Virus record (IMG/VR): IMGVR_UViG_3300007734_000708
Coordinates: 1 to 47,927 of that record
Source: a virus
Direction: 5' to 3' (one strand)
DNA length: 47,927 nucleotides
Part shown: piece by piece, positions 1 through 47,927 of the stretch
How the letters are laid out: each line of letters begins with the position of its first letter
Position numbering within the stretch: the first letter of the stretch is position 1
Program-made: the position numbers and the translations under genes
Notes under the pieces: generated by a model
Databases searched by the model: none
What the model was told of the DNA's origin: nothing
Seen by the model: the letters and a program-made list of their open reading frames with translations, nothing else

Positions 1-145
1 TTGTTAGGTTATGGTAAAGTGCTTTCTTACCTATATAAGACATTTTTGTAGGTTTATGAGTTACTATATAAATAAACCCATAAGTGTTTTCAGGAAAGTC
101 TTCTAATTTTTCTATAACCTCGTTATTATATAACCAATTGTTCAT
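1..145 (-). CDS. GIY-YIG-type nuclease, N-terminal fragment (cut by window edge)
   Basis: Only the first 48 residues are inside the window; the gene runs off the left edge. The start ATG is at 145 and follows the stop of the upstream structural gene by three bases. Residues about 24-40 read FIYIVTHKPTKMSYIG, which matches the paired GIY ... YIG motifs of this endonuclease fold, followed by a basic KK. Catalytic Arg and Glu residues would lie outside the window. GIY-YIG proteins in phages include homing endonucleases and nucleases that accompany DNA packaging. Its place at the end of the structural operon would fit either; the choice is inference. Confidence 0.6.
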   Translation of the reverse strand, partial: MNNWLYNNEVIEKLEDFPENTYGFIYIVTHKPTKMSYIGKKALYHNLT

Positions 146-148
146 TTT

Positions 149-1216
149 TTATCTATCTATGTTTATAATTATTGTAGTATCTGTTGTAGGTGAACTAGGT
201 AATGGTTGAGATAATTTACCTATTGCTAATAAGTTTTGTTGTTCATCATATAAACCAACAGTAGTAATGTAAGGATTAAAATAAGAAGCAGTAGCAAAAC
301 CTACTAAATTTTCATCTGGCGTGTAAAATGTTCCGTTTGAGCTTGTATATACTGAGCCACCCGAAGATATTGATGGGTTTAATGTAAAATTAAATTCATT
401 TTCTCTAATAGTACATTTATATTGTGTTTCATAAATGGTATATGAACTTGAAAATGAACAAGTAACATTAGATGATGATACAAAATTAACTATACTACTA
501 AAAATAGACCCCGTATTCCATGGGAATACTGTTGGGTTACCTGTTACAACTACTAGCCCGTGTGGATAAAATATATTACCTATTAATACAGAACTAGTAG
601 ATAAACTAGAACTAAGATATATATTTCCTTCTCCATCATCTGTTAAACTACCACTTTCAGCTGAAAAATAAAATGAACCTGGGCGGATGTAATCTCCGTA
701 TAATTTTGTTGGGATAGAAATAACTCCTATACCAATATTTTCTTCACTACTATATTTTGAAGTAGTAGGAAAATATTTTGGGTATGTTAAAGTTGTTTGT
801 AAATAATTGTCATATCTGGGACCGTTAATGCTTCCTGTTAATACATTACCTTCAGGTATAGCACCTAATACAATTGATGCAGTAGAAACATTGTCTCCAT
901 AACTTGAAGATAAATAATTTGAGTAGTAAAGGTGTCTAACTGAGTAGTAGATTAAACTTTCAAAGTCCATAGGAGCTATTTCTCCTGTAGGCACATCTGT
1001 TCCACCATACACAGCGTTAATGTTGTCGTATATTGAAGACCCGTATATACCTTCTTCAAATATTGAAGATGAGTTAAGAAAATTTCGTCCTAAGAATCTA
1101 TCAATTCCGACATTTGAACCAGTAAAAACCGAGTCTCCTTGAAAGGTAAAATCTTTATTTACCTCTAAGGGAGTTACAATAATATCAGATGCTAAAAATT
1201 GTTTGAACGCACCCAT
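149..1216 (-). CDS. virion structural protein, tail/baseplate region
   Basis: 355 aa, Ser/Thr/Tyr-rich and beta-rich in composition, without signal peptide or membrane segment, as is usual for phage tail proteins. It begins MGAFKQFLASDIIVTPLEV. Near the C-terminus it has YITTVGLYDEQQNLLAIGKL, which closely resembles the same region of the next gene upstream (YITTIGMYNDAGDLLAVAKM), so the two share a C-terminal module and are probably paralogues. Only five bases separate it from that gene, so the two are co-transcribed. Structural role follows from the operon; the exact role is unknown. Confidence 0.7.
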   Translation of the reverse strand: MGAFKQFLASDIIVTPLEVNKDFTFQGDSVFTGSNVGIDRFLGRNFLNSSSIFEEGIYGSSIYDNINAVYGGTDVPTGEIAPMDFESLIYYSVRHLYYSNYLSSSYGDNVSTASIVLGAIPEGNVLTGSINGPRYDNYLQTTLTYPKYFPTTSKYSSEENIGIGVISIPTKLYGDYIRPGSFYFSAESGSLTDDGEGNIYLSSSLSTSSVLIGNIFYPHGLVVVTGNPTVFPWNTGSIFSSIVNFVSSSNVTCSFSSSYTIYETQYKCTIRENEFNFTLNPSISSGGSVYTSSNGTFYTPDENLVGFATASYFNPYITTVGLYDEQQNLLAIGKLSQPLPSSPTTDTTIIINIDR

Positions 1217-1221
1217 TCATC

Positions 1222-2259
1222 TTAGAAATCTAATTTTACTCGTACTAAGGCTTCTTTAGTAAAGTCTTTAGGTAAAGGTCTTGACATTTTAGCTACAGCT
1301 AATAAATCACCAGCATCGTTGTACATTCCAATTGTTGTAATATATGTTTGAGGATTGTTTATAAAGATAGGATAATTTACTTCACCAGTTGATGCATTTG
1401 TAAAGCTTGGATTTTCTGTATAGTTGTATTGAGCGTTTTTTACTCTAACAAATACATAATCAGCAGATATAGTTTCTTGACTTTGTAATGTAAATGTGCC
1501 ACCAGAAGAAGGATAATTTCCAGCATTAATAGCATCAAATAATCTTACATAATTCAAACCATCTGTATTAGATGAAGTATTTGGAGTTAAACCTATTGAA
1601 GCAGATAATGCAGCTGGGTTTAATAAAATCACTCCAATATCTGGTAAAAGCCAACCATATGAACCTGAGCCTGGCTGATATCCATAGGCATTTGATCCTG
1701 TGTATACAACACCTGCTGATCCACTAACTAATTGAAATACACGTCCTGCATCTTTAAATACCACAGTATTAGTTACTGTACTGTCGTCTGTTAAAACAAG
1801 TCGACTATTATAAAATAATTTTAATGTTAAAGTGCCAGGAAGTAAAGATTCTCTATAACGATTTCTGTCAACGTTTATAGCCCAAAATTGAGTTGAAGTA
1901 TATTGGTTATTTGATCCAGCAATACCAAAAGTAAAATCTGTATTTTCGTCTCCATTTATTAAAGTACGATATTGACCGTAAGTTGTTTTAGTTGGAGTAG
2001 AACCAGATACAGATGCATTGTAGTAAGTAGATCCATAACCAAATTTATTACCATAAGTAATGGCAAATTGAACTTCTGCTGTTGTTAAACCAGAAGCTGT
2101 TTGATAAACGTTAAGATAAAAATCTCCAGATGCACCTGCTTCTTGAACGGATGAAGTATAAAAATTTGTTAGTGTTGGTGCTCCATTAGTCCATGTTGCT
2201 GATGCTACTGCTTCTGAGCTTACTACAAAGTCTTCTGCTGGTATTGATGTATATGCCAT
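1222..2259 (-). CDS. virion structural protein, paralogue of the next tail gene
   Basis: 345 aa. The last 60 residues (TYITTIGMYNDAGDLLAVAK, then SRPLP and an acidic/basic tail) align by eye with the C-terminus of the following gene, which suggests duplication of a beta-rich assembly module. There is no signal peptide or membrane helix. It follows the 217-aa gene by 11 bases and lies within the late structural operon. I do not recognise a T4 counterpart with confidence. A tail-completion, neck or baseplate role would be compatible. Confidence 0.7.
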   Translation of the reverse strand: MAYTSIPAEDFVVSSEAVASATWTNGAPTLTNFYTSSVQEAGASGDFYLNVYQTASGLTTAEVQFAITYGNKFGYGSTYYNASVSGSTPTKTTYGQYRTLINGDENTDFTFGIAGSNNQYTSTQFWAINVDRNRYRESLLPGTLTLKLFYNSRLVLTDDSTVTNTVVFKDAGRVFQLVSGSAGVVYTGSNAYGYQPGSGSYGWLLPDIGVILLNPAALSASIGLTPNTSSNTDGLNYVRLFDAINAGNYPSSGGTFTLQSQETISADYVFVRVKNAQYNYTENPSFTNASTGEVNYPIFINNPQTYITTIGMYNDAGDLLAVAKMSRPLPKDFTKEALVRVKLDF

Positions 2260-2270
2260 ATTAAATTATA

Positions 2271-2924
2271 TTATAGTTTTACTATTTGTAAAGGAATTGT
2301 TAAACGAGCTCCACTGTCTTTTCCAGTTACAGTTAATGTAGCATTAAGTACAGCTCCTGTGGTTGAACCTGATGGATATAATGTGTTTAAAGTTGTTGCT
2401 CTAAATGTAATAGAAGTACCTACCACGGTTTGAGATACATTAGTACCTGATGTTACAGTAACATTAGACCCAGTTGGAACATTTGTTACACCAACTGCTG
2501 TAAATGAACCTAATAATCTAGCGTCAGAAACAGTAACCATATACCCACTTGATTCTACTTGTGAATTATAGTTTAATGTTTGAGGATTCATAGTATATGA
2601 TGCTCCTTGTTTTAAACTTATAACGTTAGTACCTAAATCAAGAATAGGTAATTTAGCTGTTCCACGAGGTAAAGTAACTAATTTATACTTCATTATTTGA
2701 GTATCCAAAGGAAATGCTTCTAATAAAGGCATACTTGTAATAGCTTCACCGTAGTATGCTGAGCCCGATGGGTGATTTGGGTTATATAATGTATAATCGA
2801 TTTCGTCATCGGATAAAGCAAATTGTGTAATTTTAAATGATCCGTCGTTTCTTGCCATTAGTTGACGACCTTTGGTTGTTAAAATTGCGTCTACTGTAAT
2901 AACGCTATTATTTAGATATCCCAT
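2271..2924 (-). CDS. conserved virion structural protein
   Basis: 217 aa. The N-terminal half (MGYLNNSVITVDAILTTKGR, then RNDGSFKITQFALSDDEIDY) is a recognisable conserved module of structural proteins in T4-like phages outside the enterobacterial group. The C-terminal half is Thr/Val/Ser-rich and looks like an Ig-like beta-sandwich (about residues 105-217). A late-type ATATTTATA motif lies at 2941-2949, 16 bases before the ATG, so this gene may start its own late transcript covering the last tail genes. The family recognition is from memory; the structural role is supported by context. Confidence 0.75.
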   Translation of the reverse strand: MGYLNNSVITVDAILTTKGRQLMARNDGSFKITQFALSDDEIDYTLYNPNHPSGSAYYGEAITSMPLLEAFPLDTQIMKYKLVTLPRGTAKLPILDLGTNVISLKQGASYTMNPQTLNYNSQVESSGYMVTVSDARLLGSFTAVGVTNVPTGSNVTVTSGTNVSQTVVGTSITFRATTLNTLYPSGSTTGAVLNATLTVTGKDSGARLTIPLQIVKL

Positions 2925-2940
2925 TTTTGTGTATTTTTAT

Positions 2941-2949
2941 TATAAATAT
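2941..2949 (-). promoter_or_regulatory. putative late promoter box (ATATTTATA)
   Basis: On the coding strand ATATTTATA lies just upstream of the 217-aa structural gene. The core ATATTTAT recurs before five other late-type genes (13534, 18101, 25139, 25909, 28683). Assignment to the gp55-like sigma factor is inference. Confidence 0.4.
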
Positions 2950-2967
2950 TAATGTTTTATATTCTTA

Positions 2968-5900
2968 TTAAGATGGTATTATTCCTTTTTCTTTTAAACT
3001 TGTTATAACTTTATTATAATCCATATCTGATCCACGTTTGGCCATATATTGAGGTACTATAAATCCTCCACCCCCAGTGTATCCAGTACCATCCCAATCT
3101 AAAACCATAAATGATGGATTTACTTCTAATCTTCTAACTAAAAATGAATTTATTTGTGTTCCATCTATAATTGGACGGTCTAGTTTTAATTGTAAATATG
3201 GGTTATAAAATGATGATGTAGGTGTAGGAGTACCAGTTGCTATTTCTCCTGGAGGGTATGATTCTACTACATTATATACTTGAGATTCATCTCCCTCAAA
3301 TCTGATTTGGTCTCCAGGATATATTTGGAATGGTATATAATCTCCATATCCAGCATTTTTTTCACTTCCTGAAGGAGTCCAGGCTTGGAATAATGCTCCA
3401 ACATCTGTTTGTTTGTATATATTCTCTGTAAATTGAGGACCGTATAATATATTTTTGTCTGACCCCGTTGTCCAATAGTATAATGAACTTCCTGGGTTGT
3501 AGGATGCGGTTGTGTATCCGGTTGATGTAGGACCGTTTTCTTGTTCTACTCTTAGTTGTGGGTTAGGAATATAAACACCCATTTCTTTTAATATTTGAGC
3601 AGCTATAGCAAGATTAATGGATGCACCTGTAGTAACAGGGTTTGTTGTTCCTTCAATATATTTTATTCCTGCTCCTTCTATTTGTATGATTTTAAATACT
3701 ACAGAATATGCTTTAGAAAGATCTATGTTTATCCAATCCGTTGATAAAGAAAAAGCATATGGTTTATATACCTTCACACCAGATGCATTTCCGCTACTTG
3801 GACCAAAAGTATATTGATTATCACCACGAACTTCAAAATTCGCTTGAGCTATTACTGTGGCATCACTTGCCCCATATGTACTTCCAGTAGGAAATTCTTT
3901 AATCTGAACGTTAAATGTTACAACTGTGCTGTTTTGGACTTGTTGTTGAATTGGCCCTCCAGGATTTCCTTCATATGCCTCACTATAATTAAATAATAAA
4001 ATATTATTAAGTGTAGATGTAAGTTTTACTCTAGTATACTTACTTGTATTGGTAAATCTAATGTTATTTGAACCTATAGTAGTAGTATTACTAACATATA
4101 CATTCCCGTTTATAGGAAGTTGAGTATAAGTTGATGGTACGGCAATTGATGTTGGACTAGAATTATAACTAGATGCTCCACTACTACCTGTCCATAAACT
4201 TTTAAAATTAGGTATGCTATTAGAATTAAAATAAGTTATAACACTATTATAATAATCTGGGTATTTAAAAAATGCTATTGATGGTAATGATATATTTTCT
4301 GATGGTGTACTTCCTGTTTGGGATGCAATTATAGGAACAGGAAAATTATAAGGATATAAAATACTTCTTAAACCATTAGACGGGTATGAGTTATCAGCTG
4401 CTCTAACTATAACATTAACATCAGCACCTTTAATAAACGTTCTAATATAACTATCAAAATATATTCCTACATCTGATGGTTCGTATATGTTTCCATCAAT
4501 GTCAATCAATGCTCTAACATGTGCTGCTGATTTACCTATAAAATCTGGGGTAGTTCCTCCAATCCAGTCAAAGTAAAGAAAGTAATTTTCTAAAAGTTGA
4601 ACATTTGGAGTTTTATCCGGGCCTATATCAGATGAAGAATAAAAGTTTAAAATAGCAGTTTCTAATTTAGCACCTTGATATTTTGCTAATGCTCTTGGGG
4701 TAGAATAATAGTTAAAATCATTTACTTGAGCGTAAGTAGCTGATCTAGAAACAACAGCTTGATAATTAACAGGAACAGTTGTAGATGTACTATAATCTAT
4801 TTGTTGATAAATTGAACTAACTCTATCTTCAATAGCATTGTTCATTGTAACATCACAATCTGTATTTGTAAATGCTGTTGTAAGAGTTGGGTTAAATACA
4901 GTAACAGAGGGAGCTGAAGATGATGGGGCTACTAATTGAGCTATATTTAATCTTGCTCCTGAAAGACCATTATTTCCTGTTGTATATGTATGAAACATTG
5001 TTAATGCTATACGAGATCCTTCTATAGGGTAAGAGGATGTAGGAGATAAACGATTTCCTAATGGAGCAGATAGGGTTAATATTTGATTTGAGCCTGTTGA
5101 CGCTACAGAAGCTATCACTTGACCCGAAAGAAGTCCAGGAGGATCTGTACTGTTATCAAGATTATAGGCATATACTAAAGACATTGTAACATTTGCTGCT
5201 GAGGCAGTTGCAGATGCAGTGATTGTAAATCCTACATTTGGTGTATCCGCAAATGTATATATCCCAGAGGATGCTGTAAAACTTGATGAAGCTGAGCCTG
5301 AGAGGTATGTATAATTTCCTATTATAAGCGTAGAGGGAGGAGTAAATATAGGTTGATTTATGTTTGCTGCCCCACCACTTGCATATGTGCTATAGTCTCC
5401 TATTTTATTAGAAGCTATTGACATTCTGTTTTTAGAATTTACTAAATAAAGATAATAATTAGGATATTCAGATATTGATAATACATCATATGCTGTGTAA
5501 TCGTAGCGGAAAGGAGATGTTGCGTATAAAGGCACTCCTGTCCCATATATATCTTTAAATTTAATTCTAATTTGTTGTAAACTTTGTAACGTTAAAGTAT
5601 TATCCGATCCATCATTATCTACTCTATTTATTTTAACAAATAAAATCCCTTCACCCATAACAACTTTACCAGATGGATCTACTATAGGTGTTTGTTCAAC
5701 AACGTTTCTATAAGTATCTTGTGAATAGTATAAAAATATTTCTCCAGAATGTGGAGCTACATTTTCATTCATGAATTCATTAATAGTCATAATAGAATAT
5801 AATTCCTCATAAAAAACATAAGGAGGATATCCTAAGTAACTATTGCCGTAGAAAAATTTAGATGTATATGAACTTCCTATTGTATCAACTTCTAAAAATT

Positions 5901-6258
5901 GAACACAATCTTCGTCTATTAATCTTTGATCAGATATTGTTAAGTTAGAACCACTTAATTCACCATTATAAAACTCTTTTTGATCATTATTTACAAATAC
6001 TCCATAACCTAAAGGTCCTAAAATTGAACTAGACCAAGATTGAGTAATGTTAATATAATAATTTGAAGATGAAATATTGCCATATAAGTTAGGAAATGTA
6101 CCGGCTGTGCTACTACTAATTGCTTCTATAGGAAGTGATTCAAAATCTGTAGACTGGTAAGGTGTTATTTGTCCATAAGACAAAGAAGAAGATTTACGAC
6201 CTATAGAAGAGGTAATTGTAATATCTTTTATTGGCGGTCTATAGAATGATGAAGTCAT
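2968..6258 (-). CDS. large virion structural protein (1096 aa)
   Basis: 1096 aa, very rich in Ser, Thr, Tyr, Asn and Gly, as in extended beta-structured tail or baseplate proteins. It starts MTSSFYRPPIKDITITSSIG, and its stop is separated by about 43 bases from the 217-aa gene. Its ATG overlaps the stop of the 1045-aa gene by one base, so the two largest tail proteins are translationally coupled. I see no enzymatic motif, signal peptide or membrane segment. In T4 the position after gp6 is occupied by large wedge proteins such as gp7 and gp10. A similar wedge or fibre-attachment role is plausible but not shown. Confidence 0.7.
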   Translation of the reverse strand: MTSSFYRPPIKDITITSSIGRKSSSLSYGQITPYQSTDFESLPIEAISSSTAGTFPNLYGNISSSNYYINITQSWSSSILGPLGYGVFVNNDQKEFYNGELSGSNLTISDQRLIDEDCVQFLEVDTIGSSYTSKFFYGNSYLGYPPYVFYEELYSIMTINEFMNENVAPHSGEIFLYYSQDTYRNVVEQTPIVDPSGKVVMGEGILFVKINRVDNDGSDNTLTLQSLQQIRIKFKDIYGTGVPLYATSPFRYDYTAYDVLSISEYPNYYLYLVNSKNRMSIASNKIGDYSTYASGGAANINQPIFTPPSTLIIGNYTYLSGSASSSFTASSGIYTFADTPNVGFTITASATASAANVTMSLVYAYNLDNSTDPPGLLSGQVIASVASTGSNQILTLSAPLGNRLSPTSSYPIEGSRIALTMFHTYTTGNNGLSGARLNIAQLVAPSSSAPSVTVFNPTLTTAFTNTDCDVTMNNAIEDRVSSIYQQIDYSTSTTVPVNYQAVVSRSATYAQVNDFNYYSTPRALAKYQGAKLETAILNFYSSSDIGPDKTPNVQLLENYFLYFDWIGGTTPDFIGKSAAHVRALIDIDGNIYEPSDVGIYFDSYIRTFIKGADVNVIVRAADNSYPSNGLRSILYPYNFPVPIIASQTGSTPSENISLPSIAFFKYPDYYNSVITYFNSNSIPNFKSLWTGSSGASSYNSSPTSIAVPSTYTQLPINGNVYVSNTTTIGSNNIRFTNTSKYTRVKLTSTLNNILLFNYSEAYEGNPGGPIQQQVQNSTVVTFNVQIKEFPTGSTYGASDATVIAQANFEVRGDNQYTFGPSSGNASGVKVYKPYAFSLSTDWINIDLSKAYSVVFKIIQIEGAGIKYIEGTTNPVTTGASINLAIAAQILKEMGVYIPNPQLRVEQENGPTSTGYTTASYNPGSSLYYWTTGSDKNILYGPQFTENIYKQTDVGALFQAWTPSGSEKNAGYGDYIPFQIYPGDQIRFEGDESQVYNVVESYPPGEIATGTPTPTSSFYNPYLQLKLDRPIIDGTQINSFLVRRLEVNPSFMVLDWDGTGYTGGGGFIVPQYMAKRGSDMDYNKVITSLKEKGIIPS

Positions 6259-9200
6259 TAGTTAGGTATGTTATTAATTTTAGCTAATGGATCTCCTACA
6301 TATGCTATTACATTATTAGTAATAACTCTAGGTTGTGGATATTTCCTTCTTTCTAATAAAGTAGGTTTTATCACAATCCCCGTAGCTAAACTAGTTCTAG
6401 CAGGTACAAAATCCTTAATCATTTTAAATAAAGAATTATCGTAGAATTTAATTAATCTAATATAATCCCACAAATTATAATTATGAGTATATTTAGAGAA
6501 ATATTCATCTCTTAATCTATCTAAATCAGGATAATTTGGAATTGTATCTAACATTTGTCTTGGATCACCAATATAATTACCTAAATTGAAATATCCAAGT
6601 TGAGATATAATATCGTCGTTAACTTCATCTTGAGGAGAAAATGCTACTTCAACATAATCTACATCTGGTGTATAAACTTCTGAGTATGAATTTTGTTGAA
6701 CAGTAATGTATTGAGATAATACACTTCCTGAAGGTTCATTAGTAGGAGATATTTGAATTTTTTCTGTTATTGCATTTTTAATACCAGCAATGGGTTGATC
6801 TTGATAAATAGTTTCTTCGTTTGAAACAAAACTAAATGACCCAGATAAATAATATGTACTATTTCCTGTTACAAACGATTGAGTAACAGGATATTGAGTA
6901 ATTGAAGGATGAATTGAAGTTCTAGTAGTAAGAGAAGCACTATTATCTAATACTGTTCCTAATGGTGCTCTAAACATTAAAGCACTAAATGCTGATTCTG
7001 ATCCTGTAATTGAATTTCCTTCTATAGAATAAGGATTCATCACATAATCATTAAATGAAGACTGGGATAAGTATGTAGTATACATTCTTAGTTCTTGGAA
7101 TGAACCTGAGAATGGACGATATGTTCTACCTGATATTGTTTGACTACCAGAATTAGATAAATATAAAGATCCGGTTGCTGCCCCTAAACTACCTGTTACA
7201 GAAGCAGATGCTTGAAAGCCAATTGTATTTCCGTCGTAATTAGAATATATGTTATTTTTAGCATACAATGTTTGAGTAGAACCATTCATTACTAACATTG
7301 TTGACCACCATCCGTTATCAAAAAACGGTAAATAAACACTAGCAGATGATCCACTAACGGTATTTACAAACTTTAATGTTCCGTAGTAATCATAAGGATT
7401 AACTATAGAACCTGAATATGAACCACTACTAAGACCAGAAGCCGTATAATCTAAAACAATAGAATAATTATTTGTTTTTAAAAGTGTTTGATATGAACTT
7501 GTAGATGGAACACCATAAGTACTAAATCTAAAAGCTATAGTTTTAGGATCAACCCCAGCGGATGAAGCAGTATATGTTGTTTTAACATATCCATTTCCGT
7601 AAACGTCAAATGAATAATTAAATGTATCTTGAAAATTATCCCAACTAGATGCTGCTTTAAGTTTACCACCAAATTCATTTATTCTAAGAATAGTGTCAGG
7701 AATACCATATAAATTAATTAACAACCTTAAACCTTCAGGTGTACCCTTTTTCTTTAATAATACAGGTAAGTTGTGATAAATTCGTTTATAAATTTCTTTA
7801 TTTACACTATCTAGTGGTAATATCGAACCTGTAACAGAAGCAGTAACATAAGTGTTTACGTATTCTAAACCTGATCCTGAAGGAACTGGTAAAGATGAAG
7901 TAGCATTTGGTATTAGTAAAGTACTACCTGACGGGGTTATACCTAACAATGCTGAGTATACGTCTGCATCTGAGAAGTTATTTTGGTATAATTTTACTCC
8001 TAAATCTCTAATAGCTTGAGCTACTATGTCTTTAGAAACACCATATTCTAATCTGTTATCTGCATCAAATTTATTTGTTACATCTTTAATATATAACCAA
8101 ACGTTATCAAAATGTTGGCCTACCATTTGAGTAAATAAGAAGTAATTAGAATTAGTATCGTCTTCTCTTAAATACTCAGGTATAGTTAAAAGTAAAGCAT
8201 CTTGATTATTTTGATCGTAAATAGAAGCAGATAAAGATTGTGTAGACAACCAATTTAAACCAGATACAGAATTTATAGAAGCATTTTTATAAGGAATAGA
8301 ATTATTTGTTTTAGGCCAAGTAGCGCTGCTTGATTCATAGTACAAATAATATTCATAACCATCAAAATTAGTTATGATTTCATTTATTTTTGCTTGCCAA
8401 ATGTTATAGCTACTAGAAACATAATAATTACTATTTACAGAAGCACTAGCAAAACTAGCACTGTATGTGTACGTTTCTATTAAAGAAAGTTTATAATAAA
8501 AATTTTCTAAACGAGTTTGAGCAGATGAAAAATGAATGAAATTAGAATAATCTGAATAGTCTACATTTATTTCTATTCCTTTTTCTGCTAGTATGCTATT
8601 TAATTGATAGTAAAAACTACTTGATCCTAAAAGTAAAGTATTTTGAGTTAATGTATTTTTATTAAGATAAGAAGTAGAATTATTTATTTGATTTTGAACA
8701 TCAATATTAAAATTAGGACCTGCTATTCTATTTTGTAAATCTTGTTCTGGGGTAAATATAGTTTGTATATCAACTGAGTACGCTATTGGTGATGCTACAT
8801 TATCTACAATCCAACACGTATTATTAAGATTAAACCCTGCAGGTAAAGGTTTGTATAATTTGATTGCAATTGCTGGGTCTGCAGGATTATTGTTGTATAA
8901 ACTATTTACACCTATTAATAACTTATTGTTACCAAAATTTAAATAAAAATAACTATCGTCAGATGCAGCTTGTTGAAGTGGAGCATCGGATGTGATTGTA
9001 TTATTTAGTGGATCTAATTGTTTTAATATAATTTCTGTTCTATCTGAGCTGATAGATGAGATGTATAATGGGTTGGAAATGTCTCCTAAAAGTGGGGTAA
9101 GAAAATTATAGTATAAAGTATATTTTCCTTCAACGTATCCTACACTTTCTAAATCTTTTTGAGGATCAACTACTACTTCTATACCTACAATATTGTAGTT

Positions 9201-9395
9201 TGTAAATGGGGATACTTGGTTTACTAATACATTTTGAGAATTATAAACATATAATTCAACATAGTTATTTGTATTTAAAGTAAAATCTACACCGGTTTGA
9301 TCAGTTTGAGATACATAAGCAACATCAGTACCAAATACTTGGTATTGAAATTGTTTTGCATCTATTTGGGTTATATTTACAATATCTTGGGCCAT
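6258..9395 (-). CDS. large baseplate/tail protein with LamG-like region
   Basis: 1045 aa. Around residues 505-545 it contains VNKEIYKRIYHNLPVLLKKK followed by GTPEGLRLLINLYGIPDT, a block I associate with large tail structural proteins of T4-like phages. About residues 600-800 look like a LamG/concanavalin-type beta-sandwich: alternating strands, a GSLYLSNSG segment, then RPFSGSFQELRMY, typical of the last strands of this fold. The C-terminal 100 residues are more charged (DLDRLRDEYFSKYTHNYNLW) and may mediate docking. It is coupled to its downstream neighbour and lies five bases after the 134-aa gene. A gp7-like wedge or fibre-linking role is inference. Confidence 0.7.
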   Translation of the reverse strand: MAQDIVNITQIDAKQFQYQVFGTDVAYVSQTDQTGVDFTLNTNNYVELYVYNSQNVLVNQVSPFTNYNIVGIEVVVDPQKDLESVGYVEGKYTLYYNFLTPLLGDISNPLYISSISSDRTEIILKQLDPLNNTITSDAPLQQAASDDSYFYLNFGNNKLLIGVNSLYNNNPADPAIAIKLYKPLPAGFNLNNTCWIVDNVASPIAYSVDIQTIFTPEQDLQNRIAGPNFNIDVQNQINNSTSYLNKNTLTQNTLLLGSSSFYYQLNSILAEKGIEINVDYSDYSNFIHFSSAQTRLENFYYKLSLIETYTYSASFASASVNSNYYVSSSYNIWQAKINEIITNFDGYEYYLYYESSSATWPKTNNSIPYKNASINSVSGLNWLSTQSLSASIYDQNNQDALLLTIPEYLREDDTNSNYFLFTQMVGQHFDNVWLYIKDVTNKFDADNRLEYGVSKDIVAQAIRDLGVKLYQNNFSDADVYSALLGITPSGSTLLIPNATSSLPVPSGSGLEYVNTYVTASVTGSILPLDSVNKEIYKRIYHNLPVLLKKKGTPEGLRLLINLYGIPDTILRINEFGGKLKAASSWDNFQDTFNYSFDVYGNGYVKTTYTASSAGVDPKTIAFRFSTYGVPSTSSYQTLLKTNNYSIVLDYTASGLSSGSYSGSIVNPYDYYGTLKFVNTVSGSSASVYLPFFDNGWWSTMLVMNGSTQTLYAKNNIYSNYDGNTIGFQASASVTGSLGAATGSLYLSNSGSQTISGRTYRPFSGSFQELRMYTTYLSQSSFNDYVMNPYSIEGNSITGSESAFSALMFRAPLGTVLDNSASLTTRTSIHPSITQYPVTQSFVTGNSTYYLSGSFSFVSNEETIYQDQPIAGIKNAITEKIQISPTNEPSGSVLSQYITVQQNSYSEVYTPDVDYVEVAFSPQDEVNDDIISQLGYFNLGNYIGDPRQMLDTIPNYPDLDRLRDEYFSKYTHNYNLWDYIRLIKFYDNSLFKMIKDFVPARTSLATGIVIKPTLLERRKYPQPRVITNNVIAYVGDPLAKINNIPN

Positions 9396-9400
9396 TTATT

Positions 9401-9805
9401 TTAAGTATTAGAAGAACCTGACAATGCACTTATTTGAACTTTTAATAATTCATTTTCAGATTGTAATCTAATTAATTCGTTTTGTTGAGTAAAAGTTTCT
9501 AAATTTTCTGCTCTAAGACCATTAATTTCATTTAATAATGCTTGGATAGTTTCGTTTATTGATTCTCCTCCAACATATTCTGAGCTTCTTTTAACTAAAT
9601 ATTCGTGTGAATTGGTTTCTCCAGTTATAGGAATACTAAAAAATAAAGTATCGTAAGCATTAAAAAAATCATTTACTGTAACGATTGGGTTTGATGCAGT
9701 TGGAGGGGTAGGGGAAACTGTTTGAGAAAAAGTAGTGTTTATAACCCTACTAAATTGAGTAGGATCGTAACCTGTCTTAGATAAGATTATTTTTTCTTGT
9801 GCCAT
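9401..9805 (-). CDS. small tail protein with C-terminal coiled coil
   Basis: 134 aa. The first 85 residues are mixed. From about residue 85 to 128 there is a heptad pattern of Leu, Ile and Glu/Gln (INETIQALLNEINGLRAENL, then QNELIRLQSENELLKVQISA) that predicts a coiled coil, probably trimeric in a tail context. The ATG overlaps the stop of the upstream 368-aa gene by one base. It may be a short fibre, a chaperone or a trimerisation subunit of the large tail proteins that follow. No family is recognised. Confidence 0.65.
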   Translation of the reverse strand: MAQEKIILSKTGYDPTQFSRVINTTFSQTVSPTPPTASNPIVTVNDFFNAYDTLFFSIPITGETNSHEYLVKRSSEYVGGESINETIQALLNEINGLRAENLETFTQQNELIRLQSENELLKVQISALSGSSNT

Positions 9806-10911
9806 TACCCATTAACAACTTTAAAGTAATAATTGTCGTCTAAAATTAATGTTTCTCCATTAATTAAAGTTTTAATTAAAAATTTATAATATCTTTCTGG
9901 TTCTAAACCATTCATATAAATTGTAAAGTAATTACCTTGATCATCTGCACTTAGTTTAGTATAAGTTGTATCAAAATCAATTACAAATTCATTTGTATCT
10001 AAATCTTTTACAGCATAATAAGATGCTGTTGGTAAATAATAATTTTGAATATAAAATGAACTGGTTTGGAATGTACGATCTGGGTATTGTGGACGCACAT
10101 CTAATCTAAATTTTTCAATACTATCCTTTTCAAAGAATCCTTTGTTATTAGGAAAAGTAGCTACTATTTGAGATGAAGTTATAAATGTTAATCCACTAGA
10201 ACCAGTATTAAATAAATAATCATTCCATCTAATTTCTAAACATGGAGGATATATCGTATGAGTATCTACTGAGAAGTATTTTAATTTAGGTTGAATATCT
10301 TCGTTATCTACAAATTCAGAAGCTTGTTTAATAATAAATCCATTGTTTGGAATAGAACTACTATACCAAGCTCCAACTATGTTAGTTACATTAGCATTAA
10401 TGTCTTTATCAGTATAATAACCAAATGTTACAGATGCAGATAAACTTGATGTTACGTACCAAGTACCTCCGCCCACAGTAGATGAATATGAACCTGTAGT
10501 TCCAGGACTAAATGATCCTGTTGTCCATTTACTTCCACTTAAATAATTTTTCCAAATCCAACTTACACCAGTTGTTGTTTTAGGAACATTTGCATATTTT
10601 CCTACTCCCATTTCCCAAGATTGAGATACAGGATATATTTCTAAAGTAGTGTCTAAGTTTAAACCTTCAGCATTTGCTATAAAACATCTTAAATTTGATT
10701 GCCATTGTGAGCTAGAAACTTTATTAACTAAAACATCAGATATTTCATCTGAAGGGAATTGAATTAAAAATCTACTAGCTTGAGGAGCAGGAAACATTAG
10801 TGCTCCTACTTCTAAAGAAGTTTCAATAATTTCATCTAATCCAGAGTTTGCATCAGGATACGCTGTGTATATTGTAGCGTCTTTTGTTGGGAATATTTTA
10901 TATACTGCCAT
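9805..10911 (-). CDS. virion protein with DNRLRE-like N-terminal domain
   Basis: 368 aa. The N-terminus (KIFPTKDATIYTAYPDANSG, then LDEIIETSLEVG and SRFLIQF) resembles the DNRLRE-type beta domain found in surface and carbohydrate-associated proteins, which typically begins with an 'xDATIy' strand. The rest contains aromatic Gly/Ser-rich beta segments. It lies directly after the gp6-like wedge gene (8-base gap) and is coupled to the small coiled-coil gene. That place suggests a baseplate-peripheral or fibre-network component. The domain call is by eye. Confidence 0.65.
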   Translation of the reverse strand: MAVYKIFPTKDATIYTAYPDANSGLDEIIETSLEVGALMFPAPQASRFLIQFPSDEISDVLVNKVSSSQWQSNLRCFIANAEGLNLDTTLEIYPVSQSWEMGVGKYANVPKTTTGVSWIWKNYLSGSKWTTGSFSPGTTGSYSSTVGGGTWYVTSSLSASVTFGYYTDKDINANVTNIVGAWYSSSIPNNGFIIKQASEFVDNEDIQPKLKYFSVDTHTIYPPCLEIRWNDYLFNTGSSGLTFITSSQIVATFPNNKGFFEKDSIEKFRLDVRPQYPDRTFQTSSFYIQNYYLPTASYYAVKDLDTNEFVIDFDTTYTKLSADDQGNYFTIYMNGLEPERYYKFLIKTLINGETLILDDNYYFKVVNG

Positions 10912-10918
10912 TTTATTT

Positions 10919-12772
10919 TTATAATGGTACTACTCTACCTTGAATATCTACGTTAGGATATTTTACTTCAAAAATCATAGGATCAAGTGAAGGATAAATT
11001 ACACCATTAGATGTAGCTCCTTTTATATCATATGAATATAAAGAATACCCTAATTCTATTCCTGATTTGTTTGTTATTTCTAAATTTTTAACTGTTTGAA
11101 CTCCTTCTACTCTATCTAATAAAACATATAAATCTCTTAAAATAATAGGTTGGTTAATTTGCCAATTACTAATATTAAAAAATACTTGTAAAGCAGATAT
11201 ACATCTTGCTATTACATCTGTGCTAACGTAATTAGGTAAAACAATTATATCAAAATTAACTCCTATATTGATAACATAAGCATCTTTAATGTTAACAGAG
11301 TCGTTTAACATTCTATATTGAGATAAATATGCTATAAGATTTTGTTTAAGTGCAACAGAAGCAGCAATAAGATTTCTGTTTATATTAAATGTTAAAATAT
11401 AAAGATCTAAAACTGAATTTGATTCTCCAGCGGATAGATTTTTAATTTTAGTTGGTTCAATAAATGCTTTAGCAATGTTACCATATTTAGATGGCATGCT
11501 CATTGCTCTAACCATATAATCGTCTTGGGTTACGTTTCGCAATTGAGTAGAAAAATTCATCATAGAATTTTGTCTAATTTCTTCAATTGTATCTCCGTCT
11601 CCACCTCCACTAGCTGCTAATGGGTTTGTTACGGCTAATGAACCAAATATATCGTTTGCTGTGTTTGGATCTAGATTCGAATTTATAAATCTAGAAGTAG
11701 TATTTAAAATTGTTAAAGTATTAGCTGCTACATTTGCTGCTACTCCTCCTCCAGTTAAATATCTAACTGTTAAAGTAGTATTTGATGGAGCAATACCATA
11801 TGTTTTAGTAAATAGGAAGTTAGATGGAGAAAATGCTGTTGTAAGTTTAGTTTGTTCAAATGGTAAACCAATACCTATATTATCTGGGTTTGGTACTATT
11901 TCTTCATCTGAATCTGTGGCTGTTCCTGCTCCAAATTGTATTTGTAATGTTGTAGAGTTTTTAAAACGAGTAGTAAAACGGCGTTGAATTTTTCTTAATT
12001 TTAAAAGATATGGAGCATCACCGTATGTTGATAAATTAGGATCGTTTGTATTAGTATTTTTAATAGAATTAAATACCATTTCTTGACCTAAATGGTCTAC
12101 TTCATACCAAGTATTTCCGTTTGAATCAACACAATCTAATACTCCTATCATGTTAAATGCATTAATTTCAACAGTAGAAAATTTAACAGGAGCTCCAAAA
12201 TTAAATGTAGTTGTATTAATTGTAGAAGATATTGCTTTTCTATTCTTTTTAAGTAAGTAATATAATGGGGTAGTTCCTGATACTTCGTATATAGATATTT
12301 CTGTTGGATCTGAAGAACTTGAAACTGAAAAATCTACGTCATCTGACACTAAAAATGACGTTGCAGGATTAGTGTTAGTAGATACTGTAAAATTACCAGG
12401 AATAAATAAAGAATAATTAAAATCAGGAATGTATGTTGAGCCTGACAATATTGAAGGGACTTTCTGATAGAAATCTATATTTGTAGTTGCTACACCTGTT
12501 ACATTTGGTTTGTAACCAAACATATATGCTAATTCAAATAAATTATTTGATTGACGAGCAAATTGTAGATAGTTTTCTTGTATTTGATTATCTAAATAAA
12601 ACGATAAGACATCCCCAACATAAGCAGCCATCTCCATAAACATCATACCTGGAGATGCTGGGCTAAAATCGTTGTATGTGGTTGGGAAATAGGTTTTAGT
12701 ATAATCTACTAAGTTAGCCCTAAACTCTTCAAAAGTTTTATTGATGTATTTTATATTTTTATTTACTGCCAT
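10919..12772 (-). CDS. baseplate wedge protein, gp6/J-like
   Basis: 617 aa. The conserved gp6/J-type signature is near the N-terminus: NDFSPASPGMMFMEMAAYVG followed by DVLSFYLDNQIQENYL, at about residues 35-70. In T4, gp6 dimers form the inner ring of the baseplate wedge and connect to gp25 and gp53. Here the gp25-like gene lies immediately upstream and overlaps it by one base, which matches the functional pairing. The length agrees with T4 gp6 (about 660 aa). The C-terminal part (about residues 480-610) carries the LRDLYVLLDRVEGVQTVKNL segment common in this family. This is one of the firmest assignments in the window. Confidence 0.88.
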   Translation of the reverse strand: MAVNKNIKYINKTFEEFRANLVDYTKTYFPTTYNDFSPASPGMMFMEMAAYVGDVLSFYLDNQIQENYLQFARQSNNLFELAYMFGYKPNVTGVATTNIDFYQKVPSILSGSTYIPDFNYSLFIPGNFTVSTNTNPATSFLVSDDVDFSVSSSSDPTEISIYEVSGTTPLYYLLKKNRKAISSTINTTTFNFGAPVKFSTVEINAFNMIGVLDCVDSNGNTWYEVDHLGQEMVFNSIKNTNTNDPNLSTYGDAPYLLKLRKIQRRFTTRFKNSTTLQIQFGAGTATDSDEEIVPNPDNIGIGLPFEQTKLTTAFSPSNFLFTKTYGIAPSNTTLTVRYLTGGGVAANVAANTLTILNTTSRFINSNLDPNTANDIFGSLAVTNPLAASGGGDGDTIEEIRQNSMMNFSTQLRNVTQDDYMVRAMSMPSKYGNIAKAFIEPTKIKNLSAGESNSVLDLYILTFNINRNLIAASVALKQNLIAYLSQYRMLNDSVNIKDAYVINIGVNFDIIVLPNYVSTDVIARCISALQVFFNISNWQINQPIILRDLYVLLDRVEGVQTVKNLEITNKSGIELGYSLYSYDIKGATSNGVIYPSLDPMIFEVKYPNVDIQGRVVPL

Positions 12773-13179
12773 TATGCAAATCCTATTTGTATGTTGTCTA
12801 CTATTCCTGTATCTATAATACTATATGTTATATTCGCAAATACTTCATTACTATCGTACACAGGAGTTATGTCTAATTGTTCAACACTTATATTTGAAAA
12901 ATATCTTGCTATTGAATCTTGAATAGCTTGTTGTAAACCACTTAAATTTTGTTGTTCTATTTGTTCAAACAATTTTGATCTTAAATTAGAACCAAAATTT
13001 GGGTTTAAATATCTTTCATTAGTATTTGTTAAAAAGAAATTTAATAAATTATTACGTATAGCATCTTTAGTAGTATAGGTAGAAAAGAAAACATTTGGTG
13101 CATTAAATGGAATAGATACACCCACAGCGGTACCGGGGCGTTGATCTATTGGATATATTTTTTTAGCACCAAAAGCCAT
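12772..13179 (-). CDS. baseplate wedge protein, gp25-like
   Basis: 135 aa, a normal length for gp25/GpW-type baseplate wedge proteins. Diagnostic features are TKDAIRNNLLNFFLTNTNER at about residues 37-56 followed by YLNPNFGSNLRSKLFEQ, the classic 'ER...P.FG..L...LFE' pattern. In T4, gp25 sits at the sheath-baseplate junction and helps initiate sheath polymerisation. It overlaps the gp6-like gene by one base and the 116-aa gene upstream by one base. No lysozyme catalytic role is implied; the old 'lysozyme-like' label of the family is historical. Confidence 0.88.
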   Translation of the reverse strand: MAFGAKKIYPIDQRPGTAVGVSIPFNAPNVFFSTYTTKDAIRNNLLNFFLTNTNERYLNPNFGSNLRSKLFEQIEQQNLSGLQQAIQDSIARYFSNISVEQLDITPVYDSNEVFANITYSIIDTGIVDNIQIGFA

Positions 13180-13529
13180 TATTTCTTACCTATTAGTCCC
13201 ATTATTTGATCTAAACCTAATTGCCCACCTGGCAATGAACTGCCTTCAGACATTGTATTTACAGGTCCATTAACTTGAAAATCACCAGCAAAGCCCGAAG
13301 ATGGACCTTGGGCCATTTCACCTAGTATATCCATATATGCCTTTTTAGTATCTACGGTGGGTTTAGGTGCTTGATGTGGTATGTTTTTGGTTGTAAAGTT
13401 TAATGTAGTTGATTCGTTAACTGGCATTTTTGGTGCCTTTACAGCCTCGAGTAAAATATCCTTCAATTCGTCGTGAATTGCTTCTTTTACTGCTTCTTTG
13501 ATAAGTTGTTTAAGGATGTCGGTTTTCAT
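13179..13529 (-). CDS. small protein with N-terminal LKQLIKEAV tag
   Basis: 116 aa. It opens MKTDILKQLIKEAVKEAIHD, an amphipathic charged helix similar to the starts of the proteins at 26966-27520 (MKINDLRTLIREEIQNEL) and 35659-35862 (MKKSELRQIIKEEIDSM). The rest is Gly/Pro/Ser-rich and probably disordered, ending in a GLDQIMGLIGKK helix. It sits inside the baseplate operon, just before gp25, with ATATTTATAA only 4 bases upstream of the ATG. It may be an assembly or targeting factor. Function unknown. Confidence 0.7.
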   Translation of the reverse strand: MKTDILKQLIKEAVKEAIHDELKDILLEAVKAPKMPVNESTTLNFTTKNIPHQAPKPTVDTKKAYMDILGEMAQGPSSGFAGDFQVNGPVNTMSEGSSLPGGQLGLDQIMGLIGKK

Positions 13530-13533
13530 TTGT

Positions 13534-13542
13534 TATAAATAT
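13534..13542 (-). promoter_or_regulatory. putative late promoter box (ATATTTATA)
   Basis: The box lies directly upstream of the 116-aa gene that precedes gp25, leaving four bases to the ATG. A transcript starting here would be almost leaderless, so either translation tolerates that or the box works differently. It matches the other late-type sites. Confidence 0.4.
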
Positions 13543-13574
13543 TGAAAGTATTAAAATTTTATATAAATTATTTG

Positions 13575-15557
13575 TTATCTACGCCCACATATTAAATCTA
13601 CTTGATAAACAGTATTACCAAATATACCATATGAAATTATCCCTTTATCATCATCAGGTAATGGAAAAAATGAATTATCCTTAGTATATTCTCTAACATC
13701 TACAATTTTATTCTCTAAGAAATTTTCTATAAATAGTTTAAGTTGAGGAGAAGTTCTCATTAATTCCCATAAGTCTCTAGCAGTAGCACCATATTCCTTT
13801 ATCTCCATGTTGGGAGCTGTTGCTAAATTAGGAATAGATATACTAAGTAAAGAATGTATTGGTATACGTACATTACTTGGCGTGTCTATTCTATATTGTG
13901 TACCTATTTGCAATTCATTTACTTGTGTTTTACCATTAATTAACACGTCTTGAAGATTTCCTCCTCCACCTAACATAGTTTTAAAATCAACTAAAGGCAT
14001 AGGAGAGCCAGGATTAAAAACTTTATATATTTTCTTTTTTGGGTTTGTGGGGGCTGAGTTTGATTCCTCGTAAAAATAATCATATATTTTTTTATTTCTA
14101 AATGTACTTAAATAATTTATACCCTTAAATGCTTCTGAGTTAGGGAATGCTTTATCTACTATTCTTAGAAAAAGTCCCCAAATAAATAATGCTCCATCTT
14201 TATAAAGATCTATTGCAGTGTCCTTTTTAAAATTTGCTAAAAAATAAGGTAAAGCCTGACCTTTAGAAGCATCTCCGAAACGATCTGGGATATAACGTGG
14301 GTCCCCAGATAATCTAAAATTGGGTTTAATTGCAGCAGGGATTGCTGATGTTTTAAAAGGTAATATGTTTTTGAAATTTGGAGCTTTTCCTTGTGTAAAC
14401 TCACTAGGAATTTTTGAAGTATTACATCTAGGTATATCTTCTATATATTTTACTACCCCGGTAAATCTTAGTACGGATTTTTGTTCTCCACCATATCTTG
14501 CTTTAAGTTGATCTAATAATGATTGTGGAGTACTACCGGGTGTTGCGTTTTGTTTTATATAGTCAGGTAATTTAAAGTCTGTGCGATCAGAAATATTTTC
14601 TCCTCTTGTACCATACAATGCTTGATTTGCGGTTCCATTTTGGAATACTAATGGTACATTAAATTTTTTAGGTGCACCTTCTTCTAATTTAGAAGACCCA
14701 AATGGAGTATATGGGAGTACAATTTTTTTATTAACATTAACTTTTAATTTAGAAGTAGTTGAAGAAAATAAGGGAACAATTGATTTCAAATTAGGATAAC
14801 TAGCATAGTAATTTTTTGATGTAAATCTTTGATCTAAGTTTTTTACATATTCATTTATAAACCACTGCATCCATACAAATCGAGCATTAGCTAACCCACC
14901 AGCTGTACTTATTGCTGGGTTAAAAGGAGAAATGGTAGGGGGTGGTCCTGCTTTTTCTTCATCAGAATTAGGTAATGCTGATTCTTGACTTGCAAAATCA
15001 AACTTAAATGTATTCTGAGTGTTTTCAAAATCCTCTTTTACCATTTTTTGACTCATTTGTAAAAATATATCATCTAACCATTCATACAATTTATCTGCTA
15101 TAGATATATCATTGGGAGGAGTTCCAGGAGGATTATTTCCACGAGCATTTACTTTATCTACAATGTAATAAGATGTTGGCTTTTGGGTTGAGGGTGGGAG
15201 TGTATTATTTTTAATGGTTGAATACCACCCTGTATTGTAAAATAATTCTAGATTAGCGTTTGCACTTATTGTATTTATTGTATTTGTATATTGAATTATA
15301 ACAGCTTGACCTTCTTTAGTTTTTACAGCTTCCTCAACAGATTGATAACCAGCTCCTGCTATTACACTTTCTATAGTATTAGTAGTAGTAATGTCTCCAA
15401 AATTTATTTTTTGAGTTTTTAACGTAATTAAATAATTAGCATTAGTGGGATCAATGTTGGACGTAGGATCTTTAGAGGTTTGATTACCAGCATTTCCTCC
15501 TAAGGTATCACTTAACGTAAATGCATTTTTTATATTTGTAACGTTTGTTGATGCCAT
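13575..15557 (-). CDS. virion structural protein (660 aa)
   Basis: 660 aa, hydrophilic, without signal peptide, membrane segments or enzymatic motifs. It lies between the hub-type genes and the gp25/gp6 wedge genes, and its start is one base from the stop of the 289-aa gene. The central region is rich in Pro, Lys and aromatic residues. The C-terminus (about residues 560-660) ends in IISYGIFGNTVYQVDLICGR. Position suggests a baseplate hub or central-disc component. I do not recognise the family and cannot say which T4 protein it replaces. Confidence 0.7.
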   Translation of the reverse strand: MASTNVTNIKNAFTLSDTLGGNAGNQTSKDPTSNIDPTNANYLITLKTQKINFGDITTTNTIESVIAGAGYQSVEEAVKTKEGQAVIIQYTNTINTISANANLELFYNTGWYSTIKNNTLPPSTQKPTSYYIVDKVNARGNNPPGTPPNDISIADKLYEWLDDIFLQMSQKMVKEDFENTQNTFKFDFASQESALPNSDEEKAGPPPTISPFNPAISTAGGLANARFVWMQWFINEYVKNLDQRFTSKNYYASYPNLKSIVPLFSSTTSKLKVNVNKKIVLPYTPFGSSKLEEGAPKKFNVPLVFQNGTANQALYGTRGENISDRTDFKLPDYIKQNATPGSTPQSLLDQLKARYGGEQKSVLRFTGVVKYIEDIPRCNTSKIPSEFTQGKAPNFKNILPFKTSAIPAAIKPNFRLSGDPRYIPDRFGDASKGQALPYFLANFKKDTAIDLYKDGALFIWGLFLRIVDKAFPNSEAFKGINYLSTFRNKKIYDYFYEESNSAPTNPKKKIYKVFNPGSPMPLVDFKTMLGGGGNLQDVLINGKTQVNELQIGTQYRIDTPSNVRIPIHSLLSISIPNLATAPNMEIKEYGATARDLWELMRTSPQLKLFIENFLENKIVDVREYTKDNSFFPLPDDDKGIISYGIFGNTVYQVDLICGRR

Positions 15558-15558
15558 A

Positions 15559-16428
15559 TCAATATGCTTTTAAGTTTTCTGTGTCTATTCTAAGTTTAAG
15601 TTCATCTATTAAAACTTGAGGAGTAGTAGTAAAAGAATATTCTGTTTCTATAATAGGAATACCTCCAAAATTTTTACCAACAGCTTTTGCAGTAACTAAT
15701 TTAGGTGAACTTGCAGTAGGAGCATACGATCCAGTAACTATTTCTAATGTAAATCCATTATATGTTGTATTATATGCTGTATATACATCAACCTGTGATG
15801 TAAGAGATTCTTGGTATTTGTCAAAAACAGATTGAACAAATGGATCAATTGGGGTTAATTGAGGTGGGTTATTTGGATCAGAACATTCGTTTATATGAAG
15901 ATCTATAGCATTTAATACTTCTATTATTTTTATTACAATGTTATAAACAATATTAACTGCTATGTTTGTTATGTTTACGCGGTTGGTAAGACTATTTAAT
16001 ATAGGATTTAAAGTATCATCTATATTTGCTTTTGTAGTAAATATATTAGGAGGTACAGGAAGTGGAGGTACTACCTTAGGGGCAACTAAAACATATGCAT
16101 CTATTATCTGTGATGATATAGTTACTACATTTTTGGTAATGTTTAAGGTAGTGCTAGCTACATCTAATGTTTTAACTAATGCTTCAAGTGTTTTACTAGT
16201 TGGGTTTAATACTTTTAAAATATTATTTCTTGTATTTATAAGTTCTAATATTTTGTCGTTTGCTGGGCATCCTTCCGGTTGTTTAAAATATCCTTTTAAA
16301 GCTTCTATCCCGGCATCAGTCGCCATTTTAACTAATGGAGGAACTACTTTTACAGCTAATTGTATCCCTAAATTAATTAGTAAATCACCTGTAGCTTTAG
16401 CAGACTGAGGGTTAGGTTTTATTGCCAT
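15559..16428 (-). CDS. putative baseplate hub-associated protein
   Basis: 289 aa. The first 200 residues look mostly alpha-helical, with many Ile/Val/Leu/Asn (DLLINLGIQLAVKVVPPLVK; NIAVNIVYNIVIKIIEVLNA). The last 80 are beta-like (GFTLEIVTGSYAP; TEYSFTTTPQVLIDELKLRI). The helices are amphipathic rather than clearly transmembrane, though the segment near residues 160-185 is quite hydrophobic. It overlaps the gp5-like gene by one base. A similarly placed gene beside the spike could encode a hub subunit or tape-measure-associated factor. Function not assigned. Confidence 0.65.
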   Translation of the reverse strand: MAIKPNPQSAKATGDLLINLGIQLAVKVVPPLVKMATDAGIEALKGYFKQPEGCPANDKILELINTRNNILKVLNPTSKTLEALVKTLDVASTTLNITKNVVTISSQIIDAYVLVAPKVVPPLPVPPNIFTTKANIDDTLNPILNSLTNRVNITNIAVNIVYNIVIKIIEVLNAIDLHINECSDPNNPPQLTPIDPFVQSVFDKYQESLTSQVDVYTAYNTTYNGFTLEIVTGSYAPTASSPKLVTAKAVGKNFGGIPIIETEYSFTTTPQVLIDELKLRIDTENLKAY

Positions 16429-17747
16429 TATTCTTTTGTAAATGTAGTTTTAGACAAAATTATACTATCTTCATTACTTACTCCTAATAATTTTTTAATT
16501 TCATCCAATGTTGGTTTAATTGTTTTAGCAGTAGCATTTAATTCAAACAATGTAGCATACGTTCCTTCTATTACTATATCTGTTTTTGCATTAGATAAAG
16601 CGTCATTTATTCTAGAAAATGATTCTAATAATAGTCTTAATGTATCTAATAATCTATTTCCTAATACTAAAGGTTCAATAGCTACACTTTGATTCCCTAA
16701 ATAAATAAAATTAGAATCCATTGTTACTACATTAGAGTCTAGATTTATATTACCTGTAGAGGCGGGTGTGGATAAGTGAATTCCATTAAATGAATTAAGA
16801 ATAATATTGTCTGTTTCTGTGTTTAAAACTACCCTATCTGAGTTTAAAAGAATTTGAGAGTTAGAGTATTGCTCTAAAGAAGTAGGAAGTGGTGTATTTG
16901 AATTTTTGTAACTGCCTACGTTATATCCTCTATTTTCTTGTTTTGAAAATGTTTCATTAATTGTAGACAGTTTTTGGGTACTAGTTAAATATATAGATGA
17001 GTTATCTATATCTGGGTTTTCTATAATAGGTATCCACCCTTCTTCACTTCTATTTCCTTGTCCATTTCTAATTATGATAATGGGATCTCCATCTTTAGTT
17101 TGATCTACATTATCAGACCATGGATTAAGATTTTCTACTCCATTGATTGTGGTAGTTGTGCTACCGAAACGGATTGAATTACCCCACCTACCTTCATATA
17201 TTACATCTCCGTCAAATGGTTTTAATGGGTGAATATTTGATCTTTCCCTAAAGGTAAGACTTAAATAATTACCTAATGTATTTTCTGATGTTGATGAATC
17301 TGGGTTGTCTACTATTTTATTTACTAGGCCACTGTTAACGTCTTGGTAGTTATTTGTTACTTCTATAGGAAGTAAAGGTGAATCTACACCAGGGTAAATA
17401 TTGTGGTGTGGATGATTCCACAAATTAATTATATCAACGTAATATACTTTTTTATTATTTTCATTATCGCTATTTAAACTTACTATAAAAACCGTTTCGT
17501 TAGGTATAGGGTAATGTTTTATATTTGAATAAAATGGATATGCTATGCCGTTTGGAACATTGTTAAAGTTGTTATTGGATATATCTTCATATTCTACTAC
17601 TCCTAAAGCATTCCATCCTCCTAATTCTGTAAATCTAGGATGAGATTCATCCATAACAATACTTAATACTCTAACTGATTGGAAGATTGCTCTACTAACT
17701 AGAGGGGTATTAAAAATAAAGTTTTTATTTTGTTCAAATAAATTCAT
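16428..17747 (-). CDS. baseplate hub/spike protein, gp5-like
   Basis: 439 aa. The N-terminal ~200 residues contain an OB-fold-like segment ending in PFDGDVIYEGRWGNSIRFGS, the 'GD.ile.RWGNsirfG' block characteristic of spike proteins in T4-like phages lacking the T4 lysozyme domain. Residues about 290-350 show short repeated strands with Asn/Asp turns (SDRVVLNTETDNIILNSFNG, then NINLDSNVVTMDSNFIYLG), consistent with a trimeric beta-helix needle. No lysozyme catalytic motif is visible, so cell-wall cutting probably depends on another protein. It is coupled by one-base overlaps on both sides. Confidence 0.75.
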   Translation of the reverse strand: MNLFEQNKNFIFNTPLVSRAIFQSVRVLSIVMDESHPRFTELGGWNALGVVEYEDISNNNFNNVPNGIAYPFYSNIKHYPIPNETVFIVSLNSDNENNKKVYYVDIINLWNHPHHNIYPGVDSPLLPIEVTNNYQDVNSGLVNKIVDNPDSSTSENTLGNYLSLTFRERSNIHPLKPFDGDVIYEGRWGNSIRFGSTTTTINGVENLNPWSDNVDQTKDGDPIIIIRNGQGNRSEEGWIPIIENPDIDNSSIYLTSTQKLSTINETFSKQENRGYNVGSYKNSNTPLPTSLEQYSNSQILLNSDRVVLNTETDNIILNSFNGIHLSTPASTGNINLDSNVVTMDSNFIYLGNQSVAIEPLVLGNRLLDTLRLLLESFSRINDALSNAKTDIVIEGTYATLFELNATAKTIKPTLDEIKKLLGVSNEDSIILSKTTFTKE

Positions 17748-18097
17748 TACTTGTTTTCTTTATTGTTAAGTTTATCTATTTCACCTAACAATTGAGCTTT
17801 TTCTTCATCAGATATAAGTAAATTTCCACCTGCTTCTACAGAGGCGTTATTTGCTACTACGCGTTGAATTATAGTAGCCATTTTAATTAATTGTTCGTCG
17901 TTTTTAACTCCTATTTCAAGATATTCTTTAATTAAAGGAACAATTAATGTAGCGTCACCAATATTTTCAATTAGTGGCTTTAATTCACTGATTAAGGTTG
18001 AGATTTGTTTTTCTTTCTTTTTTTGGTTGTCGTATATTTCTTTCAACAAATCTGAAAACTTTTTATCACCGAATATATTAGAATCTAATCCGTTCAT
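17747..18097 (-). CDS. small conserved protein at head of baseplate operon
   Basis: 116 aa, charged and mostly helical, with a probable short coiled coil at residues 10-45 (FSDLLKEIYDNQKKKEKQIS) and an Asn/Glu/Lys-rich C-terminus. Its ATG is preceded by an ATATTTAT box at 18101-18109. It is the first gene of the 18.1-0.1 kb structural block after the sigma-factor gene, and its stop overlaps the gp5-like start by one base. It could be a tail assembly chaperone. No family is recognised. Confidence 0.65.
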   Translation of the reverse strand: MNGLDSNIFGDKKFSDLLKEIYDNQKKKEKQISTLISELKPLIENIGDATLIVPLIKEYLEIGVKNDEQLIKMATIIQRVVANNASVEAGGNLLISDEEKAQLLGEIDKLNNKENK

Positions 18098-18100
18098 GAT

Positions 18101-18109
18101 GATAAATAT
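18101..18109 (-). promoter_or_regulatory. putative late promoter box (ATATTTATC)
   Basis: It precedes the first gene of the baseplate operon; the ATG follows after three bases. The core matches the other late-type boxes, and the position is where a late operon promoter is expected. Confidence 0.45.
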
Positions 18110-18112
18110 GGA

Positions 18113-18820
18113 TTAATGAAATTTTATATATCCGTTCTCAAGGTAAAACGAATAGTTACGCTTATATATGTCAAATAATTTTTCTGTTATTTTAGTTATT
18201 TTAGGTGTTTTAACGTCAATTATTTCACGTATATAAATATATAGTGCCTTTTTGTTAAATACCTCTAAATTTTCACGTTTTCTAAATAATTCAAGAACAG
18301 CATCTGCTATCTTAGCATCTTCATCTTTAGGGAATATTTTGTAAATGTTTGAAGTACAATATTCAACATATAAATCCATAAATAAAGCTAATTTATCGTT
18401 TATTGATAATTTATCACTAGGTGAATTATGTTCTTCCATAACATACGATTCTGAATTATCGTCGTCTAAAGTAGATACTGGTATGGATGTGATTTTCTTT
18501 TTATAATTTTTTTCGTTATATAATATTAACCAACGTTTAACAATAGTACCAAAATACGAATATGCTTTAGTTCCTTTAGTATTGTCAAACAAATGAATTT
18601 TACTAAGTAAAAACGTAATGATTTCATGTTGTAGATCTTCTATGTTTTCTACTTCAGTATGATAAAATTTAAATGTATGAATGATATTTTGGGTAAGTTT
18701 AAAAAAGGCATAATGAATACCTTCGTCATAAATTTTACTTCTAACTGCTGGGTCTTCCGTTTTATTATACAAAACAATAGCATCTTCGGTTTCTTGGGTA
18801 AAATAGTTCTTTTTAGCCAT
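18113..18820 (-). CDS. late-transcription sigma factor, gp55-like
   Basis: 235 aa. Residues about 58-105 (ENIEDLQHEIITFLLSKIHL, then FDNTKGTKAYSYFGTIVKRW) match the core of sigma region 2: 'DLxQE...', an FD element, and aromatic SYF...R residues that in sigma factors contact the -10 element. The protein is short and lacks a normal region 4, as in T4 gp55 (185 aa), which directs host RNA polymerase to late promoters with a simple -10-like box. Placement beside the baseplate operon, and recurrent ATATTTAT boxes before late genes, fit this role. The family call is fairly firm; promoter specificity is inferred. Confidence 0.78.
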   Translation of the reverse strand: MAKKNYFTQETEDAIVLYNKTEDPAVRSKIYDEGIHYAFFKLTQNIIHTFKFYHTEVENIEDLQHEIITFLLSKIHLFDNTKGTKAYSYFGTIVKRWLILYNEKNYKKKITSIPVSTLDDDNSESYVMEEHNSPSDKLSINDKLALFMDLYVEYCTSNIYKIFPKDEDAKIADAVLELFRKRENLEVFNKKALYIYIREIIDVKTPKITKITEKLFDIYKRNYSFYLENGYIKFH

Positions 18821-19092
18821 TATTTTATAGTTTTAAATTTATTTAATTCGTCTTGTAAGTATTGAACTTGATTAAAGAACCATCCTATTTCATCATCGCT
18901 TTTAAACATTTCTCTAGCATCTATTTCTTTAAGTTTTTTGTCTGAAAACTCGATTGTGCTTGAAAGGTTAGCAATGTAATTTTCATATGATTTAATCATA
19001 TCCTCACATTTTTCATTTTTTCTTAATAAGTTATAGCTTGTGTAACTTAACACAAGTACTAAAACTGTTAAAATAATAATTAATATAATCAT
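18820..19092 (-). CDS. small membrane-anchored protein
   Basis: 90 aa. Residues 2-24 (IILIIILTVLVLVLSYTSYN) form one transmembrane helix or uncleaved signal anchor. They are followed by a charged helix and a conserved-looking segment IDAREMFKSDDEIGWFFNQV near residues 57-76. The stop overlaps the sigma-factor ATG by one base, so the two are translationally coupled. It starts just downstream of a rho-independent terminator, so it needs read-through or its own promoter. Function unknown. Confidence 0.65.
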   Translation of the reverse strand: MIILIIILTVLVLVLSYTSYNLLRKNEKCEDMIKSYENYIANLSSTIEFSDKKLKEIDAREMFKSDDEIGWFFNQVQYLQDELNKFKTIK

Positions 19093-19103
19093 AATTTACA
19101 AAT

Positions 19104-19132
19104 AAAAAAGGTTGTAGCTTTTGACCACAACC
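19104..19132 (-). terminator. rho-independent terminator after HD gene
   Basis: On the coding strand an 8-bp stem (GGTTGTGG / CTACAACC, one G-U pair) with a 7-nt loop is followed by six T residues. It lies 21 bases beyond the stop of the HD-domain gene and separates that transcript from the sigma-factor/tail genes. Confidence 0.8.
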
Positions 19133-19152
19133 TCTGTTAATTAATTTTTTAA

Positions 19153-19947
19153 TTAGTCGTTAAAAAAGTCGTCCATCACATTTTTCAAATTAGCACTTTT
19201 TATATTTCCAAGTGCTTTTGTTTTGATAGACTGCTTTTTTGCAGTTGTTTCTTTTGACTCTAATTTAAAATTCTTTTCTTGATTAGGCAAGTTACTTTTA
19301 AATTTAGGTAACCATTCATGTTCAAATTCAATTCTAGCAGCCATTAAATCCGCTTGGTGAACAATGTAAATTAAAGAAGTACGTGGTTTAGTCTCTGGCA
19401 TCCAAGTAAGGAGGTATGGTTTGTTAGCTTCATCGTAAAGTCCGTCATGTAATTTAATTGCTAACATTTCATTTTTAGAAAATTGAATGCCATGAGACAT
19501 TAATAAATGTAAACCACGATCTGGGACGGACATATATTCTAAACGGTCGTTAAATTTATAATCTTCACCTAGTTTATCTTTACGCCATTGATCAGTTTGA
19601 GGTATATAAGCTTCATTTTGCTCATCTCCCATTTTACCTAAATCATGGTTTAAAGCTGAAAATACAAGTTCTTCAAGTGTGTATGTTGAAGTATCTGTTC
19701 CATGTTTTTCCCAAACATGATGTAAATCAATAGCACATTCAATAACTCGATTAACATGATCTACATAACCACCTGGAAATGCATTGTGGTATTCTTTTTT
19801 ATGAGCAGCAGGCATCATTATAATCCTATCCTGATATTTAGAATAAAATTCTAATAGACTTTCTTTTCTGGGAGATGAAATATAGGTGTTAATATAACCT
19901 ATAAATTTATCCCAATTTGATTGAATTTGTTCTGCTGTTGTTCTCAT
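19153..19947 (-). CDS. HD-domain phosphohydrolase
   Basis: 264 aa. HD-superfamily metal ligands are visible in order: H64 (GGYVDHVNRV), the H101-D102 pair (ALNHDLGKM), further His residues at about 146-167 (LHLLMSHGI; IKLHDGLY) and the distal Asp (D200 in IYIVHQADLMA). HD enzymes hydrolyse phosphate esters of nucleotides and related molecules. In phages they are often linked to nucleotide-pool control or signal-nucleotide degradation; the substrate here is unknown. The Lys/Ser-rich tail (about 215-264) looks disordered. It follows the 63-aa gene with a one-base gap and ends at a strong terminator. Confidence 0.82.
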   Translation of the reverse strand: MRTTAEQIQSNWDKFIGYINTYISSPRKESLLEFYSKYQDRIIMMPAAHKKEYHNAFPGGYVDHVNRVIECAIDLHHVWEKHGTDTSTYTLEELVFSALNHDLGKMGDEQNEAYIPQTDQWRKDKLGEDYKFNDRLEYMSVPDRGLHLLMSHGIQFSKNEMLAIKLHDGLYDEANKPYLLTWMPETKPRTSLIYIVHQADLMAARIEFEHEWLPKFKSNLPNQEKNFKLESKETTAKKQSIKTKALGNIKSANLKNVMDDFFND

Positions 19948-19948
19948 A

Positions 19949-20140
19949 TTAACCGTTTAATTCGTTTCCTATTATAGGTTCGTTGTTAATATACAAACGA
20001 ATTTGCTCTACATGTTCTCGAATTTGTTCTAGTGTTTCTCTAGCACCATCTCTATCTCCTCTATTCAGAAATAGATTATTTTTATTTAAACTAGATTCAA
20101 TACTGTCTAGTTTTCTAAGGATTGGTTCTCTATGTTTCAT
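19949..20140 (-). CDS. small helical protein of T4-like phages
   Basis: 63 aa, starting MKHREPILRKLDSIESSLNK and ending INNEPIIGNELNG. This start/end pattern (MKHRE...LEx(I/L)...EPixxNEiN) is familiar from small uncharacterised proteins of T4-like phages. It is predicted to be almost entirely helical with a coiled-coil tendency. It heads a two-gene unit with the HD hydrolase. An upstream box TGTACATTTAGA at 20220-20231 could be its promoter. Function unknown. Confidence 0.65.
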   Translation of the reverse strand: MKHREPILRKLDSIESSLNKNNLFLNRGDRDGARETLEQIREHVEQIRLYINNEPIIGNELNG

Positions 20141-20256
20141 ATATATGTTTTTTATGTTTATTTCCCTACCCGTTTGTCTCTCCTACCTTTCCTCTCTTTC
20201 CTTACAAACCCGTAATTCTAAATGTACAGACGTCTTTCTCGAAATCAAGTTTAAAT
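20141..20256 (-). promoter_or_regulatory. intergenic leader with purine-rich tract
   Basis: 116 bases between the giant secreted-protein gene and the 63-aa gene. The coding strand carries a TACATTTA box at about 20222-20229 like the accessory-region promoters, but without GGCTT at the usual distance. It then has a long G/A-rich stretch (about 20160-20205) that would lie in the 5' leader. The role is not known; a promoter plus leader is the simplest reading. Confidence 0.35.
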
Positions 20257-23200
20257 TTAATTTCTTAACAATAAGACTGAGCCCATTTTTTCATTTACAA
20301 TGCCATCTAATGAACAATAACGGATTTTATAAACATACGCACCTTCTTTAGCAAATTCACCTTTAACTTTTCCGTCCCACCCTTTATTTACTTCATTGGT
20401 ACTAAATAACCATTGACCCCAACGATCATATATTTCCATTTTATAACAACTTTGATTAAGACCATAATCTGAAAATACGGGTTTAAAATAATCATTTAAA
20501 CCATCTTGATTAGCGGGTGTGAATGAGTTTGGAATATATACGTTAAATTCATTTTTAACATCTACTATTTTAGTAATAGCAGCAGTACATCCCTCTACCG
20601 ATTGTACTGTTAATGTTATTTCGTATCTACCTATTTTATTTGGTATGTAAAGTAAGTTAACTGGGTTTCCTGTTGTGCCATCAGATACAGTCCAAGTATA
20701 AGTGTGTCTACCTAAATTAAGTGTTTTATTTACAGTTTGTATTTCAGGATTAGATAAATAAACTTCCCTAGGCATTGCGAAATCAGGTTTAGGTTGATCT
20801 AATACTTCTATTAATGAAGTGCTTTGAGTTAAAGCCGAACATCCCTCTAAACTAATGTAACTAAAACTAGCTGTGTATGTACCTGGGGCTGTAAACGTGT
20901 GCATTGTGTATAACGATTTGTCTTCTGTTCCGTCCCCAAATTTCCATACACCTAAACCATTAATTTCATTTGAGTTAAAAACTACTTTTAAAGGAGCGCA
21001 TCCTTTGTTATTGTCTAAAGATAAGTTGATTTTAGGTATTTCTACCGTTTTTACGGTAATAGTTTTACTATCAGGGCACAAAGTATAAGTTGGTGTTGAA
21101 TGTGTGTTGTATACTATATTGTTGATCCCAACATTTGCTTTTTTAGGATCAAATATAGTACCTACAATACCAGGACCAAACCAACTACCACCTACGTTCT
21201 TAACTAATGAGTTTAAGTTAAATGGTTGATCTGCTCCTATACAATAATAGTCTTTAGGATATGTTGCTAAGTCAGCAGATATAAATTGCTCTATATTAAT
21301 GGTTGTTTGAGCAAATGCAATACAAGGTCCTGCATTAATACTATAGCTAATTATATTTTTACCTATAACACCTAAAGCAGGATTGAATAATCCTTTCACA
21401 CTAACACCATTTGTATTTACACCACCAAATATACCTCCCACAGGACTAACATCTAATTGTATAGGCATTCCATTATTACACCTTGTATCTACTTTAGCAA
21501 TAGTAGGTGTTTGTAGTGAATATACTCTAACTGATGTGGTTGAACTATTAGGACATAAACCACTTGGAGAAGTAGCTGTACTATGAGTCAATACAAATGA
21601 ACCAGCACCAACAGTATTAGGTATAAACATACTGCCTACAATACCTGAACCTGACCAAATACCTTGACTAGCAGTAAATGGAGTTAAGTTAACGGGAGCA
21701 TTTGTATTACACATATCAGGTATAGCCTGACTGATAGCAGATGAAACATACATTTCAACACTTACTTGTTTAGTTTGTTGAGCAAAGCAAGTTGGAGTAC
21801 CAATTACATATTGTACGTTATTGTTTCCTATTGCTGCTGTTTGTGGATTGAATACTCCTGTACTTGATACAAATGATGAACTAACCCAATTACCAATGTT
21901 AGGTGTTACTGTTAATTGTACAGCACCATCTTTACTACAAAATGGTCCTACATTTGATATGCTAGGTACGGGTGGATTAGATACTTGTACTGTTATTGTT
22001 TTAGAATCAGGACACAAACTAGTATTAGGTGTAGATTGAGTACTATAAGTTAAAACATAAGTGTTGGTTGGTAATCCTGCTGGGTTGAACCAAATGTTAT
22101 TTACATTAATACCAGTCCAAACACCTACTGTGTTTTGAGTTATATTCATTAAGTTAACAGCAGAATTGTTTACACATAAGTGTCCTACTGTACCGGTTAA
22201 AGCAGCACTTCTAAAAATAGAAGGTCGTAAAGCAAATGTATTTGTATTAACACAAGGTCCAACATTAACAGTATAACTTGCTAATGTGTTTTGTAATGTA
22301 GCTAAAGAAGGAGTAACAATACCACTTTGAGACATTATAGGATTAGACCAATTACCACCTCCAGGATTAGCTACTACTTGAAATGTAGATCCATTAGTAC
22401 AAAATTCAGGATTAATAACTATAGAAGGTAATACTGTATTTGTAACTGAGATGTTTAGAATACTTTGATTAGGACAAGCTAATGGATTTGGGTTAGATTG
22501 AGTTGAGTAAGTAAATGTATAGTTGCTTGTATTTAACCCTGCAGGATTGAAAATACCATTTACTACATTAGTTCCAGTCCAAATACCAACTGTACTTTGA
22601 ACTATGTTCATTAAATTGATTGTACTGTTAGTTACACAAAGAGGTGCAATTGTAGAAGTTAAAGTAGCAGGATTAAATTGATTTAATTGAAACGTTCCTG
22701 TGTTAGAACTACCACAACCACTTTGATTGTATTGATAACTAAAAGTATTAGTACCTAAAGCTAATGCAGTTGAAGTAGGTACAATTACTCCATTTGGAAT
22801 AGAGAATGTACCACCACTTGGAGTTACTTGGATTGAGTAACTATTACCATTAGTACATAAGATGGGTATTGGAGCAAAAGTAGGAGTAGATGGGTTAATC
22901 ATGTTAATCGACATAGTGCGAGTAACAGGACAATTAATTGCTGTAGGTGTAATTACACAAGTGTAAGTTATAATAGTATTGGTTCCTGGAGGTACATTAG
23001 GTTGAATTAATACGTTTTGAGATGCATTAAGATTACCCATTATGTATAAATTAGGTTGCCAATTAAAAGTAAATTGACCGGGTTGAGGAGGAACTGACCA
23101 AGTTATACTAGCAGCAAATGGCTGAGTACAAGGAGTCATTGAAGTAGGAGATATTGTAGGATTGTTTAAATAGGTGTTTATGTAAAGTAAATTGAAATAC

Positions 23201-24549
23201 TTACAAGATCCATCAAACGTCTCTACACTATAAACACCAGCAGCCATACCACCTATAGTATAAGTGTTTAATGCAGTTGGATAAACTGAAAAGTTATAAG
23301 GAGGAGTTCCAACAGCATTTACAACTGAATAGCTATTAACGCCTGGAGGAGATCCAGGAGCAGGACTTAAATTTATAGTAGCAGTACCATTAGTAGCATT
23401 TACACAAACAGAAGAACCTGTAACACCAACTGAACCTGGAGGTGATGACATTAAAGTATAACTAATTTGAGATAAACAGTTTTGTAAGTTAGTATAAGAT
23501 AAGTTATAAACTTGACCTGGAGATGGGTTGTTAACTGTATAACCTGATGCTACGCCAAGAGATCCTTGTATAGGAGAATTACCAAGAAACCATTGAAAGT
23601 TTGTACCACCAGTTGTGTTTAAATAAGCTTGGGCCCCACAATAAGGTTTATATAAGTATTGAGTTTGAGGTGTACCTGTACCAACAGATACAGTTGCAGA
23701 AGCAGTACCACATAAAGCATTTCCTGCACCTGCAATAGTAACAGAATAAATACCTGCAGGTAAATTAACAGCAATAGAAGAAGTACCTACTACACTATTA
23801 GAAGTATTAGTCCAAGTATAAGTATAGCCTGCCCCACTTCCAGCACCTTGTACTGTAGCTGAACCTGAAGATCCATTTGGGCAAGTGGTATTAGAACCAA
23901 TACCTGCTATCATTACGGTAGTCGTATTCAATTGTGAAATAGAACTTAATTGACATCCACCACTTGAAGTTAAGTTAACAGTATAAGTTTGACCTGGGAT
24001 TGGATTTGTAATAGTAATAACAGCTGTTGTTCCCATAGGAGGAGGTATAGGACCATTAGGCCCTACCCACTGATAAAAGTTATACCCTAAAGGAGCATTA
24101 ATTTGAGCTACACCCGAACCTGCACAAAATGAAACAGCACCTGGAATAGGACCTCCAGGTAAACCTCCTAAACCAGGAGATATATTTTGACCACCACACA
24201 CAGCATCAAAAAATGTTGTACCATAATGTCCTCCAAAATTACAATCTACAGTCCATATTTCAATAGTAACACAACCACCAATGTATGGTGTTAAGTCAAT
24301 TGACTTGGTTTGCCAGTTACTCATAACACCATATCCACAAGGTGTAAAAGATACGTTTGCTAATGAACCACAGTTAGCTGCTAATGTCATTGAAGAACAA
24401 GAAGCTACAGTATTACCATTACAAGCATTTATAACTCTTAAATATAATCCTGGTTGATCACAACAACTATGTCCTGCATTTTCCCAAAATCCTGCAAATG
24501 CAAACTGAAATAGAGCATTTGCTTGAGTAACAGGAAATGTTGTTGCCAT
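20257..24549 (-). CDS. giant secreted surface protein with T9SS type B sorting domain (main reading frame)
   Basis: 1430 aa from the first ATG, but the frame is open further upstream to about 24635 and joins the signal-peptide ORF at 24620-25126 after a one-base shift. The domains seen are as follows. An N-terminal jelly-roll-like domain carries HSCCDQPGLYLRVINACNG and GGHYGTTFFDAVCGG. A SprB-like repeat lies near residues 205-290. Then come several ~180-aa Ig-like repeats with 'LC...vNLmn...G.WtG' and 'FNPag...LCPdskt' motifs. PKD-type domains (VWKFGDGTEDKS) lie near 1190-1330. The last ~90 residues (YIPNSFTPANQDGLNDYF ... YDRWGQWLFST ... GWDGKVKGEFAKEGAYVYKI) form a gliding-motility/T9SS type B C-terminal domain. 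This type of protein is exported and anchored on Bacteroidota surfaces; finding it among phage genes is unusual. Confidence 0.85.
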   Translation of the reverse strand: MATTFPVTQANALFQFAFAGFWENAGHSCCDQPGLYLRVINACNGNTVASCSSMTLAANCGSLANVSFTPCGYGVMSNWQTKSIDLTPYIGGCVTIEIWTVDCNFGGHYGTTFFDAVCGGQNISPGLGGLPGGPIPGAVSFCAGSGVAQINAPLGYNFYQWVGPNGPIPPPMGTTAVITITNPIPGQTYTVNLTSSGGCQLSSISQLNTTTVMIAGIGSNTTCPNGSSGSATVQGAGSGAGYTYTWTNTSNSVVGTSSIAVNLPAGIYSVTIAGAGNALCGTASATVSVGTGTPQTQYLYKPYCGAQAYLNTTGGTNFQWFLGNSPIQGSLGVASGYTVNNPSPGQVYNLSYTNLQNCLSQISYTLMSSPPGSVGVTGSSVCVNATNGTATINLSPAPGSPPGVNSYSVVNAVGTPPYNFSVYPTALNTYTIGGMAAGVYSVETFDGSCKYFNLLYINTYLNNPTISPTSMTPCTQPFAASITWSVPPQPGQFTFNWQPNLYIMGNLNASQNVLIQPNVPPGTNTIITYTCVITPTAINCPVTRTMSINMINPSTPTFAPIPILCTNGNSYSIQVTPSGGTFSIPNGVIVPTSTALALGTNTFSYQYNQSGCGSSNTGTFQLNQFNPATLTSTIAPLCVTNSTINLMNIVQSTVGIWTGTNVVNGIFNPAGLNTSNYTFTYSTQSNPNPLACPNQSILNISVTNTVLPSIVINPEFCTNGSTFQVVANPGGGNWSNPIMSQSGIVTPSLATLQNTLASYTVNVGPCVNTNTFALRPSIFRSAALTGTVGHLCVNNSAVNLMNITQNTVGVWTGINVNNIWFNPAGLPTNTYVLTYSTQSTPNTSLCPDSKTITVQVSNPPVPSISNVGPFCSKDGAVQLTVTPNIGNWVSSSFVSSTGVFNPQTAAIGNNNVQYVIGTPTCFAQQTKQVSVEMYVSSAISQAIPDMCNTNAPVNLTPFTASQGIWSGSGIVGSMFIPNTVGAGSFVLTHSTATSPSGLCPNSSTTSVRVYSLQTPTIAKVDTRCNNGMPIQLDVSPVGGIFGGVNTNGVSVKGLFNPALGVIGKNIISYSINAGPCIAFAQTTINIEQFISADLATYPKDYYCIGADQPFNLNSLVKNVGGSWFGPGIVGTIFDPKKANVGINNIVYNTHSTPTYTLCPDSKTITVKTVEIPKINLSLDNNKGCAPLKVVFNSNEINGLGVWKFGDGTEDKSLYTMHTFTAPGTYTASFSYISLEGCSALTQSTSLIEVLDQPKPDFAMPREVYLSNPEIQTVNKTLNLGRHTYTWTVSDGTTGNPVNLLYIPNKIGRYEITLTVQSVEGCTAAITKIVDVKNEFNVYIPNSFTPANQDGLNDYFKPVFSDYGLNQSCYKMEIYDRWGQWLFSTNEVNKGWDGKVKGEFAKEGAYVYKIRYCSLDGIVNEKMGSVLLLRN

Positions 24550-24599
24550 TTTGTTTCGAGCATAATTCCAAGTTGCTATTGAATTAAGTTGAGCAACTC

Positions 24600-24660
24600 T
24601 ATTTCCACCAAATGGAGAATTACCAATATAAAACTACATTGGTTTGTGCATTAAAATTAA
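24600..24660 (-). other. frameshift junction in the secreted-protein gene
   Basis: On the coding strand the signal-peptide ORF reads ...NVVLYW and stops at TGG TAA. Dropping one base in a T4 run (GTTTTAT) switches to YIGNSPFGGNRVAQLN, which continues without a stop into the 1430-aa frame. The joined sequence makes sense for this protein type. A missing T in a homopolymer (assembly error or real mutation) is the simplest cause; programmed +1 frameshifting is possible. Confidence 0.75.
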
Positions 24661-25126
24661 ATGGTGTAGTTACAATATTAAATTCATTTGCACCTAAAGT
24701 GTATGGTGTACCTAATGCAGTACAATTATAACCAGCACTTGTTGCTTTGTTGCTATATAAAGTCCATCCTTGAACAGCAGTTGCGTTTGCAGCACCTACA
24801 TAGTTTCCTGGAGGAGTATTTTCAAATCCTTCATTAACACAAGGGGCAACCATTACTTGTCTTGGTTTCCTGAATAATTTACCATTAATGGGTGCTTCAT
24901 ATGCTGGGTTAGATTTATAGTATCGATCACGAACAAAGTCACGTTGTCTTTGTTTAACATAATCACGGAGTTCTTTTCCTTGAACTCCATTTTGTTTAGC
25001 ATAATTTATAACCTCAGCAGTATTGAAACCAGCTAAGGAATCAATATTGTCCATGTCAGGAGTAAATGTTTGACCAATAGATGCTAATGTAAATAGGGCG
25101 AATAAAAAACTAAGAAATTTTCTCAT
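24620..25126 (-). CDS. signal peptide and N-terminal part of the giant T9SS-type protein
   Basis: 168 aa. Residues 1-19 (MRKFLSFLFALFTLASIGQ) are a clear Sec signal peptide, with likely cleavage after IGQ, a common Bacteroidota pattern. After a charged helical stretch (residues 45-90), residues about 97-168 (APCVNEGFENTPPGNYVGAA ... NEFNIVTTPFN) are the start of the adhesin-like jelly-roll domain completed in the next frame. The ORF ends prematurely at the frameshift. Upstream lie a late-type ATATTTATA box (25139-25147) and a degenerate copy of the accessory-region promoter (25151-25179). Without frame restoration only a short secreted fragment would be made. Confidence 0.8.
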   Translation of the reverse strand: MRKFLSFLFALFTLASIGQTFTPDMDNIDSLAGFNTAEVINYAKQNGVQGKELRDYVKQRQRDFVRDRYYKSNPAYEAPINGKLFRKPRQVMVAPCVNEGFENTPPGNYVGAANATAVQGWTLYSNKATSAGYNCTALGTPYTLGANEFNIVTTPFNFNAQTNVVLYW

Positions 25127-25138
25127 AAGGCATTTGTT

Positions 25139-25147
25139 TATAAATAT
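25139..25147 (-). promoter_or_regulatory. putative late promoter box (ATATTTATA)
   Basis: It lies 12 bases before the ATG of the secreted-protein gene and matches the boxes before baseplate and lysis-type genes, suggesting late expression of the surface protein. Confidence 0.4.
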
Positions 25148-25150
25148 GCC

Positions 25151-25179
25151 TTAAATTACGTTATAGAGTTTTGAAAGCC
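25151..25179 (-). promoter_or_regulatory. degenerate copy of the 29-nt promoter-like element
   Basis: GGCTTTCAAAAC matches the left half of the accessory-region element well, but the right box reads TAATTTAA rather than TAnnTTTA, as if one base were lost. It sits directly upstream of the late-type box, so the gene could have two promoters. Confidence 0.35.
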
Positions 25180-25203
25180 TAATGAATTAGGTAACGCGAT
25201 ATA

Positions 25204-25638
25204 TTATTGAGGAAAATACTCTTTTACTTTAAGTTTAATGTTGTGCAACAAAGCACATTTTTCATATTCCTCTAGTTCTTCAAAAAATTTAATTGATGCT
25301 TCTAAAGCGTCAAGAAATGGTTTGTTTGCTTTTGTTTTGATACAATCAATATGTAGTGGATTGTCTAATTTTATTTTTTTAATATAATCCCAAGCCCTAC
25401 TATAAATAAAAAATTTACTAGTTTCTTCTAGTTTTTCAATGTCTATTTCTGGGGCAATTTTGTTAAATGAAATAACTGTATATTTTTCAAAAAATAACTG
25501 GTTAGAAATTAATTTAGTAAATCCTCCAATCCAATATAAAGGATGATCTGAGAAGTCTACTAATAGGGAAATGTCATCTGAGTCTTTTTCTGGCTCATTA
25601 ACGCTACCAAAGCTGCTGAATATTTTTTCAAAGTCCAT
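25204..25638 (-). CDS. uncharacterised phage protein
   Basis: About 144 aa from the chosen start MDFEKIFSSFGSVNEPEKDS. A longer start at 25665 would add MWSHFYVRI but lies close to the upstream region. The protein has hydrophobic and charged helices, with LLVDFSDHPLYWIGGFTKLI near residues 27-46 and a C-terminal EYEKCALLHNIKLKVKEYFP. No enzymatic motif, membrane segment or signal peptide is seen. It lies downstream of the Cys-rich lipoprotein gene. I recall similar proteins in other T4-like phages but know no function. Confidence 0.6.
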   Translation of the reverse strand: MDFEKIFSSFGSVNEPEKDSDDISLLVDFSDHPLYWIGGFTKLISNQLFFEKYTVISFNKIAPEIDIEKLEETSKFFIYSRAWDYIKKIKLDNPLHIDCIKTKANKPFLDALEASIKFFEELEEYEKCALLHNIKLKVKEYFPQ

Positions 25639-25708
25639 AATTCGAACATAAAAGTGGCTCCACATTATACATATGAAGCCAATTTCGGTTGCGTCGTAGT
25701 CTTGTGAC

Positions 25709-25903
25709 TTAGTGAGCTACAGTTTCAGTAGCAACTGCGTTTGCAGTAGCAGCTTCAACAGCAGTAGCATCAACACAAGTTTCTACACAAGTTGCTTCAC
25801 AGCTAACTGTGTCGCATGCTTGTTCAGAAGCCGTACTTTCTGAGTTAGTACTGCAAGCAAACATAGCTGCAGCAAAGGCTAGGGTTAAAATTGATTTTTT
25901 CAT
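25709..25903 (-). CDS. small Cys-rich lipoprotein
   Basis: 64 aa. MKKSILTLAFAAAMFACSTN is a typical lipoprotein signal with lipobox MFAC, so residue C17 would be lipidated and start the mature protein. The mature part has regularly spaced Cys (ACDTVSCEATCVETCVDA) and then an Ala/Val/Thr-rich tail. Membrane-anchored phage lipoproteins often act at the host envelope, for example in superinfection exclusion; that role here is inference. A late-type ATATTTATG box lies just upstream (25909-25917). Confidence 0.7.
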   Translation of the reverse strand: MKKSILTLAFAAAMFACSTNSESTASEQACDTVSCEATCVETCVDATAVEAATANAVATETVAH

Positions 25904-25908
25904 ATAAT

Positions 25909-25917
25909 CATAAATAT
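25909..25917 (-). promoter_or_regulatory. putative late promoter box (ATATTTATG)
   Basis: It precedes the Cys-rich lipoprotein gene by five bases. The core ATATTTAT is shared with the five other late-type sites. Confidence 0.35.
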
Positions 25918-25943
25918 AATTAAAAAAATGATTTTCGCCAAGT

Positions 25944-26426
25944 TTAAGCAGAAGATTTTACATATCTTTCTCCTAAAATTCTAATTGCGTTTTTAGCTTC
26001 TTCAAAGTCCACTCTAAAAAATTCACGGTCTGCATTTTCTCTATATTTGTCTAAAAATTTATGGACTTCACGCTCAAGTATATCTCCATCAAAGCACTTA
26101 AATGCCCAAGCAACTTCAAATGGTTGAGGCACACCAGTACCACGGCTTACTTCTTTAGCACGTTCTTCAGGTTCTTTTTTAGTATATCCTACTTTACATA
26201 AACCTGGCAAAGCAGGACTTGTTAATATATACACCCATGAATTTCCGTCCCCTTCTCTACCTTCGTATTCTAATCTTTTTTTAGCAGTATAATATGTAAC
26301 GTCATCGTAATTTTCCCACCCCGGTTCTTTACTTGGGGTAAGGGTAAAATATGCGGCTGGTCTTCCTGCAAAATCTTCTTTACATGGAATGTATTGTCTT
26401 GCTTCTTCTGCAGATATAAGTTTCAT
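25944..26426 (-). CDS. GIY-YIG superfamily protein, T5orf172 type
   Basis: 160 aa. The C-terminal ~95 residues carry the T5orf172 version of the GIY-YIG fold: VYILTSP (65-71, the 'GIY' strand), LCKVGYTKKEPEERAKEV (77-94, 'YIG' strand then helix with the Arg), the E118-x-E120-x-H122 helix (LEREVHKFL) and the final EFFRVDFEEA. The N-terminal 60 residues are a separate region of unknown role. T5orf172 proteins are common in phages and are presumed DNA nucleases or DNA-binding accessories. It is a different subtype from the GIY-YIG fragment at the left end of the window. It overlaps no neighbour and follows the 140-aa gene by two bases. Confidence 0.78.
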   Translation of the reverse strand: MKLISAEEARQYIPCKEDFAGRPAAYFTLTPSKEPGWENYDDVTYYTAKKRLEYEGREGDGNSWVYILTSPALPGLCKVGYTKKEPEERAKEVSRGTGVPQPFEVAWAFKCFDGDILEREVHKFLDKYRENADREFFRVDFEEAKNAIRILGERYVKSSA

Positions 26427-26428
26427 AA

Positions 26429-26851
26429 TTATTTGAGTATGTTTTTTTCTCCTTCAGAAAGTGATTCAATTCCTTTAATACTAATTTTATCTAAAATATC
26501 ATCTGAGGTAACATTGTCTAAAACGATTTCTTCAACAGCTCTTTTTTTACCAACAGATAATTCAAATGGATAATCACCTAATAAAAATTGTTTAGTAGCA
26601 TCTTTAATATCGTAATTGATATTAAATCTATCTTTAAGTTGAATTTTAATAAAATCCATAGATAATTCATCAATAATCATAATGAAATGAAAATCACTTT
26701 CTTCAAATATATCACAGTTACCAATACAATCTTGAATATATGATGGAAACAAATCAGCATTTTCTTCCGAAAAGAAATCGTCAATTTTCTTGATATCGTC
26801 TTGAGTGCAAAACAACTTAACTAAATACGGTTTTTTCTTAAATACATTCAT
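26429..26851 (-). CDS. uncharacterised acidic phage protein
   Basis: 140 aa, mixed alpha/beta, with no recognised motif. The N-terminus is basic (MNVFKKKPYLVKLF) and the middle acidic (FFSEENADLF; CDIFEESDFHFIMIIDELSM). It is the first gene after the 26873-26901 promoter-like element and a strong terminator, so it starts a new unit with the T5orf172 gene two bases downstream. Function unknown. Confidence 0.6.
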   Translation of the reverse strand: MNVFKKKPYLVKLFCTQDDIKKIDDFFSEENADLFPSYIQDCIGNCDIFEESDFHFIMIIDELSMDFIKIQLKDRFNINYDIKDATKQFLLGDYPFELSVGKKRAVEEIVLDNVTSDDILDKISIKGIESLSEGEKNILK

Positions 26852-26872
26852 GGTTTCTCGTTTTATCTACGA

Positions 26873-26901
26873 TAAATGTACATTAGTGAGTTTTGGAAGC
26901 C
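26873..26901 (-). promoter_or_regulatory. 29-nt promoter-like element (copy 1)
   Basis: GGCTTCCAAAACTC ... TACATTTA, 29 nt, directly after the terminator of the 184-aa gene and 21 bases before the ATG of the 140-aa gene. Terminator then promoter is the arrangement expected of a true promoter. Confidence 0.65.
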
Positions 26902-26909
26902 TACCGAAT

Positions 26910-26933
26910 AAAAAAGGCCGCTTTGTGGCGGCC
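26910..26933 (-). terminator. rho-independent terminator
   Basis: On the coding strand a GGCCGC / GCGGCC stem (6 bp, loop CACAAA) is followed by six T residues. It lies 33 bases after the stop of the 184-aa gene and directly before promoter-like copy 1. Confidence 0.88.
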
Positions 26934-26965
26934 CTGTTATGTTTTGTTAAATTTATTATTTAATG

Positions 26966-27520
26966 TTATTCACCATAACCACCTGAGCCGATACTTCTAT
27001 CACCTGCTTTTGTTGCTGCTGATATAATTTCTCCGAATTGAGGAACTTTTAATGTATCAGTCACATATGCCTGGGTTAATGCAATTTCTTTTCCTTTTTC
27101 ATCTTTAAATTTTGAACCTAATTTATAATTTTTTATATTACCATATCCTACAGCAAGGCCAAGATTTGCTAAACCTTGAATAAGTTTTTTCTTCTTTTTT
27201 TCTCCATCTTCTTCATCTTTTAAATTAGATAAAGCAATTTCTTTTTGTTTATCATCATATTTTTGTCCATAAAATCTATACAATTCTTTTGCTAACGCTT
27301 CATCATTTGGAAATAGTTTGGTTATTTCCGCAGGATCTCCTTTTTTACTACTACTAAAAAAATCTTTAATTCCTTCTTCTAATTCTACTTCAGTTAATTC
27401 CGCTTCAGCAATAATTTCCATTATTTTTTCTTTAGCTTCTTTTTTCTTTTTCTTTTTAGCTTCAGCTAATTCGTTTTGTATTTCTTCGCGAATAAGGGTG
27501 CGTAAGTCGTTTATTTTCAT
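26966..27520 (-). CDS. Lys/Glu-rich protein with N-terminal LRTLIREEI tag
   Basis: 184 aa. The start (MKINDLRTLIREEIQNELAE) is an amphipathic helix shared with two other proteins in the window. A highly charged Lys/Glu/Ala region follows (residues 20-50, predicted coiled coil) and another Lys run near residue 110. The last ~60 residues are more globular (GLANLGLAVGYGNIKNYKLG) and end in a Gly/Ser tail. It is monocistronic, with a strong terminator after it. Such tagged proteins could be packaged or scaffold-type virion proteins; this is inference. Confidence 0.65.
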   Translation of the reverse strand: MKINDLRTLIREEIQNELAEAKKKKKKEAKEKIMEIIAEAELTEVELEEGIKDFFSSSKKGDPAEITKLFPNDEALAKELYRFYGQKYDDKQKEIALSNLKDEEDGEKKKKKLIQGLANLGLAVGYGNIKNYKLGSKFKDEKGKEIALTQAYVTDTLKVPQFGEIISAATKAGDRSIGSGGYGE

Positions 27521-27560
27521 TTTTATAATATATTAAATGTTTTGTTATACATATGTTAAA

Positions 27561-27583
27561 AATATAAAAAGTGTAGGCTCTTT
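27561..27583. repeat. imperfect 23-bp inverted repeat, left arm
   Basis: It pairs with 27911-27933 in inverted orientation (about 20 of 23 positions; core AGTGTAGGCTCTTT versus AGTGTAGGTTCTTT). The arms flank the gene at 27595-27882. Confidence 0.6.
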
Positions 27584-27594
27584 AACGGGTTATT

Positions 27595-27882
27595 TTATCC
27601 TTTAATTAATTGTTTTTTATTTATTGTTTTATCAATACGTGAATCAATATAAGATTGCAATTCATCTAATCGACGAAAAGCAACTTCTTTATTATCATGC
27701 ATCTGATGACATATTTCACGCACTTCATTATCTATTCTTCTATTTATTTCCTCTGATATACTCATTAGGGTGTTTATTTGTTTTTGTTGATTATATACCT
27801 TTACAATACCAGCAACAACTACTACTACTAACATAATAGCAACCATCGCAAGCACTCCAAAAGCAAAAGATAGTGTTTCCAT
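27595..27882 (-). CDS. membrane-anchored coiled-coil protein
   Basis: 95 aa. Residues 4-27 (LSFAFGVLAMVAIMLVVVVV) form a transmembrane helix. Residues 28-90 form a charged coiled-coil helix (NTLMSISEEINRRIDNEVRE; RRLDELQSYIDSRIDKTINK). The topology resembles small phage inner-membrane proteins such as spanin- or antiholin-like proteins, but no diagnostic motif is seen. An imperfect 23-bp inverted repeat surrounds it, and it is near the lytic transglycosylase gene. Function unknown. Confidence 0.65.
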   Translation of the reverse strand: METLSFAFGVLAMVAIMLVVVVVAGIVKVYNQQKQINTLMSISEEINRRIDNEVREICHQMHDNKEVAFRRLDELQSYIDSRIDKTINKKQLIKG

Positions 27883-27910
27883 TTTTATTTTTCCTTTCGT
27901 TTTTTATGTC

Positions 27911-27933
27911 AAAGAACCTACACTTAATATATT
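27911..27933. repeat. imperfect 23-bp inverted repeat, right arm
   Basis: Inverted copy of 27561-27583. The two arms enclose about 327 bases containing the membrane coiled-coil gene. Confidence 0.6.
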
Positions 27934-27937
27934 CGGG

Positions 27938-27970
27938 AAAGCAGAAGATGGGTACGTAAACATCTGCTTT
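27938..27970. other. hairpin between tRNA-Arg and membrane-protein gene
   Basis: AAAGCAG ... CTGCTTT with an inner ATG/CAT extension (one arm carries a 3-nt bulge) can form a 10-bp hairpin with a 10-nt loop. On the plus strand it is followed by TTATAA; on the coding strand no T run follows. It could be an RNA-processing site downstream of the tRNA. Weak evidence. Confidence 0.3.
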
Positions 27971-28025
27971 TATAATTGGCGTTACTAACCTAAATTCCAA
28001 TCAACCCTACCCAGGTAGCGGGATG

Positions 28026-28099
28026 TAGTCGAGACAGGATTCGAACCTGTGGCCGCAAATTTAGAAAATTTGTGCTCTATCCAACTGAGCTACTCAACT
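28026..28099 (-). tRNA. tRNA-Arg (TCT)
   Basis: 74 nt. All four arms fold: acceptor AGTTGAG/CTCGACT, D-stem GCTC/GAGC, anticodon stem CAAAT/ATTTG with loop TTTCTAA (anticodon TCT), T-arm ACAGG-TTCGAAT-CCTGT. The CCA end is not encoded. It reads AGA, a codon frequent in AT-rich phage genes but served by rarer tRNAs in many hosts. Confidence 0.92.
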
Positions 28100-28108
28100 A
28101 TAACTGCT

Positions 28109-28675
28109 TTATAACCATACATATTCTTTCTTTAACACTCTTCGAGCGTAATTATTTACATATGGTTTTCCAGTATTATAAGCTCCAAATACAACTCCCC
28201 AATTATTATATTTGTTATGAAGAATTTGAAGCAACATCATTGACGTTTTAACATTAAAATCAATATCATTTTTTAACTGCGCTTTATTAACTGTTTTACC
28301 ATAAATTAATTTAGCAGTAGCAGGCATAATTTGCATTGGACCTAAAGCCCCACAATACGAAGTAACATTATGTTTATAATTTTTATCACACGGTCCTCTA
28401 TACAACGACTCAATATACGCTACCGAAAAAGCATATTTAGTAGGTATATTATACTGTTTAGAATACTTTTTTATATAATAATACATCTGCACTTCAGGTT
28501 CAGCTTGATCCATGTTTGTAGAATCAAACCCCTTTAAATACGGATCAACATCAGTTTGAACAACAGGTTTATCCTCAAATTTAACAAATGGAGCAGCTAA
28601 ACCAGCCACAACAATAAACGCAAATATGTTAGTAATATTAAACATAACCTTTAGTTTTTTAATTATACTGTTCAT
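28109..28675 (-). CDS. membrane-anchored lytic transglycosylase (SLT-type)
   Basis: 188 aa. Residues 13-31 form an N-terminal hydrophobic anchor or signal. Residues about 65-185 are a goose-lysozyme-like SLT domain: AYIESLYRG with the catalytic Glu at position 89, GALGPMQIMPATA (109-121) and FGAYNTGKPYV (163-173), the three standard motifs. It cleaves the MurNAc-GlcNAc bond of peptidoglycan with 1,6-anhydro product formation. Depending on timing it could serve lysis or DNA entry. An ATATTTATG late-type box lies 7 bases upstream of the ATG, which favours a late (lysis or virion) role. Its stop is 9 bases from the tRNA-Arg gene. Confidence 0.88.
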   Translation of the reverse strand: MNSIIKKLKVMFNITNIFAFIVVAGLAAPFVKFEDKPVVQTDVDPYLKGFDSTNMDQAEPEVQMYYYIKKYSKQYNIPTKYAFSVAYIESLYRGPCDKNYKHNVTSYCGALGPMQIMPATAKLIYGKTVNKAQLKNDIDFNVKTSMMLLQILHNKYNNWGVVFGAYNTGKPYVNNYARRVLKKEYVWL

Positions 28676-28682
28676 AGCGAGT

Positions 28683-28691
28683 CATAAATAT
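28683..28691 (-). promoter_or_regulatory. putative late promoter box (ATATTTATG)
   Basis: It precedes the lytic transglycosylase gene; same ATATTTAT core as five other sites. Confidence 0.4.
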
Positions 28692-28822
28692 GACATGGCT
28701 ATATAAATGTCTCCTTATAAACCCTTCCGGTGCACCGAACAAGAAACAGGGGAAACATCGTTTCTACTTTTATGAGAGGCTTGGTTACCCTCTCCCACCG
28801 TTTAGCAGGTTGAAGCTACGTG
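28692..28822 (-). other. non-coding spacer with hairpin
   Basis: 131 bases without a convincing ORF. The coding strand has a GAGAGG ... CCTCTC hairpin (6 bp, 9-nt loop) at about 28770-28790 and a GGTGCACC palindrome near 28730. Both may belong to the processed RNA between the tRNA-like element and the transglycosylase mRNA. No known RNA family recognised. Confidence 0.3.
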
Positions 28823-28895
28823 TAGTCAGGATAGGATTTGAACCTATACAATAGAGCAAGCGCTCGTAGCGTTTAACCAATTTCGCCACCTGACT
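28823..28895 (-). tRNA. tRNA-like element A, anticodon arm abnormal
   Basis: 73 nt. The acceptor (AGTCAGG/CCTGACT), T-arm (ATAGG-TTCAAAT-CCTAT) and a Leu-like D-arm (GCG ... CGC) are intact. Only 20 nt separate the D-arm from the T-arm, and they fold best as a GAGC-GCTT-GCTC hairpin rather than a 5-bp stem with a 7-nt loop. An alternative fold gives loop CTACGAG (anticodon ACG, Arg) but destroys the D-arm. It may be a divergent, decayed or non-decoding tRNA-like RNA. Confidence 0.55.
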
Positions 28896-28905
28896 ATCTA
28901 GTTTA

Positions 28906-29106
28906 TTAGTATTCTATACCGAATAAACCTAAAATGAAACGAGCATTTTCAATGTCGGCATCTTTATGACCTACCCAATAACAATCATCAAAGTTTCCTC
29001 CACTTATTTCATACGGATTCCATTCATCACCACAATCTTCAACAGATGTTGAATTACTTGCTAATTTCTTGAGTCTCTCAATTTGTTCTTCTGTTAATTG
29101 TTTCAT
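28906..29106 (-). CDS. small acidic phage protein
   Basis: 66 aa from MKQLTEEQIERLKKLASNST. A longer upstream start would read through tRNA-like element B and is rejected. Acidic, with C-terminal NARFILGLFGIEY. It lies between two tRNA-like elements, about 15 bases after the 3' end of element B, so its mRNA 5' end may come from tRNA processing. No family recognised. Confidence 0.55.
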   Translation of the reverse strand: MKQLTEEQIERLKKLASNSTSVEDCGDEWNPYEISGGNFDDCYWVGHKDADIENARFILGLFGIEY

Positions 29107-29120
29107 ATTTTTGTTTTTTG

Positions 29121-29222
29121 TAGTCAGGACAGGATTCGAACCTGTAATTGTATTACGATTTTCATTGTTGCTGTAATACACCCGTTTATAGAGTCGCGTC
29201 TAACCAATTCCGCCACCTGACT
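29121..29222 (-). tRNA. tRNA-like element B, Leu-type with very long variable arm
   Basis: 102 nt. The acceptor AGTCAGG/CCTGACT, D-arm GCG-GAATTGGTTAGA-CGC and T-arm ACAGG-TTCGAAT-CCTGT are canonical and Leu-like. The anticodon stem is only 4 bp (ACTC/GGGT). Its 7-nt loop TATAAAC has TAA (Leu) in the middle, but the universal U33 is A. The variable arm is unusually long: GTATTAC/GTAATAC with a 16-nt loop. It may be a divergent tRNA-Leu or a tRNA-like RNA. Confidence 0.6.
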
Positions 29223-29343
29223 ATTTGCAACCTTTACAACACTCAGGCTAACTTGTGTTCTCACATTATAGCACAGTTTTTACTGAGATAAAACCTGAAT
29301 GAATAGGACATTCTGTTGCAACGCTTACCCTACCAGCGTTTTG
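29223..29343 (-). other. non-coding spacer between tRNA-Glu and element B
   Basis: 121 bases. The coding strand has an AACGCT ... AGCGTT hairpin (6 bp, 9-nt loop) just after tRNA-Glu and a TGCTATAAT sequence that looks like an extended enterobacterial -10. No ORF is convincing. It is probably a spacer of a tRNA precursor. Confidence 0.3.
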
Positions 29344-29415
29344 TACTCCCGCACGGACTCGAACCGAAATTTATGCCGTGAAAGGGCATTGTCCTAACCT
29401 TTAGACGACGGGAGC
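29344..29415 (-). tRNA. tRNA-Glu (TTC)
   Basis: 72 nt. Acceptor GCTCCCG/CGGGAGT (one G-U pair). Anticodon stem ATGCC/GGCAT with loop CTTTCAC gives anticodon TTC. D-region TCGTCTAAAGGTTAGGAC is typical of tRNA-Glu. The T-arm has TTCGAGT with two weak stem pairs. No encoded CCA. Confidence 0.9.
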
Positions 29416-29419
29416 AATT

Positions 29420-29533
29420 TTACTCCTCAGTCGTACGTTTTACTTTACGGTTTTTGGACTTACCATTTCGTTTCATCCATTCGATCCACTCTTTAAGAGT
29501 TTGGATTTTTAATTGCCATGATGCTTTACTCAT
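29420..29533 (-). CDS. 37-aa basic peptide
   Basis: Short ORF starting MSKASWQLKIQTLKEWIEWM and ending in a strongly basic KRNGKSKNRKVKRTTEE. It ends 5 bases before the tRNA-Glu gene. Composition (Trp-rich helix plus Lys/Arg tail) suggests a nucleic-acid-binding or membrane-active peptide. Supported only by an intact frame and AT-rich leader. Confidence 0.5.
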   Translation of the reverse strand: MSKASWQLKIQTLKEWIEWMKRNGKSKNRKVKRTTEE

Positions 29534-29592
29534 TTTGTTTATTTTTTATACGTATATACTTGTAAATAAGCCCTAATGGGATTAGTGCTTGT

Positions 29593-29760
29593 TTACTTAA
29601 CCCATTCTTGAAACCCAATTTCCATCGCTCTTTCAATGGAAAGTTCGGGATCGCTTTGCATAGCGGACAGTGCAAATGCTACAACTTCGGCTTGCAAATC
29701 ATAGTTAGATGCTTCTTTAAGCAAATAACCAATGTATTCTATTTCATTTACTGTCGTCAT
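29593..29760 (-). CDS. 55-aa acidic phage protein
   Basis: MTTVNEIEYIGYLLKEASNY, then helical DLQAEVVAFALSAMQSDPEL, ending FQEWVK. It overlaps the start of the two-helix membrane-protein gene upstream by 17 bases, an arrangement common in this phage. The composition is typical of a small soluble helical protein. Function unknown. Confidence 0.6.
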   Translation of the reverse strand: MTTVNEIEYIGYLLKEASNYDLQAEVVAFALSAMQSDPELSIERAMEIGFQEWVK

Positions 29761-29944
29761 AAAATAATCCAATTGTTAATATTAATGATGATGCACTAAA
29801 AAAACCAAAAAAACCACGAGTGTAAACACCCCAGTTTAATGGGTTGTATTCCCAACTGATTACCGCAAACAAAGCGTAAGTCACAAAAACGGATAGCGAT
29901 GTTAGGGCTAGTAGGAATAACGATGATTTGATTTTATTTATCAT
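29744..29944 (-). CDS. small protein with two transmembrane helices
   Basis: 66 aa. Two hydrophobic segments (about residues 7-29 and 44-61, GFFGFFSASSLILTIGLF) are separated by a short loop. It follows promoter-like copy 2. Small two-helix proteins in early regions can be holin- or imm-like; no family is recognised. Confidence 0.55.
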   Translation of the reverse strand: MINKIKSSLFLLALTSLSVFVTYALFAVISWEYNPLNWGVYTRGFFGFFSASSLILTIGLFYDDSK

Positions 29945-29988
29945 AAATAAGTTCTAATGAAATTATTACTTGTAACTTTTATTTGCGG

Positions 29989-30017
29989 TAAATATAATAA
30001 CGAGAGTTTTGGAAGCC
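29989..30017 (-). promoter_or_regulatory. 29-nt promoter-like element (copy 2)
   Basis: GGCTTCCAAAACTC ... TATATTTA, exactly 29 nt, 45 bases upstream of the two-helix membrane-protein gene. Confidence 0.6.
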
Positions 30018-30293
30018 AAGTTAGATATATAAGGATATACTTTATCGACATACACAAAATCGGTTTTCTGGGTGATTGCATTAGTTTGGATTTCTGGGTA
30101 AATTGGTTAGTTGGGAATTGTGGGTGCGAGGTGGGGTGGTTGTGGCAAGAGATATAAGTATATATGAGTCGGGGTGGGTATATCGACCTTTATCTAAAAA
30201 TTAATCCAAGCCCTTTTCCCGCACGCCCCACGCATATATGGAAATCAACGCACGTGGTCCATAGGTACAACCTACGGCATACGGGCATATATA
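30018..30293. other. 276-base region with unusual composition, little coding evidence
   Basis: Plus-strand G/T-rich tracts (about 30100-30180) and a more G+C-rich stretch to 30290. On the coding strand a 32-aa ORF (MPVCRRLYLWTTCVDFHICV...) starts near 30286 right after the 35-aa peptide gene, but its composition is unconvincing. No repeat or RNA family recognised. Confidence 0.3.
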
Positions 30294-30401
30294 TCACGCA
30301 CCCCCTACAGTCCCAAATACTACATTCAACACTAGGAACCCTAATAATGCAGCCCAAATCTGCACCTTTTCGTTGTTTATTATTTTGCTAATCATTTTCA
30401 T
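30294..30401 (-). CDS. 35-aa membrane peptide
   Basis: MKMISKIINNEKVQIWAALL followed by GFLVLNVVFGTVGGA: a basic/polar N-terminus and one transmembrane helix. The ATG is 6 bases after the TACATTTA box of promoter-like copy 3, so the mRNA would be nearly leaderless. The first 30 bases are duplicated after promoter copy 4, where an extra A creates MKMI-stop. Confidence 0.5.
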   Translation of the reverse strand: MKMISKIINNEKVQIWAALLGFLVLNVVFGTVGGA

Positions 30402-30407
30402 ATACCA

Positions 30408-30436
30408 TAAATGTACGACACTGTTTTTTGCAAGCC
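30408..30436 (-). promoter_or_regulatory. 29-nt promoter-like element (copy 3)
   Basis: GGCTTGCAAAAAAC ... TACATTTA, 29 nt, right before the 35-aa membrane peptide gene. The surrounding 5' region is duplicated at copy 4. Confidence 0.55.
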
Positions 30437-30459
30437 CAATAGGGCAACACTTACCTTCC

Positions 30460-30693
30460 CTAGACACCAGATGATCTTAGTATGGCCTGGTCCATATCAT
30501 AGGCGCTGAAGCCATCTTCATTTGGTTGATGGTATTCATCCATCTTCCTGTTAATGTAGGCAAATAATAATTCAGCATATGCCTTAGGTAATTGGTCAAT
30601 GGCATCCACTAGTTTAGTGTAGCGGATCTGCTGGTGTCTATCTCCTAATGGGCAGGTCATTATGCTCACTATTTCCTGAGCCATGTTAAACAT
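30460..30693 (-). CDS. small uncharacterised protein
   Basis: 77 aa, MFNMAQEIVSIMTCPLGDRH at the start, helical and acidic at the end (GFSAYDMDQAILRSSGV). A start at the MAQE methionine is also possible. It lies downstream of promoter copy 4 with a ~55-base leader that begins with a duplicated, stop-interrupted ORF start (MKMI-stop). Its G+C content is higher than in the tail genes. Confidence 0.5.
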   Translation of the reverse strand: MFNMAQEIVSIMTCPLGDRHQQIRYTKLVDAIDQLPKAYAELLFAYINRKMDEYHQPNEDGFSAYDMDQAILRSSGV

Positions 30694-30747
30694 TTCAACT
30701 GCATTAGTTGGTGTGTTTATTATTTTGCTATATCATTTTCATATACC

Positions 30748-31398
30748 CTAAATATACGATGACAATTCACGGGAGCCAAGCAGAGCCAACTCCAATTGCC
30801 TACCTGGCCAGGTGTGACTACCTAACTTACCTGTACGGTGATCCATTCTCTCATCCACCCTACAGTACCACCGCTCCAAATTATATCGGGCTACATCATT
30901 CAGATCAGCCAACATCCCATATTTGGTGTCCACATACTCATATGCCTCACTGTAGGGCATCCTGTTGATGAGCGCCTCTCCCAGTACCCGAGCAAACAAC
31001 TGGTTCGATTCATCCACCGTCTGCTGCGGTGAAGATACTCCACATGCGGCGGATTCCCCTACCTCACTCACAAACATACCCGTATACAGTCCCCTCAGTC
31101 CATGTCGCTCAACAAATCTGTCTGCGTTACACCAGATATAAATGCCCGGTTTATTGCGGAGTAGACTCACATGCCGCTCTCCAATGGTTGTTCCACCGTG
31201 GCCCATCTGAGCCACATTAAACAGACCGTATGGGGATCCATGCCCCAGCATAATAATCTGGTCGTGGGATTCGATTGCCTCTATGAGCTGCCCCTCACTA
31301 ACCGCATCAGTGAGGACGGTCTTGGTGTCGATGCCCGAGTAAATAGGACGGAGGAAATCCGTGCTACGGTCATCTGGGTGAATTACTAGTGTTGTCAT
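30748..31398 (-). CDS. caspase-like (clan CD-type) His-Cys protein
   Basis: 216 aa. After an N-terminal alpha/beta half (MTTLVIHPDDRSTDFLRPIY) it has DQIIMLGHGSPYGLF with H53, then GIYIWCNADRFVERHG with C90. A hydrophobic strand ending in HG followed ~35 residues later by a strand ending in Cys is the arrangement of the caspase/gingipain fold. I associate the IWCNA block with a family of uncharacterised bacterial and phage proteins. Protease activity is inferred, not shown. The gene is clearly richer in G+C than the tail genes, which suggests recent acquisition. It starts one base after the stop of a MTPQEKA-type gene. Confidence 0.55.
   Translation of the reverse strand: MTTLVIHPDDRSTDFLRPIYSGIDTKTVLTDAVSEGQLIEAIESHDQIIMLGHGSPYGLFNVAQMGHGGTTIGERHVSLLRNKPGIYIWCNADRFVERHGLRGLYTGMFVSEVGESAACGVSSPQQTVDESNQLFARVLGEALINRMPYSEAYEYVDTKYGMLADLNDVARYNLERWYCRVDERMDHRTGKLGSHTWPGRQLELALLGSRELSSYI
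30749..30777 (-). promoter_or_regulatory. 29-nt promoter-like element (copy 4)
   Basis: GGCTCCCGTGAATT ... TATATTTA, 29 nt, overlapping the last codons of the caspase-like gene and reading into the 77-aa gene. The left half is the most divergent of the set. Confidence 0.5.
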
Positions 31399-31399
31399 A

Positions 31400-31642
31400 T
31401 TATAGTTTTTCTATTTCTTGTTTAACATCTTCCCAATAAGAATAGTAATAGGTTTTATCCCAATCAGTTTCAATGTATGCCCCATGTTTGAGATTGGTTT
31501 TGTATATTTCATCTACTGCCGTTGTAGCGCATGCTTTAGCAACGGTTATGGCTCCAAGTCCTGCTGTTTCCATACCACTGTGTTTAGAAGTGAGTTTAAG
31601 AAATTTATTTACAAGTTCAACTGCTTTTTCTTGTGGTGTCAT
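31400..31642 (-). CDS. MTPQEKA-family small protein (isolated copy)
   Basis: 80 aa. MTPQEKAVELVNKFLKLTSK at the start, a central ACATTAVDEI segment and YYYSYWEDVKQEIEKL at the end. It is clearly the same family as the four tandem genes at 46846-47706, about 15 kb away. The ends are conserved and the middle varies. It heads a pair with the caspase-like gene (one-base gap) and follows promoter copy 5. Function unknown; widespread in Bacteroidota phages as far as I recall. Confidence 0.7.
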   Translation of the reverse strand: MTPQEKAVELVNKFLKLTSKHSGMETAGLGAITVAKACATTAVDEIYKTNLKHGAYIETDWDKTYYYSYWEDVKQEIEKL

Positions 31643-31661
31643 GTGTGTTTATTTTATATTG

Positions 31662-31690
31662 TAAATATACATTAAATAATTTTAAAAGCC
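31662..31690 (-). promoter_or_regulatory. 29-nt promoter-like element (copy 5)
   Basis: GGCTTTTAAAATTA ... TATATTTA, 29 nt, 19 bases upstream of the MTPQEKA-type gene at 31400-31642. Confidence 0.6.
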
Positions 31691-31696
31691 AAGGAT

Positions 31697-31921
31697 TTAT
31701 TCATCCTCATCTTCAACCGGAGCAAACATCCGTCTGCCAGTGTCCATAAAATTGTCGTATGCTTCTGCCCCCATTGATTGTCTGAGTGTGGCTTTAAGCT
31801 CGTTCAATTGTTTTACTTTAGGTAATGCGTCTACAAATTTACCTGCTTCGATTAGTTCTTTAATTTCCCAGTTGGTGTCTAACACCTGTCTGAAGATTGC
31901 TGATTGTTCGTTTGTCATCAT
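31697..31921 (-). CDS. small acidic helical protein
   Basis: 74 aa from ATGATGACA (MMTNEQSAIFRQVLDTNWEI). A start further upstream would translate the promoter box itself and is rejected. Helical, with KVKQLNELKATLRQSMGAEA in the middle and an acidic end (PVEDEDE). The ATG lies only four bases after the TACATTTA box of copy 6, so the message should be almost leaderless. No family recognised. Confidence 0.55.
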   Translation of the reverse strand: MMTNEQSAIFRQVLDTNWEIKELIEAGKFVDALPKVKQLNELKATLRQSMGAEAYDNFMDTGRRMFAPVEDEDE

Positions 31922-31925
31922 ACTG

Positions 31926-31954
31926 TAAATGTACAATGTTTAATCTCGGGAGCC
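31926..31954 (-). promoter_or_regulatory. 29-nt promoter-like element (copy 6)
   Basis: GGCTCCCGAGATTA ... TACATTTA, 29 nt. It overlaps the 3' end of the 42-aa basic peptide gene (whose stop TAA lies inside it) and ends 4 bases before the ATG of the next gene. Confidence 0.55.
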
Positions 31955-32068
31955 ACGTTTTTTGCGGCTATATATTTTACCACTTGGCTTGGTCCGGGTG
32001 ATCATCTTCCGTCTGATGATCTGGGCAACATGCCTCTTGGATAAACCGTTTATTTTGCTCTTGCCCAT
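31940..32068 (-). CDS. 42-aa Arg/Lys-rich peptide
   Basis: MGKSKINGLSKRHVAQIIRR followed by KMITRTKPSGKIYSRKKRGSRD. About one third of residues are Lys/Arg, as in ribosomal-type or DNA-binding peptides. Preceded by a perfect 9-bp hairpin (32084-32103) in the leader. Its last codons overlap promoter copy 6. Function unknown. Confidence 0.5.
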   Translation of the reverse strand: MGKSKINGLSKRHVAQIIRRKMITRTKPSGKIYSRKKRGSRD

Positions 32069-32083
32069 GGTGATATAGAGGTA

Positions 32084-32103
32084 GCCGGGTGTAGACACCC
32101 GGC
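32084..32103. other. perfect 9-bp hairpin in leader of basic peptide gene
   Basis: GCCGGGTGT / ACACCCGGC with only two bases between arms. It is very G+C-rich against its surroundings. No T run follows on the coding strand; on the plus strand CGTTTTT follows after 7 bases. It lies 16 bases before the ATG of the 42-aa gene, so it may control translation or RNA stability, or act as a plus-strand terminator. Confidence 0.45.
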
Positions 32104-32119
32104 CGATCCTCGTTTTTGG

Positions 32120-32260
32120 TTATGATGACACTCCATTATTATGCTCTAGGAGGATAAGCTGGGCGATCTCCTCTTCCACCCAGTCATTCCCATCTAAATC
32201 TATCAGGTGCCCCACATAGTAGAGACCGTCGTGGACCAATAAATCATTTAATGATACCAT
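32120..32260 (-). CDS. 46-aa acidic protein
   Basis: MVSLNDLLVHDGLYYVGHLI then DLDGNDWVEEEIAQLILLEH. The stop is just upstream of the hairpin leader, and the start is one base from the stop of the 56-aa gene, so it is likely in the same transcript from promoter copy 7. No family recognised. Confidence 0.5.
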   Translation of the reverse strand: MVSLNDLLVHDGLYYVGHLIDLDGNDWVEEEIAQLILLEHNNGVSS

Positions 32261-32261
32261 A

Positions 32262-32432
32262 TTATTTTTTGTCTTTAACAATTTGGATGTATTTTGCTAA
32301 TAATTCCTCGTACATCGGGAAATTAACATCCTTCAATCGGACCAACAAGCCGATCACTTCTTGCGGGGTTTTGGTGCCATTTTGGATCCCCATTATTCCA
32401 CCTCTGATTTTTTTAATTAATATTTCGCTCAT
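32262..32432 (-). CDS. 56-aa basic protein
   Basis: Start MSEILIKKIRGGIMGIQNGT chosen because it follows the conserved leader AATAAAGGTTATG; the longer frame upstream runs through promoter copy 7. Helical, KTPQEVIGLLVRLKDVNFPM in the middle, Lys-rich end. Function unknown. Confidence 0.6.
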   Translation of the reverse strand: MSEILIKKIRGGIMGIQNGTKTPQEVIGLLVRLKDVNFPMYEELLAKYIQIVKDKK

Positions 32433-32450
32433 AACCTTTATTTTATACTG

Positions 32451-32479
32451 TAAATATACGTTAATTATCTTGGGAAGCC
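32451..32479 (-). promoter_or_regulatory. 29-nt promoter-like element (copy 7)
   Basis: GGCTTCCCAAGATA ... TATATTTA, 29 nt. The first G is the last base of the TAG stop of the 67-aa gene. It is followed by the AATAAAGGTTATG leader. Confidence 0.65.
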
Positions 32480-32682
32480 TAATACTCGAAATAAAAGTTT
32501 TTAATATCCCATCTACCTGTAGGTCCTTTGGTTTCAACCTGGTAGTCACCATCATATCCTCGGTTTGAGACAGGTACAAGCCATACTCGTGTATCACCAT
32601 CATCAATTTTTAGTTCAGCTCCGTCCCAAGATTGTTCAATAGTGTCTAGATTTTGCAATTCGCGTTTTGTGTATTTATACAT
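32479..32682 (-). CDS. 67-aa phage protein
   Basis: MYKYTKRELQNLDTIEQSWD then TRVWLVPVSNRGYDGDYQVE and a C-terminal WDIKNFYFEY. Likely a small beta-rich domain. Leader AATAAAGGTTATG and promoter copy 8 lie upstream; the stop is shared with promoter copy 7. I recall similar proteins in other phages, without function. Confidence 0.6.
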   Translation of the reverse strand: MYKYTKRELQNLDTIEQSWDGAELKIDDGDTRVWLVPVSNRGYDGDYQVETKGPTGRWDIKNFYFEY

Positions 32683-32700
32683 AACCTTTATTTTATACTG

Positions 32701-32729
32701 TAAATATAATAAAAGGAGCCTGGCAAGCC
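32701..32729 (-). promoter_or_regulatory. 29-nt promoter-like element (copy 8), fused to a terminator hairpin
   Basis: GGCTTGCCAGGCTC ... TATATTTA, 29 nt. On the coding strand GGAGC ... GCTCC TTTT forms a small terminator-like hairpin around the left half, so the end of the AT-hook transcript and the start of the next one share sequence. Confidence 0.55.
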
Positions 32730-32738
32730 AAGCTCCTT
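32710..32738 (-). terminator. possible terminator overlapping promoter copy 8
   Basis: On the coding strand GGAGC (32734-32738) pairs with GCTCC (32714-32718), followed by TTTTATT. The stem is short and the loop has 15 bases, with possible extra GGC/GCC pairing inside. It lies 15 bases after the stop of the AT-hook gene. Confidence 0.45.
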
Positions 32739-32752
32739 ACAAATCACGATTA

Positions 32753-33037
32753 TTATTTAGCCGCTTTAGCCATCTTTTGCTGGCGCTGGCTATCAGGATT
32801 TGACGGGCGACCTTTGCGGAGTGTACCTGCTGCACGCTTCTCAGCCATTGCTTTGAGGCGGATTTGACGGGCAGATCCTTCTGTCACGGGGCGACCTTTA
32901 TGGAGTAAACCAGCTGCACGCTTTTGAGCTTGAGCTGCCATTCGCGTCTGACGAGCACTGTTTGGGTTTGACGGACGACCACGTTTTGCAGTTTCAGCTA
33001 CTGCTGGAGCTTCGGTTTTTGCTGTTTTCTTTGACAT
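32753..33037 (-). CDS. AT-hook DNA-binding protein with three 28-aa repeats
   Basis: 94 aa, very basic and Ala-rich. Three GRP-centred AT-hook cores (RGRP at 19-22, KGRP at 47-50, KGRP at 75-78) are spaced exactly 28 residues apart, each followed by an SxRQ-type helix (NSARQTRMAAQAQKRAAG; GSARQIRLKAMAEKRAAG). AT-hooks bind the minor groove of AT-rich DNA. Such a protein could coat or bend the AT-rich phage genome, or act as a histone-like regulator in infection. Leader AAAATAAAAGTTATG and promoter copy 9 lie upstream. Confidence 0.75.
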   Translation of the reverse strand: MSKKTAKTEAPAVAETAKRGRPSNPNSARQTRMAAQAQKRAAGLLHKGRPVTEGSARQIRLKAMAEKRAAGTLRKGRPSNPDSQRQQKMAKAAK

Positions 33038-33068
33038 AACTTTTATTTTTGTTTGTTTATTTATACTA

Positions 33069-33097
33069 TAAATGTACGGTGTTTTGTTTTGAAAGCC
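33069..33097 (-). promoter_or_regulatory. 29-nt promoter-like element (copy 9)
   Basis: GGCTTTCAAAACAA ... TACATTTA, 29 nt, 31 bases before the AT-hook gene. Confidence 0.65.
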
Positions 33098-33100
33098 AAG

Positions 33101-33316
33101 TTAGAACGGTAATTCTTGCTCGGAATCGTCACTTATTTCATCTGCACTGTAGTGGGATTCTTCGTCCTCGCCCATGGGCGTGGAGGTGAAATGGTCGACT
33201 GGCTGGACCTTACCCTGGATCACTTCCTCCAACGCCTCGGGTAATGAGCCGGCCTCTACCTCATACACCCAATATTGAGTTACCTGTCGTTCTTCTGTTA
33301 TTTTATATTTTTTCAT
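33101..33316 (-). CDS. 71-aa acidic phage protein
   Basis: MKKYKITEERQVTQYWVYEV then EAGSLPEALEEVIQGKVQPV and a strongly acidic tail (DEISDDSEQELPF). The N-terminal pattern (beta-strand, 'AgsleEAle' helix) resembles small alpha/beta domains common in phage and plasmid proteins. Five bases after the stop of the secreted protein gene upstream; co-transcribed from promoter copy 10. Confidence 0.55.
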   Translation of the reverse strand: MKKYKITEERQVTQYWVYEVEAGSLPEALEEVIQGKVQPVDHFTSTPMGEDEESHYSADEISDDSEQELPF

Positions 33317-33321
33317 ATGTT

Positions 33322-33651
33322 TTAGTTTTTTAATCCAACTTTATTGTAATAAATGTACTTTCTGTTTTCATCAAACCTAACCATTGTAACGTTATATATA
33401 ATATAATTCATTACCTGCATTTCACCTTCTTTTGGTGGATTATCCATTTCGGCTTTACGCATGGCGTCTGCAATGGATTCGTCATCATTATACCCCACAC
33501 CCCAGTACCATTTGTAGGTTGAATCCGGGATCTTGTCCTTGAATATTTGGAGTTGGTCTGAGTCTCGCATTTGAAGCTCGTCTAAACCTATTTGGGCTTG
33601 TAAAACACACATCCCAAATACCATTATTACTGTTGTTATTATCCGTTTCAT
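33322..33651 (-). CDS. secreted phage protein (signal peptide)
   Basis: 109 aa. MKRIITTVIMVFGMCVLQAQ is a Sec signal peptide with probable cleavage after QAQ. The mature ~90 residues contain a charged helix and beta segments (YKWYWGVGYNDDESIADAMR; MNYIIYNVTMVRFDENRKYI). It is followed and preceded by other small genes from promoters 10 and 11. The leader resembles that of the next gene upstream, so the pair may be duplicated. A periplasmic role in host takeover is inference. Confidence 0.65.
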   Translation of the reverse strand: MKRIITTVIMVFGMCVLQAQIGLDELQMRDSDQLQIFKDKIPDSTYKWYWGVGYNDDESIADAMRKAEMDNPPKEGEMQVMNYIIYNVTMVRFDENRKYIYYNKVGLKN

Positions 33652-33657
33652 ATGCTT

Positions 33658-33686
33658 TAAATTTACAATATTTTATTCTGGCAGCC
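33658..33686 (-). promoter_or_regulatory. 29-nt promoter-like element (copy 10)
   Basis: GGCTGCCAGAATAA ... TAAATTTA, 29 nt. The ATG of the secreted-protein gene follows 6 bases after the right box. It overlaps the 3' end of the upstream gene. Confidence 0.5.
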
Positions 33687-34086
33687 TACCTTCGGACGGT
33701 TCTCTGCGGCCCCACATTTTAAACCTACAATAGCCCGTGGGCGTAAATTCAACAACCCAATGCACAATTTTTGTGCTATGATATCTTACACCATCATATC
33801 TGTTGGGGAAATTAAACGTAACCCACATATCCAATTCGTCCACAGCCACTTCAATTTGCTTCCAAGTGCTTAATACCATAGCACCTCTTGCGGCTAAGGT
33901 GTCATTGTTTACTATTAATATTGAATCTACTACCATCACCATTGCCCTGTCTCCCCAATTTGGGATCCGGGCATAATCTGAATCTGTCATTAGTGAATCT
34001 GGTGTCTTGTAGATGTCTTTTGGGATCCACTGGGCCTGCCCTTGCACCCCAGCCACCACCATTATTGCCACTAATATCCGTTTCAT
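33673..34086 (-). CDS. secreted phage protein (signal peptide)
   Basis: 137 aa. MKRILVAIMVVAGVQGQAQ is a signal peptide ending in QAQ, like the adjacent secreted gene. The mature part has aromatic beta-like segments (AMVLSTWKQIEVAVDELDMW; YHSTKIVHWVVEFTPTGYCR) and an Arg-rich end. It starts five bases after the 27-aa peptide gene. The pair of secreted proteins has no recognised family. Confidence 0.65.
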   Translation of the reverse strand: MKRILVAIMVVAGVQGQAQWIPKDIYKTPDSLMTDSDYARIPNWGDRAMVMVVDSILIVNNDTLAARGAMVLSTWKQIEVAVDELDMWVTFNFPNRYDGVRYHSTKIVHWVVEFTPTGYCRFKMWGRREPSEGRLPE

Positions 34087-34091
34087 ATGTT

Positions 34092-34175
34092 TTAGTTTAA
34101 GTTCAAATCAAATATTAAGTCTTCGCTTATAACAAATGTTTGCACTACAAGCATTAATGGATGTGATTCATTCAT
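34092..34175 (-). CDS. 27-aa peptide
   Basis: MNESHPLMLVVQTFVISEDL, then IFDLNLN. It is supported by the conserved start context (AAAAAATAGGTTATG) and by promoter copy 11 at the usual place. Too short for family recognition. Confidence 0.45.
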   Translation of the reverse strand: MNESHPLMLVVQTFVISEDLIFDLNLN

Positions 34176-34220
34176 AACCTATTTTTTAGAACGTTGTTTT
34201 GTGTTTTTAAATTTATACTG

Positions 34221-34249
34221 TAAATGTACGTAACGTGGTTTGGGAAGCC
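34221..34249 (-). promoter_or_regulatory. 29-nt promoter-like element (copy 11)
   Basis: GGCTTCCCAAACCA ... TACATTTA, 29 nt. Its first G belongs to the TAG stop of the 67-aa gene upstream; it drives the 27-aa gene and the secreted protein behind it. Confidence 0.65.
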
Positions 34250-34452
34250 TACTGAAACAATGATTCTTTAATTAGCACCAACATTGCAATTTCCTTGTCC
34301 TCTTCTTCCATTGCGTCTTGGTAGGTTCCTGCATTGTCCCAATCTTCTTTAGTTATGGCTTGCAAAAAAAGCAAGTTTAACTCAATTTTTATTTGAAGAC
34401 TTTTTATCAATCTGTCTTCTATTTGTCTTTGATATTCGGATTTTACTGTCAT
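34249..34452 (-). CDS. 67-aa helical protein
   Basis: Start MTVKSEYQRQIEDRLIKSLQ chosen at the conserved AATAAAGGTTATG leader; the longer open frame covers the promoter and non-coding DNA. Helical with coiled-coil tendency; acidic DAMEEEDKEIAMLVLIKE near the end. Function unknown. Confidence 0.6.
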   Translation of the reverse strand: MTVKSEYQRQIEDRLIKSLQIKIELNLLFLQAITKEDWDNAGTYQDAMEEEDKEIAMLVLIKESLFQ

Positions 34453-34467
34453 AACCTTTATTTTGCC

Positions 34468-34496
34468 TAAATTTACACACACCTGTTTTGGAAGCC
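34468..34496 (-). promoter_or_regulatory. 29-nt promoter-like element (copy 12)
   Basis: GGCTTCCAAAACAG ... TAAATTTA, 29 nt, followed by the AATAAAGGTTATG leader of the 67-aa gene. Confidence 0.65.
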
Positions 34497-34653
34497 ACGC
34501 AAGGTTTGCGGTTTTTTGTATATACTTTGTCGAGTAAAAGTGAGGTGGGCTTTCGGAGAAAAAGGGTTGGATTTTCAGAACACAACACAACCACACACTA
34601 ACACCCATTTACCACATACTATACATCCACCACCATTCCTGTCACGTTACATT
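34497..34653. other. 157-base non-coding region, G/T-rich on the coding strand
   Basis: No ORF. The coding strand has a long G/T-biased stretch (about 34575-34635, with many TGG, TGT and GGT triplets). At 34498-34517 the plus strand has CGCAA-GGT-TTGCG then TTTTTT, which looks like a small rho-independent terminator pointing against the genes. No known element recognised. Confidence 0.35.
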
Positions 34654-34917
34654 TTAATTTGTCACACTTTGTTTTGAGAAAATTGTCAATGATTCCAATG
34701 CCTTATTCGCATAATACATCTGCTTATAATACAACACCCACCCCATTGTTCTATCCACATTTTCCTCTGTCATTTCGCCTTTGCAATATCCATCTGCTAT
34801 TTCGTTTGGATTTTGGATTAGCCATTCTAAGTGTTCTTTGATATCTGAATAATTCCATTCATCATCTATTCCCAATAAACACTGTGCATTATGTTTTATT
34901 TTTTCTTGTTTTATCAT
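34654..34917 (-). CDS. 87-aa phage protein
   Basis: MIKQEKIKHNAQCLLGIDDE then DIKEHLEWLIQNPNEIADGY and YYKQMYYANKALESL. Helical, mixed charge. It starts 5 bases after the 41-aa gene with an AATAAAAGCCATG context and is likely in the transcript from promoter copy 13. Function unknown. Confidence 0.55.
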   Translation of the reverse strand: MIKQEKIKHNAQCLLGIDDEWNYSDIKEHLEWLIQNPNEIADGYCKGEMTEENVDRTMGWVLYYKQMYYANKALESLTIFSKQSVTN

Positions 34918-34922
34918 GGCTT

Positions 34923-35048
34923 TTATTTTAATATGTTTAGTAGTTGTTTGAAAAATTCGTCTTGTCTTTCTTTGTCGGTTTTTTTAGAGAGAATTTTTTT
35001 AACTCTTGCATCCGTTGTTTTGGATTTTTTAGATTTTGGTTTTATCAT
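34923..35048 (-). CDS. 41-aa Lys-rich peptide
   Basis: MIKPKSKKSKTTDARVKKIL then SKKTDKERQDEFFKQLLNIL. Very basic N-terminal half and an amphipathic C-terminal helix. The start context (AATAAAAGCCATG) is the same as that of the next gene. A nucleic-acid or protein-binding peptide is possible. Confidence 0.55.
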   Translation of the reverse strand: MIKPKSKKSKTTDARVKKILSKKTDKERQDEFFKQLLNILK

Positions 35049-35053
35049 GGCTT

Positions 35054-35368
35054 TTATTTTTTATTTATCATATGTATAGTTTCCATAATTTCACGTTTGG
35101 CTTGTTCTGTAATTTGTTTACTCATTCCACCAATGTGCCATTCAATTGTTTCATAAGGCGTCTTAATTGAACGATATTCTTTCCAATCATAAACAGTAAA
35201 CACATCGCCACTGTCTGTTTCCATTTCCCATTCGAAATTAATTTTACCTTCCCCATCATTTCCACTATATTCAGGTTCACCTAATACTTTTCTAAGTGTT
35301 GATAATGAACAGTTAATTGTTGTGTCATGGAACGATGTTCCGCCTATTTCTTTAAATGTTTTTTTCAT
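35054..35368 (-). CDS. conserved phage protein (104 aa)
   Basis: Starts MKKTFKEIGGTSFHDTTINC and contains LGEPEYSGNDGEGKINFEWE, then FTVYDWKEYRSIKTPYETIE WHIG split by short loops. This sequence type is familiar from many phages of unrelated hosts but has no assigned function as far as I know. Probably a compact alpha/beta domain. Leader AATAAAGGTTATG and promoter copy 13 lie upstream. Confidence 0.65.
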   Translation of the reverse strand: MKKTFKEIGGTSFHDTTINCSLSTLRKVLGEPEYSGNDGEGKINFEWEMETDSGDVFTVYDWKEYRSIKTPYETIEWHIGGMSKQITEQAKREIMETIHMINKK

Positions 35369-35394
35369 AACCTTTATTTTTTAATTTGTTAGTA

Positions 35395-35423
35395 TAAATA
35401 TACGTTGAATTATTTTGGAAGCC
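35395..35423 (-). promoter_or_regulatory. 29-nt promoter-like element (copy 13)
   Basis: GGCTTCCAAAATAA ... TATATTTA, 29 nt. The TAG stop of the 62-aa gene overlaps its first G. Confidence 0.65.
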
Positions 35424-35611
35424 TACTGTTCGTCTATAATTCGAGTTGTAAACTTTAAGATGAATTCTTTGATATCAACATCATCAAATCCTGCTTTTCT
35501 TAAAGTACCTACCATATCACTAATGGATTGATATAAGTTACCATCTTGCTTCATTTTGGTATACAAATGTATATCAGATACACACGGAGATGTTTTGTTT
35601 GTTGTTGTCAT
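35423..35611 (-). CDS. 62-aa phage protein
   Basis: MTTTNKTSPCVSDIHLYTKM then SDMVGTLRKAGFDDVDIKEF. It has conserved leader AATAAAGGTTATG, promoter copy 14 upstream and a stop overlapping copy 13, so it is a monocistronic unit. Function unknown. Confidence 0.55.
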   Translation of the reverse strand: MTTTNKTSPCVSDIHLYTKMKQDGNLYQSISDMVGTLRKAGFDDVDIKEFILKFTTRIIDEQ

Positions 35612-35630
35612 AACCTTTATTTTTATAATA

Positions 35631-35659
35631 TAAATGTACGTTGAACTGTTTTGGAAGCC
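35631..35659 (-). promoter_or_regulatory. 29-nt promoter-like element (copy 14)
   Basis: GGCTTCCAAAACAG ... TACATTTA, 29 nt. The stop of the upstream 67-aa gene overlaps it; AATAAAGGTTATG follows. Confidence 0.65.
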
Positions 35660-35862
35660 TAGCTCTTAACTATCTTATAGCCTTTTTTATTTAATTGCGT
35701 TCTTATCTCTAGTGCTATATCCCGAGTCACAGGGTGATTTCTAACTCCTAAAGGAATTCTTTCCCAAATATCCATCAATAGTTTTAAAGTATCATATTCA
35801 GAAAGTGGTTGCATTGAATCTATCTCTTCCTTTATGATTTGTCTTAATTCAGATTTTTTCAT
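35659..35862 (-). CDS. 67-aa protein with N-terminal LRQIIKEEI tag
   Basis: MKKSELRQIIKEEIDSMQPL at the start matches the charged N-terminal helix of two other proteins here (13179-13529, 26966-27520). The remainder (TLKLLMDIWERIPLGVRNHP) is helical and basic. Monocistronic between promoter copies 14 and 15. The tag could direct all three to one place, but this is inference. Confidence 0.6.
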   Translation of the reverse strand: MKKSELRQIIKEEIDSMQPLSEYDTLKLLMDIWERIPLGVRNHPVTRDIALEIRTQLNKKGYKIVKS

Positions 35863-35883
35863 AGTTCAGTATATGTTTTATTA

Positions 35884-35912
35884 TAAATATATAATTGAAA
35901 GTTTTGGAAGCC
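35884..35912 (-). promoter_or_regulatory. 29-nt promoter-like element (copy 15)
   Basis: GGCTTCCAAAACTT ... TATATTTA, 29 nt. The TAG stop of the 26-aa peptide gene overlaps its start. Confidence 0.65.
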
Positions 35913-35992
35913 TACTGTTTATTTCCATTTGTAAAAAACCATGCCCAATTTTTGTTGAACCATGTTTCAAATTTATTCCAAATCGTTTTCAT
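35912..35992 (-). CDS. 26-aa Trp/Phe-rich peptide
   Basis: MKTIWNKFETWFNKNWAWFF followed by TNGNKQ. Strongly aromatic and amphipathic; FNKNW...FFTNGNK looks like a conserved small phage peptide I have seen elsewhere. It begins one base after the stop of the lipoprotein gene. Membrane association is likely. Confidence 0.55.
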   Translation of the reverse strand: MKTIWNKFETWFNKNWAWFFTNGNKQ

Positions 35993-35993
35993 A

Positions 35994-36203
35994 TTATTTA
36001 TTTTTACATTTACATGATTCTGAATGTATTATTGTTGAACCATGATGCATTCTGTGTAATACAAGGTAATCGTGTCCTTCAAATGGAACTACTTTTAATG
36101 TGTGATATCCATCTACACTAATTTCATTGATTGGTAGTATTTCACGTTCTTCGCTACATGAATACACTATTGCTAGTATTGCTATTGCTATTATCTTTTT
36201 CAT
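35994..36203 (-). CDS. small lipoprotein
   Basis: 69 aa from MKKIIAIAILAIVYSCSEER: lipoprotein signal with lipobox VYSC (C16). The mature part is GYHTLKVVPFEGHDYLVLHR then HHGSTIIHSESCKCKNK, with several His and Cys that might bind metal. Longer upstream frames run through promoter copy 16 and are rejected. The ATG follows the TACATTTA box by only 4 bases. It is a second phage lipoprotein besides that at 25709-25903; envelope target unknown. Confidence 0.65.
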   Translation of the reverse strand: MKKIIAIAILAIVYSCSEEREILPINEISVDGYHTLKVVPFEGHDYLVLHRMHHGSTIIHSESCKCKNK

Positions 36204-36207
36204 ATTA

Positions 36208-36236
36208 TAAATGTACGTTACGCGGTTTTGGAAGCC
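36208..36236 (-). promoter_or_regulatory. 29-nt promoter-like element (copy 16)
   Basis: GGCTTCCAAAACCG ... TACATTTA, 29 nt, ending 4 bases before the lipoprotein ATG. It overlaps the 3' end of the SWIM-protein gene. Confidence 0.65.
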
Positions 36237-36655
36237 AACATTTGCTGTACTTCTTTTATGTGTTTGCATGTTCTGTCTTTTGAGCGCCATACCCCAGGAC
36301 AGCTGCATGTTATTCTGTCTCCTGATTTTTTTACTTTGTAAATTTCACCTTTAAATGAAGATGATTCGAATTCCCATACTTGTGATGTTTTCTGTTCTTT
36401 AGGTTTCCATTTCTCCCAAATTATGTCGTTTTGTGTGGTTTGTGGGTGTGCTCTGATGCCATTTGGGAATATAATTGTGTTTTCGCCTAATGTTAAAACA
36501 AATGGTTGGTATATGTGTTTTACTTTGTAGGTATACCTTTCTACAATTGCTGATTCAATGTTTGGGTCTGTTAATGTAATTGGTCCCTCTGAATATTGAA
36601 TTGATTCTGTATAGTTGGCTTCGCCTTTGTATTTTATTTTACATTTCCACAACAT
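36218..36655 (-). CDS. SWIM zinc-finger protein
   Basis: 145 aa. The C-terminal part has YKVKKSGDRITCSCPGVWRS then KDRTCKHIKEVQ, the CxC...CxH pattern of SWIM zinc fingers (about residues 105-135). The N-terminal ~100 residues are beta-rich with unknown role. SWIM domains occur in transposase-like, RecQ/ubiquitin-related and phage proteins and can bind DNA or protein. Leader AATAAAGGTTATG and promoter copy 17 upstream. Confidence 0.72.
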   Translation of the reverse strand: MLWKCKIKYKGEANYTESIQYSEGPITLTDPNIESAIVERYTYKVKHIYQPFVLTLGENTIIFPNGIRAHPQTTQNDIIWEKWKPKEQKTSQVWEFESSSFKGEIYKVKKSGDRITCSCPGVWRSKDRTCKHIKEVQQMLASKTA

Positions 36656-36670
36656 AACCTTTATTTTCTA

Positions 36671-36699
36671 TAAATGTACGATGTTGAGTCTTGGAAGCC
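36671..36699 (-). promoter_or_regulatory. 29-nt promoter-like element (copy 17)
   Basis: GGCTTCCAAGACTC ... TACATTTA, 29 nt, with the TAG stop of the 89-aa gene overlapping the first G. Confidence 0.65.
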
Positions 36700-36968
36700 T
36701 AGTATTTGTTGATTATTGCTTTAATTACTTCAATGTCTTCGTTTGACATTTGTAAACGTGAATTTGAAAGTTTAAAAGTTATTTCATTCCATTCTTCATC
36801 AAAATGGTTGGATACGATAGGTAGTGCCATTGGTTTTCTAAAGCGTTTGTCTTTATGAATTTCTTCAATTAATTCTTCAAGTTCATCTTCATCGCAAGCT
36901 CGAACAAACTCTTTTGGAGATATGTCCATTTCTGCTTCTACTTCTACGTATTCTTCAAATGTTGGCAT
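36699..36968 (-). CDS. 89-aa acidic phage protein
   Basis: MPTFEEYVEVEAEMDISPKE then ACDEDELEELIEEIHKDKRF, very acidic in the first 55 residues. The second half (FDEEWNEITFKLSNSRLQMS) ends with VIKAIINKY. It lies after the 48-aa membrane peptide gene and the ATPase gene and is probably transcribed with them from promoter copy 18. Function unknown. Confidence 0.6.
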   Translation of the reverse strand: MPTFEEYVEVEAEMDISPKEFVRACDEDELEELIEEIHKDKRFRKPMALPIVSNHFDEEWNEITFKLSNSRLQMSNEDIEVIKAIINKY

Positions 36969-36980
36969 ATGTTTTGGTTT

Positions 36981-37127
36981 TTAGTTGTTAAAAATATCTT
37001 TTAATTGAAATATAACTACAAGCGCCCATGGCAATGCAGCGGCGTAATTGTGTGTAACGTATAAGTGGTTAGCGGCGCAAACTATTGAGCCGAATAATCC
37101 TAACCAAAGGAGTGTTCTGTATTTCAT
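36981..37127 (-). CDS. 48-aa membrane peptide
   Basis: MKYRTLLWLGLFGSIVCAAN, then HLYVTHNYAAALPWALVVIF and QLKDIFNN: two hydrophobic segments. It overlaps the ATPase stop by 4 bases (ATGA), the usual coupling in this genome. Too small for family recognition. Confidence 0.6.
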   Translation of the reverse strand: MKYRTLLWLGLFGSIVCAANHLYVTHNYAAALPWALVVIFQLKDIFNN

Positions 37128-37939
37128 TCTTCTTCTTCTTTATTTGGTTCTATATTTGAATATATAATACTACTACCTGTTAATTGGTAAGCCAACCTAA
37201 CAGCAACATTTCCGTTTCTATTTTTAGAAAACTCTATGTATGTACCACCACCGTCTTTATCTGATTCGCGTCGCATTTCAGCCATTGCATCAACCATGTG
37301 CTTTAGTTTGTTGCTACCTACGAATACTCCTGCTTTGGTTACTTGTTGAATCAACATGAATGTAGTGAATTTGTTTAGGTCGTTTTCACCTTTGTTGTTT
37401 TGAACACAAATGTCTACTAACCATGATTCTGCTGTTTTTCTGTCCCAATTGTTGTCGTCACGAACACCTTCAATTATTTCAGCAGCTGAGTCTATTAGTA
37501 CTAAGTCCCATCCTAATTTGAATACTTGTTCAATTACATCTTTGGTGTTGTGGTTTGTATAGTCTGATACAAACATGGTTTGTATAGTTCCGAACTGAGG
37601 AAAACGTTGAGTGTATTTAAACATCTGTTTTTTACCCATTTCGCCTGATATAAATAAACACCTACGTTCTTTGTTTTTAATTTGAACTGATGCCATTAAA
37701 TCAAGCAATACAGTAGTTTTACCTACACCTGGATCGCCTATAACCATGATGTTGGTAGCGCTAGGTATACCTCCTTCATGACTAATAAGTTTGTCAATTG
37801 TTAAACCACTTTCCATTTGATCCATCATTCGTGAATCAATGTCTAATTGGCTTAGTTTTGTGATTTGACTAAAGTCAATTTGAACACGTGTTGGCTGTGT
37901 TGCAATTGGGTTTAATCTTGGACGACCTCGTTTTTTCAT
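37124..37939 (-). CDS. RecA/RadA-type ATPase with N-terminal AT-hook
   Basis: 271 aa. An AT-hook-like KKRGRPRLN opens the protein. Walker A GDPGVGKTT is at 68-76, followed by LFISGEMGKKQMFKY (95-109; RadA/DnaB-like 'sgEM' motif) and Walker B WDLVLIDS ending at D150. The 'GeEm..q' and FMLIQQVTKAG elements resemble RadA/DnaB-type RecA cores. Likely roles are recombination/repair or helicase-loading in phage DNA metabolism. It lacks a separate zinc finger or Lon-like domain, so it is not full-length RadA. Transcribed from promoter copy 18. Confidence 0.8.
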   Translation of the reverse strand: MKKRGRPRLNPIATQPTRVQIDFSQITKLSQLDIDSRMMDQMESGLTIDKLISHEGGIPSATNIMVIGDPGVGKTTVLLDLMASVQIKNKERRCLFISGEMGKKQMFKYTQRFPQFGTIQTMFVSDYTNHNTKDVIEQVFKLGWDLVLIDSAAEIIEGVRDDNNWDRKTAESWLVDICVQNNKGENDLNKFTTFMLIQQVTKAGVFVGSNKLKHMVDAMAEMRRESDKDGGGTYIEFSKNRNGNVAVRLAYQLTGSSIIYSNIEPNKEEEE

Positions 37940-37963
37940 AACCGTTTTTTTAATTTGTTAGTA

Positions 37964-37992
37964 TAAATGTACATCCAATGGCTTTGGAAGCC
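37964..37992 (-). promoter_or_regulatory. 29-nt promoter-like element (copy 18)
   Basis: GGCTTCCAAAGCCA ... TACATTTA, 29 nt, between tRNA-like element C and the ATPase gene. The leader reads AAAAAAACGGTTATG. Confidence 0.65.
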
Positions 37993-38000
37993 TAGTTTTG

Positions 38001-38093
38001 TAGTCAGGACAGGATTTGAACCTGTAAATGGATTTATTTGTCATATTAGTCCAACCCACTCGTGGCTGCGTCTACCAATTCCGCCACCTGACT
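38001..38093 (-). tRNA. tRNA-like element C, Leu-type with abnormal anticodon loop
   Basis: 93 nt. Acceptor AGTCAGG/CCTGACT and T-arm ACAGG-TTCAAAT-CCTGT are nearly identical to element B, and the D-arm (GCG-GAATTGGTAGA-CGC) is Leu-like. The best anticodon stem is AGCC/GGTT with loop ACGAGTG, which centres GAG (Leu) but has C at position 33 and T at 37. The same bases can form a tight CCAC-GA-GTGG hairpin. The variable region is long. Decoding ability is doubtful. Confidence 0.58.
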
Positions 38094-38097
38094 ATTT

Positions 38098-38325
38098 TTA
38101 ATCTTTATAAGCTCTACACCATTTTGGTAATGATTTTTGATATTCTTCAAAGTTTTGTTTCCATACAATATGACCACAATCATAACATCGAATACCTGAA
38201 TCTCCAGTTGCTTGTTGACATAACTCGTTCCATCCTCTTCTCCAAATTCCATCAGTAAGGTTTTTTGATTTACATTTTGTACAACGTTTTTTAAAAATAA
38301 AATTTGTTATAAATAAAGTTTTCAT
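38098..38325 (-). CDS. zinc-ribbon protein
   Basis: 75 aa. Two CxxC knuckles (RCTKCKSKNL and IRCYDCGHIV) about 30 residues apart form a typical zinc ribbon. A basic Trp-rich stretch follows (KQNFEEYQKSLPKWCRAYK). The stop is 5 bases from the 5' end of tRNA-like element C. Likely a nucleic-acid-binding accessory protein. The alternative frames covering the tRNA region are shadows. Confidence 0.68.
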   Translation of the reverse strand: MKTLFITNFIFKKRCTKCKSKNLTDGIWRRGWNELCQQATGDSGIRCYDCGHIVWKQNFEEYQKSLPKWCRAYKD

Positions 38326-38330
38326 AATTT

Positions 38331-38549
38331 TTATTCTTGTACTGTAATTGAACCAATACCTTCTATTAATACTTCTTTACCAATTAAGTCATCGATAAAA
38401 TAAATTTCACCATTATCACCTTCAAAAGTCATATCATCGTTCCAATTATCAACATCGGTTAAAGCTTTGTGTATAACAGTTCCATTTGACGAACTTTCTG
38501 TTCTTCCCCAGTTGTCAATTACTTCTGAGTAATAAGTTATTTTAATCAT
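38331..38549 (-). CDS. 72-aa acidic protein
   Basis: MIKITYYSEVIDNWGRTESS then DNWNDDMTFEGDNGEIYFID and VLIEGIGSITVQE. A compact beta-rich acidic protein with no recognised motif. It follows promoter copy 19 and is 5 bases from the zinc-ribbon gene, so the two form one unit. Confidence 0.58.
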   Translation of the reverse strand: MIKITYYSEVIDNWGRTESSSNGTVIHKALTDVDNWNDDMTFEGDNGEIYFIDDLIGKEVLIEGIGSITVQE

Positions 38550-38572
38550 TGTTTTAAGTTTTTTATTTAATA

Positions 38573-38601
38573 TAAATGTACATCCAATGGCTTTGAAAGC
38601 C
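38573..38601 (-). promoter_or_regulatory. 29-nt promoter-like element (copy 19)
   Basis: GGCTTTCAAAGCCA ... TACATTTA, 29 nt, immediately downstream of tRNA-like element D. Confidence 0.65.
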
Positions 38602-38612
38602 TAGTTCTTTAG

Positions 38613-38711
38613 TAGTCGAGGTAGGACTTGCACCTACACGCATTGTTATGCAACTGAACAGTTGTGTCTTCTATCGGAATGGATATCCATTCTCGCTTCC
38701 ACCACCCGACT
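38613..38711 (-). tRNA. tRNA-like element D, strongly aberrant
   Basis: 99 nt. Acceptor AGTCGGG/CTCGACT and T-stem GTAGG/CCTAC pair well, but the T-loop is TGCAAGT instead of TTCRANN. Instead of normal D and anticodon arms there are three tight hairpins: the perfect palindrome GAATGGATATCCATTC, CAACTG-TT-CAGTTG, and GCAT-AACA-ATGC. No 7-nt anticodon loop can be drawn. It may be a tRNA-like RNA or a decayed tRNA; it is less likely to decode. Confidence 0.42.
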
Positions 38712-38718
38712 TTAAGTA

Positions 38719-39525
38719 TTACGCAGGGCAATACTCTGTAGCTAACTCATATAGTTTCGAATTCAAAGCCATATCTTGATTGAAGTTTTTTATCTTACGT
38801 GCTTTACGTTCTTTAACTCCAAATTTATAGTTAAAATTCCCACCAATGATTCGCTCCTGTACTCGATTAAACACACTCCATAAACTATTTCCTGTGTCTT
38901 CGGCTCGTACCGGTTGTGTAAATTCATTGAAATCAATTTTTATACGTTTGATTTCATCTGCACCAAACCTAATTTCAAGTGCTTTTTTAGCAAACGATTT
39001 GATTTGGTTTTCGGTCAGTTGAGTTTGTTTGAATTTATTCATTGATTCAACTGTAAGTGGTAGTTTTTCTACCATTTTCGAAATTGTTTTCTGTAATTCA
39101 GAAAAGTCATATCCAAAGTGTCTGATTTTTAGGTCAGCAAAGTCTTGTGTTGATATGACTAATCCATTTTCACATACCAAACGGAATATACCTGCTTTAA
39201 ATGTAAATGAATTTTTCCCATCACTACTGTTTGTAAGTAGGATTTGTGGGAATACTGTATCTCCGTCTTTACCTTCAATTACTAAGTCACTATGTCGAAA
39301 TACAACTAAGTGTTTTTGATAACCTGCACCTTTACGTGCTTTGACTTCTTTAGCATCAACTACATTCCATCCTAGTTTACTCATGTCTTCAATTACCTTA
39401 AAGGTAGGAATGTGTGAGTACTTTTCTGAGGTTGTTTCTGATCCTTTTTTAGCAAATATACTATTTGCTTTTGCTTTGATTTCTTCCATTGAAAGAAATT
39501 CTGTGTTTGAGAGGTTTAACGGCAT
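38719..39525 (-). CDS. DUF932-like phage protein
   Basis: 268 aa. Signature segments are YQKHLVVFRHSDLVI, FPQILLTNSSDGKNSFTFKA and GIFRLVCENGLVIS (about residues 70-130), followed by LWSVFNRVQERIIGG near 215-230. These match the DUF932/phage-plasmid-like family ('...R.S.D.S.a.......GvfR.VC.NGL'). Members are common in large phages and plasmids; the molecular function is unresolved. It sits between DNA ligase and tRNA-like element D, driven by promoter copy 20. Confidence 0.78.
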   Translation of the reverse strand: MPLNLSNTEFLSMEEIKAKANSIFAKKGSETTSEKYSHIPTFKVIEDMSKLGWNVVDAKEVKARKGAGYQKHLVVFRHSDLVIEGKDGDTVFPQILLTNSSDGKNSFTFKAGIFRLVCENGLVISTQDFADLKIRHFGYDFSELQKTISKMVEKLPLTVESMNKFKQTQLTENQIKSFAKKALEIRFGADEIKRIKIDFNEFTQPVRAEDTGNSLWSVFNRVQERIIGGNFNYKFGVKERKARKIKNFNQDMALNSKLYELATEYCPA

Positions 39526-39549
39526 AACTTATTTTTTTATTTGTTAATA

Positions 39550-39578
39550 TAAATGTACGACAAGTATCCTTGGAAGCC
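39550..39578 (-). promoter_or_regulatory. 29-nt promoter-like element (copy 20)
   Basis: GGCTTCCAAGGATA ... TACATTTA, 29 nt, 24 bases before the DUF932-like gene. Confidence 0.65.
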
Positions 39579-39583
39579 AAACT

Positions 39584-40678
39584 CTATTCATAGGATTCTC
39601 TATCTATTTTTATTACATAAGGGAACCTAGGTACACCATCAGGTGTTAGGTTAAAGTATTTTACTGTAGCTGATTTGCCTATGAGTTGTGTTCTATTTTG
39701 CCACATTGCTTTACATTCATCCCAATTAAATTTAGGTGAAGCGTTAAAGCGGTGTCCTGTTTTACTTTCAAATATAAATGCTCCAATCATTCCTGTTTTA
39801 TTTCCATTCCCCTCTTCTATATCTAATATAGTATATTCTTCATCTATGAATGATTTGTGTTTGAGTAGTGATTTGCTTCGTTTATTTTCGTATGGTTTAT
39901 CTAAACGAAGCATTTGACCTTCGTAACCCATAGCCATGTATTCGTTATACCATGACATTAATTCAGTTTCGTTATTTATTTGTGTAGTTCCTACTTTAAC
40001 ACAGCAATTAGGTAGTGAAATTAAATTCAAATAAGCGTTTCTAGAAACGAAATCCGCCCCTACACTAGGAATATCATAAATGTGGTATTGAATTTGTTCA
40101 GCGCTTGCTTTTAAGTCTGATGCTGTTGGCTTAGTTTTCTTTACCAACGAACAAATAGCATTAAAGTCGTTTGCAAATTTATCTGCATACAATTCTCCAT
40201 CAAACACCAAGTCGGGGTTTGTTTCAAATATGTATTTTAATGCTTCAAAAATATGGGGTGCGGATATAATGGGTTTACCGTTTCGAGACCACATTCCATC
40301 TGCCCTAACAATACAACGTATACCATCGAGTTTAGGCTGTGAATAAACAGGGAATGTAATTTTATCTTTATAGTCGTGATAGTCCTGAGCCAACATTGGT
40401 TTAAAGTAGACAGGTTTATCTATGTCACGTATGTTGTCAAATGAACCTAGTTCAATTCGTTTAACCCACATTGCTTCAGCTTCTGCTTTAGCTTGTTGTT
40501 CGGGTGTGGTTGCGTTTTTCTTACCTACGTTTTTAGCTTCACAACACGTCCATTCACTTGTTGTTTTGATTCCATCTGTATAACCTGAGATAGTACGAAA
40601 ACAACTCCCCTCTACTTCAACTGTCCATTCATTGATTTTACCATTGACAGCTCGTTTATATAATGTGTTAAATTTCAT
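39584..40678 (-). CDS. ATP-dependent DNA ligase
   Basis: 364 aa. Nucleotidyltransferase motifs are in order: motif I YSQPKLDGIRC with the adenylated K116, motif III VFDGELY (158-164), motif IV YEGQMLR (252-258) and motif V KSLLKHK (269-275). A short OB-type C-terminal domain ends around PYVIKIDRESYE. The first ~80 residues (INEWTVEVEGSCFRTISGYT ...) look like a WGR-type DNA-binding domain, an unusual N-terminal addition for a small phage ligase. The enzyme seals nicks during phage replication and repair. Its ATG follows the right box of promoter copy 21 by 4 bases. Confidence 0.9.
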   Translation of the reverse strand: MKFNTLYKRAVNGKINEWTVEVEGSCFRTISGYTDGIKTTSEWTCCEAKNVGKKNATTPEQQAKAEAEAMWVKRIELGSFDNIRDIDKPVYFKPMLAQDYHDYKDKITFPVYSQPKLDGIRCIVRADGMWSRNGKPIISAPHIFEALKYIFETNPDLVFDGELYADKFANDFNAICSLVKKTKPTASDLKASAEQIQYHIYDIPSVGADFVSRNAYLNLISLPNCCVKVGTTQINNETELMSWYNEYMAMGYEGQMLRLDKPYENKRSKSLLKHKSFIDEEYTILDIEEGNGNKTGMIGAFIFESKTGHRFNASPKFNWDECKAMWQNRTQLIGKSATVKYFNLTPDGVPRFPYVIKIDRESYE

Positions 40679-40682
40679 ATTG

Positions 40683-40711
40683 TAAAGGTAAGGTAAATTG
40701 TTTTGAAAGCC
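40683..40711 (-). promoter_or_regulatory. 29-nt promoter-like element (copy 21)
   Basis: GGCTTTCAAAACAA ... TACCTTTA, 29 nt, directly before the ligase ATG; overlaps the last base of the stop of the 61-aa gene. Confidence 0.6.
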
Positions 40712-40896
40712 TAATTTTTAGTAGGCAAACGAAAGATGTTTTTCTGTCTATCTGTGTGGCCGTTGTTATAATCATCTATACGTTGAGCGAGTTCCATTTG
40801 TTTGGCTACTTCAAGTAAATCTTTAGAAATAATAGGAGTACCTTCAAACGTTAACATTGAATTAAGCCACTCTACTGCTGTTTGTTTATTTTCCAT
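40711..40896 (-). CDS. TAVEWL-family small protein, last of series
   Basis: 61 aa from MENKQTAVEWLNSMLTFEGT, the same opening as the genes at 41386 and 42719. The longer frame upstream starts inside the preceding gene and is rejected. Its first 11 bases (ATGGAAAATAA) also encode the end (YGK-stop) of the upstream paralogue. The C-terminus diverges (HTDRQKNIFRLPTKN). Function unknown; family common in Bacteroidota phages as far as I recall. Confidence 0.65.
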   Translation of the reverse strand: MENKQTAVEWLNSMLTFEGTPIISKDLLEVAKQMELAQRIDDYNNGHTDRQKNIFRLPTKN

Positions 40897-41089
40897 AAGT
40901 TTCATTGTAGTATTGTTCTTTAGGTGTTCCTTTGAAAGCCATTGAATCCCATTTCCCTTTATCAAAAGCATCTTCTATCTGTTGCTTTTCCATTTCTAAA
41001 TACTTTTTACAATGTTCCTCATTGAATATTGACATATCAATATTTCTTAAATCATATATTAGTTGTTTAACTGCTGTCATATTAGTCAT
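40886..41089 (-). CDS. TAVEWL-family small protein
   Basis: 67 aa, MTNMTAVKQLIYDLRNIDMS at the start (the second Met, giving MTAVKQL, may be the true start), KYLEMEKQQIEDAFDKGKWD in the middle and EQYYNETYGK at the end. The middle and end match the paralogues at 41376-41570 and 42709-42936. The stop overlaps the next gene start by 11 bases. Confidence 0.65.
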   Translation of the reverse strand: MTNMTAVKQLIYDLRNIDMSIFNEEHCKKYLEMEKQQIEDAFDKGKWDSMAFKGTPKEQYYNETYGK

Positions 41090-41165
41090 GATAATCTTTT
41101 TTATAATTAATTGTTTGATATCCTATCATACCCAATATAGCTATCCATAAAATTAAAGTTCCCAT
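41082..41165 (-). CDS. 27-aa membrane peptide
   Basis: MGTLILWIAILGMIGYQTIN followed by YKKDYHD: one transmembrane helix and a short charged tail. It overlaps both neighbours (13 and 8 bases), as small genes do in this operon. Supported by intact frame and context only. Confidence 0.45.
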   Translation of the reverse strand: MGTLILWIAILGMIGYQTINYKKDYHD

Positions 41166-41386
41166 ACATTATTTTTATAAGTTTCATCAAAATAATCAGT
41201 ACCCATTCTTTGTGGTTGCATAGCACCTTTGTTAAATGCTTTTATTATCTGTTGCTTTTCCATTTCTTTGGCTTGTTCACATAATTCATCTAATTCATTC
41301 CAAGTTAGTTCACAATACTGAGGGTCACCATATTCTTCAAGTTCTTTTTTTAACCACTCTACTGCTGTTTGTTTTTTATTTTCCAT
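41153..41386 (-). CDS. TAVEWL-family small protein
   Basis: 77 aa from MENKKQTAVEWLKKELEEYG, with AKEMEKQQIIKAFNKGAMQP and FDETYKNNVWEL at the end. It starts in the 11-base overlap with the upstream paralogue. The longer frame beginning MLILKQ lies within that gene and is rejected. Family function unknown. Confidence 0.68.
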   Translation of the reverse strand: MENKKQTAVEWLKKELEEYGDPQYCELTWNELDELCEQAKEMEKQQIIKAFNKGAMQPQRMGTDYFDETYKNNVWEL

Positions 41387-41570
41387 AAGTTTCTTTATAG
41401 TATTGTTCAAATTCATATTTTCTTGGAAACACATCTGCTTTAAGATGAGCATCCATCATTTGTTCTTTTTCAATTTCTAAGTACATATCCCAATTCACAA
41501 CCATTTTGGTTCCTGACTTCATTTCATAATCTAAAGCTTCTTTTAAAAGCTGAACGGCTGTTTGTTTCAT
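41376..41570 (-). CDS. TAVEWL-family small protein
   Basis: 64 aa from MKQTAVQLLKEALDYEMKSG; a Met four codons earlier is possible but breaks the family start. Middle MYLEIEKEQMMDAHLKADVF, end EQYYKETYGK. Its last 11 bases are shared with the start of the next paralogue. Confidence 0.66.
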   Translation of the reverse strand: MKQTAVQLLKEALDYEMKSGTKMVVNWDMYLEIEKEQMMDAHLKADVFPRKYEFEQYYKETYGK

Positions 41571-41575
41571 AATGT

Positions 41576-41695
41576 TTACCACGAATCGTCGTGGTGCGTT
41601 TTATCTTTATTTAGTAATACAGGTAATACAATAAATACAATGAATATAGTTGCATAAATGAATATAATTATTTTATCAACAGCATCCAAATTCAT
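41576..41695 (-). CDS. 39-aa membrane peptide
   Basis: MNLDAVDKIIIFIYATIFIV then FIVLPVLLNKDKTHHDDSW: a long transmembrane helix with acidic N- and His/Asp-rich C-terminus. It fills the gap between the 246-aa gene and a TAVEWL-type gene. Short membrane peptides are recurrent in this operon. Confidence 0.5.
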   Translation of the reverse strand: MNLDAVDKIIIFIYATIFIVFIVLPVLLNKDKTHHDDSW

Positions 41696-41701
41696 TTATA
41701 A

Positions 41702-42442
41702 TTAGTTTCTAAACCAATTTATCATTCCGTCATAAAATACACTTCCATGGTTTATACTTCCATAATCTTTACTTTCATTAAAATATTGTTGTTCTATTTC
41801 CATGTCTTCTATTTCTTCTTCACTTACTTCTTTTGAAGTTAATTTAGTTGTTCTTCTTTCTAATTCACCCCACCATTGTTTTGATGACATATATTCTAGA
41901 TCAGGTTCAATTTTAATTTCACCAGGTTCGTATCCTAAAAGTATTTTTGCTGGTAGATTGTGATACCAAATTTTTCTTCCGATTTCTGTTTCAGGGTTGA
42001 TGAAGTTGAATGGATGTTCAATCATTTTATCAATTTTGACCTGAGCTGCGGCCATTGCTCCGTTTAAATCTCTATAATGAAATTTGTAAACTTCTTTTCC
42101 GTTTGCTTTAATAGTACAAACACCTCCACTTCTAATACTCCACTCGTCCCACTTATATTTTGAGCTATTAAACTGACGATAGTTTACTTCCCAACAAACA
42201 CGATGAACACCTTTATCAATGTAAGGAATAAGTTCTCGCTCAGGGTTTCCTATTTGTGTATCATATTGTGAATAATCTAACCACCAAGTATCAGGGCATC
42301 CATTATACTTTCCTAGGTTATGTTCGTATCCTTCAATACTATAGACAGGATACATGTTTTCGTGAATTTGGATTTCAAATATTTTTCGGATATTGTCTTC
42401 TCCAAATTTATCTTTTGCTTGTTGTAGCGTAAGTACTCCCAT
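41702..42442 (-). CDS. uncharacterised 246-aa protein
   Basis: Begins MGVLTLQQAKDKFGEDNIRK. Rich in Trp and Tyr, with YNGCPDTWWLDYSQYDTQIG, then VCWEVNYRQFNSSKYKWDEW around residues 50-105 and an acidic C-terminal part (SEEEIEDMEIEQQYFNESKD). No signal peptide, membrane helix or catalytic motif is recognised. One base separates it from the upstream TAVEWL-type gene. It could be a host-takeover or DNA-mimic type protein, but there is no direct evidence. Confidence 0.6.
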   Translation of the reverse strand: MGVLTLQQAKDKFGEDNIRKIFEIQIHENMYPVYSIEGYEHNLGKYNGCPDTWWLDYSQYDTQIGNPERELIPYIDKGVHRVCWEVNYRQFNSSKYKWDEWSIRSGGVCTIKANGKEVYKFHYRDLNGAMAAAQVKIDKMIEHPFNFINPETEIGRKIWYHNLPAKILLGYEPGEIKIEPDLEYMSSKQWWGELERRTTKLTSKEVSEEEIEDMEIEQQYFNESKDYGSINHGSVFYDGMINWFRN

Positions 42443-42443
42443 T

Positions 42444-42719
42444 TTATTTATAATTATTTTCTGCGTAATAGTTGGATATTTTCTTTCTTAAAGTTGTAAT
42501 AGCGTCGCCAACTTCTCCTTTTGCATAATCTTCTATTAAAGATAATTCTAAATCTATTTGACTAATAACACTGTCTCTTTGTTCAGTTTGTTCTTTTTCC
42601 TTTTCTTTAGCTATAGCAAAAGTAAATGTAGCTGTTTCAAATAAGTCTCCATCGTGTTCAAAATGGGATTTTATTTTATCCCAATACCATTCAACCGCTG
42701 TTTGTTTTTTATTTTCCAT
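42444..42719 (-). CDS. TAVEWL-family small protein
   Basis: 91 aa, MENKKQTAVEWYWDKIKSHF at the start and FAIAKEKEKEQTEQRDSVIS in the middle. The C-terminal part differs from its paralogues and ends in KKISNYYAENNYK. Its first 11 bases overlap the end of the upstream paralogue. Confidence 0.66.
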   Translation of the reverse strand: MENKKQTAVEWYWDKIKSHFEHDGDLFETATFTFAIAKEKEKEQTEQRDSVISQIDLELSLIEDYAKGEVGDAITTLRKKISNYYAENNYK

Positions 42720-42936
42720 AAGTTTCGTTGTAGTATTTTTCTGCTGCTAATCTTTGTAAAGGATTGTCTTTTACCATCCAAGCATCTATTAACTGCTCAC
42801 GCTCCACTGCTATATAAGTGTGTTGTATAGCCATTTCAATTGCTTGATAACATCTATCCCATTCTTTACTCATGGGTAGGTTTGCTCTTTCATCTTTTAA
42901 TTGAGCAAGTAGTTGTTGCATTGCTGTTTGTTTCAT
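42709..42936 (-). CDS. TAVEWL-family small protein
   Basis: 75 aa, MKQTAMQQLLAQLKDERANL, then YIAVEREQLIDAWMVKDNPL and AAEKYYNETYGK. It is the first of the paralogue series in transcription order and shares its last 11 bases with the next gene. Confidence 0.66.
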   Translation of the reverse strand: MKQTAMQQLLAQLKDERANLPMSKEWDRCYQAIEMAIQHTYIAVEREQLIDAWMVKDNPLQRLAAEKYYNETYGK

Positions 42937-42946
42937 ATTAGCTATT

Positions 42947-43219
42947 TTATTTTGCGTTATTGGTTTTCAGGTTTTGAAGTATTCCTGCTATACTTTCTAG
43001 TTGATCTGTGCTTAGGTTAGCATACTTTACTATTTTAATTTTTCTAAATTCTTTATCTCCTTTGTTGTTTGACCTAACTTGAAGTAGTGAGAAGGTATAA
43101 TCTTCATATACAATCGTAATATCTTCCCATTTGTTCCATTTGGTTGGAATATTGAATGTGTAAGCACCTATTATAAATCCTATGCTAAGGATTATCAATG
43201 TTGTTAGAAATTCTATCAT
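42947..43219 (-). CDS. membrane-anchored small protein
   Basis: 90 aa. Residues 2-23 (IEFLTTLIILSIGFIIGAYT) form a transmembrane helix or uncleaved signal. The rest is soluble and charged (TKWNKWEDITIVYEDYTFSL; VKYANLSTDQLESIAGILQN). Ten bases before the TAVEWL series. No family recognised. Confidence 0.6.
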   Translation of the reverse strand: MIEFLTTLIILSIGFIIGAYTFNIPTKWNKWEDITIVYEDYTFSLLQVRSNNKGDKEFRKIKIVKYANLSTDQLESIAGILQNLKTNNAK

Positions 43220-43225
43220 AGTGGT

Positions 43226-43801
43226 TTAATATAAATCGTAATATTCTTTTATTTCATCTAACTGAGAAGGATCTACTACAAACGATTCCCAATCGTCCTT
43301 TGCTACTTCTACATCCCTAACATCAATGTAAAATGTTTTGGGTGTGAATGGAAATGATTTGATGTATCCTTTTTTACCTACCATCTTACTTCTGTCTCCT
43401 GTTTTATAATCTTCTTCAGACAGCCAAGCAAATCCACTCCAACAAGTTCCATTTTGATCTCGTTTTACGATTGCATCAATATAGTAAGGTCTTCCGTCTT
43501 TACCATCTTTGAATATAGCTGAGCATCTCTTGTTTTGATACCAAGAACCACCAACACCTAAGTCTCTTACATCACACCATTCTTCATCTTTACCTGTGAT
43601 GCCAATTAGTGGTTTGAAGTTTGCTACTTTTTCAAATACACTAATGACATATGGAGCTGACATTCCAGAGTGGCCTTGTTTGGCAAATACCTCTATAAGT
43701 TCCATTACTGCTTTACCAGTCATTCCATCATAGAAGTCTCCTTCTTTATCAAATAGTCCTGCTATTTGTAATTCTGTTTTTGCGTGTTCAATTAAGCTCA
43801 T
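43226..43801 (-). CDS. conserved phage protein of unknown function (191 aa)
   Basis: MSLIEHAKTELQIAGLFDKE, then HSGMSAPYVISVFEKVANFK, then SWYQNKRCSAIFKDGKDGRP. I associate the 'GHSG.Sa.y....l.kv..f.pl.pltG...eW' plus 'QNkRcs.vFkd' pattern with a widespread family in phages of very different hosts; no function is established to my knowledge. Conserved Cys and His residues are visible but no clear active site. It overlaps the next gene upstream by 4 bases. Confidence 0.7.
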   Translation of the reverse strand: MSLIEHAKTELQIAGLFDKEGDFYDGMTGKAVMELIEVFAKQGHSGMSAPYVISVFEKVANFKPLIGITGKDEEWCDVRDLGVGGSWYQNKRCSAIFKDGKDGRPYYIDAIVKRDQNGTCWSGFAWLSEEDYKTGDRSKMVGKKGYIKSFPFTPKTFYIDVRDVEVAKDDWESFVVDPSQLDEIKEYYDLY

Positions 43802-44379
43802 ACTGATTTTAAATAAATTTGATATAATTCTTCTTCTGTTTTGTATCCCATTTTAGAGTCTTCTAGTTGACATTCCCACATCCATTTGTCTGTAACCCAT
43901 ATTGACATCCAATCCGATTGGGCTAGCCACTTTGCAAAGTCAATACATGCTTCTTTTTCTAGTTCCTCTTCATATTCTTGTTGTTGTTCATAAGCACAAT
44001 GAGGACAGTCTTCCATTTTGCAAATAAATTCTTCCATAGTAGGACCTGATGTATAACCTTCCGCTTCTATTTCCTCTATTTGTTTTTCAAATTGTTCTGT
44101 AGTTATACTTTTTAGGTGGTCCTTTAATTTTTGAGTTAATGGTTTAAGTGTTTCGTCATACAATTTAGTTATTGAAGCATAACTTACGGTTTCTTGAGTA
44201 AGCGGATCGGTTATGTCTATCAATGTAAATTCAACCGCTTGTCCGTGTCTGTCATCTAATTTAATGTCTGATCTAAAGGCTAGTGCTCGAAGATCAAGAT
44301 AATAAAGTGGATAACCAAATGGTGCTTCAGAACTAGTTACAAACCATCCTAAATGAGTTAATGTTATTGTTCCAATCAT
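43798..44379 (-). CDS. uncharacterised 193-aa protein with CxxC
   Basis: MIGTITLTHLGWFVTSSEAP, with FICKMEDCPHCAYEQQQEYE near residues 118-137 (possible metal-binding CxxC) and Trp-rich AQSDWMSIWVTDKWMWECQL near the end. Overlaps both neighbours by 4 bases (ATGA type). Parts of the N-terminus are beta-rich. Function unknown. Confidence 0.62.
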   Translation of the reverse strand: MIGTITLTHLGWFVTSSEAPFGYPLYYLDLRALAFRSDIKLDDRHGQAVEFTLIDITDPLTQETVSYASITKLYDETLKPLTQKLKDHLKSITTEQFEKQIEEIEAEGYTSGPTMEEFICKMEDCPHCAYEQQQEYEEELEKEACIDFAKWLAQSDWMSIWVTDKWMWECQLEDSKMGYKTEEELYQIYLKSV

Positions 44380-44639
44380 ACAAAATAAGTGTAATCGGTG
44401 TATTGATATTCATTCCCTATCTTTTTACACATTCCATGCCCCATATATTTTGAGTAGAGGTAGGCTTCAGCATCCTGATATGTTTTGTGAGATATTCTTT
44501 TTGGTTTTATTTCAGTGTTGAAAATTTCTTTCCAACCAAGCCAAGTTTGTTTCTCAATAACATATTCTATTCGAGAACGTCCATTTTCCCATTTTAAATC
44601 ACTAACACAATGAGTGTATTCTACTATTCTAAATTTCAT
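44376..44639 (-). CDS. uncharacterised 87-aa protein
   Basis: MKFRIVEYTHCVSDLKWENG then YVIEKQTWLGWKEIFNTEIK, ending YTDYTYFV. A small beta-rich protein; the 'yvIEkqtwlGWk.if.....' segment resembles small phage proteins of unknown role. Overlaps both neighbours. Confidence 0.6.
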   Translation of the reverse strand: MKFRIVEYTHCVSDLKWENGRSRIEYVIEKQTWLGWKEIFNTEIKPKRISHKTYQDAEAYLYSKYMGHGMCKKIGNEYQYTDYTYFV

Positions 44640-44916
44640 AATTTATTTGGTCTTTAATTTTATTTTTCATCCATTCGATTGCTAATTCAGCACCTACAAT
44701 AACTCCATCATTGTATTGACCATCGTCAAGGTGTTTTGTATAAGGGAATGACTTCATATATTCATCTATCTCTTCATCTGTTGGTAGGACTATTGGTTGA
44801 AGTGCTTTCAAGTGTTTTTTAATTCTTTCATTAGCAACCTCCCCGCTAAACCAATCATTATAATCACGTATAGATTTGATAGTATTGAGTAATTGTTCTT
44901 CTGTGTATAGTTTCAT
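44629..44916 (-). CDS. MKLYT-family small protein
   Basis: 95 aa, MKLYTEEQLLNTIKSIRDYN at the start, LQPIVLPTDEEIDEYMKSFP in the middle and GAELAIEWMKNKIKDQINYE at the end. It matches the gene at 45131-45412 in all three parts, so the two are paralogues. Start context and 11-base overlap with the next gene fit the operon style. Function unknown. Confidence 0.66.
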   Translation of the reverse strand: MKLYTEEQLLNTIKSIRDYNDWFSGEVANERIKKHLKALQPIVLPTDEEIDEYMKSFPYTKHLDDGQYNDGVIVGAELAIEWMKNKIKDQINYEI

Positions 44917-45134
44917 AACAACCTCCCTTCTCCACTCTCATACCATTTGTCTACACTACCGTATTTAGCAATTTGTTTGTTGCTATTATCTTCTACTCTA
45001 CGGTATGCTTCTCTCCATTTCTGTTTAGTTTCTTCATCAGCATCTTTTGGATATGTGCCTGAATGAATTTGAAGTTGGTCAATCTCTTCATCCGTTAGAT
45101 GGAAGGGGTCTTTTGGTTTAAAGTTTATTTTCAT
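44913..45134 (-). CDS. 73-aa protein related to operon neighbours
   Basis: MKINFKPKDPFHLTDEEIDQ then KDADEETKQKWREAYRRVED, ending KWYESGEGRLL. The LTDEEIDQL segment resembles the central part of the MKLYT family, so it may share part of that module. 4-base overlaps on both sides. Confidence 0.58.
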   Translation of the reverse strand: MKINFKPKDPFHLTDEEIDQLQIHSGTYPKDADEETKQKWREAYRRVEDNSNKQIAKYGSVDKWYESGEGRLL

Positions 45135-45412
45135 TTGTTACCTCCTTGTATTTTATCTTTTATCCATTTAGCACCAGCTTTGAAGTACTTTCTTTGCCAA
45201 TTATCCTCACCATGTGATATGAAATTCTTATTTATAAATGCATCTATCTCCTCCTCACTTGGTAGTTCTATTGGGTTTCTATCTTTTAAAAATATATCTA
45301 CAAATTCTTTTGCTTCACGTTCATCGTGACCAAGTATACTATGAGATTCGTGTGTATAATTTTTTAATGATTCTACTAAATCGATTAAATCTTGTTTTGT
45401 ATATAATTTCAT
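45131..45412 (-). CDS. MKLYT-family small protein, first gene of operon
   Basis: 93 aa, MKLYTKQDLIDLVESLKNYT at the start, RNPIELPSEEEIDAFINKNF in the middle and KAGAKWIKDKIQGGNK at the end. Paralogue of 44629-44916. The ATG lies 4 bases after the right box of promoter copy 22, making it the first gene of the 45.4-40.7 kb operon. Confidence 0.66.
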   Translation of the reverse strand: MKLYTKQDLIDLVESLKNYTHESHSILGHDEREAKEFVDIFLKDRNPIELPSEEEIDAFINKNFISHGEDNWQRKYFKAGAKWIKDKIQGGNK

Positions 45413-45416
45413 ATTG

Positions 45417-45445
45417 TAAATGTAAGATATTTTTTTGAGGAAGCC
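45417..45445 (-). promoter_or_regulatory. 29-nt promoter-like element (copy 22)
   Basis: GGCTTCCTCAAAAA ... TACATTTA, 29 nt. It is the most upstream copy in this window and starts a long operon of at least 16 small genes without another copy until 40711. Confidence 0.65.
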
Positions 45446-45451
45446 AAGCGT

Positions 45452-45796
45452 TTAGTATAAGTCTTCTGAAAACAAACCTACTTTTGGGTTAATTAAAAAG
45501 TTTCTCCACACCTGACCCTGACTAACTGCTACTTCAGCTGCTTCAAGTCTATCCACGAATCTATTTGTGCTGGTAAGAAACCCTTGTTCATGCTCTCCAA
45601 CACTGTCAGGGCCAAAAGTTACGGAACGAAGAGTTCCAAGTGACCTCATAATGTCAATGCAGTGTCCATGTCTGTGGCCACACACAACAATGCCCTTGTC
45701 TACATTTTTAGGTAATAGCCTTTGTGTGGGTAAATCTTTATACCATATTGCTGCACACAAAATATACTCTTCACCTGTGTCTATTACTTTATTCAT
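45452..45796 (-). CDS. conserved phage/bacterial protein of unknown function
   Basis: 114 aa. It contains YILCAAIWYKD, then KGIVVCGHRHGHCIDIMRSL, then FLTSTNRFVDRLEAAEVAVS. This three-part signature is familiar from many phages; no function known to me. Conserved Cys/His (CGHRHGHC) suggests metal binding. Last gene of the 47.9-45.4 kb operon. Confidence 0.7.
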   Translation of the reverse strand: MNKVIDTGEEYILCAAIWYKDLPTQRLLPKNVDKGIVVCGHRHGHCIDIMRSLGTLRSVTFGPDSVGEHEQGFLTSTNRFVDRLEAAEVAVSQGQVWRNFLINPKVGLFSEDLY

Positions 45797-45797
45797 T

Positions 45798-46091
45798 TTA
45801 TTCTTCTATACAGTTTTTACATTCATAAGAACTACCTATAGTGCTACCTAATTGATCGTAGAAAAATGCTTTATCTACCATTCCCACCCCATATTTTGTT
45901 TCTAATTCTGGAATGTTGTCTGTTCCATTTTCACATTTGTATTCTGAGAGAATACGTTCGTATTCTTCTATGGGTGGGCCTTCATACATTGTTCTGTATG
46001 TTTTTCCTAATTTTCTACCTTTGTAAATACCCTCTTCAAATTCTTGAAGTTGTGAAGTGGGTGTGTTGCAACGATCGCATTTAGATTCCAT
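45798..46091 (-). CDS. small zinc-binding protein
   Basis: 97 aa. CxxC at the N-terminus (SKCDRCNTP) and another near the C-terminus (YECKNCIEE) form a split zinc knuckle around a middle region of mixed charge (GRKLGKTYRTMYEGPPIEEY). One base from the 114-aa gene. Role unknown. Confidence 0.62.
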   Translation of the reverse strand: MESKCDRCNTPTSQLQEFEEGIYKGRKLGKTYRTMYEGPPIEEYERILSEYKCENGTDNIPELETKYGVGMVDKAFFYDQLGSTIGSSYECKNCIEE

Positions 46092-46092
46092 T

Positions 46093-46482
46093 TTATTTTA
46101 TGTTGTTTAAATTTGGATCAATTATAATTGTGTCTGTTGAAGTTCTAGTAGTAAAGTTAGATAATTTAGAATACCCATGTTTTTTAGGGTTAGGAATCAT
46201 TTTATTACCCATAACACACCCACAAATACCATTACCACCATTTTTAGGGTTACATCCACAAATTTCGGCATATAGTATTTCATCAGGTTCACCTACAGTA
46301 AACCCAGGTGTGGGAATAAACGGTATACTGGGTGTAGGAGTGGACGGTTCATCTTCTTCATAGATATCAATTAGTTTAAATACCTCTTCCTTGAATATCC
46401 CAATGGTATCAGGCATTATTCTTTGTTCGCATATTTCATCAAACTTTTTGTTGATGAGTTTTTTTAATGTTTTTATTTCCAT
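46093..46482 (-). CDS. uncharacterised protein with CGC motifs
   Basis: 129 aa. N-terminal helix (KTLKKLINKKFDEICEQRIM), a Pro/Thr-rich middle (STPTPSIPFIPTPGFTVGEP) and EICGCNPKNGGNGICGCVMG near residue 90, possibly metal-binding. Ends in IIIDPNLNNIK. One base from each neighbour. No family recognised. Confidence 0.58.
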   Translation of the reverse strand: MEIKTLKKLINKKFDEICEQRIMPDTIGIFKEEVFKLIDIYEEDEPSTPTPSIPFIPTPGFTVGEPDEILYAEICGCNPKNGGNGICGCVMGNKMIPNPKKHGYSKLSNFTTRTSTDTIIIDPNLNNIK

Positions 46483-46483
46483 T

Positions 46484-46849
46484 TTATTTTAGTTTAAACA
46501 ATTCGTAAACACTATTTTTAGTTTTAAATTTAACATAGTCTTCTCTTTGCTCTACTATTTCAGTAACATCAGTTGTCTGCCAATTAAAGAACTGATTGAA
46601 CGGTCCCATAAGTAATGAACGGCCAATAGCTGGTTCCTGATGGTCAGCTAGGTAGCGACCATCTTCATCCCACTCTATCCATTTTATATCAACAGAATGG
46701 TTTATTAAATTGTCTCGTTCACGAACTAGTTTCCAATTTGGTTTACCTTGTGTTAGTAGTCCAAGCAAAGCAGCTTGGTCATCTGTCATTTTTAAATTTC
46801 CATTCTCATCCATTTCGAGAAGTATTTTTGGTTGTTCTCCTGATATCAT
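46484..46849 (-). CDS. uncharacterised 121-aa protein
   Basis: MISGEQPKILLEMDENGNLK, then WKLVRERDNLINHSVDIKWI and FNQFFNWQTTDVTEIVEQRE, ending VYELFKLK. Mixed alpha/beta, no motif. It overlaps the first tandem MTPQEKA-type gene by 4 bases. Function unknown. Confidence 0.6.
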   Translation of the reverse strand: MISGEQPKILLEMDENGNLKMTDDQAALLGLLTQGKPNWKLVRERDNLINHSVDIKWIEWDEDGRYLADHQEPAIGRSLLMGPFNQFFNWQTTDVTEIVEQREDYVKFKTKNSVYELFKLK

Positions 46850-47073
46850 AGTTTTTCTATTTCTTGTTTAACTTCATTCCAATACATTAGCCTTTCATCT
46901 TGGTAGCGAGGGTCTTTCAATTCACTGCTTTTACATTGTTCAAGTATGACTTCATTCACAGCCATTAAAGCACATTCTTTTGCATTTTTATTTTTCATGT
47001 TGTCGCTTAGAAATGACATAATAGTATTTCTAAAATTATCAACTAGCTGTTCTGCTTTTTCTTGTGGTGTCAT
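46846..47073 (-). CDS. MTPQEKA-family small protein (tandem copy 4)
   Basis: 75 aa from MTPQEKAEQLVDNFRNTIMS, with AKECALMAVNEVI in the middle and YWNEVKQEIEKL at the end. The longer frame MGRLRLLD is an extension into the previous gene and is rejected. ATGA overlaps on both sides. Confidence 0.7.
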   Translation of the reverse strand: MTPQEKAEQLVDNFRNTIMSFLSDNMKNKNAKECALMAVNEVILEQCKSSELKDPRYQDERLMYWNEVKQEIEKL

Positions 47074-47267
47074 AGTTTCTCTATTTCTTGTTTGACTTCT
47101 GTCCAATAATCTGAGTCGTCCCATTCTTTTGAATATGATATCAATTCATCTACTGCTGTTAGAGCACATTGTTTTGCAGTATCAAAACACATTGGATAAC
47201 TTCCAAATTCATCTTGTGCTCCATTCATTTTGTCAAATAATTCTTGTGCTTTTTCTTGTGGTGTCAT
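47070..47267 (-). CDS. MTPQEKA-family small protein (tandem copy 3)
   Basis: 65 aa, MTPQEKAQELFDKMNGAQDE, AKQCALTAVDELI, YWTEVKQEIEKL. Same start, middle and end as the other copies; the spacer regions vary. 4-base overlaps on both sides. Confidence 0.7.
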   Translation of the reverse strand: MTPQEKAQELFDKMNGAQDEFGSYPMCFDTAKQCALTAVDELISYSKEWDDSDYWTEVKQEIEKL

Positions 47268-47485
47268 AATTTTTCTATTTCTTGTTTAACCTTCATGTAA
47301 AATTCCTTAGAGCCATCCTCTATTTCATTGTCAATATCTCCGCCCCATGGCGTAACTCTAATCAATTCGTCCACAGCTATTAAAGCACATTGTTTTACTC
47401 TTTGATTACTACCACCCAATGCAGTATCCAAAACAACTAAATTATATTTTTGAATTAGCTCTAATGCTTTTTCTTTTGGTGTCAT
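47264..47485 (-). CDS. MTPQEKA-family small protein (tandem copy 2)
   Basis: 73 aa, MTPKEKALELIQKYNLVVLD, KQCALIAVDELIRVTPWGGD, FYMKVKQEIEKL. Third-position drift between copies shows old duplication. ATGA overlaps with neighbours. Confidence 0.7.
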   Translation of the reverse strand: MTPKEKALELIQKYNLVVLDTALGGSNQRVKQCALIAVDELIRVTPWGGDIDNEIEDGSKEFYMKVKQEIEKL

Positions 47486-47706
47486 AATTTTTCAATTTCA
47501 GTTTTAACTTCTCTCCAGTAGTCAATTAGGTCTAAAAGTATATTGCCTCTAACGTCTATATCTCTGATATCTTCGTTTAGCGTTCTGATGGTTTCATCTA
47601 CTGCTATTAAAGCACATTGTTTAGAATCAGCAACTGAAACATTATGGTGTGTTTCACGCCAATAAAATTTATTTACCAATTCTTCTGCTTTTTCTTTTGG
47701 TATCAT
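47482..47706 (-). CDS. MTPQEKA-family small protein (tandem copy 1)
   Basis: 74 aa, MIPKEKAEELVNKFYWRETH, KQCALIAVDETIRTLNEDIR, YWREVKTEIEKL. First of four tandem paralogues in transcription order; overlaps the metallophosphoesterase stop by 4 bases. Confidence 0.7.
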   Translation of the reverse strand: MIPKEKAEELVNKFYWRETHHNVSVADSKQCALIAVDETIRTLNEDIRDIDVRGNILLDLIDYWREVKTEIEKL

Positions 47707-47927
47707 ATTTCAAATACATTTCCGTTATACGTTAAACCTAAATCAAATCTTCTATCAGTTACTCCTGCTGCATTACTAAATGTAATACCATAGTCAGGTA
47801 GGTATCTGAGTCCAGTATTGATTATGTCTTCAAAGTTGTGAATGTGTCCTGATAAAAAGTATTTTGGTTTAATTCTATCCAAAACATGTTTACGCAAAGC
47901 ACCATCACCACAAAACTCTAATACATT
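47703..47927 (-). CDS. metallophosphoesterase, C-terminal fragment (cut by window edge)
   Basis: The frame is open to the right edge, so the gene begins outside; 74 residues are visible. IKPKYFLSGHIHNFEDIINT contains GHIH, the late metal-binding motif of calcineurin-like phosphoesterases, followed by the typical SNAAGV ... VFEI ending. Such phage enzymes act as nucleases, phosphatases or nucleotide hydrolases; which applies cannot be told from the fragment. The upstream GDGALRKHV part suggests a normal C-terminal region. Confidence 0.75.
   Translation of the reverse strand, partial: NVLEFCGDGALRKHVLDRIKPKYFLSGHIHNFEDIINTGLRYLPDYGITFSNAAGVTDRRFDLGLTYNGNVFEI

Follow-up and report, generated by a model that had tools for sequence, protein, structure and literature searches.

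A giant type B adhesin gene in an immuto-like phage, with a product probably displayed by the type IX secretion system of the host

The IMG/VR record IMGVR_UViG_3300007734_000708, a linear virus contig of 47,927 bases analysed over its whole length (the window), carries a giant adhesin gene at 20257-25126. The gene is probably (with a confidence of roughly 70%) a phage-resident copy of a type B adhesin of the type IX secretion system (T9SS) from the host lineage, the product of which would be exported by the host T9SS onto the surface of the infected cell. If this is true, lytic Bacteroidota phages rebuild the infected-cell surface through the type IX secretion system of the host itself, and the tool is a mimic of a host adhesin with the binding domain kept nearly unchanged. 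All window features given below with coordinates lie on the minus strand.

The window is a 48-kb fragment of an immuto-like contractile-tailed phage, because its baseplate wedge is 43% identical to that of Flavobacterium phage immuto over the whole length of 617 aa and its genes follow the same order. Tail genes fill the left 19 kb, all on the minus strand, and include the baseplate wedge genes (10919-13179). They are followed by a candidate Rz-like spanin with a weak match (18820-19092) and a phosphohydrolase-like core phage gene (19153-19947), which is the counterpart of immuto QQO92068.1. The right part encodes an SLT transglycosylase, a T5orf172 protein, a DnaB/UvsX-type ATPase, an ATP-dependent DNA ligase and three tRNAs. 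Within the 48-kb fragment compared, the baseplate and phosphohydrolase region is homologous and syntenic with immuto, the two phages sharing the order phosphohydrolase, ~90 aa, ~235 aa, 116 aa, two tail-region proteins, gp25-like protein and wedge. The original prediction, which placed the adhesin between same-strand phage genes on both sides, is borne out by the wedge proteins, the spanin-like protein, the SLT transglycosylase and a gene order matching that of a cultured phage. Long contigs of related phages measure about 160 kb (L024, 163 kb). The wedge of Microcystis phage Mel-JY01 (PP395634.1, L094) is 46% identical to that of the window, closer than the wedge of the Flavobacterium phage, and the stated cyanobacterial host of Mel-JY01 may deserve a check.

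In the window the adhesin gene is divided into two open reading frames, at 24620-25126 (168 aa) and 20257-24549 (1430 aa). These are the halves of one broken gene, because a relative from another metagenome (L003) has a single intact ORF of 1624 aa in the same place and with the same flanks, in agreement with the joined protein of about 1620 aa that had been postulated. Over the second ORF (1430 aa) L003 is 92% identical to the window. The frame break is of the single-base type and maps to 24620-24645; the window copy may be dead here or mis-sequenced. A programmed frameshift at the break is unsupported, as L003 reads through in one frame.

For export by the T9SS, cargo needs both a Sec signal peptide and a domain at its C-terminus. 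The adhesin carries what is predicted to be the complete set of export labels, a signal peptide (Gln at +1) at the N-terminus and a type B sorting domain at the C-terminus. Both inspection and a crude script support a Sec signal peptide with a hydrophobic N-terminus, comprising residues 1-18 (25073-25126) with the predicted cleavage site between SIG and QTF, as in the Q-rule for Bacteroidetes signal peptides (PMC5837995). It is followed by a short leader region (DSLxGFN...KxxRxF; 24890-25072) corresponding to a separate signal-peptide-bearing gene in two jumbo-type relatives. At the other end, the T9SS type B sorting domain (20308-20535) scores above the cut-off with both models, TIGR04131 (46.6 bits, cut-off 35) and CHU_C PF13585 (45.2 bits, cut-off 27). 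The N-terminal domain is a predicted lectin/CBM/MAM-like jelly roll that spans the frame break (24175-24844). An initial AlphaFold model of 388 aa proved too poor (pLDDT 48); a better, domain-only model built from 14 sequences is of moderate quality (mean pLDDT 64, pTM 0.70), and its best PDB matches are CBM27, CBM4, CBM61 and MAM domains with E values down to 3e-5, making assignment to the lectin/CBM/MAM-type jelly-roll fold class credible. A sequence-profile search of the PDB returned collagenases only, aligned to the PKD region. The stalk comprises four repeats of ~154 aa (approximate limits 21070-22752), with W-G motifs at residues 851, 1005, 1159 and 1317 in the numbering of the intact copy, and PKD domains (PF18911) in two stretches (PKD_4, 54.4 bits; approximate outer limits 20560-21015). 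The signal peptide, jelly roll, PKD domains and gliding-motility type C-terminal domain proposed earlier are thereby all recovered. As to the Ig-like repeats that had also been proposed, the protein shows the four repeated ~154-aa units and no match to an Ig family. The proposed SprB-like repeat found no Pfam match at E<=0.1 in the window protein or at E<=1 in the L003 protein, and membership of the SprB family is therefore rejected.

Comparison with related phages shows the insertion of a single gene into a conserved slot of immuto-like phages. The slot is bordered upstream by a conserved phage gene of 153 aa (25204-25665) and downstream by a small conserved phage gene of 63 aa (19949-20140), both found in relatives. 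Single-gene insertion is indicated because 60 relatives have 269-370 nt between the equivalent of 25204-25665 and the phosphohydrolase, versus ~5.3 kb in the window; the empty slot has room for the 63-aa gene only. The adhesin gene adjoins the same phosphohydrolase in three other contigs of the phage group (L002, L003 and L005), and L003 spans both of its borders. In another member, L180, a type B protein other than the adhesin (734 aa) lies ~1.3-3.5 kb upstream of the phosphohydrolase. CHU_C was detected in 5 of 45 related records at E<=0.001 and above the cut-off in 4, these four having been chosen as carriers of the adhesin gene. The existence of a strong bacterial homologue could suggest that a bacterial gene was joined into the phage contig during assembly. 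This is extremely improbable, given identical borders in independent metagenomes and phage-like codon usage, on which grounds both chimera and contamination are rejected. Adhesin copies 92-98% identical come from other metagenomes. Thus the two weaknesses that the original prediction had considered, a chimeric join and flanks from a bacterial contig, did not materialize: there is no sign of a join, the flanks are phage and the gene is present in the relatives L002, L003 and L005. A Cys-rich lipoprotein-like ORF of 64 aa (25709-25903) lies close to the slot.

Two short elements precede the adhesin gene, and both are kept in L003. The ATATTTATAA box (25138-25147) recurs upstream of other genes, among them tail and lysis genes. 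Six of the seven coding-strand boxes are located <=30 nt upstream of starts, a proportion reached in 1 of 2000 shifts, and the late-type box noted earlier is thus real as a class. The second element, GGCTTTCAAAA (25169-25179), is the upstream half of a phage promoter-type motif and stands 42 nt from the ATG. Allowing <=1 mismatch it occurs 18 times in the window versus 2.4 expected, with 17 of the 18 on the coding strand. Before the adhesin it has the usual spacing to the ATG, yet the downstream half is degenerate, and this degenerate half of the GGCTTYCAAAA element counts against the preferred explanation. The 26-46 kb part of the window further contains, on the minus strand, 13 full matches to the promoter-like motif [TA]AGGCTTYCAAAA-N9-CGTACATTTAT, all on the coding strand and often 46-62 nt ahead of start codons.

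The sequence evidence marks the adhesin as a settled phage gene, because it combines phage codon usage, purifying selection and promoter-type motifs with flanks conserved across several metagenomes. Its GC3 is 14.5%, the phage structural genes having 11.7-16.4% and the bacterial copy 27.9%. Its codon-usage distance is 2.84 to the phage genes versus 8.45 to the bacterium; single long structural genes have distances to the phage of 3.4-4.1, above that of the adhesin. Among the closest phage copies dN/dS is 0.086-0.135. Between the window and L002, dS is 0.44 in the jelly-roll region, where the protein is conserved, and 0.06 in the next part, a contrast consistent with allele recombination between phage copies. 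A frame break in the window copy and a patchy occurrence among relatives would be expected of a passenger, a host gene picked up by accident that has no function and is now decaying. Such a passenger is unlikely in view of the low dN/dS among phage copies (0.09-0.14), the intact copy in L003, the full codon adaptation to the phage and the versions in jumbo phages.

The best bacterial homologue is a chromosomal protein of 1666 aa from the MAG Sphingobacteriia bacterium LLD_150 (RFNG01000052.1) of Lake Lanier. It is full-length, 61% identical to the phage adhesin and has the same domain order; its neighbours, named by eye from translations, are a permease and rbfA-like, ABC exporter, rsmI-like and corA-like genes. 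The N-terminal region is matched in 86 of the 87 genomes of its family. In a midpoint-rooted tree the five phage copies group together (support 83) beside the LLD_150 protein and inside the bacterial family. The full-length chromosomal homologue and the nested position of the phage copies suggest capture from the LLD_150 lineage, perhaps more than once, in line with the host gene pick-up that had been considered initially. From gene homology we infer that the phage host belongs to the Bacteroidota lineage of this homologue. The chromosomal adhesin differs from the phage copy in its bacterial codon usage and neighbours and in its diverged stalk. Scored per 60-column block, the jelly roll and the domain right after it are for the most part 88-98% identical to the bacterial copy, and the remaining blocks 34-68%; the jelly roll itself is ~88-93% identical to that of LLD_150 (88% for the L003 domain). 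The dN/dS against the bacterial copy is 0.037 in the jelly-roll region, with dS ~1.5 (near saturation), and 0.23 in the middle stalk. Because so low a ratio is found at dS ~1.5, the binding domain is under long-standing constraint rather than the product of a very recent transfer. The sorting region is 51% identical to that of the homologue over the last 214 aa, and among the sorting regions of the LLD_150 genome the homologous adhesin's is the best match (51%), the next by score having 42%.

PorP/SprF-like proteins bind type B cargo and are its likely anchors (PMC9143113). Secretion of type B cargo depends on these PorP/SprF-like shuttles, the supply of which limits overproduced cargo, and in F. 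johnsoniae an orphan type B cargo is served by a shuttle encoded elsewhere (PMC12618676). A neighbouring shuttle gene is thus common for type B cargo, but not defining. The adhesin gene of the window has no such neighbour; no PorP/SprF shuttle was found in the window or in the other virus records searched, and two bacterial genomes contain 10 and 18. As no virus record searched encodes a shuttle, the host would have to supply it. The two predicted export signals and the missing phage shuttle are in keeping with surface display through the host machine. The phage adhesin would be made during infection, exported by Sec and then passed through the host SprA translocon. A host PorP/SprF-like shuttle would collect it, because the phage brings none, and this would be the shuttle of its host counterpart. 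The adhesin would then stand on the infected cell with the lectin-like jelly roll directed outward on the repeat/PKD stalk and would bind the ligand that the host adhesin binds. It would be expected to compete with host adhesins for shuttles, because these are limiting for overproduced type B cargo, and the host surface would be partly replaced or masked. Display is disfavoured by the strict shuttle specificity of some type B domains together with the 51% identity of the sorting region, and by lysis, which in a lytic phage may come before much adhesin has reached the surface.

The least certain step is the benefit to the phage, which would be remodelling of the infected-cell surface most likely via superinfection exclusion and/or altered adhesion that holds infected cells close to fresh hosts; as benefits the two are about equally likely. 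Superinfection exclusion, advanced here tentatively, would have the phage adhesin occupy limiting shuttles and surface sites, thereby removing or masking the receptors of other phages. Shuttles are indeed limiting (PMC12618676), the phage is without its own and the promoter-type motif is shared with a gene region outside the tail genes; the Cryophage authors proposed the same for type A cargo (PMC7468147). However, the codon usage of the adhesin resembles that of structural genes, and a simple decoy needs no conserved ligand-binding domain. That the conserved part is the ligand-binding domain, with a CBM/MAM-like fold, favours adhesion or aggregation, a possible if somewhat doubtful role in which the displayed lectin would hold infected cells to particles or kin and progeny would be released beside new hosts. 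Tail genes adjoin the adhesin and phage tails often contain jelly rolls of this fold class, so a location in the virion, as a fibre or decoration protein despite the export signals, also has to be weighed. It is improbable: a virion part assembled in the cytoplasm would not be expected to have a Sec signal peptide or an outer-membrane export signal at its C-terminus, the slot is empty of the adhesin in 60 relatives and the closest kin are bacterial surface proteins.

Phage-encoded T9SS cargo as such is already known (2019 and 2020; PMC6949934, PMC7468147), and the earlier suggestion of a unique arrangement was too strong in this respect. T9SS sorting domains were noted, without a mechanism, on BACON-domain proteins near head genes in crAss-like gut phage contigs (PMC6949934), which thus resemble the window in having such a domain on a phage contig. 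Like the window phage, Cryophage encodes T9SS-sorted proteins, which vary between variants and for which use of the host system was suggested (Bellas et al. 2020, PMC7468147). The Cryophage cargo is of type A and consists of an endoglucanase, a glycoside hydrolase and a PA14 protein, whereas that of the window is a giant type B adhesin with a full-length bacterial homologue identified and a mapped insertion slot. SprB of Flavobacterium johnsoniae, paired with SprF, is likewise a giant type B adhesin, and export of the phage protein would equally need a PorP/SprF-like shuttle; unlike SprB, the window adhesin is phage-encoded and has no detected SprB repeat and no adjoining shuttle gene. Porphyromonas gingivalis phages encode Q-rule secreted proteins suggested to modify the host envelope (PMC10367356), similar to the window protein in their Bacteroidota-type signal peptides; the text of that paper mentions neither T9SS nor type IX. 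Within the open-access literature searched, the new elements are a type B giant adhesin mimic with a mapped slot, a bacterial counterpart, selection evidence and a missing shuttle, as well as the wide occurrence of type B cargo and a cultured system in which to test it.

Related cargo is found in a number of other phages. Two jumbo-type phages, L004 (a 385-kb contig) and L126 (a 40-kb contig), carry ~60%-identical versions of the adhesin of 1547 and 1551 aa, each preceded by a separate leader gene (94 or 82 aa) that has its own signal peptide and overlaps the adhesin gene (L004 9367-9651; L126 10001-10249). Each of these contigs also encodes a further type B protein. The huge phages LR756502 and LR745206 have three and four type B domains, respectively, and nine occur across three jumbo phage records. 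A search for the adhesin in annotated phages gave three uncultured records only, with partial similarity of 25-32% and the two huge phages leading. Searching IMG/VR with the viral sorting domain gave 270 confirmed type B stretches. In the 80 top-scoring loci, a passenger that recurs is a family of 650-840 aa with the mature start QYCPALGPDQ or similar (L145 8297-10279 and many like it). Proteins of ~187 aa composed of a signal peptide, one small domain and the sorting domain also recur in many viral contigs (L149, L151, L187, L205 and others). PHROGs gave no match for the cargo proteins scanned, including the one ~187-aa protein tested. The signal-peptide and Gln script passes 64 of 67 unique complete viral type B proteins and ~40 of 67 when shuffled; it is lax and its result is supporting only. 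Of 24 records scanned for terminase (phrog_2), most being type B carriers, 16 gave a match; the model also matches bacterial genomes, so single contaminated records are possible.

The class has a cultured member in immuto itself, a related phage. Its protein QQO91933.1 (MW353176.1 12691-13422; L229:1692-2423), annotated only as a cohesin domain-containing protein, has 243 aa with a signal peptide, a cohesin and a T9SS type A sorting domain (45.4 bits, cut-off 23), and this cargo is present in all four immuto records. It shares with the window adhesin the signal peptide and a T9SS domain and differs in its small size, its cohesin, the type A domain and its locus. T9SS cargo is thus common in viral metagenomes and present in the cultured pair of immuto and Flavobacterium sp. 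LMO8, so its use to the phage can be tested directly. T9SS cargo may form a general accessory class of Bacteroidota phages, from many lineages and with genomes to 640 kb, that comprises several passenger families, seizes host shuttles to overwrite the infected surface and whose very short members may jam the shuttle or translocon, a generalization put forward at somewhat less than even odds. In LR756502.1 (~597.5 kb; L102 1438-1788), a 116-aa protein has no parts other than a signal peptide and a type B sorting domain, and could be a decoy for the shuttle or the translocon.

Follow-up and report, generated by a model that had tools for sequence, protein, structure and literature searches.

The window, by which we mean the whole 47,927-nt stretch of viral DNA analysed (IMG/VR record IMGVR_UViG_3300007734_000708), holds a baseplate region, a gene for a sigma-like protein and a long series of small genes, most of them in units that begin with a copy of the same sequence element. 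A pattern search for GGCT[T/C/G]-N16-TAnnTTTA retrieved exactly 22 sites, all on the minus strand between 26873 and 45445 (Table 1), in which the left box reads GGCTT (n=19), GGCTC (n=2) or GGCTG (n=1), while the plus strand of the window yielded 0 matches to the same pattern. Other spacings (8-15 and 17-29) gave 0-2 matches each. We rejected a chance origin, since 0.10 sites are expected on this strand and no more than 1 appeared in any of 300 simulations with an order-2 Markov model. Scoring with a 45-column position matrix, in which every site was scored by leave-one-out, gave 25-50 bits for the 22 sites, compared with 13.6 for the best simulated sequence and -1.6 for the best plus-strand site, and turned up a degenerate 23rd copy. 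The copy number, the fixed 16-base spacing and the coding-strand orientation reported in a preliminary description of this DNA are thus borne out. Its 29-nt element holds as to geometry, but the conserved region is wider: T[A/T]GGCTTcCaAAaC...gTAyATTTAyAnTAtaaA.

Table 1. Putative promoter sites and the sigma-like gene in the window, with neighbouring features.
Feature	Position	Strand	Remarks
Early promoter site 1	45417..45445	-	TTG form; ATG 4 nt past TTTA
Early promoter site 2	40683..40711	-	DNA ligase; TAG is stop of ORF 40711-40971; ATG 4 nt past TTTA
Early promoter site 3	39550..39578	-	Serves DUF932 gene 38719-39525
Early promoter site 4	38573..38601	-	tRNA-like remnant immediately before
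Early promoter site 5	37964..37992	-	RecA/KaiC-like ATPase gene 37124-37939; tRNA-like remnant immediately before
Early promoter site 6	36671..36699	-	TAG is stop of ORF 36699-36968
Early promoter site 7	36208..36236	-	ATG 4 nt past TTTA
Early promoter site 8	35884..35912	-	Overlaps late-like string TATTTATAA
Early promoter site 9	35631..35659	-	TAG is stop of ORF 35659-35862
Early promoter site 10	35395..35423	-	TAG is stop of ORF 35423-35611
Early promoter site 11	34468..34496	-	GTG form
Early promoter site 12	34221..34249	-	TAG is stop of ORF 34249-34608; closest following ATG with an ORF 134 nt off
Early promoter site 13	33658..33686	-	GGCTG; ATG 6 nt past TTTA
Early promoter site 14	33069..33097	-	Motif match
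Early promoter site 15	32701..32729	-	Terminator-like hairpin (-17.8 kcal/mol) from left half and spacer
Early promoter site 16	32451..32479	-	TAG is stop of ORF 32479-32682
Early promoter site 17	31926..31954	-	GGCTC, GTG form; ATG 4 nt past TTTA
Early promoter site 18	31662..31690	-	Motif match
Early promoter site 19	30749..30777	-	GGCTC; covers 3' end of ORF 30748-31398
Early promoter site 20	30408..30436	-	TGG form; ATG 6 nt past TTTA
Early promoter site 21	29989..30017	-	Motif match
Early promoter site 22	26873..26901	-	Terminator-like hairpin immediately before
Degenerate 23rd copy	25152..25179	-	Matrix scan; -7 box lacks one base (TAATTTA); precedes gene 24620-25126
Late-type motif TATTTATAA	25138..25146	-	Adjoins degenerate early site
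Late-type motif TATTTATAA	13533..13541	-	Upstream of gene 13179-13529
Late-type motif TATTTATAA	2940..2948	-	Upstream of gene 2271-2924
Sigma-like protein, 235 aa, candidate late sigma	18113..18820	-	Sigma-70 region 2-like, weak T4 gp55 match

As the preliminary description had claimed, the sites stand at the starts of genes or operons: at 21/22 an ATG that opens an ORF of 30 aa or more lies 4-55 nt downstream, the exception being the site at 34221, and several sites run into the 3' end of the preceding gene. The element is likewise absent from the baseplate region. A host element or mobile repeat was also rejected, because the family consensus TTTGG-N19-TAYATTTA occurs no more often than background across four Flavobacteriaceae genomes (7 matches in 16 Mb versus 15 for the reversed control) and so is not scattered over the host; a mobile repeat is further contradicted by the differing flanks and spacers of the copies. 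Motif, spacing, strand, gene-start placement, conservation in relatives and absence from structural genes are all visible in the sequence; that the 22 elements are promoters we infer. Comparison of the window proteins with PHROGs and Pfam left most of the small early genes unnamed, and a megablast search of the phage collection with the early region found no relative. The genes in units started by early sites include ones for takeover and anti-defence, Tad3 for instance.

The left box and the Bacteroidota -33 element

Promoters of F. johnsoniae consist of a -33 TTTG and a -7 TAHHTTTG at positions -12 to -5, with the start 4-5 nt further on (PMC6847099), and the Bacteroidota primary-sigma promoters of F. 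psychrophilum have the form -33 TTTG / -7 TAnnTTTG (PMC9723704). The preliminary description had held the left box to be unlike TTTG and to sit closer. This reading did not survive comparison with related phages: TTG placed exactly 20 nt upstream of TAHHTTTA is common to about 40 related phage loci and to the cultured Flavobacterium phage vB_FspM_immuto (Immutovirus, MW353176; henceforth immuto), which puts it inside the 18-22 nt that separate TTTG/TTG from the -7 box in Bacteroidota. Indeed, TTG-N20 is the top spacing in relatives (25/57 boxes in the 50-100 kb part of immuto, 19/43 at locus L168, 17/33 at L159), the other TTG-to-TAHHTTTA spacings averaging about 0.6, and the lineage consensuses all start with T(T)TG. 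We also scanned IMG/VR with GGCTTCC-N13-GTAYATTTA, a pattern that leaves the bases at the TTG position free, and found TTG at the left edge of 103/126 sites; 111/126 sites precede an ORF, and proteins of this phage group are encoded at 109/119 loci. The TTG-N20 rule implies that a -33 TTTG contributes its 3' side to GGCTT, the remainder being a lineage-specific extension. Judged by sequence, then, the left box is the Bacteroidota -33 element at ordinary spacing followed by a phage-specific extension.

At the TTG position the 22 window sites read TAG (11), TTG (8), GTG (2) or TGG (1), and at 6/11 TAG sites this triplet also ends the preceding ORF as its amber stop. It was this prevalence of TAG, present in half of the window copies, and its double use at six of them that misled the preliminary description. 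One stretch of DNA thereby carries two signals, an amber stop inside the -33 element and, in relatives, terminator hairpins inside the spacer. In several relatives the stretch from the -33 element into the spacer forms a terminator-like hairpin and T-run (hairpins of -6 kcal/mol or lower at 8/9 sites in L129, 6/7 in L134 and 11/36 in immuto), as would be expected if the left half were the intrinsic terminator of the preceding unit and not a promoter element. In the window, however, only 1/21 sites has such a hairpin, and the mean energy (-2.6) matches that of shuffled sequence (-2.5); nor would a terminator account for the constant distance from the -7 box. We consider a terminator very improbable as the basis of the element, and at most an added role.

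The same left half could instead be a box (GGCTTCCAAAAC) for a phage activator that substitutes for -33 contacts, by analogy with MotA. GGCTTCC is more strongly conserved than any host -33 element and includes GCTT, which forms the core of the Mot box. T4 middle promoters (consensus TGCTTtA-N11-13-TATAAT; PMC1524935), which depend on MotA/AsiA, similarly have GCTT within a box near -30 that precedes a sigma -10 element. By contrast, GCTT lies 16 nt from the right box in every window copy versus 13-15 nt in T4, TTG stands just upstream here, and the extension varies by lineage (GCCTTCGGGCC, GTTACCC, CCTA...) while TTG-N20 is constant. No homologue of MotA (PF09114) or AsiA (PF09010) was found in seven relatives including immuto, the T4 control being positive; the window itself is a fragment. 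An activator of this kind therefore seems quite improbable to us, and we retain the -33 reading.

The -7 box and the reader of the early sites

The right box resembles the Bacteroidota -7 element, as had been claimed, save for one base. The near-invariant G at -5 of the host TAHHTTTG is replaced in the window by A (TAHHTTTA at 22/22 sites), and relatives have A in about 180 sites versus G in 2. Flavobacterial hosts strongly favour G, TAHHTTTG being enriched 5.0-fold upstream of genes and TAHHTTTA only 1.3-fold (2.2-fold in a smaller set). This invariant A, which the preliminary description missed, is a real oddity and raises the question of how a Bacteroidota sigma reads promoters. Bacteroidota primary-sigma promoters and the phage sites share the TTG/TTTG upstream element, the TAHHTTT core, a distance within the host range and an A-rich leader, but beyond the base at -5 the phage sites differ in the TAG that replaces TTG at 11/22 sites, in a conserved GCTTCC extension and in a rigid 20-nt distance, whereas hosts show a weak -33 signal with diffuse spacing (18-22).

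Taken together, the 22 elements are probably early-class promoters of a T4-like Flavobacteriia myovirus, read by host RNA polymerase, most plausibly with the primary sigma; both timing and reader are deduced from sequence. The proposal of strong early or middle promoters for a host or modified sigma thus stands as to promoter-like character, class and likely polymerase, and fails in its reading of the left box. In our model, the final G of a -33 TTTG-type element would be the first G of GGCTT, followed after a fixed 20 nt by the -7 box TAYATTTA, with the start expected 4-5 nt past that box. Host RNA polymerase would transcribe these sites at the onset of infection, each driving one or several small takeover genes as a short unit, and the additional conserved bases GCTTCCAAAAC may strengthen binding directly, which we favour, or contact an extra factor. 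A multisubunit RNA polymerase of the phage was rejected as the reader, since the beta domain (PF00562) is absent from seven relatives while the control was positive.

The A at -5 and the rigid spacing count against this model: if a primary sigma acted unaided, G should turn up. It is conceivable, though doubtful, that the phages switch promoter specificity by this single base, either by remodelling the host sigma or by replacing it with a phage sigma that makes its own -33 contacts; if so, the switch would parallel in Bacteroidota the appropriation of sigma by T4, with another discriminating base.

Late-type motif and sigma-like protein

Structural genes carry a separate motif, TATTTATAA, that lacks the left box. 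In immuto it lies upstream of genes, mostly structural, at 15/17 occurrences, and early-type sites cluster at 56-80 kb among small genes. T4 late promoters (TATAAATA) likewise lack a -33 box and precede structural genes, but differ in sequence. The same genomes encode a sigma region 2-like protein, reminiscent of T4 gp55, although the window protein is longer (235 versus 185 aa) and sequence similarity is weak: it matches the gp55 profile phrog_234 at E 0.017, profile-profile comparison gives a probability of 3.9 (E 0.011), and its Pfam Sigma70_r2 match is below cut-off. An orthologue with this segment occurs in most relatives by Pfam and in 7/7 searched by PHROG, with a sole, weak phrog_234 hit in each (E 9e-6 to 0.008). 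Searching the PDB by sequence profile returned no matches. Its fold is predicted to be sigma-like: in the model (pLDDT 67) the best Foldseek rows, at E 0.2 or worse, are mostly sigma factors, and sigma domain 2 aligns to residues 1-105 (Z 7-8, rmsd about 3, 90-98 residues). A conserved helical C-terminal domain, modelled alone at pLDDT 86, gives weak, helix-turn-helix-like matches, with sigma region 4 absent from the clear ones, though the domain may still be a region 4.

Could this protein, in place of the host primary sigma, read the early sites? Its presence across relatives, the predominance of sigma factors among its top PDB fold matches, its C-terminal domain and the near-invariant A at -5, unlike hosts, would suit such a role, as would the second, typical sigma encoded by one relative (G006). 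Yet the second sigma is found among relatives in G006 only, and the C-terminal domain is without a clear region 4 match. Moreover, the gene of a phage sigma would itself need prior expression, and sense upstream DNA of immuto holds 41 TAHHTTTA boxes versus 1 TAHHTTTG, so that no alternative host-type promoter is seen for starting infection. A gp55-type protein should instead act at the late motif, which has no -33 box, and the placement of TATTTATAA before structural genes is consistent with a late sigma of this type. We thus regard early-site recognition by a phage sigma as unlikely and keep to the host primary sigma, with the gp55-like protein probably reading the late motif.

This arrangement recalls T4, whose sigma-70-type early promoters also occur in many copies before small early genes, on the gene strand, with a consensus longer than that of host promoters by extra conserved bases; the host promoter type here is that of Bacteroidota. 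In the open-licence literature searched we found no promoter map of a Bacteroidota phage, no description of promoter classes in T4-like Bacteroidota phages and no transcript data for any of the phages considered here. The fixed -33/-7 geometry across many uncultured phages offers a ready marker for early genes, and the early sites are candidate strong promoters for Flavobacterium genetics. Immuto, which has a cultured host, shares both promoter classes as well as the sigma-like and baseplate genes, and differs from the window phage in its left extension (AGTTGCcn...) and initial transcribed region (GGTATCAATAATTAAAA).

Element architecture and the left box

Nearly all genes of the window (47,927 bases, an IMG/VR virus record) lie on the minus strand, and homologues of its proteins, baseplate wedge proteins among them, point to a T4-like myovirus. 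The same is indicated by a phage ATP-dependent DNA ligase and by a baseplate protein 43% identical over its length to its counterpart in the cultured relative Flavobacterium phage vB_FspM_immuto (immuto), whose 160-kb genome carries gp20-, gp21- and gp23-type genes. G+C reaches 41-43% at 30000-34000 versus 33% overall, a stretch that falls inside the early region.

The preliminary description had reported 22 elements, and we recovered all of them as GGCT[T/C/G], 16 bases and TAnnTTTA, on the minus strand between 26873 and 45445, where simulation gives a chance expectation of 0.1; other spacings from 8 to 29 occur at most twice each. Conserved bases flank both boxes (left T[A/T]GGCTTcCaAAaC, right gTAyATTTAyAnTAtaaA). 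The baseplate region was said to be devoid of the element and indeed holds 0 copies. Placement at gene starts, also claimed, is seen for 21 of the 22 sites, where the ATG of an ORF of 30 codons or more lies 4-55 nt downstream; at site 34221 (sites are named by lower coordinate) that distance is 134 nt.

Relatives were gathered in two ways, via the ligase and via a pattern scan that fixed GGCTTCC and left the preceding bases free. TTG exactly 20 nt from TAHHTTTA is by far the commonest distance in about 40 relatives' loci, and TTG spans the left edge in 103 of 126 pattern-scan sites. Lineage consensuses read TTTGG[C/T]T...TATATTTA, with AGTTGC...TATATTTAGGTAT instead in immuto; the published F. 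johnsoniae promoter consensus includes a -33 TTTG (PMC6847099). Judged by sequence, the left box is the Bacteroidota -33 element TTTG at its normal distance from the -7 box, and the earlier claim that it is unlike TTTG and sits closer is wrong. The triplet at -33 in the window is TAG (11 sites), TTG (8), GTG (2) or TGG (1), and because 11 of 22 sites read TAG, the left box had been set too far right.

The -5 base and the polymerase

Upstream of about 1,100 Flavobacteriia genes, called as mechanical ORFs so that ratios are rough, TAHHTTTG is 5.0-fold more frequent in sense than antisense and TAHHTTTA 1.3-fold (2.2-fold in a smaller first set). By contrast, phage sites having the upstream element show about 180 TTTA versus 2 TTTG, and sense upstream DNA of immuto holds 41 TAHHTTTA and 1 TAHHTTTG. 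The elements are best explained as early-class promoters of T4-like Flavobacteriia phages, on the Bacteroidota -33/-7 layout, from which they depart consistently by one base. The left box apart, the preliminary interpretation was mostly right, and its observation is solid and non-random.

No clear host-type TAHHTTTG promoter is seen in immuto, and a multisubunit polymerase beta domain is missing from the seven relatives searched, so infection would most likely start with the host polymerase at the TTTA promoters. Alternatively, something else may take part, whether a sigma encoded by the phage or a host sigma that has been modified, for which the A at -5 (the last base of the -7 box) is the main argument. 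MotA and AsiA, the T4 middle-promoter factors, were absent from the seven relatives searched.

Two putative promoter classes and a sigma-like protein

In immuto, the early-type element is concentrated among small genes at 56-80 kb, and structural genes are preceded by TATTTATAA without a left box; the window repeats this two-class pattern. The arrangement resembles T4, whose late promoter is a lone TATAAATA read by gp55 (PMC1524935).

The window's sigma-like protein is 64% identical to a relative's protein (record G002) showing sigma-70 region 2; a protein of immuto with the annotation "hypothetical" is 47% identical. Searched with the family profile of T4 gp55, each of seven relatives gives the orthologue of this protein as the sole match, a weak one, and direct comparison with gp55 is weak. 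The structural model of the window's protein has modest confidence (pLDDT 67). Its highest-ranked PDB matches are mostly sigma factors, none significant by Foldseek; the alignment to sigma domain 2 covers 90-98 residues at about 3 angstrom. We read the protein as probably a sigma factor, a candidate for the late role and at most a putative gp55. One relative (G006, 171.7 kb) additionally encodes a typical sigma factor that has both region 2 and region 4 (L213, 1438-1980).

Features of the window outside the 22 elements
Feature	Position	Strand	Remark
TATTTATAA	2940		before late-type gene
TATTTATAA	13533		before late-type gene
Sigma-like protein	18113-18820		235 aa
PKD/CHU_C protein	20257-24549	-	1430 aa
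Degenerate 23rd copy	25152-25179		shortened -7 box
Fourth tRNA	29121-29222	-	Rfam 38.5 bits; missed by ARAGORN
tRNA-like sequence	~38000-38120	-	immediately before site 37964
tRNA-like sequence	~38610-38720	-	immediately before site 38573
Tad3-type inhibitor	43226-43801	-	Pfam PF25185, 1e-38

Gene starts, gene ends and neighbouring genes

At four window sites (45417, 40683, 36208 and 31926) ATG lies 4 nt past TTTA, and the ligase gene has its ATG exactly 4 nt past the -7 box in about 20 relatives (L128-L149 and others). If transcription starts 4-5 nt past the box, mRNAs from these four sites and those of the relatives' ligase are predicted to be leaderless; in Flavobacterium this type is a minority, at 5.5% in F. 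psychrophilum (PMC9723704).

At six of the 11 TAG sites, the TAG also terminates an ORF that begins with ATG and runs for 62-119 aa; of all TAG triplets on the same strand of the region, only 3% end an ORF of 40 aa or more. Read straight from the sequence, promoter -33 and gene end here have three bases in common, the small ORFs being putative genes. Terminator-like hairpins occupy the -33 stretch at 8 of 9 and 6 of 7 sites in two relatives' loci (L129 and L134), at 11 of 36 in immuto and at one site only, 32701, in the window.

The two tRNA-like sequences, which received no call by ARAGORN or Rfam, are perhaps decayed tRNAs; promoters 37964 and 38573 have spacer CAAAGCCATTGGATGTACATTTATA in common, as if copied along with these sequences. 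The 1430-aa protein combines PKD domains with a C-terminal type IX secretion domain of the CHU_C kind, unusual for a protein of a phage. The Tad3-type gene, for an inhibitor of type I Thoeris defence, belongs to the run of genes that follows site 45417.
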